DNA of 64,000 nt, taken from the NCBI GenBank assembly GCA_903813345.2, contig CAIIXF020000002.1:13846150-13910149 (forward strand), read 5' to 3'. The position numbers and the translations under genes are program-made. Each line of letters starts with the position of its first letter. Position 1 is the stretch's first letter. This DNA is from Owenia fusiformis (taxonomy: Eukaryota; Annelida; Polychaeta; Sabellida; Oweniidae). The notes beneath the pieces were generated by a model. That model saw only the letters and a program-made list of their open reading frames with translations, did no database searches and was not told the DNA's origin. This document shows, one piece after another, positions 1-64,000 of the stretch.

Positions 1-2786
1 GGTTTGGGTAATGTGAGACATGAGTTGCTACTTTTTGAATCTCATATTCAATATTCTTTCTTTAAACCCTCATATTTTTAATATTTTTGGAGTGGTAATT
101 CAATTATTTACCTATTTGTTATCCCATTGAACAAATTTCGGAGGGATATAGGGAACGCCTTCGTCCATCCGTCTGTCCGTCCGTCCGTCGGTCCGTCCGT
201 CCATCCGTCCGGGCAATAACTCAAATACCGTTGGCCCGATTTTGTTCATATTTTGTACACATATACCCTATGGGAGTAGAAGTCCTGCTCGAAAGCCGAT
301 TTTCAAAATGGCCGCTCATTTCAAAATGGCGGCCATTTTAGTGCTGAATTTACAGTAATTTAGCTGCAATATGTAAAACTGTAATAGCAATATGTTTTAG
401 ATGTAAAAAAATTATATAGGACATTAATGAAGCTAGAAATGTAGATATTAAAGAAGCACATGGCAGCCATCTTGAAAAATGGCGGCCTTTACTCGTTATT
501 TTACGATTTTTGCTGTAACTCGAAAAGTAGTAGAGCGATTTTGTTCATATTTATCCCATTGAACAAAGTTCGGAGGGATATAGGGAACGCCTCCGTCCGT
601 CCGTCTGTCTGTCCATCCATCCGTACGTACGTACGTCCGTCCATCCGTCCGGTCAATAACTCAAATACCCTTGGCCTGATTTTGTTCATATTTTGTACAC
701 ATATAATCAAAATGGCCGCTCATTTCAAAGTGGCGGCCATTTTAGTGCCGAATTTACAGTCATTTAGGTGCAATATGTAAAATTGTAATAGCAATATGTT
801 TTAGATGTAAAAAAATTATATAGGACATTAATAAAGCTAGAAATGTAGATATTAAAGAAGCACATGGCAGCCATCTCGAAAAGTAGGGTACGATTTTGTT
901 CATATTTGGTATGTGAATACTACCAACATTGCACACTGTCTAAAGACACTTGTGGTACAAGGCGGCCATTTTAAAAAATGGCTGCCATTTTGAAAAATGG
1001 CCACCATTTAAACGTATTTTACTATAACTCAAAAAGTAGTGGAGCCATTTTGTTCATATTTGGTATGTGAATACTATAAGCATGACACACTGTCCTATGA
1101 CACTTTTGGTAGAAGGCGGCCATTTTGAAAATTTTTTGAAAAATGGCCGCCATTTTAACGTATTTTACTATAACTCGAAAAGTAGTGAAGCGATTTTGTT
1201 CATGTTTGGTATGTGAATACTATAAGCATGGCACACTGTCTAATGACACTTTTGGTAGAAGGTGGCCATTTTTACTCGAAAAGTAGTGGAGCGATTTTGT
1301 TCATATTTGGTATGTGAATACTAGAAGCATGACACACTGTCCTATGACACTTTTGGTAGAAGGCGGCCATTTTTCAAAATGGCCGCCATTTTAACGTATT
1401 TTACTATAACTCGAAAAGTAGTGAAGCGATTTTGTTCATATTTGGTATGTGAATACTTTAAGCATGGCACACTGTCTAATGACACTTTTGGTAGAAGGCA
1501 GCCATTTTTCAAAATGGCCGCCATTTTAACGTATTTTACTATAACTCGAAAAGTAGTGGAGTGATTTTGTTTATATTTGGTATGTGAATACTATAAGCAC
1601 GGCACACTGTCTAATGGCACTTTTGGTAGAAGGTGGCCATTTTGAAAAAATTTTAACGTATTTTACTAACTTGAAAAGTAGTAGAGCGATTTTGTTCATA
1701 TTTGGTATGTGAATACTATAAGTATGGCACAAGGTCTAATGATACTTTTGGTAGAAGGCAGCCATTTTTGCTATATACTTTATTTGTAAAAATGCCATCC
1801 ATGGCTGTTCGATGGGATTCGCTACGCTTTGGCGTTGCCGTTGTTCTGGTTATTCTTTATCCCATAGTTGGGTAACATGAAAACATATTTATGATATTTT
1901 GCAAATGCGTGGAAAAAGTGATATCTGAGGAATACGGAAAATATTTCACAGATACCATCTTTTGCCAGGGATTTGAAAGCGACCACCAATATGATGTGTT
2001 GTTACATAGTGATTTCATGACATCAGGGGGATGAATGGATGTTGTTTTGATGTTTTGTTTAGTTTTATAGGTAAACTATTGGATAAATGGAACATCCTAA
2101 GAATTTTCGTGATATAGTGTTAATCCACTCATTGATATCAATATCTGCACTATTTCGCTATTTGTAACTTGGCAAGATATTGATATCAACTTGGAGATAA
2201 AATCATTTAAAATCATACGATATCCTGTATATATCCTTTACTGTGCCACAACTTTCTTATATGTTATATTTTGGCAGAGGCCATCATTTATTTTCTTTGA
2301 ATTCATGCTTTTGTTCCTCGTTTTAGAAATGAAAGGACATCTTTGATTTTCCTTGTATTTAAGTTGTTTAAATGTTGCCCTGTGATGTTGATAAAAGTCA
2401 ATAGCAATCCATTACAGTCACAGTCGAAATGTACCCATTGCTCGTCCAGAACCTACCAAAATAGCATTTGCATTTTGCCAATATGTGCTTTTCCATGAAA
2501 ATAGTTTTAATCATATCTTTTCTTCAGTATTTCATATATTACATTTTAATATATTTAAATTGGTTTATATTTATATATTATATACTTAGACAACAATAAA
2601 TAAAGATTTTTTGTAAAAACACCAAAATTGGTATATGATCTTTAAATGACTGTTGTGTGAACATCAAAGCTCAAAATTTGCTGAAATTGTAATTTTATAA
2701 AGCACAAATGATTTTTCTTCAATATGATATGCATTATTATCAGATATCTTTGGGGGCTAAAAAGGGCCCTTAATGACACCCGTCCT
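1..2786. mobile_element. Right part of a 2.3-kb TIR element, split by a HINE-like insertion
   Basis: Bases 1-119 and 1851-2786 match 18078-18200 and 18208-19179 closely, base for base over long runs. The right end (GGCCCTTAATGACACCCGTCC) is the same as that of the complete copy at 16921-19179, so this is the right half of the same element, cut by the window edge. It is interrupted by a family A element (120-1849). No protein is evident. Confidence 0.8.
120..1849 (+). mobile_element. HINE-like (Helentron-associated) element, family A, copy 1
   Basis: The 5' end is the hairpin-forming TATCCCATTGAACA.../GAGGGATA, followed by a (CCGTCCGT)n microsatellite and then tandem units of about 125 bp built on CAAAATGGCCGCCATTTT palindromes. 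The 3' end has the inverted copy GTTCGATGGGAT, a stem GCTACGC-TTTG-GCGTTGC and terminal CTGG followed by T. A second complete 5' end starts near 548, so the 5' half is duplicated. The site without the insertion is seen at about 18198-18210. It carries no coding capacity; the short ORFs here lie in the repeats. Confidence 0.8.
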
Positions 2787-3341
2787 TTGACAAAAAGTAG
2801 GACTTGGTCATTTTCAGGAAACTTTCTCATGTATAAAGTCAATGGCAGGTTTTGTGATTGAAGTTTGATTGAAGTTTCTCAAAGTTTGCCTTATACTTGA
2901 TCATTTCTTGCAATGAATTACATTATTACTAGATTTAAGCATTCCCTACATATCGCTCAATATATGTCAGCATCAAATTTTTACCGTTTTTGAGATATTT
3001 GACGTCAAAAAACAGTAAAAATAAGTTATTTTTCAGCTTGCTTCAATTTGACCAAATTTTTTGGGAAAATCATCTACAAGTTGCCAGGAGTTCAAATCTG
3101 ACATTAGTTTTAGGATTTGACCTTTACTTGACCTTCAGTGACCCTCGAAAGGTCAAAATGTTGATTTTTCAAATTGATTTTTGGATCTAAATTTTGGTCA
3201 GCTCAATCACAAAAGACCTTACTGAGCTCTGAATAAGTAAAATTTTCAAGGTCAAAGGTCATCAAACTAGGTCACACAACTGTGCTATCTAAGTTTCTTA
3301 AAGATCTAATAGCAAAGGTTTTGCAAAAATGAATCAATATA
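2787..3341. other. Intergenic or intron sequence, diffuse repeat
   Basis: Repeat-derived sequence rich in AAGGTCAAA-type motifs ('CTTGCTTCAATTTGACC' at about 3038). It resembles 7380-7560 and 16535-16780 and is probably the degraded interior of family D or G elements. No gene seen. Confidence 0.4.
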
Positions 3342-4964
3342 CACTGTTGCTCATAAATATGGAATATTTTATAAATATGAACTGTTCGATGGAATTTCTA
3401 CAAAATAATAACATTTTGATGGAAATTTGTTATGTGTTCCCATTCCCTCATCAGTTTTGCATATAAAACTGATTGGTATTAAAAGTTATAACATTTATGG
3501 TTGATTAAACTTGTATTCACTCAGGTGACCCCATGACCTCATGATATTGGTAACTTGAAAGAGGTGTCCAAATCTTAGTTGTAATCATTGTGCACATTTT
3601 ATAAAATTTTAATTTAGAGTTGGAAGAGTGTTTAGAAGGCATGCCCCATAGAATAAGCGAAAAAGAGAATGACAGGTCATAGGGATGGCGCTCTCTGGCA
3701 TGAAACAAACTGCCATTGCCAGGACCCTAGGGGCAGTGAGGGGTGTGTCAGGAACACTCTCTGAAATTTTGCAGTGGTACCAAAGGCACTGAAATATGAC
3801 TCCAGGTCACAGCAATAGTGGCCCTAGAGAGAAAAATGTAAGAAAAGACCACCACCTACTGCATTTATGTCATCAAAATCACTTATTAGTCAACCAGTAG
3901 TCTACGAGGTGAATGGCTGCCCCACCTAAATACCTGTGTTCCAGAGCTATAGACAACCAGTGATTTCTTTATAACGGATGCAAGGCCATGAGACCTTTAA
4001 AGAGACCACAGCTGACTGATCATAACATAGAAAGGTGCCTTCAATGGGCAGGAAAGCACCAAAACATTGGACCTAATCTTTGGTGTCATATGACAGCATG
4101 TGAAGAAATAAGATGTGTCCTCCACAAAGTTGATAATTGTGTTCGTTTCTGTCGTAGACCAGGGGAAAGAGACAATCAGGACACTTACTGATGTGGCAGT
4201 CCATGAAGGCGACCCTATTTATGTTTGGAGCAGTATTACAGAGGTTGTTTGGAGCAGTACTACAGAAGTTGCACCCCCTTGGTGATTCCCAAATATAATT
4301 TCAGAGTAATTTGACCTTTTGGACCTCCATCAAGTACCACATGCAAACAGAGTGTTTTGGGGCAATATTCAACTGCAGAGTGATCATGCTGATGCATATG
4401 CTTGTGGCATCGTGTTGGATTACATCAGGGCAGGCAATGTGGACCAGCTACTATGGGCACAAAAGTCAGCCAATCAGGCTAATGCAGAGCAAATGTTGGA
4501 TGACCTTGGTAATGAGATTCGTGACTTTGACATCTGCCTCAAAATTTAGACACGTTACGCACTGCTCAGACTGAGAAATGGGGCCTTATTTCACTTAGAA
4601 AGGTCAGATGTTTCATTCTATACAAAGAGGACATAACGCATATTAATGCTATCATTGGATAGAGGACACTTCAGTCTTCATGACCAGATGTTTATTTTGT
4701 TTGATCTGTTTTACATGACGATTTGGATGGGGGAGTTTTGAAAATGCAAAAATTCTTAGCGTACCCCTGTTTAAATAACAGTAATTTTCTAAACTTAAAT
4801 GTGAATATTTTTTCCCTAAAAAATTTTGATTTGTAGATGAAATATGTGGTTATGATTTGCCTAGAAAATAAATGTCTGAACCAACTCCAAATAAATGTTC
4901 TCTTACTCCAAACTTTGAATTCTGAGCTGCCAAATCTAATATTCCATATTTATGAGCAACAGTG
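3342..4964 (+). mobile_element. Tc1/mariner-type transposon, degenerate
   Basis: Terminal inverted repeats CACTGTTGCTCATAAATATG and its complement are flanked by TA on both sides (3340-3341 and 4965-4966). The interior has the remains of a Tc1-like transposase: a helix-turn-helix-like MALSGMKQTAIARTLGAVRG near 3686 and RPLKRPQLTDHNIERCLQWA near 3991, followed by VRFCRRPGE near 4144. These match the Tc1 pattern of 'RP..RP.L...H...RL.WA' and 'V..RRPGE'. Frames change between the pieces, so it is inactive. Its 1623 bp is a normal full length for Tc1. Confidence 0.85.
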
Positions 4965-5097
4965 TAGTTTAAAAGAAATGTACATATAATGAAGAAATAA
5001 ATATATAATGAAAAAAATAGGATATGTGTTTGTAATATTGGTATAACTTGAGATTAAAAAGTGTCACCATCTCTTTCATTTTTCAACAAATATAGGC

Positions 5098-6138
5098 TCA
5101 CGTGACATGTGACGCGGGGCAGGCAATTTTGATCTATCGTAGACCATATCAGTATCAAATTGCCGATTTTTCAACCTCGTCTTGCGGGGCCATTTCGATT
5201 TGAAACATCTTGAATTTGGTGTCAAAATAAAGCTGGTCACGCCCACTTTCATAGTTATCAATGAATCATTTACTACGACTACTATATTCATTTAGGAGGC
5301 GTGTAAAGTTAACCAATCAGAAAGACTGTTGTTCCATATATGGCAGTTCATTAACATATTCAGTGTTTACTAAGTGCTTTTCACGTCATGACAACACGAG
5401 TAGTAACCAATCAAGATGCCGTATTTTATCACGCGAGTTCAGCATGACATGCACACGACATGTAGTCAGAGCTGATCGCGATGTTGAACAATTTCTTCTC
5501 GGAATTTGTCCAGATAAATCAGCGATTCTAAATTAAGGTAGGATCTGCAATTTCTTCCTGTACAAGTTATAAGTTATCTCTATCAAATCCTAAAGTTTTG
5601 GATGAAGATACGAAGGATATATTTAAAAACGAAGCGATTAATTTGACGATCTGATTTTGCAATTTGCAATGACCAATTTACTGCAAGTCTGCGCAAAGTC
5701 TTGTATCTAAATGCTTGTTAAGCCACTCAAAAACAAGATCCATATTTTCTAAATTTGATAACTTTGCAGAAAACCTGTTTTCATAACCTGTTTTGTGCGT
5801 CTAAATTCGAGTAGGATAAAGCTGGGAATTTTATTCCAAGGATAAAGGATCGCTGGGATCCTCAGTCAATGGCAACGGGTCTTCATTCCAGAACTCACGA
5901 TTTTTGTTGATTCTCTGTCATAGTACTTGTCTAAAGTCCCCATATCTGCTCTCTTACTGGCATACTTGGACAGATTTCCCCTCCTTAAATTGTCCTCAGT
6001 CAAATAACACCCTCTCGCCGATTTACATAGCCATTTCCCAGAACCCGGGAATCAGAATCGCTGATGTTTGCCATATTGAATATGTACTGTAATATCTGTA
6101 ATACTCTACATTGCCTGCTACGCGTAATGGTCACGTGA
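5098..6138. mobile_element. Fold-back/TIR element of about 1 kb
   Basis: Ends are imperfect inverted repeats of about 30 bp: TCACGTGACATGTGACGCGG... followed by GCAGGCAAT on the left, and the complement (ATTGCCTGC...GTCACGTGA) on the right. The CACGTG core is kept at both ends. No transposase and no convincing target duplication. Internal ORFs are short and not recognised. Confidence 0.45.
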
Positions 6139-6828
6139 CTAGCGCGATACAGGAAAAATGGGGAATCTCGAAACAACAATATTTGGGCACTTTTATTGCA
6201 AATTTCAGGTATTTATAAGTGTTTGTGGTATAAAATATCATCCACAGACATAAATGAACATCCAAACTACATATTTTATTAAGTTTTGAAGCCTTTTTTT
6301 TGCTCTTAAATTAACATCTTTAAAGTTCGAGGCTACAAATCCAAATCAATATTTTTGTTTGAAAGTCAGGATATACATTCCTCTGAAGGTTCCACACTGT
6401 GTGAGCACAGGACCATGGGTCCTTTATTGTGGGGTATATTTTGGTACCCCAGTATTTGGTTTAAGCAGGGTACTCACATATTAGCGTATTGATATTTATT
6501 ACTATATCATGTCATGCGGTGACATATAGTTAATAGTCTCCAACTTGTGGGCAGTGTTCGCCCATCGGCATCTGTAACAACTTCTTAATATTTTCAATAA
6601 CTTTACAAGTACTGTTTAGACTGACTTCAAATTTTTACTGTGAGCATATGTTACAGTGTTATATGAGTTCCAATACATTTCTGCCAATATCTGTCACCAT
6701 GGCAACAAATAAGTCAATTTCTTACATTTTGTTTCAAGAAGTAGTTTTCACATGGATTTGAAATTATTGTTGTCTAACAGAACACATATAGAAATTTTAC
6801 AACTTTTAACATATTTTTATCGCACTTT
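6139..6828. other. Non-coding sequence
   Basis: AT-rich sequence with one possible degraded HINE 5' hairpin (ATGTCATGCGGTGACAT at about 6509). Nothing else recognised. Confidence 0.3.
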
Positions 6829-7170
6829 CAAATAGTCCTATATTGTCGTTGTCTTTTTCTGATGGGCATGTGAGCAGGCACCATTTGAATCAATTCTTGT
6901 CAACAAAATTCCAGGAAAACTGCTAACCTGTTCAGCTTGAAATAATAACAGATGCAAGAGCAGACTAGTGCCAAGATCTTATTAGGTTAAGGGCATGCTG
7001 GGTAAATTACTTGTTGGCCATTTTGAATTTTTCAATGAATCTTGTCATCAAAATTCCAGAAAAACAACTTATCCGTTCAACTAAAAAGATTCTACAGATG
7101 CAAAAGCAGGCTAGTGCTAAGATCAGATTAGTTTTGCTCTTTAAAGTGCGATATTTATTAGTGTTGTAAC
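6829..7170 (+). mobile_element. HINE-like element, family F, short copy
   Basis: 5' TATCGCACTTT at 6829 is exactly complementary to AAAGTGCGATA at 7143-7153. The 5' end is followed by TATTGTCGTTGTC, like families B and C. Between them are two tandem units of about 150 bp (TTCCAGGAAAAC..., GGCCATTTTGAATTTTTC). The 3' palindrome is not clear. A second 5' fragment is at 9951. Confidence 0.5.
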
Positions 7171-7224
7171 TCGCAGGGATTTTCAGAATCAAGTAATTCA
7201 AGTGATTTTGAGTCTGAGATTGAA

Positions 7225-7575
7225 TACCACCAAAAAGTGGTGACATATTGTTATGGTCTTCATTTTTTGTTAAGGCGGATGGTGATTGGCGATTGGCATC
7301 TCAAACAAATTCTTATTACTTCCAATAACTTAACAAATACTTTTTAGACTAAAAAATCATCTTCCAGTTTTCTGAAGTTCAACTCAGACTTAAGATTTAA
7401 TATTCAATCTTTTTTCAACTTGCTTCAAATTGACCAATTTTTTTTCAAAATCATCTACAAGTTCTCAAAAGTTCAAATCTGACTATAGATACGAGATGAC
7501 CTTCTCAAGGTCAAAAATGATTCATAATATTGTGAGCAACCAGGTGGTGACATTTTGTCATGTTAATGCTTTGTT
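7225..7575 (+). mobile_element. Possible HINE-like element, family G
   Basis: 5' hairpin CCACCAAAAAGTGG followed by TGACATATTG; 3' motif AGGTGGTGACATTTTGTCAT at about 7542, repeated at 8220 and in related form at 16765. The layout parallels family B, but both ends are eroded. Confidence 0.35.
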
Positions 7576-8275
7576 AATCCTGTTTTCAATGCTCACCCTA
7601 CAATGGCCTAGGTATTGTAAATCACGAGTTGTCTGTATCTACCAATTCAAAGCAGAAACTTACAGTTAATTGCGACAAAAATTTAAATATTCTGAAAAAC
7701 CTTTATTTTCTCTTTCCATAATGTATCCCGCCATAGGCTGTTTCAGGACCAAAATTGATAAGTGCATTGTATCAAAAGCGGAGTTCAAGTCACATATCCC
7801 ATCCTCTGTCGATGGAAATCCAAATGATTTCCCTTATATTGAAAGTATATTTGCCTGTCAGCATCGATAATTTTCATTTTCACTGACATGGCAGTTTTTC
7901 ATTTCTGGCATTTCTAAATAAGGAAATCAAAAAATAAACTCTATAATATTTCATTTAAATTAGATTTAGTACTCATATTCATTCAAATAAAAAACAAATA
8001 ATACATGGAAAAATCATTTGTACAAAGTGTGACACTATATCGGAGACAAATTCTATAACACCTTAGCGAGACGATGCGATGACTACATGAGTATATCTGC
8101 ACCACTAATATTTATCACTGTGTGTCTTGGCAGTTTCAGTTACCATGGCAATGAATATATATTTCCATGGAAACAAATTATTTGTCTTGAAGCACTTTTC
8201 ACTTTTTTCAATGGCAACCAGGTGGTGACATTTTGTCAAGTTAATGCCTTATCTCTATGTCTGTTAGCAAGTTAA
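7576..8275. other. Non-coding sequence
   Basis: AT-rich sequence without protein motifs. It holds a second copy of the family G 3' motif (AGGTGGTGACATTTTGTCA) at about 8220. Confidence 0.3.
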
Positions 8276-8640
8276 TTATCCCATCAATAACTCAAATACC
8301 GTTGGCCCAATATACATTTAGTTTATATTTTATATGTATATGTCTCATGTGAGTACAAGTTCTGCTCATTTCAGATTTCTTATATTTTAGGTACAACTTA
8401 TAAAAGTGTAAAATAAATCTGTTTTAAAAGCAAAAAATATATAGGATATTGATTAAGTTAAAAATCTAATTATTTATAAAAAAAACATGACGACTGTCTT
8501 GAAGAACAGTGGCTGTTATTTTGTTCATATTTGATATGTGAATAAATCAGCATGAATGGTGGTGCACTGTCTTATGACACTTTGGCTAGAAGGTGGCTAT
8601 TTTTTTTAATGTGTGTTATTTTATGATTTATGATATGTAG
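8276..8640 (+). mobile_element. Family A HINE-like fragment
   Basis: Starts ATTATCCCATCAATAACTC and shares the family A interior (AATACCGTTGGCCC, then a TTTTGTTCATATTTGATATG stretch and GACACTTTGGCTAGAAGG). The 5' hairpin and microsatellite are deleted and the 3' end is missing. Confidence 0.55.
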
Positions 8641-8823
8641 TGGGTGCAGCTTACAGGAAACTGAATGTGAAAGTAGAAAATGATTATTCCAACGAAGATA
8701 ACAGTACAGTAATATAGTTTAATTAACTTAAAAAAAGTAAAATTACATGAAATTTGGGCAATTCAAGCTTTGATCCAAGGAAGGTATTTTTAAAGTGTTA
8801 ATTTAATATTTCTTTCTTTTCAG

Positions 8824-8996
8824 TCATCATTCAAAAACCCATTCCCACAGTCTAGAAAGCAGATAGAAGTGACTCTTGGTGTGAAGCCAGACAGAAAGAC
8901 CATAGCAATGTTGCTAGGCCCTGGTGAGAGGAGAGACCTACATGTGGGCTTCACACCTACCAACAGCAGAACAGTCACTTCACTTATACTCATCAG
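8824..8996 (+). CDS. TMEM131: TMEM131 homologue, internal exon 1 of 8 in window
   Basis: This exon encodes 57 complete residues (partial-protein residues 1-57) plus two bases of an Arg codon. The residues resemble the lumenal region of TMEM131/TMEM131L, notably 'LGPGERRDLHVGFTPTNSR' followed by 'SLILIR', a conserved family stretch that I recognise from memory of the human proteins. A pyrimidine-rich tract ending in TTTTCAG precedes it and GTAACT follows it. It ends in phase 2, which fits the next exon (Arg, then NNLTVID). The family is a single-pass ER/Golgi membrane protein whose lumenal PapD-like and Ig-like domains bind procollagen. Earlier exons must lie before the window; I saw none between 1 and 8823, where repeats dominate. 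Whether this is the orthologue of both vertebrate paralogues cannot be told here. Confidence 0.9.
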
Positions 8997-9066
8997 GTAA
9001 CTACAGTCACAAGTACTTTTGTATTGTATGATATCCCCCGGTGATATTCTCTGACTTTTAGTAATA

Positions 9067-9933
9067 CAGTAAAACCTGTGTATAGTGAACATTTTTTTGC
9101 CGAAGAAAAATGTTCACTATTGGTAGGTGTTCACTACAGCAAGGATTTGATTTTGCGGCATTTTGCCATATTATATTTAAGAGACCAGTTATTAAACGAG
9201 CCTAAATAATAGAGGAGGGAATAACTGATTTAATTTGTATTTTATACCTATGATAACCCATGACACTTGCAACAAATTTTTTTTTTTTTTTTGTTGTGTT
9301 GTACAAACTTACTTATTTTAGACTGCCTGAATGGTTCATCCTTTTATTGTCAAATTTTAATCTCTTCATAATTCTTTAAATAGTGGAATTCTTAACACAT
9401 TTGAGTCAATTAAAGGACTTGATTGAATTAATTAAACTACAAGATGGAGTCAGTTAAGAATGATCTTATAATTTTAACCTTATCTGGTTTTTAAAATGAT
9501 GGAGATAAGAAAAAGATTTAGTTGGGACTTAGAGATAGAGATAGAGGTAATAATATAGTTCACCAGATTATCTCCAATTAAAGCAATCAATGCTTCTAGA
9601 CACTGCTAAACACATATCCTGCCTTACAAAAACAAAGCTTACTAAGAATTATGATTAGTCACACCTGTTTCAATACAAGAGATCAAAATCTCATCATTCT
9701 TGCAGAAAATCCGCAAGAAATCTTATGTATCAGATTCAATGTTCACTAGAGACAGGATAATTCAATTAAATTTGCCAAGATTTAATGTTCACTGTTCACA
9801 GTAGGTAGGTGTTCAGTATAGGATTGTACTTTAACATGGGAGTCAATGGGGGAAAAAGGTTTTGCCGAAAAAAAATGTTTACTGTTGAAAGCTGTTCACT
9901 AGAGAGATGTGTTCACTAATACAGGTTTTACTG
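9067..9933. mobile_element. pogo/mariner-like MITE
   Basis: Inverted termini CAGTAAAACCTGTGTATAGT and ACTAATACAGGTTTTACTG lie between TA dinucleotides (9065-9066, 9934-9935). Subterminal repeats of GTGTTCACTA type recur at both ends in inverted orientation. No transposase. The terminus resembles pogo/Tigger ends. It lies 70 bp after exon 1, inside the intron. Confidence 0.75.
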
Positions 9934-9950
9934 TAGCACTTTACTTTTAT

Positions 9951-10130
9951 TATCACACTTTTTCAAAGTGCAATATTGTTGTCATTTTGCACTGATAAAT
10001 ATGTGTGGCAATAAAACATGGCATACATTTTGAATTTTCGCAGTAATCCTATCTCAAAGTTCCAGGAGAACTGTTTATCCTTTCAACTTGAAAATCCAAG
10101 AGCAGACTACTCACTGCTACTGATAATGTA
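9951..10130 (+). mobile_element. Family F HINE-like 5' fragment
   Basis: TATCACACTTTTTCAAAGTG forms a hairpin and is followed by CAATATTGTTGTCATTTTGC. The interior (TTTTCGCAGTAATCCTATCT, then AACTGTTTATCCTTTCAACTT) resembles 6880-7100. The 3' end is absent. Confidence 0.5.
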
Positions 10131-10346
10131 CTAAAGCATGAATGTGGTGGTTCCATCGTTTGTTTTTCTTAAATCTAAATTATCAATATCTTGCTTTGTA
10201 TCAAATATGACAAGTTAGAATTCTTTAATGCGTTGGAGTTTTCAGAAGTTCACAGATATTTCATAGACAAATTAAATCTCTTTAAATACACAATAGGGTG
10301 TTTTCCATTAAAAAGGACTCCTTTTCATGATAATTTCTCGTTGGTA

Positions 10347-11337
10347 CACAGGCAAATTACAATGGACCCCGTACATGCCCGTACAGAGCTCGTTGTGTCA
10401 ACGGACCCTGTACAACCTTGTACGGGCCTGCTTACGAGTCTCATAATTGCTTGTAATTTTCGAGCCTCGTAAGAGCTTGTGATTACAAGGCCTGTAATAG
10501 CTCGTAATTCTCGACCCCTGTACTTTACCGTACGGTGCCCGTTATGAGCACCGTAATTAATTGTAATTTTCGATCCCTGTGTATCCCGGTGCCTGTTACG
10601 AGGCCCGTAATAGCTCATAATTTTCGAGCCGTGTACTTGCCTGTGCAATGCCCGTAACAAGGCCCGTTATGCACTGAAGCACTGTACTTGCCCGTACGGG
10701 GCTCGTAACGAGGCTTGTAATTGCTCGTTTATTTTGATGTTGATCGATGAAATAAAATACAGCATATATGAGAAATGACAATTTAATTATATCCAATTAT
10801 GAATTAATATGTCTTCAATAATTTCAAAATATTCGCATGTCTGTATCAACATGATAAACAGTATAATAGCTAGGAAACAAAATAAACAGGAGGGTTACCA
10901 ATAAGAGACACCATATTTCTTTACAAGTGAAGTAAATGCATATAAAACCATTTGCGTGCTTTACTAGGATGAGTTGAAATGTGATGTAAATAAATGTTAT
11001 TGCTATCGAATGTGTGAATAAAAACATCATTCTAATATATAATGAATAAACATGGTTTGGCCAAATACGAAATTCGTGCATGTAGCATGATAGCAATTAA
11101 TTCGGAGTTCGATAACGGGCCTCGTACAAGCTCGTACGGGCCTCGAAATTGCGAGCCTCGTATATGCTTGGACGGGCCTCGGAAACAACAATTACGAGCA
11201 TCGTACGAGCTCGCACGGGCCTCGAAAACGAGCTCCATACGAGCCCGTACGAGGATGGTGCTCCTTTTTGCCCGTAATGACCAGTAATTCTTGAGGCTCG
11301 TACGAGCTCGTACGGGGCCCGATGTAATTTGCCTGTG
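10347..11337. mobile_element. GTAC-motif TIR element, complete copy
   Basis: Inverted termini CACAGGCAAATTACA and TGTAATTTGCCTGTG, extended by CCCGTAC/GTACGGG, lie between TA dinucleotides. Both arms are filled with degenerate repeats of CGTACGAGC/GGGCCTCGTA, making it able to fold back over most of its length. The middle (about 10740-11095) is AT-rich and unrelated. The ORFs crossing the arms (10325-10660 and 11032-11346 on the minus strand) are repeat artefacts. A second, interrupted copy is at 58368-63036. Confidence 0.75.
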
Positions 11338-11975
11338 TACTTCCAATTAAAATATTATATTACCTTACATCAATGTAGGATGTAAATGACATACAAGTGA
11401 CATCTCATGTGTACCAATTTACCAATGCTGTATCTGATCGATTATTGTTGTAACATTGGTAGATGTGTGCTTACAATATTATATGAAATGTGAAATCCAT
11501 TTGATTATGGGAATAAAAGTGACGTAATAAAGTGATTTTGTGATGCACTTGTAGCGTGTTTAAAGATCCCTTATGTTTATAACGTATAAAGTGTGTGTAT
11601 TATCTCATCACTTGTGGCGCAGCTCTATCCATTTATATGGACCATCACTTATAAAATGTTATAAGTAAATAAATACTTATCTCATTAAGACATGTACTGT
11701 AGTTATTGGTAGGGAATCATGGTGATACTTGGCATGTATTCATTTTACTATCTTATCTACCTTATAAACAAGGAATTTGGAGGAGAAAATAATTCATTCT
11801 TGGTGAAAAGAAATTAGCTTAATTATCGATGAAATAAACATTGCTATACATATTTACATATTTTTGCGAAATGTCAAATTTCAATTCACTTATGAACATA
11901 CATGCATAACATTTATCTGTAAGCAGCCTTAGAAATTAATGGAGGGTGGGTATGAAATAACTATAGCCAAGTAAT
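11338..11975. other. Intron sequence
   Basis: AT-rich intron without recognisable gene, repeat end or motif. Confidence 0.4.
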
Positions 11976-13306
11976 TATCCAATCGCACAAAGTCTGGTAG
12001 GGATATAGAGAAGCCATCTGTCCATTCGTCTGGCTGCCATTTTACTGTTCATTTCACACTATTTTAATTATACTAAACTGTATTGTTAATATGTTTCAAA
12101 TGTAAAAACATAAATAGGATAGGCTCAAAATTTTTTTTTTTTAAACATGCTCGCCATATTGAAAATGTGAATACTGAGAAGCATTGCTCACTGTCTTATG
12201 ACACTTTGGTTAGTAGGCTGCGATTTAGAACAATTGACATACAAGTGATATATCAGCCATTTTTATGTGTGTTATAACACATTTGGTGGATTTACACTAG
12301 CGGGCTAAGACGTCTTAGCTAAAACGTTTTAGCGTTAAAACGTCTTACAAATGTAATGTAAATCCAGATTTACCCAAGAGCTCTCGGCTAAGAGCGCTTA
12401 GCTAAAACGTTTTAGAACCTTAGTCATAGCCAAGATGTCCTAGCGTTAAAATGTTTTACAAGCAAGTGTAAATCCATTGGTTTTAGCTAAGAGCTCTTAG
12501 CCCGGTTTTTTGCGTTGCGCCGAACGAAACATTTGAAACTTTCCATTTACATATGTCGCATGGTCCTTTTTTTGTCCTATCCCTTGTTCCCCATATCATC
12601 CCAAAATTATTGAGAAGAACTTATTTGCCCGGCGATTTATCATAATCCTAATTTATGCATAAAATCTTCCTGCTCTCTTTCATGCTTTTAACAATGCTGG
12701 CTTTAGGACATATTTATCTGAAACCGATACATTCTTTATTACAAAGTCGGGTACAAAGTATAGAAGCGGGAAAGGAATTGCTATATTGAATGAACTGTCC
12801 TTCAACCAGTACTTAACTGCTTTTTTCATTTTACATGTATACCTACATATCTCTAAGACGTTTTAGGAAAACAGGTGTAAACTCTTATTTCCTAAGACGT
12901 CTTGAAAATGGTAATGTAAACTCAACTTAGTTTTTCTAAAACGTTTTAGCCAAAACGTCTTGAAATGCTGCGCGTAGTGTAAATTGGGCTATTGTTTGCT
13001 AACTGGAAAAGTAATAGAGCGATTTTGAAATTATATAATGCTGTATTTGAATACTTGGAATCATATAACTATGTCTATTGACAGTATGGCTATTACGCAG
13101 CCATTGCCAAAAATGGAAATGTGTTATTTTATGTTTTTACAATTACTGGAAAGGCACTTGAACGATTTTGTTAATCTTTATTTGTTTAATATCTTTTGGC
13201 AATACATCTATGGTTGGCATTTTGAGATATGAAATCTAGCATGTTGTCTGACACAGATTAGGTGTTCAATGGGATTTGCTACCCCTTGGTGTTGCTGTTA
13301 TTCTCC
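11976..13306 (+). mobile_element. HINE-like element, family A, copy with nested MITE
   Basis: The 5' hairpin is TATCCAATCGCACAAAGTCT.../GTAGGGATA. The 3' end has TGTTCAATGGGAT, the stem region GCTACCC-CTTG-GTGTTGC (one C/T mismatch) and ends near CTCC. The interior is short and family A-like (GTCTTATGACACTTTGG). A palindrome-rich element at 12291-12983 sits inside it. Confidence 0.65.
12291..12983. mobile_element. Palindrome-rich fold-back MITE
   Basis: Termini TTTACACTA and TAGTGTAAA enclose repeated palindromes such as CTAAAACGTTTTAG, AAGACGTCTT and AAGAGCTCTT, dense in the outer 190 and 140 bp. No coding. Flanks TTGGTGGA / TTGGGCTA are only partly alike, so the target duplication is uncertain. 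Confidence 0.6.
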
Positions 13307-13514
13307 TGAATATGATTGTATTGTGTGTTTTCATAGTTTGGAGTTAGTCTTATTATTTTTTTGTAGTGGATTATCTTTTTGTAGTGGATAAACCTCGTAA
13401 TATGTCATGCCTTGATACTGTTGTCAATAAAAGAAAAAATTACATGTATTGTAATTTCTTCTTTTACTTGTATGTACTATTCTGATTATGATATATTACT
13501 TTATGATATTGCAG

Positions 13515-13648
13515 GAATAACCTTACCGTAATAGACACTGTGGTGGTACAAGGGAGAGGAGGCCAAGGGGAGCTTAAGATAAGCAGTAAACCTCCTGGTG
13601 TGACACTCAAGTTTGACATGAAAGTTGAACATTTGAAGAATTGCGAGC
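13515..13648 (+). CDS. TMEM131: TMEM131 homologue, internal exon 2
   Basis: The exon completes the split Arg codon and encodes 44 residues (59-102) beginning NNLTVIDTVVVQGRG, the usual continuation of the family's 'IRNNLTV' motif, and ending HLKNCE. TTGCAG precedes it and GTAAGT follows (GAGC/GTAAGT). It leaves one base, so the following codon is split C/GC (Arg). The content is a beta-rich lumenal segment with no membrane span. The downstream intron is 11.1 kb and holds a 5'-hairpin array, HINE-like elements of families B and D, and a satellite. Confidence 0.9.
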
Positions 13649-13761
13649 GTAAGTTTGATGATCTCCTTCCAATTGTAAACAATTGAAGTGTCAAAAGATT
13701 TCATCTTAGGAAATACTTAAAATGTATTTATTAGCTTTTGTCTCTTCTTTTTTTTGCTTTT

Positions 13762-13889
13762 GTCAGTATTCTTATGAGAATACTATTGCTTTTGTCAGTA
13801 TTCTGATGAGAATACTATTGCTTTTGTCAATATTCTTATGAGAATACTATTGCTTTTGTCAGTATTCTGATGAGAATACTATTGCTTTT
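13762..13889 (+). repeat. 32-bp hairpin array, left part (4 units)
   Basis: Four units start at 13762, 13794, 13826 and 13858, each containing the palindrome AGTATTCT(T/G)ATGAGAATACT or the AATATTCT variant. The spacing is exactly 32 bp. Confidence 0.85.
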
Positions 13890-15323
13890 TATGTCCCCAC
13901 CACATAGTGTGGGGCCATATTGTCGGCCTAGGCGCGTCCGTCTGTCTGTCCGTCCGTCTGTCTGTCCGTCTGTCTGTCCGTCCGTACGTCCGGGAGTTTT
14001 CTCCAAAACTCGATACCTACTTCCTGTCGGCCATTTTGAAGTCAAATGCTAAAATCCTTGTCTGCAAACTTTAAGAAAAACGGCTTCACAGTTGCTTTTA
14101 AAACTTTAACATCTTGTTCAGCTCACTTCATTCTAGATCTGATTAGGTTTTGGACCTGTTAGCTCAGTCATGTCAGCCATTTTGAATGTTTTAAGAAAAG
14201 TTAGCGCACGATAATACTTTGTATCATATTGAATGGTGTTTTTCAGTTTTCATGCTTTAACTTTTTAGTAGCTTTATAAATAATTTCAGGTGTACTTTGT
14301 TGTAAAAGCTTATGTTATTGTTAACAGTAGGTATATGTGATAATTTTGTAAAAAGATTTCAGCAAAAACTCATAATCACTTTTTTATTGTCAGCCATTTT
14401 GGATTTTTCCGTCCTAAAATCTTGTCTGTAAAGTCTTGTCTACGCGTTTTCAGGTGAACCGTTTGGTAGATCAATTTCAAATTTTCAGGGATGATTCTTA
14501 GTATGAGAATCTAGATCTGATTAGTTTTTGGGCATTCTGGGTAAATGTCAAGGCAGCCATTTTGGATTTTCCGTCCTAAAATCGTGTCTGTAAAGTCTTG
14601 TCTACGCATTTTCAGGTGAACCGTTTGGTAGATCAATTTCAAATTTTCAGGGATGATTCTCAGTATGAAAATCTAGATCTGATAATTTTAACGGCATTCT
14701 GGATAAATGTCAAGGCAGCCATTTTGGATTTTCCGTCTTAAAATCTTGCCCGTAAAGTCTTGTCTACTCGTTTTTAGGTGAACCGTTTGGTAGATCAATT
14801 TCAAATTTTCAGGGATGATTCTTAGTATGAAAATCTAGAACTGATTAGTTTTTGGGCATTCTGGGTAAATGTCAAGGCAGCCATTTTGGATTTTCTGTCC
14901 TAAAATCTTGTCTGTAAAGTCTTGTCTACACATTTCCAGGTGAACTGTTTGGTACATCAATTTTAAATTTTCAGGGATGATTCTTAGTATGAAAATCTAG
15001 AACAGATTAGTTTTTGGCATTCTGGATAAATGTCAAGGCAGCCATTTTGGATTTTCTGTCCTCAAATCTTGTCTGTAACGTCTTGTTTACATGTTTTCTG
15101 GTTAACTGTGTGAGGGATCAATTTCAAATTTTCAGGGGTGGTTCTTAGTATGAAAATCTAGAACTGACTAATTTTTTGTCATTCTTGGTAAATATTAAGA
15201 TGGCCATTTTGGATTCTCCGTCCTCAAATTGTGTCGGTAAAGTCTTGTCTACTCATTTTTAGGATAATCATTTGACAGGATTACCCATAGGTGGGGACAT
15301 ATTGTACACATTTGTGTTCTTGT
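13890..15323 (+). mobile_element. HINE-like element, family B, copy 1
   Basis: 5' TATGTCCCCACCACATAGTG continues as a hairpin (CCCCAC...GTGGGG) and CCATATTGTCGGC. A CCGTCTGT microsatellite follows, then about six tandem units of roughly 180 bp (GCCATTTTGGATTTTCCGTC, AGGTGAACCGTTTGGTAG). 3' GGTGGGGACATATTGT (inverted copy of the 5' end), palindrome ACACATTTGTGT, terminal TTCTTG before T. Removing it rejoins the 32-bp array exactly. Confidence 0.85.
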
Positions 15324-15555
15324 GTCAATATTCTGATGAGAATACTATTGCTTTTGTCAATATTCTTATGAGAATACTATTGCTTTTGTTAGTATTCTTA
15401 TGAGAATACTATTGCTTTTGTCAATATTCTTATGAGAATACTATTGCTTTTGTCAATATTCTTATGAGAATACTATTGCTTTTGTTAGTATTCTTATGAG
15501 AATACTATTGCTTTTGTCAGTATTCTTATGAGAATACTATTGCTTTTGCGAGTAT
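15324..15555 (+). repeat. 32-bp hairpin array, right part (7 units)
   Basis: Seven further units of the same 32-bp repeat resume directly after the family B element. The last one passes into GTATTCTTATTCTTTTTC, the family D body. Confidence 0.85.
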
Positions 15556-16920
15556 TCTTATTCTTTTTCTTCTTCCACCCAAGTTTTCTCGCTAACTAGA
15601 AGAGCTTACTTCAAACAGCTTACATGGTTAACTATTTATCGGCAATGATGAGAAATTAGGTCAAATTTTTTATCTAGGTCAAAGGTCAAGAACTAGATCA
15701 AATCTTAAAATTTCAACATTCTGTCATTTATCTTCTTCGTTGTTTATTGTATTGCCTTAATCTTTTTTTCATCACGTAGCTTAGAAAATTACCTCCAGGA
15801 AAAGCACTCATAGAGATGATAAAATAATCATCTAGCTTTTTAGCCTTTTGCCGTCACAAAGTATTTTGACCCCCTTTTGAGATTTGGTGTCCGAAAAGAA
15901 GGTCAAAATAAAAAGTTCTCCAAATTTAATGTGTTAGTTATGCCATAAGGGTAAGGAATCCAAATCCGCAAACCAAATTTTGATCTGGCTTCCGATTCAG
16001 AAGTTGTGATGTTTTGAAATCCCGAAAAGTCAATATGATCGATGATATCCCCATGTTAAGTCAATGGCAGGAACTTGATCAGCATCTAAGTTACTTATTC
16101 AGCTTCTTACTCAGCCACATACTTAGTTACTTACTCAGCTACATACTGGGCTACCTAATCAGCTTATTACTGAGCTACTTACTCAGCTATCTAGGTCAAA
16201 TCAATCTGGATTCTTGAAAAGAACTTTTTTCAATTTACCATTCTAGTTCTTCCTACTCTTCTTCCAAGCAAGTTTTCTCGCCAACTAGAAGAGCCTTCTC
16301 TATACAGCTGACATGGTTAGTTAATAAATGTGTCTGCGATGATGGAAATTAAGTAAAATTTGTATCTAGGTCAGAGGTCAAAAACTAGGTAAAATCTTTA
16401 GTTTTTTACTATTTTACCACTTTTCTCAGTCATCTTTTTTTGTATTTTTTCTCAGTCTTTTTTTCATCATGTCCCTTGAAAGCATTCCAATAGGCACCTT
16501 CAATGACCTCCTCATGGTAAATAAGGTCAAAAGGTCTTTTTTCAACTTGCTTCAAATCGACCAATTTTTTTCAAAATCACCTATATGTTCTCAGCAGTTC
16601 AAATCTGACTTTCGATTTGAGACTTCACCTTCAATGACCTTCTCAAGGTCAAAAAGGGTGTTTTTTCAACTTGCTTCAAAATTGGCCATTTTTCAAAATC
16701 ATCTACAAGTTCTCAGAAATTCAAATCTGACTTAAGATTGAACTCATTTTATTGTGACCGACTAGATGGGGACATTTTGTCATGTTAATGCCAAAATCGA
16801 TAGCCAGGAGAATGCTTATAGTATTAGCCTGTTGATGTCAGGAAGTCAGGAAGTTATTTGACCCACTTTTTAGATAGAATAGGTGTCTGAAAAGTAGGTC
16901 AAAATAGAATGTTCTCCAAA

Positions 16921-19179
16921 GGGGACATGCCATTAAGAGGCCATTCTCTGACTTAGTCATTTTTTCAAAAGTGTGGAAATAAAAAAATTCATGAAAAGTT
17001 CTAAAAATATTCTGAATAACAAGTTGAATATATATATTTAATGATGGCACAAGCAAAAGTCTGAAAATTAACATGAAATGAAGGGTTTTGACAGATGCAA
17101 AAGATGGTAGATTTGTGATGAAGAAATAGAGGTTTTTGCAGTAACAACACAATTACCTCGAAGTTATCCGTTATGAGAGGCTGAGGACTAAACTTGACAT
17201 AATTTTCAATCTCAGATTATCAGTAGTATCTAACTTAAGCCGGACAGCCACTCAAAATGTATATGGAGCCCATAAGATTCATTTTTCTCAATTGAAGTCA
17301 CTATTTCTGTTTTTAGCTTCAGAGGATAGGAGGTACATGAACATGCTAAGTTTACCTAGATCACAAGCCTTACCACAAATATAAAGTATATATGAATAGA
17401 GTTGATATGTGTGAAAACCTTAAACTTCCCATTTTATTGGGGATGGAACTTGTGGACCATGTGTATTTCTAACTTCTTCAAATATGCATGGATCTAAAAT
17501 TGTGGCAGCCATCTTGGATTTGTCATATTATGTGGACGTGGTTTTGGTTGTGCTGAATTTGTTTCAAAATAACATTTCTTGTATACCTTCGATAAGTGAG
17601 ATAGGCATTTGAAATTAAATACAGATAGTATACTTGACATTTAATGCAGTAAACAGTAGTACAATTCATTCTTACATAATAAGTGAGTCAAGACAAAAAG
17701 TTGTTATTGTGTTAGTTTAACTGGGCATAAATTACACTCATTGGCCTTGGTTTTCTAAATTGGCTTGGATAAAATGTTGTTCTGTTTATTCAGAAAAGGA
17801 GTATAGTTCAATATACAAGTTCACATTCGTTCCATCCTCTTGTAGAAATGAATCTCATATTATTTTATCTCAAATATAGAACACAAAAATATAATAAAAA
17901 ACAAGTTTCTATTAATTGCAAAAGTTAGCTTCTATGTCATGACTGAGTTTGGGTTCCGCTTCTAGGGAAAAAATATCCATCTGGAAATATCATATTGACC
18001 ATTGCTATACACTCCATATTTAATCCTCCCAGTAAATAACATTGATATACAGTATACAAGTATATATGACATCGAGGATCTGGGGTTTGGGTAATGTGAG
18101 ACATGAGGCCACTTGTCTTTTTGAATCTCATATTCAATATTCTTTCTTTAAACCCTCATATTTAATATTTTTGGAGTGGTAATTCAATTATGTACCCATT
18201 TTTTATTCTTTATCCCATAGTTGAACTCTGTTCCGCTCTGTTAGGTAACATGAAAACATATTTATGATATTTTGCAAATGCGAGGAAAAAGTGATATCTG
18301 TGGAATACGGAAAATATTTCACAGATATCACCCTCCGGCAGGGATTTGAAAACTACCACCAATATGATGTGTTTTGTTACATAGTGATTTCATGACATCA
18401 TGGGAATGAATGGATGATGTTTTGATATGCTTTGTTTAGTTTTAGAGGTGAACTATGGGAAAAATAGAACATCCTATGAATTTTCGTGATATTGTGTTAA
18501 TCCAACTCATTGATATCAATATCTGCGCTAATTCGCTATGCTAAATTGGCAAGGTATTGATATCAACTCGGAGATAAAGACAACATCATTTAAAATCATA
18601 TGATATCCTATACATATCCTTTACTGTGCCACAACTTTCTCATATGTTATATATTTTGGCACAGGCCATCATTTATTTTCCTTGAATTCATGCTTTTGTT
18701 CCTCGTTTTAGAAATGAGAGGAAATCTTTGATTTTCCATGTATTTAAGTTGCTTAAATGTTGCCCTGTGATGTTGATAAAAGTCAATAGTAATCCATTAC
18801 AGTCACAGTTAAAATGTACCCATTGCTAGCCCAGAACCTACCAAAATAGCATTTGCATTTTGTCAATATTGCCCTATGTGCTTTTCCATGAAAATAATTT
18901 TAATTGTATCTTTTCTTCAGTATTTTATATATTACATTTTAATATATTTAAATTGGATAATATTTATATACTATTTACTTAGACAACAATAAATAAAGAA
19001 TTTTTTGTAAAACCACCAAAAATGGTATATGATCTTTAAATGACTGTTGTGTGAACATCAAAGGTCAAAATTGGCGGAAATTGTATTTTTATAAAGTACA
19101 AATGATTTTTCTTCAATATGATATGAATTATTATCAGATATCTTTGGGGGCTAAAAAGGGCCCTTAATGACACCCGTCC
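16921..19179. mobile_element. Complete 2.26-kb TIR element, unclassified
   Basis: Imperfect inverted ends GGGGACATGCCATTAAGAGG and (complemented) GGACGGGTGTCATTAAGGGC enclose AT-rich, non-coding sequence. Its boundaries are fixed by the broken family D sequence on both sides (CCAAA / TTTAATG). The right 1.1 kb matches 1-2786. No transposase and no clear target duplication. Confidence 0.7.
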
Positions 19180-19355
19180 TTTAATGTGTGAGTTATGAAT
19201 TTTCTCAGGAATCCGAATCTGAAATCGAAATTGAAATCCGACTTCCAGTCAAATATCCATGCCATTTTGAAATTAGCACTTGCCAGTATCTACAACATGT
19301 ACAATGCAGATCAATCAAATAAACTAAACCAAATTCCTACCCCTCCTACAACCTT

Positions 19356-20985
19356 CCTACTCAGTTACTTACTCAGTTACTCACTCAGTTACTTACTCAG
19401 CTACCTACTCAGCCTTTTATTCAGTTACTTACTCACTTACTCAACTACAGGGTGGTCAAAAAAACGGAAACCCTGCATTTTCCTCATATCTTTTCTCATG
19501 TCATTTTAAGAAATTACTCCCTGATATTTCACACATTTGTAAATCATTCAATTTCCTACCACCCTACCATATTTCATAACCATCAGACTGATAGTCACAA
19601 TTTTACAGCACTTTTAAAAACATGCTTCGGGTTTGGCCATGATCACGCTGGAGGCAAACCTGCACAGGTGTCAATGATCCAAATGCATTCCTCAGCAGGT
19701 ATGGCCTGAATGATACAGATGATCTCACTTTTGAAGTCTGCAATTGTCCTGGGGTCATTATTATGCACTCTATCTCTGCCATATCCCCATAGGTAGGGAC
19801 ATTTTGGACGACATATGCAGGTTGGTCTTCAACGCAAAAGTGGCCACCGGGAATGTTCTTTAAAGTGCTGTAACACAGTGACTATCAATCAGATGGTCAT
19901 GAAATATGGTAGGCTGGTAGGAAATTGAGTGATGTACAAATGTGCAAAGTTATTTCTTAAAATAATAAAGATATAAGGAAAATGGTGTAAGGGTTTCCAT
20001 TTTTTTTTACCTCCCTGTACTACTCAGCTACTCACTCGGTTACTTACTCAGCTACCTACTCAGCCTTTTATTCAGTTACTTACTCACCTACTTACTCAAC
20101 TACTACTCAGCTACTCACTCAGTTACTTAATCAGCTACCTACTCAGCCTTTTATTCAGTTACTTACTCACCTACTTACTCAACTACTACTCAGCTACTCA
20201 CTCAGTTACTTACTCAGCTACCTACTCAACCTTTTATTCAGTTACTTACTCACCTACTTACTCAACTACTACTCAGCTACTCACTCAGTTACTTAATCAG
20301 CTACCTACTCAGCCTTTTATTCAGTTACTTACTCACCTACTTACTCAACTACTACTCAGCTACTCACTCAGTTACTTACTCAGCTACCTACTCAGCCTTT
20401 TATTCAGTTACTTACTCACCTACTTACTCAACTACTACTCAGCTACTCACTCAGTTACTTAATCAGCTACCTATTCAGCCTTTTATTTTTCAGTTACTTA
20501 CTCACCTACTTACTCAACTACTACTCAGCTACTCACTCAGTTACTTAATCAGCTACCTACTCAGCCTTTTATTCAGTTACTTACTCACCTACTTACTCAA
20601 CTACTACTCAGCTACTCACTCAGTTACTTAATCAGCTACCTACTCAGCCTTTTATTCAGTTACTTACTCACCTACTTGCTCAACTACTACTCAGCTACTC
20701 ACTCAGTTACTTAATCAGCTACCTACTCAGCCTTTTATTCAGTTACTTACTCACCTGCTTACTCAACTACTACTCAGCTACTCACTCAGTTACTTAATCA
20801 GCTACCTACTCAGCCTTTTATTCAGTTACTTACTCACGTACTTACTCAAGTACTACTCAGCTACTCACTCAATTACTTACTCAGCTTCCTACTCAGCCTT
20901 TTATTCAGTTACTTACTCACCTACTTACTCAACTACTACTCAGCTACTCACTCAGTTCCTTAATCAGCTACCTGCTAAGCCTTTT
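19356..20985 (+). repeat. TACTCAG satellite, about 84-bp units
   Basis: Arrays of CAGTTACTTACTCAGCTAC type at 19356-19446 and 20020-20985, the second with about 11 units of roughly 84 bp (GCTACTCACTCAGTTACTTA, then CAGCCTTTTATTCAG). Each unit is itself built of about 12-bp TACTCAG steps. A mariner-type MITE separates the two parts. Probably the internal microsatellite of the surrounding family D element, as in 51339-51726 and 59838-60005. Confidence 0.85.
19448..20017. mobile_element. Mariner/Tc1-type MITE inserted in the satellite
   Basis: CAGGGTGGTCAAAAAAACGG at the left and its imperfect complement ending ACCTCCCTG at the right lie between TA dinucleotides that belong to the satellite (TCAACTA/TACTACTC). 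The inverted repeat extends nearly 190 bp per arm. On the minus strand the centre reads like a transposase C-terminus (DFKSEIICIIQAIPAEE, about 19690-19750), typical of IS630/mariner relatives, with stops. Confidence 0.8.
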
Positions 20986-20990
20986 AGTAA

Positions 20991-22880
20991 AGATTGCAAA
21001 AAAAGCAAGAATCTAACGATATTGACTGTGATTGAAGAACTCCCCAGCAGAGCCCCTCGAGATGAGGGAATTGTTATCCGCAATTATCTTCAATATTTTT
21101 CCACTTTAGAAGACTGTTAGATATCAATCTAAAGTAATACCTTGTTGTTTTTTTGATTTGATGACAGATCATCATTTTTCACAACCTTGACAATCGCTAA
21201 ATTTGTAAATATCGAAACAAAACTCTGAAACGTGATCATTTCCTTTATTCATTACGGACTATTTTGAGGATATATTAGCTTGATGTGGGAAGCACCCACT
21301 GATAGATATTTATGGGATTGGATGCATCGATTTACAAAATGCGTCATGTTTTCTGCATTTTAGACTCTATTATTGCAGACATCTTTTTTCCTACCACCCT
21401 ACGTATAGATTTTGGCATTTCCTGAGTCGATTTAACACCTTGGGTCAATAGCACCGTGCTGTTTTTACTGTCGATTAAGAGTTCCTCCACATTTTCTATA
21501 ATAGATTGAGTAATGACGCCTTTGATATCTATTTTGTTCAATTCGCAATGTTGAGATATTCATACAACCCCTATGATTCCCCTACCACCAGTGCATGTTT
21601 TACAATTTGTGATTTATTACATCTTCGAAAGCGTGAATATTTGAATTCTGACAATGCCTGACACAAGTAAAATGCCCTTGTTCCATATGGTAAAGACGTG
21701 TGATCACACTGAAATAAGACAAATCGCTAAATAACTTTAAGCTTATATAATGTTCCTAAATGGTCCTCAAAAATACAGGAAATGTTGTTATTTAGTATAC
21801 TTTACATTGATAACAACACAATTATATGAGCTGCGATTGCTATGTCGTTTCTATCTACTCTTAGGTATTTGCTACGTTATCACTCTCACTTTTTTACGTC
21901 GAAGTAAAATAATTTGACAAAATGACTGATTTATTCAAACAAATCTTCCAGATATACTATCAGACCAATGTTCTTTATAAATAAAAGCCCAAGTCGTATA
22001 TATTTTCAAAATGGAGGTGAAAATGACTTACCTTAAATTCTACTTTAAAGTTGCCTATAGGAAATACATGGCATCTTACAAATCTTACAATATGCAAAGT
22101 TACTCACCAATCAACGTGTATGCTTAATTTATAGCCTGTTTATTGAATCATCTGTATACTGATTAAAGTGATATTACTCGTGCTAGAAAAAATACACCAA
22201 AGGAATTATATAAAGGATTTGATAAAACCCATTAAATGCCAGTGACCAAGAACAAAACAAGTGTTTGATTTGTTTTCTAAAACAATATAGATGAAAGTAT
22301 GTATATATTTTTCAAATTATATTGTTACCATTCAAAAGATGACCATTAAATTGACGATGTCTTAAATTTTTAGATTTTTTTATGACTGGTTTAAGAGAAA
22401 CGTGTGTTCAAAAAGTTCACCATACCAATACGACTCTTTTGTTTTTTAGTTTAAACTTCAGTTAAAATGATTAAAGAGGATAACAAATATAAGTCAAGTC
22501 ATAAGGGCAATGTCAAAGTCTAGGTCATTTTCTTTATATTTGCGATTGACACATTATTGTCATATTTTTCTTTGAAATTTGTTTTTGTTTTCATAAAGTA
22601 TCTAAAAGCAGTTTTGAGATATGGTGTTCAGAAAGTAGGTCAACAAAAAAGTTCTCCAAATTCAATGAAATTGGTATCAAACCAAGGCCAAAATCTAGGT
22701 CATTTTCTTTGTTTAAGTGATTATATATATCTTTTATTGACTCTTTAGACATATTAGTCAATACAGAATGAATATATTGTACTACACTACACTACACTAT
22801 TAGTCTTAAGCTATCATAATACATGTATATACAATTTATCCAAAATCTTGTTATTCACATATGTTACAATATACTTTTAC
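20991..22880. other. Intron sequence
   Basis: AT-rich intron. A small ACTAC simple repeat lies at about 22776-22799. AAGTAGGTCAACAAAAAAGT at about 22632 suggests a family D fragment. No gene seen. Confidence 0.4.
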
Positions 22881-24482
22881 TTGTGATGCATGCCCAAAAT
22901 GCTAATCTCGAGGCAAGTTGAAGCTTTTGACCATTTAGGCATTTAATAAGGATTTGGAATTTTTCATCCTAAAATCTTGTTTGTTCAGTCTTATCTACGC
23001 GTTTCAAGACAAGTTGTTTTACAGATCAAATTCAAATTTTAAAGGATGATATTAGTATGAGATTCTGGACCTTATAGGGATAACTTAATGAATGTATACA
23101 GATGTTGATGAAAACGTTTCAACTCGATACTTCCTGTCAGCCATTTTGAAGTCCAATGCTAAAATCCTTTTCTTCAAACTTTAAGAAAAATGTCTTCACA
23201 GTTACTTTTAAAACTGTAACATCTTGTTCAACTATCTTCATTCTTCATCTCATAATCTGCCATCTGCCATTACTGACCTGTTAGCTTAGTCATGGCAGCC
23301 ATTTTGAATGTCTTAAGAAAAGTTAGCGACCGATAATACTTTGTACCATATTAGAATAGTGTTTTTGAGTTTTCATTGTTTAAATATTTAGTAGCTTTAT
23401 AAATAATTTCAGGTGTCCTGTGTTGTAAAAGCATATGTTCCTGTTAACAGTAGTTGTATGTATGCGATAATTTTGTAAAAGAAATCATCAAAAACTCATA
23501 CCTACTTTTTTATTGTCGGCCATTTTGGATTTTTTCCTCCTAAAATCTTGTCTGTAAAGTCTTGTCTCCGGTTTTTAGGTGAGCCGTTGGGTAGATCAAT
23601 TTCAAATTTTCAGGGATGATTCTTAGTATGAAAATCAAGAACTGATTTCTCTTTCGGCATTCTAGGTTTTAGGTGGCCATTTTGGGTTTTTCGTCCTCAA
23701 ATCGTGTCTGTGAAGTCATGTCTTACTCATTTTCAGGATAACCATTCGACAGATAAATTTCAAATTTTCAGGAATGATTTATGATATGAAAATCTAGAAC
23801 TGATTAGTTTTTTTAGGCATTATCAGTAAATGTTAAGGCAGCAATTTTGGATTTTCCATCCTTAGATCTTATTGTTCTGTAAAGTCTTGTCTATGCTTTT
23901 TCAGGTTAACCAGGATTTTCCATCCTAAATTCTTGTCTGTAAAGTTTTGTCCATCCAACTGTTGACAGATCAATTTCAAATTTTCAGGGCTGGTTCTTAG
24001 TATGAAAATCTAGAATTGATTTCTCTTTCGGCATTCTGGATACATTTTAAGGTGGCCATTTTGGATTTTTCGTCCTCAAATCGTGTCTGTAAAGTCATGT
24101 CTACTCATTTTCAGGTGAACCATTTGGTAGATCAATTTCAAATTTTCAGGGATGATTCTTTGTATAAAAATCTAGAACTGATATTAGTTTTTCTGCATTC
24201 TAGGTAAATTTGAAGGTGGCCATTTTGGATTTTCCATCCTAAAATTTTCTCTGTAAAGTATTGCCTACTTGGCGAACCAGTTTACAGATCGATTTCAAAT
24301 CAGGAATGATTCTTTGTATGAAAATCTCAAACTACTTAGTTTTTTGGCAGTCCGGGTAAATTTTAAGGGATTTTTCCTGTCTTTTCAACTGATTGGTGTT
24401 TGGCTTTCAGGATGAAAAATTTGCATTATATACAGTAGGATCACCTATTGGTGAGGATGTGTTGTACACATATGTGTTCTTG
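22880..24482 (+). mobile_element. Family B HINE-like element, older copy
   Basis: Tandem units of family B (GGCCATTTTGGATTTTTCGT, TTCAAATTTTCAGGGATG) end in GGTGAGGATGTGTTGTACAC, then ATATGTGTTCTTG before TT, an eroded version of the family B 3' end. The 5' hairpin is missing, so the left limit is approximate. It stops 266 bp before exon 3. Confidence 0.65.
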
Positions 24483-24748
24483 TTAACATTTGAGTTGAAT
24501 GCCTAAGTTTTGTGTTTTCAATATGTTGCCCTTTGTGTCCTACCTTTAATGAAGATGTTAAAAATGCTCATGGGCCTTGTAAAAGAGGGAAATTTTTCAT
24601 ACAACCATTTTTCAAATAAATGTCCATGTGTGTATGAGCGAAAAACTGACTCAGGACACCTGCATTTTATGATTTGTCTGAAATGGTTGACTCAGGTTGA
24701 TCAATTGCTCAGGCAACATATTTTATTTGCTGAACTGTTATATTACAG

Positions 24749-24944
24749 GCTCTAAGAAGAACCCAGGATCTGTGCCAAACTTTACTGTAAAGAAGGAGTT
24801 TCTCTTGAAAAACACTGGTCAGCTGCCATTCTATGTCCACAGCCTGGCTATCAACAAACTGCACTGCGAAGGATACGGTTTCAAAGTACTGGAGTGTAAT
24901 AGCTTCGAACTTTTACCAAATGTGGAGAGAAAAATTAACATAGC
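24749..24944 (+). CDS. TMEM131: TMEM131 homologue, internal exon 3
   Basis: The exon encodes residues 104-167: a short polar linker (SKKNPGSVPNF), then 'VKKEFLLKNTGQLPFYVHS' and 'CEGYGFKVLECNSFEL'. The CEGYGFKV core is a strongly conserved TMEM131-family signature just before the membrane segment. The acceptor is TATTACAG and the donor is GC/GTAAGT. It begins by completing the split Arg codon and ends with two bases of an Ala codon that exon 4 completes. The predicted fold is an Ig-like/PapD-like lumenal domain. The next intron is the largest in the window, 18.9 kb. Confidence 0.92.
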
Positions 24945-24984
24945 GTAAGTTCTGATTTCTTCATAACAAGCCATTGTGCATAAC

Positions 24985-25905
24985 TATCCCACTGAACATA
25001 GTTCACCATGCATGTTAATGCACGAAGTCTACACGCTAATAAATTACCACTTTTTAACTTTATTAGCTCTGTCCGTCCGTCAACAATAGTGGCACGTTTT
25101 AAAACCTCTGTCGATAGGATTCCTGTTTTAAGTTATTTCTGTTCATCATCAATACAGAAAACTCCCCTATGACTCCTGGTTCAAAAGCTCGCCTATTTTC
25201 AAAATGGCCACCATTTTTGTCTCACAAATTTACATCCATTTTTTTTATTTTCAGCCATTTTAGTTAACATTGATTTGTCCATCTGACTCGCGAAATCCAC
25301 TTTTCCGTCAACAACAGTGACATGTTTTAAAACCTCTGTCGATAGGATTCTTGTTTTGAGTTTTTTCTGTTCAACATCAATACAGAAAACTCCCCTATGA
25401 CTTCTGGTTCAAAAACTCGCCTATTTTCAAAATGGCCGCCATTTTTGTCTCAAGAAATTCACTTTTGGCCCATTTCCTAGCTTTACAAATAATTTCAGCT
25501 GTCCTGCATTGTAAAAAGCCATGTCACTGTAAAGAGTAATTGTATGAAATAATTTTGTTACAAAAAATTGGCAAAATATCATATCCATTTTTTTTATTTT
25601 CAACCATTTTAGTTAACATTGATTTGTCCATCTGTCTCGCGAAATCCTCTTTTGGACCATTTGCCTTAAACCCTCTGTCGATAGGATTCCAGTTTCAAGT
25701 TGTTTTTGTTCAACATCAATACAAAAAACTCCCCTATGACTCCTGGTTCAAAAGCTTGCCTATTTTCAAAATGGTTACCATTTTTGTCTCGCGAAATTCA
25801 ATTTTGGCCCACTTCCTAGCTTTACAAATAATTTCAGGTGTCCTGCATTGCAAAAAATTATATCGTTTTTTTCTGTCATTTTAGCCATCTTTCACTTTTG
25901 AGCAA
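24985..25905 (+). mobile_element. Family A-like element with different tandem units
   Basis: TATCCCACTGAACATAGTTC at the start resembles the family A 5' end and is followed by GTCCGTCCG. The interior has about three units of roughly 280 bp (CCTCTGTCGATAGGATTC, CTCCCCTATGACTCCTGG, TTTTCAAAATGG). No family A 3' hairpin was found. Confidence 0.45.
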
Positions 25906-26556
25906 CACCATGTGAGCCCAGTACCCACGGTACTAATTTTTATTGAAAATAAATTTTATAGGCTGATACCTAAGAAGCATAGGATTCATGTACAAAAGTA
26001 GTTCTTGATTACTTAAATACTGGTTACAGGATTTGGTCTAAATTTTGTAGGCTGGAGTCTTATGGGCAAAAGGATATATCAGGATACAGTGTATATGCCA
26101 TTTTGGTCCCTCGCTAAAATGTTTGTGAAATATGGATTTTATTACTGTCCTAGTTATATTTGAAATACAATGTATAGGCACTTTTCCTGAGTTTTGATGC
26201 AGTTAAAATAAGTATTCTTACAAAAATAAATTGTCATTATCATAGAAAAAAACACCAATGGCAACATGTATGACATACAAAATAGAAATAGCTTAGAGAC
26301 CCATGAAGAATTGAAAAGAAAATTATATTATATTTTTGAGATATATCTTTTCAAATATTTGAATTTCCCCCCAGTTTAATTTGAAGGGGGAAAAACAAGA
26401 TGCCTTCCACATGATGTAGGGAAATCAGAAAAAGATTTGCTTCACTTTTAATTTTTCACAGCTTTATGGTTTGAATTTTTTACTGAATCTGACTGTTATC
26501 ATCAGGGTCATGTATAAGAGAGGTTTCAATAGAAGTTTTTTGGAATATGTATACGT
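25906..26556. other. Intron sequence
   Basis: AT-rich intron. No gene, repeat end or motif recognised. Confidence 0.35.
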
Positions 26557-28279
26557 CAGTGTTTCTCCTAAGCGAACACAACTCACATGACCAATGGACC
26601 GGCAAAATCATAATTTCAACCAGTCCAGTCTGGGCATCATCGGTCACCTTGACCTGTAACTTCTGTTATATCCCTGGCCCAAGTGAAAACTAACCGGTCC
26701 TTAAGATATTAAAGAATTACTTTGACTAGCCGGCTCCTAGCCTTGCCCAAGTCGGTATTTTTTTACTTATCTCATCTTGAATTATTACCGCCTTGTACAA
26801 TCCAATACATCTCCGCTGTTATTATGCTGAAATATTCAACGGTTTCGAGATTTCCATAATACCTACGCTATCAGGGGTATCGCGAAACCTTATTGATTGA
26901 CAGATAACGCGTGGACACGACGTGTGACTTCAGGCTGAATGACCAATCAAAACGTTATTAGGTTGAGCTGCATAAACAAAACAAACTTCCCATCTACGAC
27001 TTGAAATTTAATAATCTGATCGAGTGTTTCTTTAGAGTTAAAATAAATTATGTAATTAAATGTATACTGGAAGGTAAGAGTCATTAATGTAAATTAAATC
27101 ATGCGATTCAATGTTGATTTAAAACTGATTTCGCGATGAAAATGCACAAAGACCTAGTCCAATATAGCGGGTCATGTTGTCGTCGATCGATCTGTGATTG
27201 AATCTCAGCCGACATGTTCAGTGATCGTTTCAACATTTATTGTTGAAATCTCCTCACCTTTGGTTATCCGATCGATGCCCCGACATCCACTAAACTCTCA
27301 TTGATATTTATCTGATAAAATATTTGTATTTTCATGATGAATTCGTGCTCAGATTCGTGCAAGATTTGTTCGTGAAAAGTCCTGGTGAAAAGTGTACTTG
27401 TTTTTGACCGTGCATAATAATGAGCTAACGCTACAGGGCCGTCGTTGATTGGTCAAATTTTACCGACATCAACAAACTGTCGGTAAAGCATGTGGCTTTC
27501 TCTTTGGTACAAGGCGGTCATAACAGAAATCAAGATAAGTAAAAGAGACCGACTTGGGCAAGGCTAGCCGGCTCCTAGTAGCCCTATTTTTACATTCCTT
27601 GTCATGTCTCATATTGAAGGCTTGTTATTATTATCATCATCACCTGCTTCAATACCAGCACTATATTCTTATCGCAAAATTGACCTTTGCCAACAGTTCC
27701 AAAAGAAATTAAAGAAATCAAAAATATGAATACCGAAACAGGAAGTTACTTCGACTACACTAGACAAAAAAAAATTTAGTTTCGTATCTTCACTCTAGTG
27801 TCGTCATTCAATTCCCATGCAATTTCCGGGGTAATTCACTTATTCTCTGCATTCAATATTGTAGGGGACAGAAATGAATGGCTCCTGTTAGAATTCCCAG
27901 CCTATAATGTGCTTCTGATAATCAGAGATTTTACACTGAATGAAATATTTTTCCATGAGGTTACTACCCACAACTCATTTCGACCAATAAGAAGACAGCT
28001 TTTCACAGTAAGTGATAAATAATGCTGCGACATTTATCCTCATTTGCGGATCTGGAACTTTTGTATTTTGTCAGTTTTCAAGAGTTTCAATGCGATGATG
28101 ACTACAATCTTGAATAAATGAAATGCATAGATCGGACCAATCTTTGAGGTAAGAATTTGGTGCATATCTTAGCTATCAGACTTGGACAGTCTTGTGGACT
28201 GGCTGGTTGAAATAACTCATCAGTCCTGGATCAACATCTCCGGATTTGTCTGATGGTCCGACGCTTAGGAAAAACACTG
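26557..28279. mobile_element. hAT-type element, non-autonomous, with 8-bp target duplication
   Basis: Termini CAGTGTTTCTCCTAAGCG and CGCTTAGGAAAAACACTG are inverted repeats. The identical octamer GTATACGT flanks both sides (26549-26556 and 28280-28287). CAGTG ends with an 8-bp duplication are the hallmark of hAT. No transposase is readable, and a second TIR element (26741-27563) is nested inside. Confidence 0.88.
26741..27563. mobile_element. TIR element nested in the hAT
   Basis: CCTTGCCCAAGTCGGT at the left and its complement at the right continue as inverted repeats (TTTTACTTATCT, ACCGCCTTGTAC) for about 65 bp. Both ends are flanked by the same 15 bases CTAGCCGGCTCCTAG (26726-26740 and 27564-27578), unusually long for a target duplication. 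No coding. Confidence 0.75.
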
Positions 28280-28315
28280 GTATACGTAAACCTGTACTTG
28301 TACAAGTCAGTATAG

Positions 28316-28510
28316 CACTGGGGAGGAACTCAAATCACAACAAACTATTCGGCAAGTGAGTTCCGGTTTCAAACTATGATTACAACTTAGAAATTAATAG
28401 TACCATTGCTGGAATATTCAAAAAATCAATTCTCTCGATTAGGAAACGAGGAATTTTTTTCTAATGAAACGTACTTTCCTGGTTTCTTTGAGAAACTTTT
28501 CTCCCCAGTG
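28316..28510. mobile_element. Short MITE related to the CACTGGGG element
   Basis: CACTGGGGAG and CTCCCCAGTG bound 195 bp whose interior (GAGTTCCGGTTT, TTAGAAATTAATA) resembles the arms of the 30149-32777 element. No target duplication was seen. Confidence 0.55.
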
Positions 28511-28853
28511 ATGTTTCCGTCATTTAAAAGTTAAAGTTGTAGTACAAGTTCTGAAAACTTACACCCAAAACTCTCTATTATTCACCTTTCCCCAAAGTCA
28601 GCTCATGAATATTATAATTAGCAAATCTGAGATCTCTGACGTCAGAGTAGGGCAGATTTTCGCGGGAAAATTTTAACATATTAGAAGTCAATGTGAATCT
28701 TGACGGAAACAGGTTACTTTTATTGTCAAATTATCTTGAGTAGTAATAATATTTATGATAAATGTCATGGAATTTAATAATTATACTCACGTCTATATTC
28801 CCCCTCATTTATTTATATTGTTCTGGGGAATCAAATGAATAGAGAAAAATTGA

Positions 28854-29937
28854 GATAAAATTGATAAGTTGCTAAACCACTTGAAAAGTATATCAAGAAA
28901 ATTGGGTGGTAAACATCTAAAGCTTATGTTCAACTCTTATATTCTGCCTCATTTTGATTTATATGATATTTTGTACGGATGTGCAAACCTAACAACTCTG
29001 AAGAGTCTAGATAGGCTTTATTATAAAGCTGCAACAATATGTGCAGGTACAATTGCCGGAACCTCGTCTACTAAACTGTTCCATGTATTGAATTGGCCAA
29101 CCTTGGAGATTCGTAGAAAGATACATAGACTTACATTTATGTTCAAAGTGCAATGTGGAAATGTACCTCATTATGTTTCAACAATTTTTGACAAATACAA
29201 AAAGCCAAATATCAGAGATATTCGTAATGTAAATTACCTTTTCAAGTTCCACTACGTCGCTCAAGAATACGCTCTAGATCTCCCACCTTCTTGTACATGA
29301 CTGAGTTCAACGGATTGAGCTCCAAGATTAGAAACTGTGATACAATCAAGACGTTTAAGAATAATATTAGTCAATTGTTCTTAAATAATGATATTATATT
29401 GGCATCAGAGTTGGGCATTAATAGGGCTGACGAGATATATTTGAATAGAATAAGAGTTGACCTCATATTTAATGCTCACCTTCATGCCCATAACTTTGTC
29501 AATGTAAATTCACCTGAATGTATATGTGGTGACAAAAGTGAAACAACAAAACATGTAATATTTTCTTGTCCTATTAGACAACCATTCTACATAAGTTTTG
29601 AACAGAAGCTTTTTGATTTACTTCCGAACTATAGGCATTTATGCAAAAATAGACAAGATAAACTTGACTTATTTCTCTGTGGTCACCCATCTCTTTCTCT
29701 TAGTAAGAACCATGAAATACTTGCATCCAGTGCTCTGTTTATCAGACAGTATTTCGAAAGACCCCAGGCAGTTTAAGCCTTTTACCATTTAGGCTTACAA
29801 TTTTTATTTTTTACCCCCCTTATTTAAGTATTCTAGATGTGGCTAATAATGCTTTTAAGCCCAGCCGCAGGACTATATTGTACTGTTTATATTATATAAA
29901 TGAATAAATAAATAAATTTAAAAAAAATATATAAAAA
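28854..29937 (+). mobile_element. 5'-truncated LINE (non-LTR retrotransposon) 3' end
   Basis: Two overlapping frames (28869-29300, then 29291-29776) give the region after the reverse transcriptase domain. 'MFNSYILPHFDLYDILYGC...LDRLYYKAAT' is the usual post-RT thumb pattern of LINEs, and 'CICGDKSETTKHVIFSCP' is the usual C-terminal C-C-H-C motif. One frameshift near 29290 separates them. A short 3' UTR and an AATAAA-rich/poly(A) tail follow. Near-identical 16-mers AATAGAGAAA(A/T)ATTGA at 28838-28853 and 29938-29953 are target duplications, which mark a TPRT insertion. The clade is not determined. Confidence 0.85.
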
Positions 29938-30148
29938 AATAGAGAAATATTGATGTGAAGAGTCCAATGTTTCCTGTACATTTTCAAATTACGCTGACTG
30001 TACAAAAATCCATGTTTAGTTTTTGACTGTCAAAATGTCAACATCCCATGGTAATCTTAAGTTCGTGTAATATTTTCTCATGGGGCGAAGAAGGGGGTAC
30101 GGCTTAACCTTGAAGAAAAAGTACTATACTTTCAAATCTGGCCCAACG

Positions 30149-32777
30149 CACTGGGGATGAACTGGAAACGAGGGAGGTTTTGCCTCGTATCAAAATGGCG
30201 GCGCGTGAAAAAATTTCATTCGGTAAGATTTTTGTTTTTTACAATTTTCGTGCTTTTATCCTTCAAATTAAAACTTAATATTTGGCAAGTAAATAGTTTA
30301 TAAGTTCCGGTTTTATAATATGATTGCAAATTAGAAATCAATACAGACATTGCTGAGATATTTACATTTCAATTCTCTCACTTAGGAAACGAGGGACCTG
30401 TCTACATTTTGTAACAATGAAACGAGGCAATGTTTGACTTGCAACGAGGCAACTATTCTTTCTGTGATAGTGTCTACATTTAATGATCTTATTTCCACCG
30501 TTCTGGTCACATACGACCGATTACGTTTTACACAAGTATGTAAGATTTAAAAAGAATAACCATATTCTTCATAAAGCGCTACACTGGTCATTTATCTTTC
30601 AGACATATATAGGAATATTGATCTCATCTAAGCTTAATTTCCGTGGTTGAATTCAAATGTGGGCCATGCGTATTACAGGGTTGTGTAGCCAGCTTTTGAT
30701 TGGGTGTGGGGGGGGTGTTCTGGCGAGCGTCGAATGCAAGCAAATAAAGTACCAATACCTTGTTCACCATTTTGAAAGGATCGGATTACAACAGTATAAC
30801 ATAAAATGTACACTATTTGCGCGGTAAAGTTGTTCCAATGCAGGCAAAAGCAATCACATCATATACAGGTACAATGATGGTACATGTGTACACATTCCAA
30901 ATGTAGTTATACATATTAGGCTATGACATGATGAGCTAATAAGAATGTCTTATAAGCATGTAGGCCTATGTATATCTGATAATCTGTACAATCTGAATGT
31001 TTGATAAAGGAACTTGATGATACAGCCGAATGTATGGAATGATTAAAGTTGCAGCAAAGAAAAGTCTAACTGTACAAATTAAGTTAAGTTTCATGTTGTT
31101 AAGGTTCATCTTTAAGCACAGAAAATGTCAATGCACTTCACTCGATTCATTCTTTGCTGCAGCTAAAAATTTATGCTAAGGAGTTATACTGTTTTATTTT
31201 TTAAATATTTCGAAATCGTTAAATAGCATTTTTGCAATTGAGTGTCAATTCCAATAAACGAGCCAGCTATCCGAGCTATCAATGGTAGCGCATATATCGT
31301 CAAAATGTTCTCTCAAATAAGAAAAATCTCGTTCAAAGAAGTGCTATTTAAATAGGGAGCTTAAGCTACACGTATTTTAGAAATGGCGAACGTAAACGTG
31401 AAATGACCCCTGGGAACTATAGTTCCATTCTAGATTGACTTATACAAAGACCCAATTACCCAGATGCGAGTAGAAATAATCTTGATTTACGTCATTAAAA
31501 ATTCACAATTCAGTCAAAGTGATGTCATATTTGGAATCTACATGTAAAATTACATTTAGAAATGTGGTTTTGAAAAGAGTTTATCAACTTTGAAAATTTA
31601 ATTTTCTTTCAAAGTGTGACTTCTAGGTCGGGGAGATTCCCCATAGACTCCATGTTTTGAAACCATAAAAACTGAAATATCTTTTGTTGTGTTGGCTAGA
31701 TAATATTTTCTTTTACTGGACATATTTTAATTTGTATAACTTTCAGCTACATCAGGGTAATATGAAAAGTGAACCAATAAAACTGATGAATATTCAAGTT
31801 TAAGGGAATTTTGTAATACCCTGCCATGTTAATTCCCCCGAATCAGCCACCTGGTGGCGAAACTGGTAACTACCTACTCGCATCTGAGTAATTAAAACAG
31901 TTTAACTGATACCTTTGTAATCATTCAATGCAAATAAAGATGTTGAAGACAATTAAACTAATTCTCTGAAGATTGCAATTTTACACGTTTACGTACACTT
32001 CTCTTTAAAACATGCCTATATTACAAAAATAGCAGAGTCAAGGAGCACACTGGCATTGTCTCATTGGTGTACATTGGATTTTACTGTTTGTATTCTTTAA
32101 TGTCTGTATGTTCCTTATTATGTCAGTATCAATTATGTTATTCTGCATATAGTCCAACGAAATGTGGAAATGTTCAGCGTCTGACGTCTGGAGTTCGGCG
32201 TCTGGCGTTTTGCGTCAATAGCAAATTCTTTAGCAATTTTAGCAACTTTCAAAAACTGAACAAATGCGTACCGCTTAGACTGACATCATATGTTAATACT
32301 TTGTATTATCTTAAATGCTAGAAATGGTAATGCATTTGTAAATGAAATATTCATAAATTTTCTAGATTATTAGCCATATGAAAAATGTTAATGGTCAATG
32401 GCATAAATATTATGATGGTGCTATCGTGAATTAAAATAAATGATGTTTCAAGGTAATAAAAACAAAACATTTTTAATTAAATATGGTTGCCTTGTTTCAT
32501 TCTTAATAATGCTATATAGCTGCCTCGTTTCCTTGAGAAACATGCCTCGAGAATTGATATGTAAATATCTCAGCAATGCCAGTATTGATTTCTAATTTGT
32601 AATCATATTATAAAACCGGAACTTATGAACTATTTACTTGCCAAATATTAAGTTTTAATTTGAAGGATAAAAGCACGAAAATTGTAAAAAACAAAAATCT
32701 TACCGAATGAAATTTTTTCACGCGCCGCCATTTTGATATGAGGCAAAACCTCCCTCGTTTCCAGTTCATCCCCAGTG
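30149..32777. mobile_element. TIR element with 245-bp arms, CACTGGGG ends and 5-bp duplication
   Basis: CACTGGGGATGAACTGGAAA at 30149 and its complement ending CCCCAGTG at 32777 open inverted repeats of about 245 bp (arms about 30149-30392 and 32527-32777). The pentamer CAACG flanks both sides (30144-30148, 32778-32782). The 2.1-kb centre is AT-rich with no recognisable protein. CAC- ends with a 5-bp duplication recall the Transib/RAG group, but no transposase is present. Confidence 0.75.
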
Positions 32778-33661
32778 CAACGGTGCATTACTTTCACTTT
32801 TGTTCAGCCACCTATTATACCACATGACAATGTTACTTTTATGTCTGCCGAAGAATTTGACAATGGTTACGTGAGTGATAACTAATTTCATGTATGCTTT
32901 GAGACAATGTACAAGAGTTGCTTGTTTTACCCACGATCGTCTATTTGAAGACATTTGTCTCTTGAAAAGCCCATGGGCGTTCTTTTAAATATCGAACGTT
33001 TTAGAGAACTCGTTCAGGATATTTTTGGACGTAGACCTACAAGAGAGAAACTACGAGAATTCGAACCCGTAGTCAGGATTTACCTAGGGGAGCGGTTTTA
33101 CCAAGGAGGAACTTTTTGACAGTTTTGGCAAAAAAATCATTCGAAAAGTGCTCAGAATGGCGAAAAACTGCATGATTTTGAAAGAATTTTTGGCCAGGGG
33201 GCAATCCGATGAGAAAAATGCAAGTTGACTCTGACATTCAAAACTGTTCTTCATACATTTTTTATTAGAAACATAATGAACCATTTAATTGAATGATCAT
33301 GATAAAAATATATTCCTAATTCATACATATACAGTCTATTGTTTGAATGATTGTCAATCTTTGGTTTGCGTAATTGAATTCACTTTGTTAAAAGACTAGC
33401 ACTCGTATCAAAATTATTTCTATGGTTTGATTTACCGGATGGTGTATTTAAGACACAGCTTAAAGCAAAATAGTCTGAAAAATATATTTCACTTAGTTTT
33501 GTCATCATTTTATAATGAGATCTATTTTACTCATTCAGCGACCTCATAGTAATTTAAGTTTTGGCGCGAAATGTGCCCTGCTTTGACGTCATTGATTTTC
33601 ATCGACCAATCAGCGCAGCGGTCAAATGAGTACACTTTGGACTTTGGGGAAAGGTGAATAA

Positions 33662-34079
33662 AATTGAAACCATAAAGCTGTGCTCAGCATGAATTTGGCA
33701 GAAATATATACAACTCCACCAATTGAAGTGTCAAAATTGGTTGGTCAGTAATTTTGAGTAACTATAATCTGTTGTAATATGTGTTGTCTTTGATGCCAAT
33801 ATCCTTCATTAATCGTGATACTATGAGGTTATACGATATAATGGTTGATTCTGTATATCATGTTTATACTATGATATATTCAAGAGTGACTTAAGGGAAC
33901 GAGTGAATATACAAAAGATGTCACTGTCATCTGCCATTTTGCTTCTAACCCCCCCTATCACACCAAACACCAAACAAAGCCACCTTGTTTTTCAATCAAT
34001 AAAAAGTTCAGTCAGTATGGTACAACGAAAATGGGACTTCTGCGCATGTTAAAATTTTTCGTCAAAACTCAACTTTTGT
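33662..34079. other. Intron sequence
   Basis: No gene or repeat end recognised. Confidence 0.35.
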
Positions 34080-35565
34080 TATGTCCCCACCACATAGTGT
34101 GGGGCCATATTGTCGGCCTAGGCGCGTCCGTCTGTCTGTCCGTCTGTCCGTACGTCCGGCAGTTTTCTCCAAAACCGCTACAGATATCACCTTCAAATTT
34201 TCAGGGATAACTTATGAGTGCATACAGATGTGGATGAAAAAAAATTAACTCGATACCTACTTCCTGTCGGCCATTTTGAAGTCAAATGCTAAAATCCTTG
34301 TCTGCAAACTTTAAGAAAAACTGCTTCACAGTTGCTTTTAAAACTTTAACATCTTGTTCAACTCACTTCATTCTAGATCTGATTAGGTTTTGGACCTGCT
34401 AGCTCAGTCATGTCAGCCATTTTGAATGTCTTAAGAAAAGTTAGCGCGCGATAATACTTTGTATCATATTGAATGGTGTTTTTGAGTTTTCATACTTTAA
34501 CTATTTAGTAGCTTTATAAATAATTTCAGATGTACTTTGCTGTAAAAGCCTACTTTATTGTTAACAGTAGTTATATGTGATAATTTTGTAAAAAGAAATC
34601 AGCAAAAACTCATAAGGACTTTTTTATTGTCTGCCATTTTGGATTTTTCGGTCCTAAAATCTTGTCTGTGAAGTCTTGTCTGCGCGTTTTCAGGTGAACC
34701 GTTTGGTGGATCAATTTCAAATTTTCAGGGATGATTCTTAGTATAAAAATCTAGATCTCATTAGTTTTTTGGCATTCTGGGTAAATGTCAAGGCAGCCAT
34801 TTTGGATTTTCCGTCCTAAAATCTTGTCTGTAAAGTCTTGTCTACTCGTTTTCAGGTGAACCGTTTCGTAGATCAATTTCAAATTTTCAGGAATGATTCT
34901 TAGTATGAAAATCTAGAACTGATTAGTTTTTTTGCATTCTGGGTAAATGTCAAGGCAGCCATTTTGGATTTTCCGTCTTAAAATCTTGCCTGTAAAGTCT
35001 TGTCTACGCGTTTTTAGGAGAACGGTTTGATAGATCAATTTCAAATTTTCAGGGATGATTCTTTGTATGAAAATCTACATCTGAATTCTTTTTTTGCATT
35101 CTGCGTAAATGTTAAGGCAGCCATTTTGGATTTTCTGTCCTAAAATCTTGTCTGTAAAGTCTTGTCTACCCGTTTTCAGGTGAACCGTTTGGTAGATCAA
35201 TTTCATATTTTCAGGGATGATTCTTAGTATGAAAATCTACAAACAGATTAGTTTTTTGACATTCTGGGTAAATGTCAAGGCAGCCATTTTGGATTTTCCA
35301 TCCTGAAATCTTGTCTGTAAAGTCTTGTTTACATGTTTTCTGGTTAACTGTGTGACGGATCAATTTCAAATTTTCAGGGGTGGTTCTTAGTATGAAAATC
35401 TAGAACTGACTAAATTTTTGGCATTCTGGGTAAATTTTAAGGTGGCCACTTTGGATTTTCTGTCCTCAAATTGTGTTGGTAAAGTCTTGTCTACTCATTT
35501 TCAGGATAACCATTTCACGGGATCACCACTTGGTGGGGACATTTTGTACACATTTGTGTTCTTGT
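34080..35565 (+). mobile_element. HINE-like element, family B, copy 2
   Basis: The best-preserved copy: TATGTCCCCACCACATAGTG hairpin, CCATATTGTCGGCC, CCGTCTGT microsatellite, then about six tandem units of roughly 180 bp. 3' GGTGGGGACATTTTGT, the palindrome ACACATTTGTGT and terminal CTTG before TT. It aligns with 13890-15323 over its whole length with few changes, so the two are probably recent. Confidence 0.85.
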
Positions 35566-36923
35566 TCAATTTGATACGATTGTCTTTCGAACTAGAGACT
35601 TACCTCATTCGAAAGATCATAAAATACTTCATCTATACTGAAAATCTTAGATCCCAGCATAGTATAATACGCCGTCAGTCCGCATTTGATTTTTTGAAGT
35701 GAGTTTCGTAGATCGTCAGATTTCTCCGACTGATATCGGGTTATCTCAAATTGGTTTGTTTATAAATACGAATTTCTTCACCCTTGTAAGGCGCATGCGC
35801 AAAATTGATTTATAAACGTTATTGGTTGATGGTTTTCTTCTGAACATGCGTGAAGTCTGATGAATACTTATGACGAAGACCGGAGCAAACATTACTAGCT
35901 CTCGAACGAAATTCCAAGATTCAGTTTGCTTAGCGTGTATAGGTGAATGACAAGCTGTTTTGAGTAGATCAGGAACCTGTTTTAGACATTAGCTTGACAT
36001 TGATGTGCACATTGGCACTTTTGAGCATGTTAATACAAGTTTTTACACTCTTAGCAGGAGACAGGTTTTCGAAAAATCTGTTATCTAATTCACTCGATTA
36101 TCGTATGGATATTTATTTCTGCTGACATTTTAACACCACATCACATAGAATTATGATGCAGAATGATAATAATGCACAAAACAACTACTAAATTCCACTT
36201 GTTAAAAATGCACACTGCCTAGATTCTTTGTAAGGGTCGTCAGACACCGGGTTGGCCGCCATATTTTAAATGAAAATATCACTAAATAGAGCTTTGCGCA
36301 TATCATAACATATCGACTGAGTTAATCAAAATTGAGCAGTTGTATATCAAGTCGAAGAGTTGTATACGCTGCCCAGTACTTGTATACACCATCCAGGAGT
36401 TCTCAAGAGTTGTATACGATGAGTGTTGGTTTTATATTGCAGTTATACAATGCTATTATACAATCATATAAAGCACTAAGGGTGGGATAAGAAATTATTT
36501 TTTTACTCTCAGAAGAAGGATTGGATATCAAGGTTTAATAATATGTGACTTGAGTATTTTCATTCATAGTTTGTATTTTCTGTTCGTTAATCTAATTTGT
36601 TTCGTTAAAATGTATATGTATGTGTTTTATACTGAAATACATTCAAAAGTCCTTTAAAGCATTTGTTAGTGACACATTGTATATATGCATACAAATAAAA
36701 AGAGTTCATTTTGCTCCTTTATCATTGTTTCTGCAAATATATTAATTTGATATCTACGAACTGAATGTCAAAATCAATGAATAAGTACTAGTCTTGTCAT
36801 TTTTATTTTTTTAATTGTCGAATTTATTTTTGTAACAAGGTAATATTTTTTCGTAAAAGTGCACATTTATTGTTCGTAAATATTGTCATTTGTATTCGTA
36901 AATTGCACTTATATATTCGTTTT
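35566..36923. other. Intron sequence
   Basis: AT-rich. GAGTTGTATACG-type motifs recur around 36340-36420. A palindrome-poor stretch with no gene and no repeat ends. Confidence 0.35.
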
Positions 36924-37691
36924 TATCGTACCTAATAAAGGTACGATATTGTCGTCAGCTTGACGGGTGGGCGGCGGGCGGCGTCTCACTTTTCAGCTTG
37001 TCTACAGGTTTCCAGCCAAACCATTTGACAGATTCATCTGAAATTTTCAGGAATGTTTCTACGTATCAAAGTTAAGAACTGATTAGTTTTTGGGCATTCT
37101 GGGTAAATTTTAAGGTGGCCATTTTGGATTTTCTGTCCTAAAATCTTCACTTTCAAGACTTGTCTACAGGTTTCCAGCCAAACCATTTGACGGATTCATC
37201 TGAAATTTTCAGGAATGTTTCTACGTATCAAAGTTAAGAACTGATTAGTTTTTGGGCATTCTGGGTAAATTTTAAGGTGGCCATTTTGGATTTTCTGTCC
37301 TAAAATCTTCAATTTCAAGACTTGTCTACAGGTTTCCAGCCAAACCATTTGACAGATTCATCTGAAATTTTCAGGAATGTTTCTACGTATCAAAGTTAAG
37401 AACTGATTAGTTTTTGGGCATTCTGGGTAAATTTTAAGGTGGCCATTTTGGATTTTCCGTCCTAAAATCTTCACTTTCAAGACTTGTCTACAGGTTTCCA
37501 GACAAACCATTTGACGGATTCATCTGAAATTTTCAGGGATGTTTCTACGTATCAAAGTTAAGAACTGATTAGTTTTTTGGCATTCTGGGTAAAATTTAAG
37601 GTGGCCATTTTGGATTTTCCGTCCTAAAATCTTCACTTTCAAGACTTGTCTACAGGTTTCCAGCCAAACCATTTGACGGATTCATTTGAAA

Positions 37692-39788
37692 GGACAGGTG
37701 GCGGTAAACCCCTCTTTTAGCCCCCCTACAAAACAAGTATATATTGACATGGAATTGAAGAGGAAGTATGACTTATTACTTCAAATGTGATTTCTGAGAA
37801 TTTTGACATTTGACCTTGACATTAGGGTGGTTTAAAGGTCAACTTTGAGAGATGATATATTTTTGTCAAAATTTTGCCATTTTCTAATACAAGAAATGAA
37901 AGCAATTGGCTTAATTTTGATTGTGACTGATATTAAGACATGTGAATGGAAATAAAAATATTCTTAATAAATTCTCACGGGCAATTACAAGAAAATCTTG
38001 AGAATAAATCCCCATATGGGCATTTTTAGGGGGACTAAATTTTTTCTGTTTCAAAAATGAATGTTCTTGTTGCCTTTTGAGACCCCAACAGTATCTTAAG
38101 CATGTTTTAAGAGTTGGGATGTGATTATTGTTTTAATGCCCATGGGCAATTAGGATAAAATGACTGTAATTAAATGCACACAAGGGCACTTCCATGAGAA
38201 TGGATTTTCTTATTTCAATTGCATCTCACCAGTTTTCTAAACATGTTTGCCATATTCTGAATAGTTATAGGGTCACTTTTGATAAATGCCCATTGGCATT
38301 TGCTTTGGAATTTGAAATTAAATGTCTGTATGGACACTTAATTTATAGGCCTAGTTATTTGCCAGTTTGCAGTTCCCATATTTGAAACACAAATAATTCA
38401 GAGAAATCCTCTTTCAATATATATCATAAAATATAAGGCAGCATCATGTATAAATGGCATGACACTCAAAGGATTGCTTATACACTATTTAGAAAAACAC
38501 TTAGGCCATTCAAAGATGTTTTTATAATTATTGTCACTAAATTCTATGTTTTCAGAAAAAACAAAATGTTCCCATGTACGCTGTACTTGTAATGCATATA
38601 AATGACAAAGGGAATTGTGATCTTGGATTATATTGTAGTGAAATGAGTTCCAAAATTGATTAAAAACTATGTGTATATAGGCTTCAGTATTGTCTTCATT
38701 AACAAGGTCATCTGAATCAAGAGGTGTGTTACTTGCCTTCCCAAAGTGTGTTATTGTATTTTCACTATTAAATAATATATAAAACCCTTTAAATAAATAA
38801 AGGTTTTGTAGTTTTTAATATAAGGCCCTTCATCAGAATGCCAACATATAATTAATTTTGAATGGCCTAATCTGTACTAGTTCAACAAGTTAAACCCAAT
38901 ACCACGGCTTTCATTTTTTAATCTGAATGTTCGTGTTGCCGTGGCTGGGTTTAACTTCCGTGCTATGCTTTCATTTGTTGCAAATTCTCACCATCAGTTA
39001 TTAATTAAACGCGCATTGAATTCCATGCGCTACCATAGGCCCCCATTAAATTTTTTTGCATCAAGGGCCGAATAGGCACGGACGTTAAACCTAGGGCGGG
39101 CCACAAGATATGTCAGATAAGAAATAAGGCCCAGACTAGGTTTAACTTGTTGAACTAAATCTGTACATGCAGTTATGTAGTGTACATTTATGCCCAGGTT
39201 AGCAGCCATATTGAAAACATAAACCAGTCAGCCTTATTTTCATCACAAAATTTAAGTTTTAGTGGTGAGCCCACACTCCCACAACAATGATATTTGCAGG
39301 GAAGCTACCTCACAGTCTCTGCATTATACAGTTTCAATATCTTTTTTGTGGGAGTTTGGGCTGATGGTTAAATTTTCAATGAAAGGGAATGAGCACGATG
39401 CTAAAACTTGATAACAAAGTGAACGAAAATGACAATGTTTTCCAGATTTGCATTAGTAATCTTCATATATAGCTGGATTTTGTTAATGTTCTACTCCGAA
39501 TGCTTGTATGCTATATGTTCCATATAATAAATTCTATATAATGATAAGTTTTGATATTATTTTGAGGGTAAACATAGTGTGTACCCATATTCAGACAGTC
39601 TTGTGATAGGGGTTCTTACTGCCAATTTTTCAAAGAATCTGAAAACTAATGCCACTTTTTGAAATTGCACATTTCAAGAAAAAAGGTTTATCTACAATTT
39701 GCAATCGGTTTCAAAAGTAAATGGAAGAATGAGTTTTTTGGAAAAAGTCTAAGTGGACCAATAGTCTGTTAAATGGACCTGTTCTTTA
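37692..39788. mobile_element. Unclassified 2.1-kb insertion in family C array
   Basis: The tandem unit breaks after TTCATTTGAAA and resumes with CAGGGATGTTTCTAC. Ends AGGACAGGT and ACCTGTTCT form only a weak inverted repeat. AT-rich, no recognisable protein. A smaller TIR element (38881-39154) lies inside it. Confidence 0.5.
38881..39154. mobile_element. 274-bp MITE
   Basis: TTCAACAAGTTAAACC and GGTTTAACTTGTTGAA are perfect inverted ends. The flanks CTAATCTGTAC (left) and CTAAATCTGTAC (right) are similar and may be an altered target duplication. Confidence 0.75.
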
Positions 39789-40103
39789 CAGGGATGTTTC
39801 TACATATCAAAGTTAACAACTGATTAGTTTTTGGGCATTCTGGGTTAATTTTGAGGTGGCCATTTTGGATTTTCCGTCCTAAAATCTTCACTTTCAAGAC
39901 TTGTCTACAGGTTTCCAGCCAAACCATTTGATGGATTCATCTGAAATTTTCAGGGATGTTTCTACGCATCAAAGTTAAGAACTGATTAGTTTTTGGGCAT
40001 TCTGGGTAAATTTTAAGGTGGCCATTTTGGATTTTCCGTCCTAAATTCTTCACTGTCACACTGCTGTGTTTTAGGTACGATATTGTTCACGTCTGTGCCT
40101 TGT

Positions 40104-40496
40104 TCATTGGTTTATTAAGATCACGTGATCATTCTCAACGAGACATGGTCAACCCATGGTCAAAGTCATCGCCCCCTCCCCCACACACACCTTATGTGAC
40201 TTATTCCTCGAGACTTACAGTTTATATTTGTTAATTCACATTTGTATTCGTAAACTCATATTTGTATTCGTAAAGTTTCATTCTATCATTCGCTAATGTA
40301 CAAATATTTCTTTGCTTTCTGCAATAATTCATGGGTAATATGCAAGATTATTATTGGTAAAAATACACCTCTTCGATGAAATAACAGGCAAATTTTGGGA
40401 AATTTACGAATTGTAAGCTGTATCTGTTGTTGATTTTAGTATCCATTTGTAGTTGTATAAGGGAATTTATAACAAACGAATAATGAAACAGTTATG
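40104..40496. other. Intron sequence
   Basis: AT-rich intron between two repeats; nothing recognised. Confidence 0.3.
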
Positions 40497-42330
40497 ACGT
40501 TCGCTCTTAATCGAAAAGGTATGGAAATGATGTACTTAAAAAGTCCTCAAAAAGGACAAAATTTGATTGTTCAATATTTTCCAATGATACATTTCGTGTA
40601 GCTATTCGCATGACCCGAAAGTTCTAAATCAAACTAATTACTCAATTTTGTTTTACACCCGCATGCTCACGTCCGGTGATCGTGAAAATGGGACGGAGGG
40701 GGGAGCAGGCAATTTCCGCTAGAAAATTCAACAAATCTGGTAAAATTATTTTTTCAAGACAGAGTTTACGATTGAATTGCAAATTGAATAAGCGCACGGT
40801 ATGATAAAATATGTTAGGTATTCTAGGATTATTTTTCAACCGATACTCTTTTAAGATATAAGATCTATTAAAAAAGGCGCAACGCAACCAACGTGCAAAA
40901 GTCAAAGTTTTTGCTATAAATCAAGCAACAATGGACTACACGACCTGTAATAAATACTTGTAAGTGATGTTATCATAACTAAGTTAATGTCATTGCTGAA
41001 TTTATAAAATAAGTTTCCATACGTAAAATAAAAAAATAATCGAAAATAATTAAAATGGGACGGAGGGGGGGAGGGGACGGAGGGGGAGTAATAATTCTAT
41101 GAAGTGAAACAACTTCACACGAATTCTTGTATTTGAAAAATGAACTCATTAACTTAGTAAGAAACTGGATGATATACCCCTGGAGACTGAAAAATGGGAA
41201 CATTTGGAGTAAAAGGACTTAAAGTCGCGAAACATCTCTAATCATGTCTTGTATACATATTGCTCCCCCCCTCCGTCCCCTCCCCCCCCCCCTCCGTCCC
41301 AAATTCATTATTTTCGATTATTTTTTATTTCACATATAGAAACTTATTTTATAAATTCAGCAATGACATTAATTTAGTTATGATAACATCACTTACAAGT
41401 ATTTATTACAGGTCATCCAGACCATTGTTGCTTGATTTATAGCAAAAATGTTGATTTGTGCCTGTTGATGGCCTTGCGCCTTTTTTAATAGATCTCATAC
41501 CTTAGATGCGTATCGTTTCGGAAAAAATCCCAGAAAACCTAACATATTTTACCATACCATGCGCCTATCCATTTAGCAATTCAGTAGTAAACTTTTTCTT
41601 GAAAAAATAAATCTTCCAGATTTGTTGAATTTCCTAGCAGAAATTACCTGCCCCCCCCCTCCGTCCAATATTTACGATCACCGGGCGTGATGCTAAATAA
41701 AACAATGACACCATCAGAATTATTGTTCTTTGTCATTGCTTTAATAGTCAGTATCACTGGTGATCTCCTCGATTACGCTGGTTACCGAAACGGTTTGTTT
41801 CCGTAACAAAACGTTGGAACGTCGAAGGTACGATTCTTCTTTTTTCCTTATTTCACGCGTTGTAGGTAGAATCCCCACAACATCTCTTCTCACAAACGTT
41901 CATCAGTTTTCAGTATATAATATGTTTTAGAAAATGTACATGTTTGCGAAAAAATAGCTCAGAAGACAACAGAAGATTTGAAGATGAGTACTTTTATTCT
42001 GTTGTTGCATCGATGTTGCAGTTTGTAGTGTGGTAAGATTGGAACGTAAGTGTTGAAAGTCGATTAAAATTATTTTTTCCAATATGGCGACTAGTCAACT
42101 GATCACGTGACCTTTTCTTCCAGAATATTTTCTCACTTTTCAATGATCGTTTTCACCACATTATGGATCAAAACAATGAAAAAAATATCTGTTACATTAA
42201 GATTAATAGGAGATCAATTGTTTCTGATAATTTATTCTGTACTCCCGTACGGGAATATGAACAATTAATACATCGATTGGAAAATAGGTGTGCAAATCCC
42301 CATGTTAATACCTTTGTATGTCCAGGCGAT
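40497..42330 (+). mobile_element. Repeat with short conserved ORF, copy A, split by a fold-back element
   Basis: Matches 56440-57142 on both sides of the 40668-41689 insertion (TGACCCGAAAGTTCTAAATC; GACACCATC; GCGACTAGTCAACTGATCAC). The right half has a small ORF starting at 42163 (MDQNNEKNICYIKINRRSIV...), which copy B keeps in frame apart from an in-frame 3-base indel. A CACGTG-containing segment precedes it. Not recognised; it could be the promoter and first exon of a transposon. Confidence 0.6.
40668..41689. mobile_element. Giant fold-back element with 5-bp duplication
   Basis: Arms of about 430 bp (40668-41095 and 41255-41689) are inverted copies of each other, ending CACGTCCGGTGATCGT / ACGATCACCGGGCGTG. 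They hold GGGACGGAGGGGGG runs at both arm ends and near the loop. ATGCT flanks both sides (40663-40667, 41690-41694), and the uninterrupted site is seen in copy B near 56567. No transposase. Confidence 0.85.
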
Positions 42331-42993
42331 ACCTCAAATACAAGTCAATTGATGATTTGCGATCACTGGATGGATTTTATCTTGTAGTGACATCACAATT
42401 AGGCCACATTGCTGTAGCTGTTTGATATTGAGAGATTATCTTCTGTATTTCGTACTTTATTGATTTATTTTTCACGAAAGTATTTGATTTGACTAGATCA
42501 ACATTCATTCTAATCCCATGCTAAGTCTAAGATCTTACTGACATGATTTAGATAGTGGTTAAGCACACCCCGATTTTGAAAAAAACAGGGGGCGCTTATA
42601 GGCATTAATGTTTAGTATGAATTTCAACGAAACTACCTGGTAAAAATCCAACCCACAGTTTACATAAAAGAAGCGATAATCGTTTCAGCTCAAAACTGCC
42701 ACGTGTCTGCCATTTTGTCTCTTCGTAAAACTCTGCTTAAGAAGGAATTTTCAAGATAATTATTACTGAATTCAAAATGACTATTTTCCAGGATAAATAT
42801 CTTATTTGATAACGTTAACACCAGCATCATGTTTTGGTTAAAATTTTATAGGCTTATACCTCATGGCCATAAGGCCTCCATTCAAGAAGGAATTAATATA
42901 CTATTGCCTGGTTTTATTTCTATCATGTCATGCTCAAAATGACGAGTGATTTCATAACATGTTTTGTTGGGTGTGATTTGGTGCTCTGCTTTT
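42331..42993. other. Intron sequence
   Basis: No gene or repeat end recognised. Confidence 0.3.
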
Positions 42994-43768
42994 TATCATA
43001 CTTAAAAAAAGTATGATATTGTCATCAGCTTGGCAGTCAGGCGGCAAGATATCACACTTGTCATCGCAATTCCATGCAGGAGAACCACTTAACCTAATTA
43101 CTTCAAATGTTTACACATGTTACATGGTTAGAAGTTCTAGATCTGATTAACTTTTGGTGGCCATCTTGCATTCTGGTAGCCATTTCGGAAGTTTTTAGAT
43201 AAATCTTGTCATCGCGATTTCATGAAAATCACTTATAGGATTTTCTTCAAATTTTTACACATGTTACATGGCAAGAAGTTCTACAGCTGATAATTCTTCG
43301 GTGGCCATCTTGTTTTCTGGTGGCCATTTTGGAAGTTAGATAAATCTTGTCATCACGATTCCAGAAATACCTCCACAGAATTACTTCAAATTTTCATCAT
43401 GGTAAGAAGTTCTAGAGTTGATTTACTTTTGGCTGCCATAATGCTTTCTGGCGGCCATTTTGGAAGTTTTTATTAGATAAATCTTGGGGTCACAATTCCA
43501 GGAAAACCACTTCAAATTCTTACCATGGAAAGAAGTTCTAGACATGATAACTTTTCGGTGACCATCTTTCTTTCTGGCGGCTATTTTGGCTACATAAATC
43601 TTATCAGAATTCCAGGAAAACCACAACTGAATTACATGTACTTCAAATTTTGACATATGTTATATGGTAGGATGTTCTAGAGCTGATTAACTTTTTGTAG
43701 GCCATCTTGCTTTCTGGGTCAACAAGCCCGCACTGCTATATTTTAGATATGATATTGTTCACCCTTTT
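42994..43768 (+). mobile_element. HINE-like element, family C, copy 2
   Basis: 5' TATCATACTTAAAAAAAGTA forms a hairpin and is followed by TGATATTGTCATCAGCTTGG, as in copy 1. About four units of roughly 140 bp follow (GAAGTTCTAGA, GGCCATCTTG, AATCTTGTCATC). The 3' end TAGATATGATATTGTTCACC is eroded. It stops about 53 bp before the exon 4 acceptor. Confidence 0.65.
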
Positions 43769-43821
43769 TACCAAACATCCTTTATTTTGGATTGAAAAAA
43801 GGAATTTTTTGTTGATTGCAG

Positions 43822-44947
43822 GTTCACACCAGACTTTACAATGTCTCGTGTCCAGCGTAAGCTGTCTGTCTATACAAGCCTAGGACCACCTTTAAACTAC
43901 ACCCTTATGGCAACACTACCAGCCTTCATGCTGTCCAAGTGTTCAGCTTCTTTACCTAGACCCCCTTGGGAACCAGTCGTATACTACTCAACTATTTGCA
44001 CAATGGGATTTGTTCTATTCTGTATTATGGTTGCAACCTACCTTGAAGCAGATCGAATTTTAACATCTGATATTTTGCGCCAGAGAACCCGTGTTGCTAA
44101 TACATTTGATCGTTCAAAAATATTTGATTTAAGGACGTTAGCCAATATGAGATATAACAATGAGGCAAAGTCAACAAGTTTACAGAAAAATGGTCACGAT
44201 ATATCAAATGGTAACTTGGATAAACATAAGAAAGATGAATCCTCAACCATTACTGTGACTAATAATATCCAGCAGAACAACACGCCTATACGGTCAATTT
44301 ATGAACGCCAGGGATCATGTGAGAAAGAAGTAAAATCCAACAACAATCTGCCAAACAATATGAAACTAAACACTGAAACAGATACAGTGGCATTACATGA
44401 TCCAACTATGCCATCTTGTGTTACTAACATTAAAGATACACTGAAGAAATCCAAAGCGCCGAGAAAACAACAAAATATCTCCTCCTTGGATATGAACAAC
44501 ATGGAGATGAACTTCTCAAAGTTGCCTAGCAGCAAAGATATGTTGCTTAGTAACAAGAAGATTGAGAATGACTTGAAAACAGTTCTAAACAATGAAAAGA
44601 ACAGAACTCAGATTAGCAACCATAGCAACACACACACTAGTACGCAAAGCACCAACACTCCATCGTCAAACATCCTTGATGAAATCAACCTAGAAACACT
44701 GTTACCACAACACCCTGACATTACCATGGCAGCTGTTGATGATGTTGATGACAACACAACAGATTCTGCTAACAAGAAAGATTTCAAAAGCAAAACCAAG
44801 CGAAGACAACCAAAAGCTCTTCTGAAAAGAGCAGAGAAAGACAGGCGTCAGAAAGAAAAGCAGCAACGCAAAGAAATGATTGAAGTTGACAAAGATGAGA
44901 CATCATCAACTACTACAGAGTCATCTGGTGTTGATGTGGATGAGAAA
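43822..44947 (+). CDS. TMEM131: TMEM131 homologue, large exon 4: membrane segment and cytosolic tail
   Basis: This 1126 bp exon encodes residues 169-543. It opens with FTPDFTMSRVQRKL (the family 'FTPDFT.SRV' motif), then 'LPRPPWEP' and a hydrophobic span of about 20 residues (VVYYSTICTMGFVLFCIMVA) followed by TYLEADRI, matching the family's single transmembrane helix and the 'YLEA' start of the cytosolic side. The remainder is a polar, Asn/Ser/Thr/Lys-rich and probably disordered tail with a basic stretch (KSKTKRRQPKALLKRAEKDRR) near residue 495. The acceptor is GATTGCAG. The donor is GAGAAA/GTAAGT at 44948, in phase 0. Reading through the donor would give a stop at 44999-45001, so an intron-retained form would end the protein there. 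In the family the cytosolic tail contacts TRAPPC8; I cannot see that site directly. Confidence 0.93.
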
Positions 44948-45219
44948 GTAAGTCAGCCAATAGAACAAATTAAAGCCATCAAAGTCCTTTTAAAAATGTA
45001 AAAAATCTCCAAAGAATTTTATGGATTGTTATGTATTTGTGTCTCTGTGATTGACACAAAAATACAGTAATGTGCTGAATGGTTAAAGGCAGAATCAGAT
45101 CTAGCAATTACTTTGGTGCTTCATCTTGACGAAAATTCTTTCAGGTATATAATATCTTGGGCTCATAGACCTGATTCTGTCTTCAAAATCACATTTGACA
45201 TTTAACTGTTTCCTTCCAG

Positions 45220-45422
45220 CCAATTATCATACGAGAGTTGACACTTGAAAATGAACCAACCACAACACAAACAGAAAAACCTGACAAAAAAGCCAAAATG
45301 AAGCTGGCTGCTGAGATCAAGAAAAAATCTCTGGACATCTGTGATGACATGGATGACTTTGAACTCCAGCGCAAGGCAAAGGCTAGCAAAGGCAAAGCAG
45401 AGCAGCAGATTAAATACAAGAG
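45220..45422 (+). CDS. TMEM131: TMEM131 homologue, exon 5, basic cytosolic tail
   Basis: A short 272 bp intron separates this exon from exon 4. It encodes residues 544-610 in phase 0, starting PIIIRELTLENEP and continuing with Lys/Glu-rich sequence (KPDKKAKMKLAAEIKKKS, DDMDDFELQRKAKASKGK), which looks charged and helical. The acceptor is TTTCCTTCCAG. The donor AAG AG/GTAGTT is weaker than the others. The leftover AG joins the G at 52173 to give Arg-Glu-Lys. Assignment to the gene rests on phase continuity, composition and position; I recognise no family motif in this part. Confidence 0.8.
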
Positions 45423-45999
45423 GTAGTTTTTTATTCCATATTTTAATATTTCATATTTATTATTTCATACATATTTTTAATATAACAAATCACAACTTTT
45501 TAGTTTAAAGTTTCATATTTAATATTAGTAAACTGATTTTTTTTTGAAGTATGATTAAGTTGGTACATGTGTCTATGGTATAACATTTAGGGAAAAAAAG
45601 ATTACACCATGGCCTCTCATACTACTTCATGCACATTCATTCTTGTTTTAAGTGTATTCCCTTGTAATAGAAACGAAAACTAATTATTTTTTATCAACAT
45701 ATGTATCTCATTAGAAAGACTAGAGATTTGCAGAAGTTTAAGAAATCTACAAAGGAATATGATCAGGTAGATAAGGTAGACTGTTTTATTGGAGACATTA
45801 AGCTTGCAATGTTTTTAACGACGTAACCGTAACTGTGAACGCACAGTCCATTAAAGTAACTTTCAATGATTTTTTAAAAAAATTAAAACCATTGGAAATA
45901 CTAAATATGGTTTAAGTGCCATATATAAAATTTATTTTAGAAATATTGTGGATCAAAAAGAAAGAAAACAAAAATAAAGAATAAAAACATATTTTACCT
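45423..45999. other. Start of intron 5
   Basis: AT-rich intron sequence. A protein-like stretch at 45715-45766 has splice-like edges but its length breaks the frame (see findings). Confidence 0.4.
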
Positions 46000-46074
46000 G
46001 TGGTATTTGAACCCAGATCTTTCGGAACAAAAGTCCATTAGTCTAAAGCCCTAACCACTATACCATGTAGCCAA
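46000..46074 (-). repeat. tRNA-like SINE head
   Basis: On the minus strand this reads GGCTACATGGTATAGTGGTT, then a RNA polymerase III A box-like TGGTATAGTGGTTAGGGC and a B box-like GGTTCAAATACC. The anticodon arm does not fold cleanly, so it is more probably a tRNA-derived SINE than a tRNA gene. The downstream side (lower coordinates) is A/T-rich. Confidence 0.5.
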
Positions 46075-47489
46075 AGCTAAGTGTACAAAGAAATTCTTTA
46101 TCTATATAATCATGGACAAAAAAGTCCTATTTACATGATCAAAATTACTACTAATAATAACACTATGCGTGTCTGAGTGAGTATTTTGATCTACATTTAG
46201 GATAAATGATGTTTAATTCAGTTTTCATTTTGGGTATGACTTCCTGTCATTGTACAGGTTTAAAGTCTCCAATGTTTCAGGAATTGGACTAAAGAGACTT
46301 ACAGGGTACATTTTGATTTGTTTTGTTTTACCCCAAAAACCACTGATTTTGACGATATTTGGCTATAATTTCGTCCTTAATGACCCCAAGATGTCATATG
46401 TTGTCGTAAATGGAGAAGCCAATGAGTTGCTGTTCATAATAAAGATTGAATTTTCCATCTTATGGTTTCTAGTAAAGAATGAAGGTACATATCAGGGGTG
46501 CAGTCAGAGATTGGTCAGTTAAGTGTCAATTTTTGATGTATTTGTCCACTCTGAATGACCAAATTCGAGCTAAAACTATCTCAAAAGTCCCAATTCTCTA
46601 GGCCAGAGTCAAATCTGATCAAATTTGTCATCATTTTTCAAATCAGGAGGTTGTTGAATGGAATAAAATATCAAAAAATGATAATTTTAGTAAAATTTTG
46701 CCTAAGTAGGCCAAATTTGCCCAATTTTCTGGTTCACGGTTCAGTGATTTTGGCTAAAAATCGCAATATGCAATAAACAAACTCAATTTCTTGACACAAC
46801 ATTGTAAAATGTAACCATCAGGCAGTAGATTTCATGATGTAAATGAAAAACTAGTCAAATTTAAAGGAAAACCATTGGGTTCTTGGGAAAATGACCCCAG
46901 GGGTAATAAGGTAGCCATATTTTTCATAATTGCTGTCAGAATATTCTTAAACTGCACAAAACAACTTGAAAAACTCTAGTAAATTGGAAAAAACGCAATT
47001 TCAAGCCAGAAATCATCCAACCATGTTGCTATTAGGCCCAAATGCCCTAATATATCACTTCCGCTGAATAGAAAAAAGTAGTTTTCAAAAGTGAATGTAG
47101 TCCCAACACAATTGTGATCATGACGAGTCAGTAAGCTAGTATGTAGGCACAGTTGTCATCTTTTTGCAATGACAACATGCCATTTCTTCTGAAAATGCGT
47201 TTATTTGGGTTATCTGAAGGGAAATTTCGAATCAAGTGGCGTATTAATTTTGCCTTCATTTTATGAATTTCAATTACTGTCGGCAGAGAGAGGGGGTAGT
47301 GTCACAATTGACCAATTATTTCAAAAAGTAGATGATTGGCCCCCATTGAGTTTAGTGTCAAAATGTAGCTTAGACATAGGTTTAGAACCTCAGATAGGCC
47401 AGTGAGGCCACGTAAATCCATAACTCGAGATAAAAAGTCAGGCGTTTGCCCTTTTGCCCATTGACTAGTATGGTGACATGAATTAGGGC
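46075..47489. other. Intron sequence
   Basis: No gene recognised. The ORFs at 46250-46522 and 46555-46776 show no family motif or splice-site support. Confidence 0.3.
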
Positions 47490-47773
47490 AGTTTGGCCAT
47501 TGTCTTATGACATTTTGGCTAGTAGGTGGCCATTTTGAAAAGTGGCCATCATTTACAGTTACATGTGTGCAATTTTGTTGAAATTTTACATGTGCCTACA
47601 TAGAAGCATATTACACTTTCTAATGACAATTTGTCTAGTGAGCAACTATTTTGAAAATGGTGGCCACTTTTTTGTGTGTTATTTTATGATTTTTGCTATA
47701 TACTTCGTTTGTAAAAATGCCAGCTATGGCTGTTCAATGGGATTTGCTACACTTTGGTGTTGTTATTGTCTAG
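47490..47773 (+). mobile_element. Family A HINE-like 3' fragment
   Basis: Family A interior (GTCTTATGACATTTTGGC, GGTGGCCATTTTGAAAA) ends in TGTTCAATGGGAT, the stem GCTACAC-TTTG-GTGTTGT and CTAG before T. The 5' hairpin is absent. Confidence 0.65.
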
Positions 47774-48084
47774 TTTTTTGTTGTTTACAAAACAATCGCG
47801 TGGTTGCTATGATGTTGTTATTACCCATCTTCGACTTATAAGGTGTAATAACACACTTTGGATGCAAATGCTTATTTTTTGTCCTGTTACTGTGTGGTGT
47901 TTGATGCCCATGGAAATCATCACAGCACCAATCAAAAGTGTCCAAATATTTGTTTCACATGCAATCACACTTATAAATTCTCATTTTATGGGCCCTGATG
48001 GTGTTTCAATTGAAAAATTCCTTGAACTGATTTTTATCTTACATAATGATAACAAGATTTTGTAGAATGATATCTTTATGTTGA

Positions 48085-49812
48085 GAATACTACTAGCATT
48101 TTGTTTTGTTTACTCAGTGAACTATTCATTCTTAGCTTATCACTTTTCTCAACAACCATTCGGTCTTCAGTCAAGACAGTCATATGGCCAATTAAGGACC
48201 TGTTTTGGGATCTCAGAAATTGGGTCAAATTTTCATCTAAGTCAAAGGTCAAGAATTAAATCTTACATTTTCAACATTCTGTCATTTATCTTTGTTGTTA
48301 TTTAACGTAAGTCTTTGATCTTTTTTCATCATGTAGCCAAATCGAGGCTGTGCCATACGTTTTTCAACATATGAGTTATGAAATTGGTGTAGAATCTTCT
48401 CAGGAAAGAATTCAAATCTGCAAACCAAATTTTGATTTGACATCGGTTCAAAAGTTATGGCATTTTAAAGTCTCAAAAATTGCTGTTTTGGTGTACAATG
48501 TTAAGTCAATGGGACTGGAAAAAATATGAATTATAAAAACACGTGATTCAGACTAAATGCAGCTAATATAATGAATGCCTACAACAGAAGTAGACCTCAA
48601 AAATCTACTCTGCTTTAAAATTTGGACACTAAAAGGCATAGGTCAAATATTTAGTTTTTTGCAATTCTGACACTATACTTTCAAAACATTCTGAAATTTG
48701 GTATACTGATAGCTAAAAGTAAGCTTATAGTGATAGTTTTTTTGCAGTCAGAAAGTATTTTGTCCCGTTTTTGAGATATGGGGTCTGGAAAGTAGGTCAA
48801 AATAAAATGATTTTCAAATTTAATGTGTGAGTTATTAAATAAAGGTGAAATTTCAGGAATCAGAATCTGCAAACCAAATTGCGATCCAACTTTCGGTTCG
48901 GAAGTTATGGCATTTTGAAAAATTCAAAAAACTTCAAAAAAGCCAAGGTCAAATTTTAGGTCAAATTCATGTTTTTTCTTATTTTTGCAAATCTGACACT
49001 ATACTTGAATGATATTTTTCTAAATTTGGTATACAAATAGCAAAATGTATGCTAATAGTGTTAGCCTTTTTAGTATTTTGACCCAATATGATGTCCAAAA
49101 ATTAGGCCAACATAAAAAGTTCTACAAATTTAACGTGTGAAAACAATTTTCTCAGGAATCTGAATCTGCAAACCAAATTTCAATCCGTCCTCCGGTTCGT
49201 AAGTTATGGTATTTTGAAATCTCAAAATGTTGATATGGTGATTTCCCTATCGATATGGCGCAAACTTCAGCTATGGAATCAAATTAGATAGGAGAATGAC
49301 TGCAATAAGAAGAATCATTTAAGCCAAATAAATTCAAGATTACTTACATAAATTTCTTTAAAATTTAGTATAGAAATAGATAAAAGTATACTTATAGTGT
49401 TAGCCTTTTACCCCTGAAAGTATTTTGACCCAGTTTTGAGATAAGCATCCAAAATGTAGGTCAACAAAAAGATCTCAAAAATCAATGTGTAAGGTAGCAT
49501 AAATAAGAAATTTTCTCTGGATTCCGAATCTGAAATCAGGATTGATAATTCGACTTATGGTTTGGGATCTATTACCTTTTAAGGTCAAAATTGTGAAATT
49601 TTCATAGTTATTTTCTTTTAGTTTAAAATAGGTTAAAAATGATAAAGAGGACCAAAAATCATAAGTCAAGTCAAAATTTTGAACATCTTGGGTCAAGTCC
49701 AGGTCAAGTTCAATCCAGTCCATCCTTTTGTCTAAAACATGTCTGTCTAAAAACCACAGAAGATCTGTCATCTGGAGTCTGAAATTGAACTTGTTCAATT
49801 TAGAATGTCTAG
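48085..49812 (+). mobile_element. Family D HINE-like copy, upstream of a tandem pair
   Basis: Family D interior (AGGTCAAAGGTCAAGAA, GGAATCAGAATCTGC, TTCGGAAGTTATGGCATTTT). The 3' end is CTGGAGTCTGAAATTGAACT, palindrome AATTGAACTTGTTCAATT and CTAG at 49809-49812. No 5' hairpin. Confidence 0.65.
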
Positions 49813-49820
49813 TAATTATT

Positions 49821-51822
49821 AAACTCCAGATGAAATCTGGAGTCTATTGTTTTTGCCTCTTTTCTTTATTCTTTCTTATTTATTCTTATTATTTTACTGA
49901 GCAAGTTTTCTCAACAACTATAAGGTATCAAATCAAGATTATTATATGGTCAATTAAGGTACTATATCTAGTTGGTGGGAAATGGGGTCAAATTTTTATC
50001 TAGGTCAAAGGTCAAGAACTAGGTCAAATATTACATTTTCAACCTTCTGTCTATTATCGTCGTCATTATTTATCGAAACATCTTCATCTTTTTTCATCGT
50101 GTAGCTTAGAAACAGCCCTTTCATAAGTGTGCCATCCGTTTTTTGATTACTCTTGATTTTGAAATATGGCGTCCAGAAAGTAGGTCAAAATAAAAAGTTC
50201 TTCAAATTTAACATATGAGTTATGAATTAAGAGTAGAATTTTCTCAGGAATCCGAATCTGCAAACTGAATTGAAATCTGACTTCCGGTTCAGAAGTTATG
50301 GCATTTTGAAAACTCTAAAATCGCTAAATTTGGTGCCCCATGTTACTTCAATGGGAAAAAAATATTTTTTGAAGTGTAAAATACAAGATATAGACTGAGT
50401 ACAGCTTAATATAATGAAAGCCTATGAAAGAAGGGGACCTCGAAGGCTACTTAGCTCCAAAATTTGGACACCAAAATCCCTAGGTTAAAATCTAGGTCAA
50501 ATTCCTAGTTTTTCCTTATTTTTGCAATTCTGACACTACACTTAAATTATATTCTTCGAAATTGTGTATATATGTAGCCAAGAGTGTGCTAATAGTGTTA
50601 GCCTTTTGCCGTCAGAAAGTGTTTTGACCCACTTTTGAGATATGGTGTCCGAAAAGTAGGTCAAAATAAAAAGTTCTCCAAATTTAACATATGAGTTATG
50701 AATTAACGATAGAATTTTCTCTGAAATCCGAATCTGCAAACCAAATTTCGATCCGACTTCCGGTTCGGAAGTTATGGCGTTTTGAAAGCTCAAAAATCGC
50801 TAAATTTGGTGCTATGTCAATAGGAAAAAAGATTTTTTTGAAGTGTAAAATAAGAGATATAGACTGAGTACAGCTTAATATAATGAAAGCCTATGAAAGA
50901 AGGGGACCTTGAAGGTTACTAAGCTCCAAAATTTGGACACCAAAATCCCTAGGTCAAAATCTAGGTCAAATTCAAAGTTTTTCTTATTTTTGCGATTTTG
51001 ACACTACATTTAAATGATTTGCTTCAAAATTTTTTATACAGATAGTAAAGAGTGTGCTAATAGTGTTAGCCTTTTGCCGCCAGAAAGTATTTCAATCCAC
51101 TTTTGAGATATGGTGTCCGAAATGTAGGTCAAAATAAAAAGTTCTCTAAATTTAACGTATGAGTTATGAATTAAGGGTAGAATTTTCCCAGGAATCCAAA
51201 TCTGCAAACCAAATTTCACTTCCACTTCCGGTAAAGAAGTTATGGCGTTTTGAAATTTTGAGAAAAATCAATCTGATGATAGCCTTATAGAAAGTCAAGA
51301 GAAGTGAAGAAAAATACCAGTGCAGTACATTTTTAGGTACAAGTCCAGGTCCAAGTCAGGTCCAGGTCTAAGTCCAGATCAGGTCCAAGTCCAGTCAAAG
51401 TTCAGGTTCAGGTCCATGTCCAGTCTGGTTCCAAGGCCAGTCCAGTTCTAAGTCCAGTCCAAGACCAGCCCAGTTTCAATCCAGCCAAGGTCCAAGTCCA
51501 GTCCAAGGCCAGTCTAAGTCCAGTCCAGGTCCAAGTCCATGTCTGAATCTAGTCAAAGTCCAAGTCCAGTCAAAGTCAAAAGCCAGTCCAATCCAGGTCC
51601 AAGTCCTTGCCAATGTCTAGGTCCAAATCCAGGTCCAAGTCCAGTCCAGGTCCAACTCTAGACCAGGCCAGTTTTAAGTCGAAGTCCAGGTCAGAGTCCT
51701 GTCAATGTCCAAGTCCAGTCCAGTCTGTCCTTCCATCCATCCGTCCATCTGTCTGTCTAAAAAACCCTGAAGATCTGTCATCTGGAGTCTGAAATTGAAC
51801 TTGTTCAATTTCCCCAGTCCAG
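49821..51822 (+). mobile_element. Family D HINE-like element with 5' hairpin
   Basis: It starts 9 bp after the previous copy ends. The 5' hairpin ACTCCAGATGAAATCTGGAG is followed by TCTATTGTTTTTG. The AGGTCAAAGGTCAAGAACTA body contains repeated GTTATGGCATTTTGAAA and CCGAAAAGTAGGTCAAA units. A GTCCAGTCCA microsatellite, then ATCTGGAGTCTGAAATTGAA, palindrome and CCAGTCCAG before TT. Confidence 0.75.
51339..51726 (+). repeat. GTCCAGTCCAAG microsatellite in family D
   Basis: Degenerate six-base GTCCAA/GTCCAG repeat occupying the position taken by TACTCAG and CTATCC repeats in other family D copies. Confidence 0.85.
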
Positions 51823-52172
51823 TTATTATTATTATTACTAATTTTTGTGATCGTGAGAACCCTACATTGGAAAACGACATTTTTATAGCTGCAGGTTTAG
51901 AAAACCCACTCTATATGTGCTTCTTGAAATGTTAATTTTCAGAATCTGAATACAAATTTTGTTTGCAGAACCTTGTATTAGTGCAATTGACAGTATTATT
52001 AAAGAATTATATATTGTCAGGGTACGTTTATACTAAAAGCAACTATTCATTTGAAAATACAATGACATGTCAATCTGAAATGTGATAAATCATGTTTTGA
52101 ACTTTTGGGACATCAATATATTTTCCCAGACTCTGAGATAACATGAATTGTGAATTGTCTTCTCATGTTCAG
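51823..52172. other. Intron before exon 6
   Basis: AT-rich intron ending in the exon 6 acceptor; nothing else seen. Confidence 0.4.
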
Positions 52173-52312
52173 GGAGAAGATCAGCCTGCCTTATGTGACA
52201 GAAAATGAGAGAAAAGAAGCTAAGCAGAACCCACTCTCCCCTCATCAGATTGCCAACGATGCTGCCGCCAAAATACTGAAGAAAAACAAGCCCTCTAAGC
52301 TAAAGACAAAAG
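52173..52312 (+). CDS. TMEM131: TMEM131 homologue, exon 6
   Basis: The exon encodes residues 612-657 (EKISLPYVTENERKEAKQN, then PLSPHQIANDAAAKILKKNK). It is preceded by TCATGTTCAG and followed by GTAGGT. It completes the Arg codon left by exon 5 and leaves one G, which exon 7 completes as Gly. It is a charged, probably helical cytosolic segment. No homology is recognised in detail; the call rests on both splice sites, on phase on both sides and on its protein-like composition within a repeat-rich intron. Confidence 0.8.
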
Positions 52313-53679
52313 GTAGGTTTTCACAGGTACCTTTGTATGTTGTGCCAGATGGATGGTACTAAGCTAATTGTAAAAAATGAATGTACTTTACTCTAAATTG
52401 GTAATTGGGCACTTTAAATTGGTATGAGGGCACTTTAGCTTGATATAAGGCAGTGTTTGACTTATCAGATAGACCCTGGCAGTCTGATTCTTTGTGGAGT
52501 AGGCAAATTTTCAAAATCACTTACCCGAATGTCGCACTACATTTCAGGGGTATAATTTGACTCAAGTATCTTACCCTGTTATATCTGCAAGTTAGAATCC
52601 AGGGGCTTCAGTATTTCGATCCAATTCTCACCTAAATGATCATTTTCAGAGATTATTTTGAGAAGTTTATTTTTCAGAAGTTTTTCAAGAAAAAAATTAG
52701 GCGATATCTTATCTCTTTTTATGCACAGTGCTGATTCAAAATTAATTCAAATGAATTAATGAATGAATGCTTATTGCCGAACAAATGCTATTTAATAGTG
52801 AATTTCTAACATCAAATTATTATTAAATAAATCAGACACATTTTGAAAGCTTGCATGAGGTTCGTTATGCACCATTTTTTCAATCTCCCTACCTGACAAG
52901 TTTTCAGATGAAAGGAAAGCACTGATATAAGGGTACTGGAAATGGTATGAGGGAAAAGGGTAGATTTGTTGATTTAGGTTGGTATTGGAGCACTTTAACT
53001 TAAGGTATAACTGTACATAAAATTGTTCATAAAAATAGCTGCAACATTTTTATCTCACCAAAGGAAGTTTTAGTTGGATATAGAGAAGCTGTCCTCCCAT
53101 TGTATCATCCATCTGTGCATCTCTCTGGTTTATAACTCAAATACTAGTTGAAGAACTGCTTAAAATGTTCATGCTTAAAATCATATCTACTTGTATGAAA
53201 ATTAAACCTAATACAAGTTGAAATTACAATATGGGTGTTTATTTTTGCTATATTGTTCATCATTACTTTTAAGATTATTTTATATGTTGTTCTTGTCTAA
53301 TTTGGTAATTGTCTTCTTCGTTTCATATGAAAGTTTAGTTTATATGTTGTCACTTAAAAGTACATTATCTCAAATGTTTAGCAAAGGTGTCTTATATGAT
53401 CTACCATAAATTACACTTACTATTGTGGAGATGGCTTAAAATTCTATTAGATATAGTCTTAGTCTGCAATATTGTCTAACAAAACATTTTGGCATGAACT
53501 AAAAAATATCTCCATTTCAGATTTTTTGGTTAGCATATGATAAAGACTGTAAATATCACACTGTTCACGCCACCTACTACTGACACCAATGCTAAACTTT
53601 GCTGTTGTTTCTGAAGCTAACATTTGGTATTTCATATTTCACTCAAAAGTTTCATGATTATCCCAACAAACAAAGATCA
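52313..53679. other. Intron 6, left part
   Basis: AT-rich. A worn family A 5' end (AAGGAAGTTTTAGTTGGATA) is at about 53060. No gene seen. Confidence 0.35.
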
Positions 53680-53985
53680 GTAGGTTACTAGAGCACATGT
53701 ACCAATTACGCAAAGGTCCCAGATTCGATCCCCGGTTCAGGCACTTTGCTTGTTGCGTAAAGTACTTCAGGGTGTTTGACTGAGTGGTCCACGAGTCGTA
53801 AAAAGGCTGTGATGTGCACTTGTATGTCTATGTATAAGTGCACATAAAAGAACACAGGGTTCCTTTGAGGAGAGGTTCCTGGATCTGCCTTCCATGATTA
53901 TGCGTTGATTACGACCGTATATATACGGGATATATCCTTGAGGTATTGCTCACCTTCATTTGGTGGTAAACAAATATACAATACA
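53680..53985 (+). repeat. tRNA-derived SINE
   Basis: A B box-like CAGATTCGATCCCCGG near 53710 follows an A box-like GTAGGTTACTAGAGC. The central body has AGTGCACATAAAAGAACACA and GGTTCCTGGATCTGCC, and the end is GGTAAACAAATATACAAT. Length of about 300 bp and the polymerase III-type head fit a SINE. The family is not known to me. Confidence 0.65.
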
Positions 53986-54166
53986 GTTGGGATATAATCA
54001 ACTAAGTATTATGTTATATTTTGTTGATTTTGCTAATTAACTGTTAACATAATTTTTTCATTATGTTACATTTGAATGAAATTTCTTTGCATTTATCACA
54101 CATTTAATGTAGAAGTTATTATGTTTGAGATATTTTTAAATGCATGTTCACAGAAATCAAGATTGG

Positions 54167-54983
54167 TATCCCAACAAACTAAGTTTGTTAGGGATACAGT
54201 GAAGCCCTTCATCCGTCTGTCAATTGATCTGTCCATCTATCAGTTTGAAAAAGACTTTTCTTCATATTTGGTGCAAAAAAGTATATTGGTGATTCTAACA
54301 TGATATGTGATGCTACATTATCTAGAACAATTAATATACTGGATTATCCCATACTTATTAGTGAACTTATAGGTAAATAACATGCGGGAATATAATCGAT
54401 ATCTGAGGTGAGCGGGTGATATATACAGTGCGTATCAAAAAAACTACAACAGATTGTTATCTTGGAAAAGCACAAAACCAGTGATAACAGCATTGATTTC
54501 ATTCAATGCACCATAAAGCCATGTGTCTCCTCTTTACAATGATATATCATTCATTGATATTTGGTCATGGTTGGGTGAGTAATCATTTGGTTGAAATTTT
54601 ATATGATTATGCCTAGGGACACAGTAGCTCTGTTCAAGAAATAATTTTCAAGATGGCGGCTGAATTTCAAGATGGCGGCCAGATTTCGTAAAAAACGTAA
54701 TCTTTGATAACTCATATACCAGTGAACGGATTTGGTTCAAATTTTATATGATAATGCCGAGTTCACAATGGCATAAACTAACTTTGTGCCAAAGTTCATG
54801 CTTCTATCACAAAGTGCACAAACATTTCAACATTTACACTAGCTATAATAAGCATAACATGTTTTGTTCGGTGGGATTTGCTACTCTGTGGAGTTGCTGT
54901 TTTTCTAGTATTGTGACATATTTCATAATTCATGAATGATTTATTTGTTGGGATTGGCTACTCCGTGGGGTTGCTATTTCTAG
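54167..54983 (+). mobile_element. HINE-like element, family A variant, with doubled 3' end
   Basis: 5' hairpin TATCCCAACAAACTAAGTTT/GTTAGGGATA. Two 3' ends: GTTCGGTGGGAT with stem GCTACTC-TGTG-GAGTTGC and CTAG at 54905-54908, then TTTGTTGGGAT with stem GCTACTC-CGTG-GGGTTGC and CTAG at 54980-54983. The last inverted repeat (TTTGTTGGGAT) is exactly complementary to this element's own 5' end. A mariner-type fragment lies at about 54421-54600. Confidence 0.7.
54421..54600 (+). repeat. Mariner-type terminal fragment, inverted relative to 57230-57400
   Basis: CAGTGCGTATCAAAAAAACT is a mariner-like start. CATTCAATGCACCATAAAGC and CTCCTCTTTACAATGATATA recur in reverse complement at 57265-57370. Confidence 0.55.
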
Positions 54984-55312
54984 TTGATATTGTTGCTAGA
55001 AGTTGAAGTATTAAAGCCATTTTTGTATTAACATTTTACAAGACAGTTCAAGCTTAAAGATGAAAAGGATTGGTATCGATATGGCCAACTGAGTTCAACA
55101 TTGTTTTTATATGACACGTGTTGTAACTTTACTGATTGACAACAATGCGAAAGTTAGTTTTTATATAACTGTTTTTGTTAACTTTTTTTTTTTAGTGCAA
55201 TTGTTTTTTGTTCCTTTCTACCGATTCTTAAGAATGAAGTAAAATATCTTTTCAAACCTTGTTGGAACAAAATAGCATATACAACATTTTCTTAGACCTC
55301 TAAATATTATAG

Positions 55313-55452
55313 CTGTCACCTCACTTTGGGCCAGTACATTTAAGATAAAAAATTCAAAATTTAAAAGTTAAATTTTGAATTTTTTATTTGAAAACTTGTC
55401 TAACAGAACCTTTTAATGTCTTAAAATTTACTGGCCCAAAGTGAGGTGACAG
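55313..55452. mobile_element. 140-bp MITE, near-perfect palindrome
   Basis: CTGTCACCTCACTTTGGGCC and its exact complement bound a nearly self-complementary middle (AAATTCAAAATTTAA / TTAAATTTTGAATTTT). The transcript would form a long hairpin. No target duplication was evident. Confidence 0.8.
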
Positions 55453-55575
55453 GAAAAGTTGCTAGCTATCAGCTTCCAACCCCAATTATCAAAGGAATCC
55501 TATTGGTTCACTAAAAAACTGATATGATACTTGCAGACAAGAACCATAACATACCTTTACATTCACCACGAGTAC

Positions 55576-56430
55576 AGGGCGTATAAAAATAACGCAACAA
55601 GTAAAATCACAAAACTAGTGATGACTACATCAATTTCATTCAATGTACAATAAAGCCACGTCTCTCCTCTTTGCAATGATATGTCATTCATTCACATGTG
55701 GAAATGGTTGGGTGAGAAATCCTTCCATTTGCATAGTGGGTCAAAATCGGCTCTGGACCAAGTTTTGGATATTGCAAAAATCAGTGCAAGGGCTAAGAGC
55801 CAATGGAAGTTCTCCTGACATGAATTGTTGTGACTTTTTCTTTTGGAGCTATCTCAGGAGCATCTGTGCTCACAATTCCTCCACCAGATATTGCAAAACC
55901 TCGATAAAGAATTGCCCATGGGCTGCTTTTCTTACTTTAACCCACAGATGACTCAGGGCTAAACCATGCATGACGTGGACGGATGAGTGCATCTTTATGT
56001 GCAAGGAAGTGGTGGCATTTTGGAGGGGTATAGGATGTATTCTTATATATATATGTATGAACAATTTACTGTCTATGCCACACCTGTCGCACCTTCTTCC
56101 AATAGCCCCTATGCCCCTTGTACTGACTTTTGCAATGTTAAAAACTTGAGTCCGAGCTGAATTTTGCCCCACTTATATTGCAAAATTAATGATTATTCGG
56201 CCAGCCATGACTCCCTGTGAATGAATGATATTCCATTGCAAAGAGGAGTAATTTGGATATTTGGTACATTGAATGAATAGGATGCAGTCAGCATTGGTTT
56301 TATGTTTTCTTCCAACATTGCATCGAGCTCTGTGCACTGACTTTTGTGATATTTTTATAACTTGGTCCCAAGCTAATTTTGGCCCACTTTGCAATTCTCC
56401 CTTTCGCGGTTCGCTCTTTGAATCAGAACG
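55576..56430. mobile_element. Mariner-type debris, inverted copies
   Basis: CAGGGCGTATAAAAATAACG is a mariner-type start. 'NGSSPDMN.CDFFFWSYL' on the + strand (about 55797) matches the mariner DDE segment 'PDLNP.DFFLW' with a stop in place. The stretch around 55740 (GGACCAAGTTTTGGATATTG) recurs inverted near 56170 and 56400, showing several fragments in opposite orientations. Confidence 0.6.
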
Positions 56431-56439
56431 TTCGCAAAT

Positions 56440-57142
56440 ATGTTCTGAAAAAGCACTCAAAAAGGACAAAATTTGATTGGTCAATATTTTCCCACTATGC
56501 ATTTCGCGTAGCTATTTGCGTGACCCGAAAGTTCTAAATCAAACTAATTACGCAATTTTGTTTTTACACCTGCACGCTAAATAAAACATTATGACACCAT
56601 CGGAAGTATTCTTCTTTGTCATTGCTTTAATAGTCAGTATACCGAGTTTAATCAATAAAAGATTGTACAATGAACAACAAAATTCGGAAACGAGTACTAT
56701 AGATTTGCTTTCAGACCACTGAACAGATTGACCTAGATAATAGCGACGCGTCTTCTTTGGTCTACTGCTCAATTGTTTGTGGTTTTCAACGTAACTCTAT
56801 AATGTAATTTGAAGATGAATACTTTCATTCAGTTGTTGCATCGATGTTGCAGTTTGTAGTGCCGTAAGATTGGCATGAAAGTATTGAAAGTCGAATGGAA
56901 TTGTTTTTTCCAATATGGCGACTAGTCAACTGATCACGTGACCTTCTCTTCCGGAATATTTTCTCACTTTTCAATCGTCGTTTTCACCACGCTATGAATC
57001 AATACAATGAAAAAAATAGCTGTTATATTAAGATTAATAAGAGATCAATCGTTTCTAATAATTTTTTCTGTACTCTCGTAGGGGAATATGAACGAATATA
57101 TAGTTTGAAAAATAGGTGTGAAAATCCCCATGTTAAACCTAT
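56440..57142 (+). mobile_element. Repeat with short conserved ORF, copy B
   Basis: Uninterrupted counterpart of 40497-42330. ORF from about 56994 (MNQYNEKNSCYIKINKRSIV...) aligns with the ORF of copy A over about 48 residues. The similarity ends at CCCCATGTTAA in both copies. Confidence 0.6.
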
Positions 57143-57229
57143 GAGTTAAAACAAGGAAGTATAAATTTGTTCCTCCGCCAACTGCATCATGGGAAATATT
57201 TTGACCTTATAAGGAAAGATTTTCGCGTC

Positions 57230-57400
57230 TCCTCTTTTGAAGAGGGAACAACGATTTCGACAATTGAAATGATTACTTGTCCAACCATGACCAAATGTCA
57301 ATGAATGATATACCATTGTAAAGAGGAGACACATGGCTTAATGGTGCATTGAATGCAATCAATGCTGTTAAGTAAATCAGTTCTATTTCATTAACAAGAT
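57230..57400 (-). repeat. Inverted mariner-type fragment
   Basis: Reverse complement of 54480-54600 (ATATACCATTGTAAAGAGGA, TGGTGCATTGAATG). It lies 350 bp upstream of exon 7. Confidence 0.55.
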
Positions 57401-57749
57401 ACTTTTTTAAAATAAACCAAACTTTTCCTTGTACTATTTCAATACGATGCGTAAAATTTTCAGAATTTTTGATGACAGGTTTTTGAGAAACATGTGTTCA
57501 ACTCAGTTCTCCATATTAAAACCAATCCTTTCACCAATGTAGACGACATTTTGTTAAAAATGAAAGCATGTGAGATCTTCACCACTTCATTTCATTCAAG
57601 AATAGCATGAATTTTTTATTAAAGCCCTATTAAAAAGCCAGTGATCCGAGATTAACATAATTTTATAATTATTCAAACAAAGACTTAAGCTGCCTTGTGT
57701 TGTTATGTTTGCTTATTTAATTGGTCGTTGTGTGTGTGATGCCATACAG

Positions 57750-57866
57750 GTCCTGTGCGATTAATCACAGCTGATTCTGACTCTAGCGAAGTTGGGAAAG
57801 ATTCACCACCTATTAACCAAAGTCTGTCTCTATGGGATCCGCCATCACCCATACTCCATGACAATG
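57750..57866 (+). CDS. TMEM131: TMEM131 homologue, exon 7
   Basis: This exon encodes residues 659-696 (PVRLITADSDSSEVGKDSP, then SLWDPPSPILHDN), a Ser/Asp/Pro-rich disordered tail with several possible phosphorylation sites. The acceptor is GCCATACAG. Two donors are possible. GTACTG at 57867 leaves one base and joins exon 8 in frame as Asn-Asp-Leu-Ser. GTAAAC at 57872 would leave phase 0, which exon 8 cannot accept. I chose 57866 for that reason. Confidence 0.8.
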
Positions 57867-58367
57867 GTACTGTAAACATTTCCATTGTTAACAATCAAAT
57901 CAAAATACCAATTTTTGCCAGCTTAATGTTTAGTGAATGCTACAATGAATAGTGAGGATCATGAAATAGGCAAGGCATGGAGGATATGATCCTACCTTTG
58001 GACTTCATGTTTGATTGCCTCATCTGTCTCATACCTGGCTTCATTGTGGCCAATTTAATGTTATTACTATTCACCGTTTGGTCTACAGTCATTTTACAGC
58101 CTCTATCAAATAAATGAATTACTTCTATTCTATGGCAAATATTGATATTCTTATTTGATTTCACAGATCTGTGGTGAAGGAAATTGTAAAATGTCTGACT
58201 TGTTAAATAATAAGAAAATTATAAATTCCAAAACCTTGGAACAGTTATTGCTTAAACAGGGTGTGAGGCATGATAGAATGAAAAGACATGGGGTGTGGAA
58301 CAACAGAAGGGCATTGGGTTTTGTATATGGAAGGGCATGGGGTATGTACATGAAGGAACATAGGGTA
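57867..58367. other. Intron 7, left part
   Basis: No gene recognised. ORFs on both strands here have no family motif. Confidence 0.35.
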
Positions 58368-58654
58368 CACAGGCAAATTATATCAAACCTTGTACACTGT
58401 ACAAGCTTGAGGGAGGCGAAGGTACCTGCAGGGGGCTCATTTTCGAGGCCTGTACTTCTGTAATCATAATTTCAAGGCCTGTGGAAGCATGAACAAGGTT
58501 CGTGATTTTAAAATTGAGGCCTGTGCGAGCATGTTCGAGGATCGTAATTGAAAAAAGAAATCAGTAATATCATTGATCACTTATATTCTTATTAGAATGC
58601 CGTGTTTCGAAGAAACGGCATTCTATAGTTTTCGCCTTTTTCTTATTTTTATTA

Positions 58655-60134
58655 TTAGACTCCAGATATCAATCTGGAGTCTATTGTTTTCGTCAGTATT
58701 CTTCTTTATTATTATTTTTATTATTCTTTATTATTCTTTCCCAGTTTTCTCGTTAACTAGAAGATATTGAGTCAAGTCTTATATATGGTCCATTTAGGTC
58801 CAGAATCTTGTTCCTCGGAAATTGGGTCAAATTTTTATCTAGGTCAAAGGTCAAGAACTAGGTCAAATCCAGTACTTTGTCACTTTTTTCGATTTTCTCG
58901 GTCGTCCTTCAATATTTTCGATCCGGGTTTTTTTCATTGTGTTCCTTATAAAAAAGTAGGAAACCTAGGGTCGATTTAGTTTTTTGATATCTCAAACCGA
59001 TTTCGAGATATCAGTGTCCGAAAACGAGGTCCAAAAAAAAGTTCTTCGAATCAAATGTCCAGGATATTAGTCTTATAGGAAATTTTCTCAGGATTCCGAA
59101 TCTGAAAACGAAATTTGGATCTAACTTCCAGTTCGGAAGTTATGGCGTTTTGAAAACTCAAAAATCGCTAAATTTGGTGCCCATGTTAAGTCAATGGGAA
59201 AAAATATTTTTTTGAAGTGAAAAATACGGAATATAGACTGAGTTCAGCTTCATATAATCAAAGCCTTTAAAAGAAGGGGACCTCAAAAGCCATCTAGCTT
59301 CACAATTTGGACACCGAAATGCCTAGGTCAAAATCTAGGTCAAATTCATAGGTTTTCCTTATTTTTTCGATTCTGACACTACACTTTAATTATATTCTTC
59401 GAAATTGCGTATACATGTAGCCAAGAATATGCTAATAGTGTTAGCTTTTTGCCGTCAGAAAGTATTTTGACCCACTTTTGAGATATGGTGTCCGAAAAGT
59501 AGGTCAAAATAAAAAGTTCTCCAAATTGAATATATGAGTTATGAATTAAAGGGAAGAATTTTGTCAGGAATCCGAATCTGCAAACCAAATTTCGATCCGA
59601 TATCCGGTTCGGAAGTTATGGCGTGTCCGAAAAGTAGGTCAAAATAAAAATTCGCCAAATTTAACGTATGAGTTATGAATTAGGGGTAAAATTTTGTCAG
59701 GAATCCGAATCTGCAAACCAAATTTCGATCCGACTTCCGGTTCGGAAGTGATAGCGTTTTGAAATTTCGAGAAAAATCGATCTGATGGTATCCTGATAGA
59801 AAGTCAAGAGTAGAGAAGAAAATATTGAAAAATTCATCCATCCTCCTATCTCATCCTACCCTATCCTTCCTATCTATCCTTCCTTCATATCTTTTCCTTC
59901 CTATCCTTCCTATCCTATCCTATCCTTTCTTCCTATTCTATTCTATCCTATCCTTCTTTCTTATTCTATCCTATCGTTCTTTCCTATTCTATCCTACCTT
60001 CCTATTTTATTTATCCATCTCTTTCTAGATGACTCAGCTTATTCTGGATGACTCGGCTTATTCTGGATGACTCGGCTAAAAAAAGTCTAGATCTGGAGTC
60101 TGAAATTGAACTTCGTTCAATTTCCAAAATCTAG
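58655..60134 (+). mobile_element. Family D HINE-like element nested in family E
   Basis: 5' hairpin AGACTCCAGATATCAATCTG/GAGTCT, CTATTGTTTTCGTCAG, body with AGGTCAAAGGTCAAGAACTA, a CTATCCTTCC microsatellite, 3' CTGGAGTCTGAAATTGAACT, palindrome AAATTGAACTTCGTTCAATT(T), and CTAG at 60131-60134. It lies entirely within 58593-62612. Confidence 0.8.
59838..60005 (+). repeat. CCTATCCTTCCTAT microsatellite
   Basis: Degenerate CTATCC/CTTCC repeat in the family D body, matched by 61250-61420 in the next copy. Confidence 0.85.
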
Positions 60135-61543
60135 TTATTATTATTATTATTCTAAGCACGTTTTCTCAATAACCGTAAGGTTTTCAGTAAAGTCAGTCAT
60201 TTGGTCAATTTAGGTCCAGAATCTAGTTCCTCGGAAATTGGGTCAAATTTTTATCTAGGTCAAAAGTCAAGAATTAGGTCAAATCCAGTACTTTGTCACT
60301 TTTTTCGATTTTCTCGGCCGTCCTTCAATATTTTCGATCCGAGTTTTTTTCATTGTGTTCCTTATAAAAAAGTAGGAAACCTAGGGTCGATTTAGTTTTT
60401 TGATATCTCAAACCGTTTTCGAGATATCAGTGTCCGAAAACGAGGTCCAAAAAAAAGTTCTCCGAATCAAATGTCCAGGATATTAATCTTATAGGAAATT
60501 TTCTCAGGATTCCGTATCTCAAAACGAAATTTCGATCCGACTTCCGGTTCGGAAGTTATGGCGTTTTGAAAACTCAAAAATCGCTAAATTTGGTGCCCAT
60601 GTTAAGTCAATGGGAAAATATATCTTTTTGAAGTGAAAAATACGGAATAAAGACTGAGTTCAGCTTCATATAATCAAAGCCTTTAAAAGAAGGGGACCTC
60701 AAAAGCCATCTAGCTTTAAAATTTGGACACCGAAATGCCTAGGTCAAAATCTAGGTCAAATTCATAGGTTTTCCTTATTTTTTCGATTTTGACACTACAC
60801 TCTAATTATATTCCTCGAAATTGTGTATACATGTAGCCAAGAATATGCTAATAGTGTTAGCCTTTTGCCGTCAGAAAGTATTTTGACCCACTTTTGAGAT
60901 ATGGTGTCCGAAAAGTAGGTCAAAATAAAAAGTTCTCCAAATTTAATATATGAGTTATGAATTAAGGGTAGAATTCTGTCAGGAATCCGAATCTGCAAAC
61001 CAAATTTCGATTCGACTTCCGGTTAGGAAGTAATGGCGTGTCCGAAAAGTAGGTCAAAATAAAAAATCTCCAAATTTAACGTATGAGTTATGAATTAGGG
61101 GTAGAATTTTGTCAGGAATCCGAATCTTTCAATCTAATTTCGATCCGACTTCCGGTTCGGAAGTTATGGCGTTTTGAAATTTCGGAAAATCGATCTGATG
61201 GTATCCTGATAGAAAGTCAAGAGTAGAGAAGAAAATGTTGAAAAATTCATCCATCCTTCCTATCTGATCTTATCCTATCCTTCCTTTCTATCCTTTCTTC
61301 GTATCTTTTCCTTCCTATCCTTTCTTCGTATCTTTTCCTTCCTATCCTATCCTTTCTTCCTATTCTATTCTATCCTATCCTTCTTTCCTATTCTATCCTA
61401 TCCTACCTTCCTATTTTATTAATCCATCTATTTCTAGCTGACTCAGCTTATTCTGGATGACTCGGCTTATTCTGGATGACTCGGCTAAAAAAAGTCTAGA
61501 TCTGGAGTCTGAAATTGAACTTCGTTCAATTTCCAAAATCTAG
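60135..61543 (+). mobile_element. Second tandem family D body without 5' hairpin
   Basis: It begins directly after the CTAG of the preceding copy (TTATTATTATT, CTAAGCACGTTTTCTC) and repeats it almost base for base, including the microsatellite (61250-61420) and the 3' palindrome, ending in CTAG at 61540-61543. Only the 5' hairpin is missing. Confidence 0.8.
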
Positions 61544-62671
61544 TTATTATTATTATTCAACACAAGATTTCTCCGCACACACCGACATGTCAGCTAATTA
61601 GCATATACCATCAACCTTGACATGTTCCTGGGCTACAGGGAAATGCCTTCATTTTTTTAATTAGCCCCTCCCTAATTAGCCAAGGTCAAATCGCAAATTT
61701 TTACATTTTTGCACCATTTTTATTTTTTACCCAAAATTTGCATATGCCATCCCTCACAATTGCCATTTCACATATATTCCGGGTTTTAAAATTGGGTGCC
61801 CCAAATTTGAAAAATGGGGCACCCCAGTGGGGCAAAATTTGAAAACTGTGTATCCGATCCCAATTCTGAGCAGATATAAAGAATAGAAGCCCCTGATTCC
61901 AAATATGCTTTCGGTTTTGGAATCCGACCTCTGAGTGACCTTGAAAAGGTCAACAAGTTCAAAAATCAAAATCGCTCAAATTGATTCCAAATTGGTACCA
62001 TTGTATTACACTGTACTCGGATAGAGTAAATTAGGTCACCATTTTGACCTTGACCTTTGACATTGACCTTCAAATGACCTCAAAGTTGAAAACTAGGATT
62101 TTCATTCCAATTCTTTGCAAGTATGAAGTATGGATGTCCCTGATTCTAAATATGCTTGTGGTTTTGGAATTTGACCTCCGGGTGACCTTGAAAAGGTCAA
62201 AAAGGTTAAATTGCTAAAATTGCTCAAATTGATTCGAAATTGGTACCATTGTATTACACTGTACTAAACTAGAGTAAATTAGGTCAACATTTTGACCTTG
62301 ACCTTTGACCTTCACCGTAAAATGACGTAAAACTTATTTCTTGTTTTACCTGTTCAAGGAGCCACTGTAGTTATTTTTTGCATGCCTTACTTTTCCCATT
62401 TAACATATCTCTAGGGTTTATAATTTGGGTGATTTTCATTCCAATTCTTTGCAAGTATGAAGTATGGATGTCCCTGATTCTAAATATGCTTTCGGTTTTG
62501 GAATTCGACCTCTGCGTGACCTTGAAAAAGGTCAATTGTGCACCGAATTTGCTGCTGCGGCGAGGAACGGCATTCTACGAAATCGCCCCCGTGGCGATTT
62601 TAAATGTCTAGTTATTAATGCCATTTTGAATTGCCCACGGTGATGGTGCATTGCATAATAGGTAATGAGAT

Positions 62672-62990
62672 TTCCCCCAAGGTATCAAGAAAAAGAACAA
62701 AAAAATATGCAAATTACATGGTCGTATGTTTTCAACAAAAAAAATCATCCAAACGCGCCTACACTCACATCATTTTTTGAAAGACATCACAGTTTTACTG
62801 CAATCGAGCTCCTATGGTGTACTAGCAATAAGCTGCCATGGTTGACACTCTTGAGCAGCTTACAAGTTTACCACAGGGTTATTAGTGGTTTAATTACACT
62901 TGTATGAACTGCTGCTTTTGTTGAAAATGTGTGAGCATGTCATTTCTAATTCATGTGCTCATTGTTCTTTTTCATGATACCTTGGGGGAA
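62672..62990. mobile_element. 319-bp MITE
   Basis: TTCCCCCAAGGTATCAAGAA and its near-complement ending ATACCTTGGGGGAA bound non-coding sequence, with the inverted repeat running about 28 bp. It sits in the right arm of the 58368-63036 element. The ORF at 62665-62907 spans it and is chance. Confidence 0.7.
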
Positions 62991-63359
62991 CCAGGCTTTT
63001 ACAACCTCGAACCGACCCCTATGTAATTTGCCTGTGTATGATAGCATAAAAGTAAATGGAGTAGTGCACGGTGGCAGGAGGGGAGAAATAGAGTTATTTA
63101 AATCGTTAAAGTTTCCAAGGTGTGCAAAACATCTTTGATGAGAGCAGGATGTATATGTTGGTATGAAACATGCTTATTGTATATCTTCTAGCATATGTTA
63201 TTTAGCATATCAAAACACCCTTATGTGAAGGCAGCATGCATGCAAAATAATTTAGTTTTAATTCCATGATTATTTTGCATGCAATTCCACATTCATACCA
63301 CATTCCACATATATGGTTTATTACCATCAAATGAAACAATGCTTAACTTAATATTTCAG

Positions 63360-63551
63360 ACTTGAGTGAGCTGGCAAGACAGACGCAGGAATTTGCCAGC
63401 AAACAAGGGCGTAACTCAGTGGGAAGTCATTCCCCAGAGTCCCTTAGTCCTGGCATACGTGTGGGCAGTAGCTACAGTAATGCTGTCAGCCATGGAGGTG
63501 ACAAGAAGTTGTGCTCTGACCCCACCTCACCATTTGCATCACTTATAGAAG
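63360..63551 (+). CDS. TMEM131: TMEM131 homologue, exon 8 (last seen)
   Basis: The exon encodes residues 698-760 (LSELARQTQEFASKQGRNS, then SHSPESLSPGIRVGSSYSN), a Ser/Gly-rich cytosolic tail. The acceptor is ATATTTCAG and the donor is GAAG/GTAAAT. It ends with one leftover base, so the gene continues beyond the window. A family A HINE-like element begins 45 bp after the donor. Confidence 0.82.
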
Positions 63552-63595
63552 GTAAATCGTTCTATAGTTAACCCCATCTCTCTTTTCACTATTAT

Positions 63596-64000
63596 TATCC
63601 CATCGAACGAAGTTCTGAGGGATATAGGGAAGGCCTCCGTCCGTCCAGGCAATAACTCAAATACCGTTAGCCCGATTTTGTTCATATTTTGTACACATAT
63701 ACCCTATGGGGGTAGAAGTTCTGCTCGAAAGCCGATTTTCAAAATGGCCACTCATTTTAAAAATGGCGGCCATATTAGTGCAGATTTTACAGTAGTTTAG
63801 GTGCAATATGTAAAACTGTAATAGCAATATGTTTTAAATGTAAAAAAATTATGAAGGACATTAATAAAGCTACAAATGTAGATATTAAAGAAGCACATGG
63901 CAGCCATCTTGAAAAATGTCGGCCTTTACTCGTTATTTTACGATTTTTGCTGTAACTTGAAAAGTAGTGGAGCGATTTTGTTCATATTTGGTATGTGAGT
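63596..64000 (+). mobile_element. Family A HINE-like element, 5' part, cut by window end
   Basis: TATCCCATCGAACGAAGTTC/TGAGGGATA hairpin, short CCGTCCGTCC, then AATAACTCAAATACCGTTAG and the same interior as 220-560. It aligns closely with the copy at 120-1849. Confidence 0.8.

Follow-up and report, generated by a model that had tools for sequence, protein, structure and literature searches.

Repeat families in the introns of an Owenia fusiformis gene are very probably HINEs, two of them with autonomous Helentron partners that carry the same ends

The repeat families found in the introns of a TMEM131L-like gene of Owenia fusiformis are very probably HINEs, non-autonomous Helentron derivatives that are copied in rolling-circle fashion by Helentron proteins encoded between the same ends. 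Helentrons are rolling-circle transposons with a Rep domain, a PIF1-type helicase and an endonuclease, and HINEs are their non-autonomous partners. We analyzed a stretch of 64,000 bp, referred to here as the window (assembly GCA_903813345.2, CAIIXF020000002.1:13,846,150-13,910,149, forward strand); positions given without a contig are window positions, and all features in it are on the + strand. The host gene has an exon at 8824..8996 (edges placed by eye) and further exons near 13514, 24750, 43820, 45220, 52176, 57750 and 63360, with Pfam run on the peptides of four exons, and the HINE elements sit in its introns. An element library that includes the window's own copies matches 17,369 of the 64,000 bases (27%), and HINEs explain at least a quarter of this intron stretch without a new kind of transposon. 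The original prediction had distinguished six or more families, labeled A to F, and a seventh, H, is present as well (tails at 7573 and 8251, central repeats at 16496-16792). In the mechanism we propose, the ends of a HINE would be recognized and nicked by the Rep/helicase/endonuclease protein of an autonomous Helentron that shares them both, the helicase would unwind the element from head to tail, and the copy would enter a run of T's; we infer the strand chemistry, and also that each family's Rep reads the arms of that family.

A well-kept element follows a plan in which a 5' head (a hairpin, then a microsatellite) leads into satellite-like central repeats and a 3' tail, the tail carrying a copy of the right arm of the hairpin, a clear palindrome in some families, and CTTG or CTAG/CTGG before T. 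The subterminal inverted copy of the 5' end, expected from the earlier reading, is found throughout, with the head arm, its complement and an arm copy near the 3' end present in A-F and H; the arm of the head agrees with the arm of the tail inside each family, and the arms differ across families. A common layout of the ends holds as described for A-E (the A tail has the form ..GCTACGCTTTGGCGTTGC..CTGG/CTAG before T), but F is eroded and has no recognized terminal palindrome or CTTG/CTAG. To score folding, each 5' hairpin and 3' palindrome was compared with 200 shuffles and the shuffles folding at least as well were counted, using an A head from another locus (L076), H ends from contig C6 and window strings for all the others. 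A hairpin had been claimed for most families, and it beats the shuffles in four of the seven heads (0 of 200 as good in C, D, E and H), whereas the stems of A (15) and B (31) are not clearly better and the F head copy tested does not fold (200). The palindrome said to close the better-kept families is likewise clear in D (0) and E (1) only, being marginal in A (11) and not clearly better than shuffles in H (30), B (73) and C (76).

Heads (A at 121, 553, 54168 and 63597; B at 13891 and 34081; C at 36925 and 42995; D at 58657; E at 58594; F at 6819 and 9952) and tails (A at 1849, 47773 and 54908; B at 15322, 24482 and 35564; C at 40102; D at 49812, 60134 and 61543; E at 62611; H at 7573 and 8251) were located in the window by string search. 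Family A comprises a double-headed element with a GTCC-type microsatellite, tandem units of ~135 bp and a tail ending TTCTGG before T (121..1849), a 3' part with a tail ending GTCTAG before T (47494..47773), an A-like element with a head and the tail ..TTTTCTAG before T (54168..54908), and an element that continues past the window edge (63597..64000). One B element (13891..15322) is inserted within a 32-bp array, whose left part (13754..13890) consists of units read as hairpin heads (AGTATTC..GAATACT plus ATTGCTTTTGTC) and whose right part (15323..15561) is followed by a D-like body matching from about 15505; a second B element lies at 34081..35564, and an older B-like element, with the tail ..GTGTTCTTG before T and no head found, at 22952..24482. 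The main C element (36925..40102) is interrupted by about 2.1 kb at ~37692-39784, and an older C copy occupies 42995..43770 (far end by eye). Two D elements stand tail to head, at 48212..49812 (tail ending GTCTAG before T) and 49821..51822 (outermost bases placed by eye, with mutations at either end), and a third, consisting of one head and two tandem bodies, each with the tail ..AAATCTAG before T, is nested at 58657..61543 in the E element (58594..62611). Family F is represented by the eroded copy at 6819..7160, with a head, a core homologous to those of B and C and an inverted head copy at 7143-7152, and by a second head (ATCACACTTTTTCAAAGTGCAATATTGT) at 9952..9980. Family H contributes an element with the tail GTGGTGACATTTTGTCATGTTAATGCTTTG before T (7226..7573), a tail with an eroded end (..AATGCCTTA) at 8221..8251, and central repeats with an eroded tail (16496..16792).

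The assignment to the Helentron/HINE group, proposed from the layout, is supported by Rep-PIF1-endonuclease genes bracketed by B and H ends elsewhere in the genome. The autonomous B Helentron runs from a head at C1:4661045 to a tail at C1:4673245 (12,201 bp) around an open frame of 2053 aa, and the autonomous H Helentron (C6:5172599-5184714, 12,116 bp) encloses an uninterrupted frame of 2508 aa. Each is bracketed by exactly the two ends of its own family and carries the central repeats of the HINE as well. The same tail stands in three of three H copies read, as does the same head, and the B elements of the window match the opening part of the autonomous B at 89-93% (89% identity over the first 1059 bases of the copy at 34081). 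Both proteins gave Pfam-type profile matches to DUF6570, Helitron_like_N and PIF1 domains, with a Rep (HUH) domain (PF14214; B, E=2e-25; H, E=3e-25; HUH motif RGSVHSH in B and RGSPHIH in H) and a PIF1-type helicase (PF05970) in one and the same protein; PIF1 structures and Helraiser (7lcc) were further matches of the H protein. The C-terminal Exo_endo_phos domain is above cut-off in the B frame (E=1e-7), and the endonuclease is weak in the H frame (Exo_endo_phos, E=0.0015, below the curated cut-off; Exo_endo_phos_2, E=6e-4). Before the histidines, H and all four copies examined of the L009-L038 group have the signature GSP, and B has GSV. Over 1626 aligned residues, the proteins of B and H share 52% identity, and therefore at least two helicases appear to be involved.

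Heads are often stacked. Tandem heads occur at 10 of 18 D loci, counting only heads that fit one regular expression and leaving out two loci that overlap others (L057, L058), and at 9 of 51 E sites; stacking is seen in D, E, A and H, beside T-rich stretches like the empty-site target, and the 32-bp array (13754-13889, 15319-15561) resembles ~12 stacked hairpin heads. We propose that new copies would insert into the T-rich sequence immediately internal to an existing head, and that copying would then start at the outermost head and stop at the first tail. That tandem heads and headless tandem bodies arise instead from unequal crossing-over or slippage between repeated TTATT tracts has nearly an even chance of being right: headless bodies repeat at ~1430 bp, which insertion of a whole element into itself does not give, and the units of the 32-bp array lack a joint of T to A. 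Against such exchange, the second head of an H element on C11 begins exactly after the T-run of the first, the D heads inside one array differ in sequence, and tail-to-head joints exist, one D tail meeting a D head with only TTATT between (L045) and a C-like tail joining a C head (L116).

The families had been thought to share no obvious sequence, which proved wrong for some of them. When core units were compared pairwise, forward and reverse, against 60 shuffles, B-C, C-F and B-F aligned at z 31.1, 11.6 and 7.2, and on this alignment B, C and F have homologous central repeats, so that a wholly unrelated origin of these three was rejected. All other core comparisons gave z <=3.6, although A-B forward, A-E, B-H and D-H reverse, as well as B-C reverse, exceeded all 60 shuffles and may reflect faint links. 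An ATTGT motif after the hairpin is common to five of the seven heads. One layout inherited along with the Helentron machinery is a simpler reading than the convergence originally suggested.

A search for Rep-helicase genes beside each pair of ends, which the original prediction had called for, gave bracketed genes for B and H, probable partners for A and E, and none for C, D or F among the small number of the 58 Rep rows whose ends were read. For A, Rep loci at C5:30807401 and C4:27748878 have, 3' of the gene, A units in inverted orientation that close with an A head, likewise inverted; for E, a head at C12:19506455 precedes E units, with Rep on the other strand at C12:19514795. Judged from the head side, A (two loci) and E (one locus) probably have partners whose gene runs opposite to the element; these pairs may also have arisen when an ordinary A or E element landed next to the gene and was copied together with it. 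E heads lie within 12 kb of 2 of the 58 Rep rows (64 E places used). The second such pair (C3:244274/C3:252299) was not counted, its E copy having a tail of its own; the gene there is a fragment, and proximity alone can therefore mislead. None of the A, B, C, D or F matches listed falls inside the likely span of a Rep element, a comparison by eye that shows little. No recognizable end was found within 2.5 to 7.7 kb beyond the genes of the L034, L019 and L038 Helentrons and the C12 locus, where other tandem arrays and other repeats lie, and genome searches with L034 and L019 sequence showed no boundary. The locus at C6:27117644 (L074) was set aside as a putative canonical Helitron on account of RPA/OB-fold-looking exons alongside, judged by eye. 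As far as it was covered, short of the tail, a stretch near C2:24601785 (L119) looks by eye like the B 3' region.

Of the two possibilities first raised, several helicases or one tolerant one, the sequences support the former, because the B and H proteins, with 52% identity, each lie between the ends of their own family, while helicases of other families may cross-mobilize C, D and F. A single tolerant Helentron helicase of B or H type that moves all families in trans, with end differences as neutral drift, is unlikely: it would fit the partnerless C, D and F, the core repeats common to B, C and F, and the ATTGT motif, but the B ends and the H ends each enclose a helicase of their own, the probable partners of A and E are of still other kinds, and drift alone would not maintain arms that match between head and tail within families and differ between them. 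A fuller scheme, less likely than not, can be offered tentatively, in which two Helentron lineages would live side by side, one with CTTG and a forward gene (B, H) and one with CTAG/CTGG and a reversed gene (A, E); the hairpin arm would be a family-specific address at both ends for the family's own helicase, satellite cores would be exchanged (B, C and F having a common core and different addresses), and the stacking of heads would follow from the position of the target T-run, immediately internal to every head.

Insertion sites agree with the Helentron/HINE assignment. In the seven insertions compared with empty sites (two B, three D, two H), each gained two bases, which are T's wherever the neighbors are clear, and no target duplication longer than these ambiguous two bases was seen, in keeping with the earlier expectation. 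The autonomous B, in a reverse-transcriptase-type repeat, had six empty sites read of nine joint-spanning matches, all with a gain of TT; D gained TT against all four empty sites read at L047 and three of three spanning matches listed at L055, and the four read at L046 were two bases shorter with variable neighbors. Relative to window copies, two T's were gained at each of three further insertions, those of H into a MITE-like repeat and into an A element and that of B into the 32-bp array. For L053, L054, L056 and the H element on C6, joining the flanks gave no spanning match among the 40 candidates scored. The T's may also represent a 2-bp TT duplication made at insertion instead of being carried by the element. 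A DDE cut-and-paste origin, in which the elements would be MITEs that duplicate TT or TTATT at the target, is very improbable: TTATT flanks both sides of some D copies (L046, L047) and a TT duplication is indistinguishable from carried T's at most sites, but the L047 empty site already reads TTATTATTTTAC and the gain is therefore TT and not TTATT, which led us to reject a TTATT duplication in D, two diverged comparators of an H insertion on C10 have a single T where two were gained, B, D and H sites lack a fixed-length duplication with non-T bases, the ends are asymmetric, and Rep-helicase genes are bracketed by B and H ends.

This layout is already published for mites, flies and oyster, and a literature search with the head sequences returned only unrelated papers among the matches listed. 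HINEs spread satellite-like repeats through invertebrate genomes, and their drivers were left unresolved in the accessible text of the oyster study (Vojvoda Zeljko et al. 2020, PMC7492417). Here, one genome supplies matched pairs, HINE families alongside Helentrons that have uninterrupted frames and share the ends and central repeats of those families, and the reading of arms by a family's own helicase, the addition of T's and the origin of stacked heads and headless bodies are therefore directly testable. As far as the accessible part of their description goes, HINE-Mo/Helentron-Mo and DINE-1 have subterminal inverted repeats, a palindrome close to the 3' terminus, a T-rich target without target duplication and a Rep/helicase/endonuclease partner with the same ends; some copies contain microsatellite or tandem repeats, and the gene of one fly Helentron is reversed (Thomas et al. 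2014, PMC4067079). Layout (with a palindrome clear in D and E), target and partner are alike in O. fusiformis, which differs in its families and in having two bracketed partners and two probable ones with a reversed gene. In Fusarium oxysporum, FoHeli shows tandem 5' ends with one 3' end, a self-insertion model and a reversible gene orientation, and fungal Helitrons, in the available portion of that study, proved to lack an endonuclease domain (Chellapan et al. 2016, PMC5148889); the stacked 5' ends are alike, occurring by T-rich stretches in D, E, A and H of O. fusiformis, whereas its autonomous B frame has an endonuclease domain and that of H weakly so. The Cg_HINE elements of Crassostrea gigas, in the sections available, have a head with a subTIR and complementary arm, central repeats of satellite-like character, a GTCY-type microsatellite and a 3' subTIR with palindrome, in several families with partly shared modules, and in this they resemble the O. 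fusiformis elements, whose palindrome is clear in D and E; the oyster study could not relate autonomous Helentrons to its HINEs, whereas the autonomous B and H of O. fusiformis have both ends, and the central repeats too, in common with their HINEs (PMC7492417).

Two families, B and H (the latter a seventh family added to A-F), were linked to autonomous Helentrons whose own ends bracket a gene. The PF14214 (Helitron_like_N) profile returned 58 Rep rows in the genome, 39 of them inside open frames of 1800 aa or more and 23 inside frames of 3000 aa or more, and element ends were read at a few of the 58. The autonomous H element (C6:5172599-5184714, 12,116 bp) begins with ATGTCACCACCAAAAGTGGTGACATATTGTTATGG, ends with GGTGGTGACATTTTGTCATGTTAATGCCTTG and holds a 2508-aa frame between H ends, and the H copies on C10 and C11 carry its head (5' end) and tail (3' end). 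The autonomous B element (C1:4661045-4673245, 12,201 bp) holds a 2053-aa frame, and since the window's two better B copies match nearly all of its first 1091 bp at 89-93%, the B HINEs (short non-autonomous elements) look like its deletion derivatives. Both proteins contain DUF6570, Helitron_like_N and PIF1, with a C-terminal endonuclease domain matched clearly in B and weakly in H. Across 1626 aligned residues the two share 52% identity, and their Rep domains share about 36-45% identity with six members of a set of Rep loci (L009-L038) that accounts for 30 or more of the 58 rows. Ahead of Rep, the single member of this set read upstream (L059, C6:36031060-36034059) encodes OTU protease domains, in two stretches, and a Herpes_teg_N-like match. 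The exons at L074 (C6:27111400-27114100), judged by eye to be RPA/OB-fold-like, adjoin a Rep gene, the arrangement of canonical Helitrons. Helentron Rep rows, mostly in long frames, are abundant on some unplaced contigs (six on C13, four on C515, two each on C505 and C158), and a coding repeat (..KEKQKQ.. or ..KEKYEF..) stands at the N-terminus of several of the proteins.

Candidate partners were observed for A and E. Downstream of the Rep genes at C5:30807401 and C4:27748878, inverted A tandem units are followed by an inverted A head, and the gene-downstream sequences of these loci are homologous (80% over 846 bases), starting outside the A units. The candidate A partner would thus carry its gene on the opposite strand relative to the A element, like a fly Helentron reported in PMC4067079; both loci were read on the head side, at C4 as far as the A head itself. 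The E head string occurs at 64 places in the genome and at none in the reversed control. Its copy at C12:19506455 directly precedes E units (C12:19506505-19508949), with no E tail piece among the matches listed; a 3164-aa frame on the other strand contains a Rep match (C12:19514795), with an endonuclease-like frame end, judged by eye, at ~19511100 (L072). This candidate E-Rep pair shares the geometry of the A loci. A second E-Rep pair, on C3, in which the E element is complete and the gene a fragment, was excluded. The original prediction named one autonomous partner per family as the deciding observation; those of B and H were recovered, and those of C, D and F were not found among the Rep loci whose ends were read.

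The window (G000:C2:13846150-13910149, in a 498-Mb genome) has its exons supplied by one TMEM131L-like gene (Pfam Ig_TMEM131L_4 and _5, joined peptides of four exons), so its repeats are intronic to a single gene. A string search of the window confirmed the previously described heads and tails. Every head begins with an A after T: ATCCC in A, ATGTCCCC in B, ATCGTACC in C, AGACTCCAG in D, AGAATGCC in E, ATCGCACTTT in F and ATGTCACCAC in H, the last read outside the window only. In each of families A-F and H, the right arm of the head hairpin recurs close to the 3' end. The last bases before T are CTTG in the tails of B, C and the autonomous H copies (both window H tails are worn, TTTG and CTTA) and CTAG or CTGG in those of A, D and E; neither ending was recognized for F in the window string search. 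In single-stranded DNA folding against 200 shuffles, the predicted 5' hairpin was upheld in C, D, E and H (0/200 folding as well) and was weaker in A (15/200) and B (31/200); the F copy that was tested fails to fold. For the 3' palindrome, the same test gave support in D (0/200) and E (1/200), marginally in A (11/200), and none in H (30/200), B (73/200) or C (76/200). The window also contains an 83-bp tandem repeat at 20018-20986 (11.6 copies, 96% matches, TACTCAGC-like words). What is probably a TIR transposon stands at ~30130-32790, where long inverted arms (..CTGGAAACGAGGGAGGTTTTGCC.. paired with its complement) were recognized by eye.

The families had been considered unrelated, which failed for B, C and F: their central units align, over ~300 bases for B-C (z 31.1), with z 11.6 for C-F and 7.2 for B-F (each against 60 shuffles). 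Of the 21 core pairs, the remaining 18 gave z ≤3.6 in both orientations, a few still beating all 60 shuffles. ATTGT shortly after the hairpin is common to B, C, F, H and D (p ~2e-5 by a simple base-composition estimate with B, C and F counted once, 3/7 groups); the group count depends on how the nine heads were read, two of them further types, a 32-bp array unit and a AGGAGGCC head beside D loci. Another head type, AGGAGGCCCCATCGGGGGGCCTCCT, whole or partial, adjoins D elements, before or after, at TTATT in L050, L051 and L057.

As to target duplications, named in the original prediction as evidence against it, all seven compared insertions (two B, three D, two H) gained two bases only. Joined flanks of eight insertions were searched, and 17 putative empty sites were read at four of them. 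For autonomous B, inserted in a reverse-transcriptase-type repeat (named by eye), nine matches spanned the joint and all six read lack two T's (empty GGTTTTTTA--TTGTTAAATC, filled CTTTTTATT/TTGTTAAATC). Two T's are likewise missing for D at L047 (4/4 read) and L055 (3/3), and at L046 each of the four sites read is shorter by two bases, its neighbours being variable; the joined flanks of L053, L054, L056 and H on C6 yielded no spanning match within the 40 candidates scored. Three further insertions were compared with local copies: the C10 copy of H, which lies in a MITE-like repeat, reads CTTATT/TATC against the two window arms CTTATATC and CTCATATC; the C11 copy of H, inserted into an A element, has six T's against four in two window copies; and B in the 32-bp array has six against four in all ten units. 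The MITE-like repeat lies at window 19445-20010, with TIRs near CAGGGTGGTCAAAAAAACGGAAACCCT, and its related C10 copy hosts an autonomous H Helentron. A TT duplication was weighed against T's carried by the element, and because the C10 target has a single T, the sequences favour the latter, although the C10 comparators are diverged.

Stacked heads were frequent: two to four consecutive heads occur in 10 of 18 D loci and, 53-71 bp apart, in 9 of 51 E head sites, and two occur in H on C11 (48 bp apart) and in the window's first A element (432 bp apart). Tail-to-head joints were read as D tail-TTATT-D head at L045 and C-like tail-TTT-C head at L116, and an E sits between two D heads at L086. Multiple 5' termini and a self-insertion model are already described for Fusarium (PMC5148889); beyond that model, the inter-head sites here are T-rich, like the target in empty sites. 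Headless D bodies recurring every ~1430 bp are better explained by unequal exchange between TTATT tracts than by self-insertion, and both processes may be at work.

By analogy with published Helentron and Helitron models, the endonuclease and Rep would most likely open a T-rich site and the element end, the helicase, starting at the head, would unwind the element as far as the first tail, and the single strand would be copied and then joined between T's. The layout itself is already known: Thomas et al. (2014) defined the HINE/Helentron layout and T-rich insertion without duplication (PMC4067079), and Vojvoda Zeljko et al. (2020) described 11 oyster HINEs with satellite cores, several with GTCY-type microsatellites, whose relation to autonomous Helentrons could not be established (PMC7492417). 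In contrast to the oyster study, a partner link is drawn here for B and H, and this link from HINE to autonomous partner is the useful addition.
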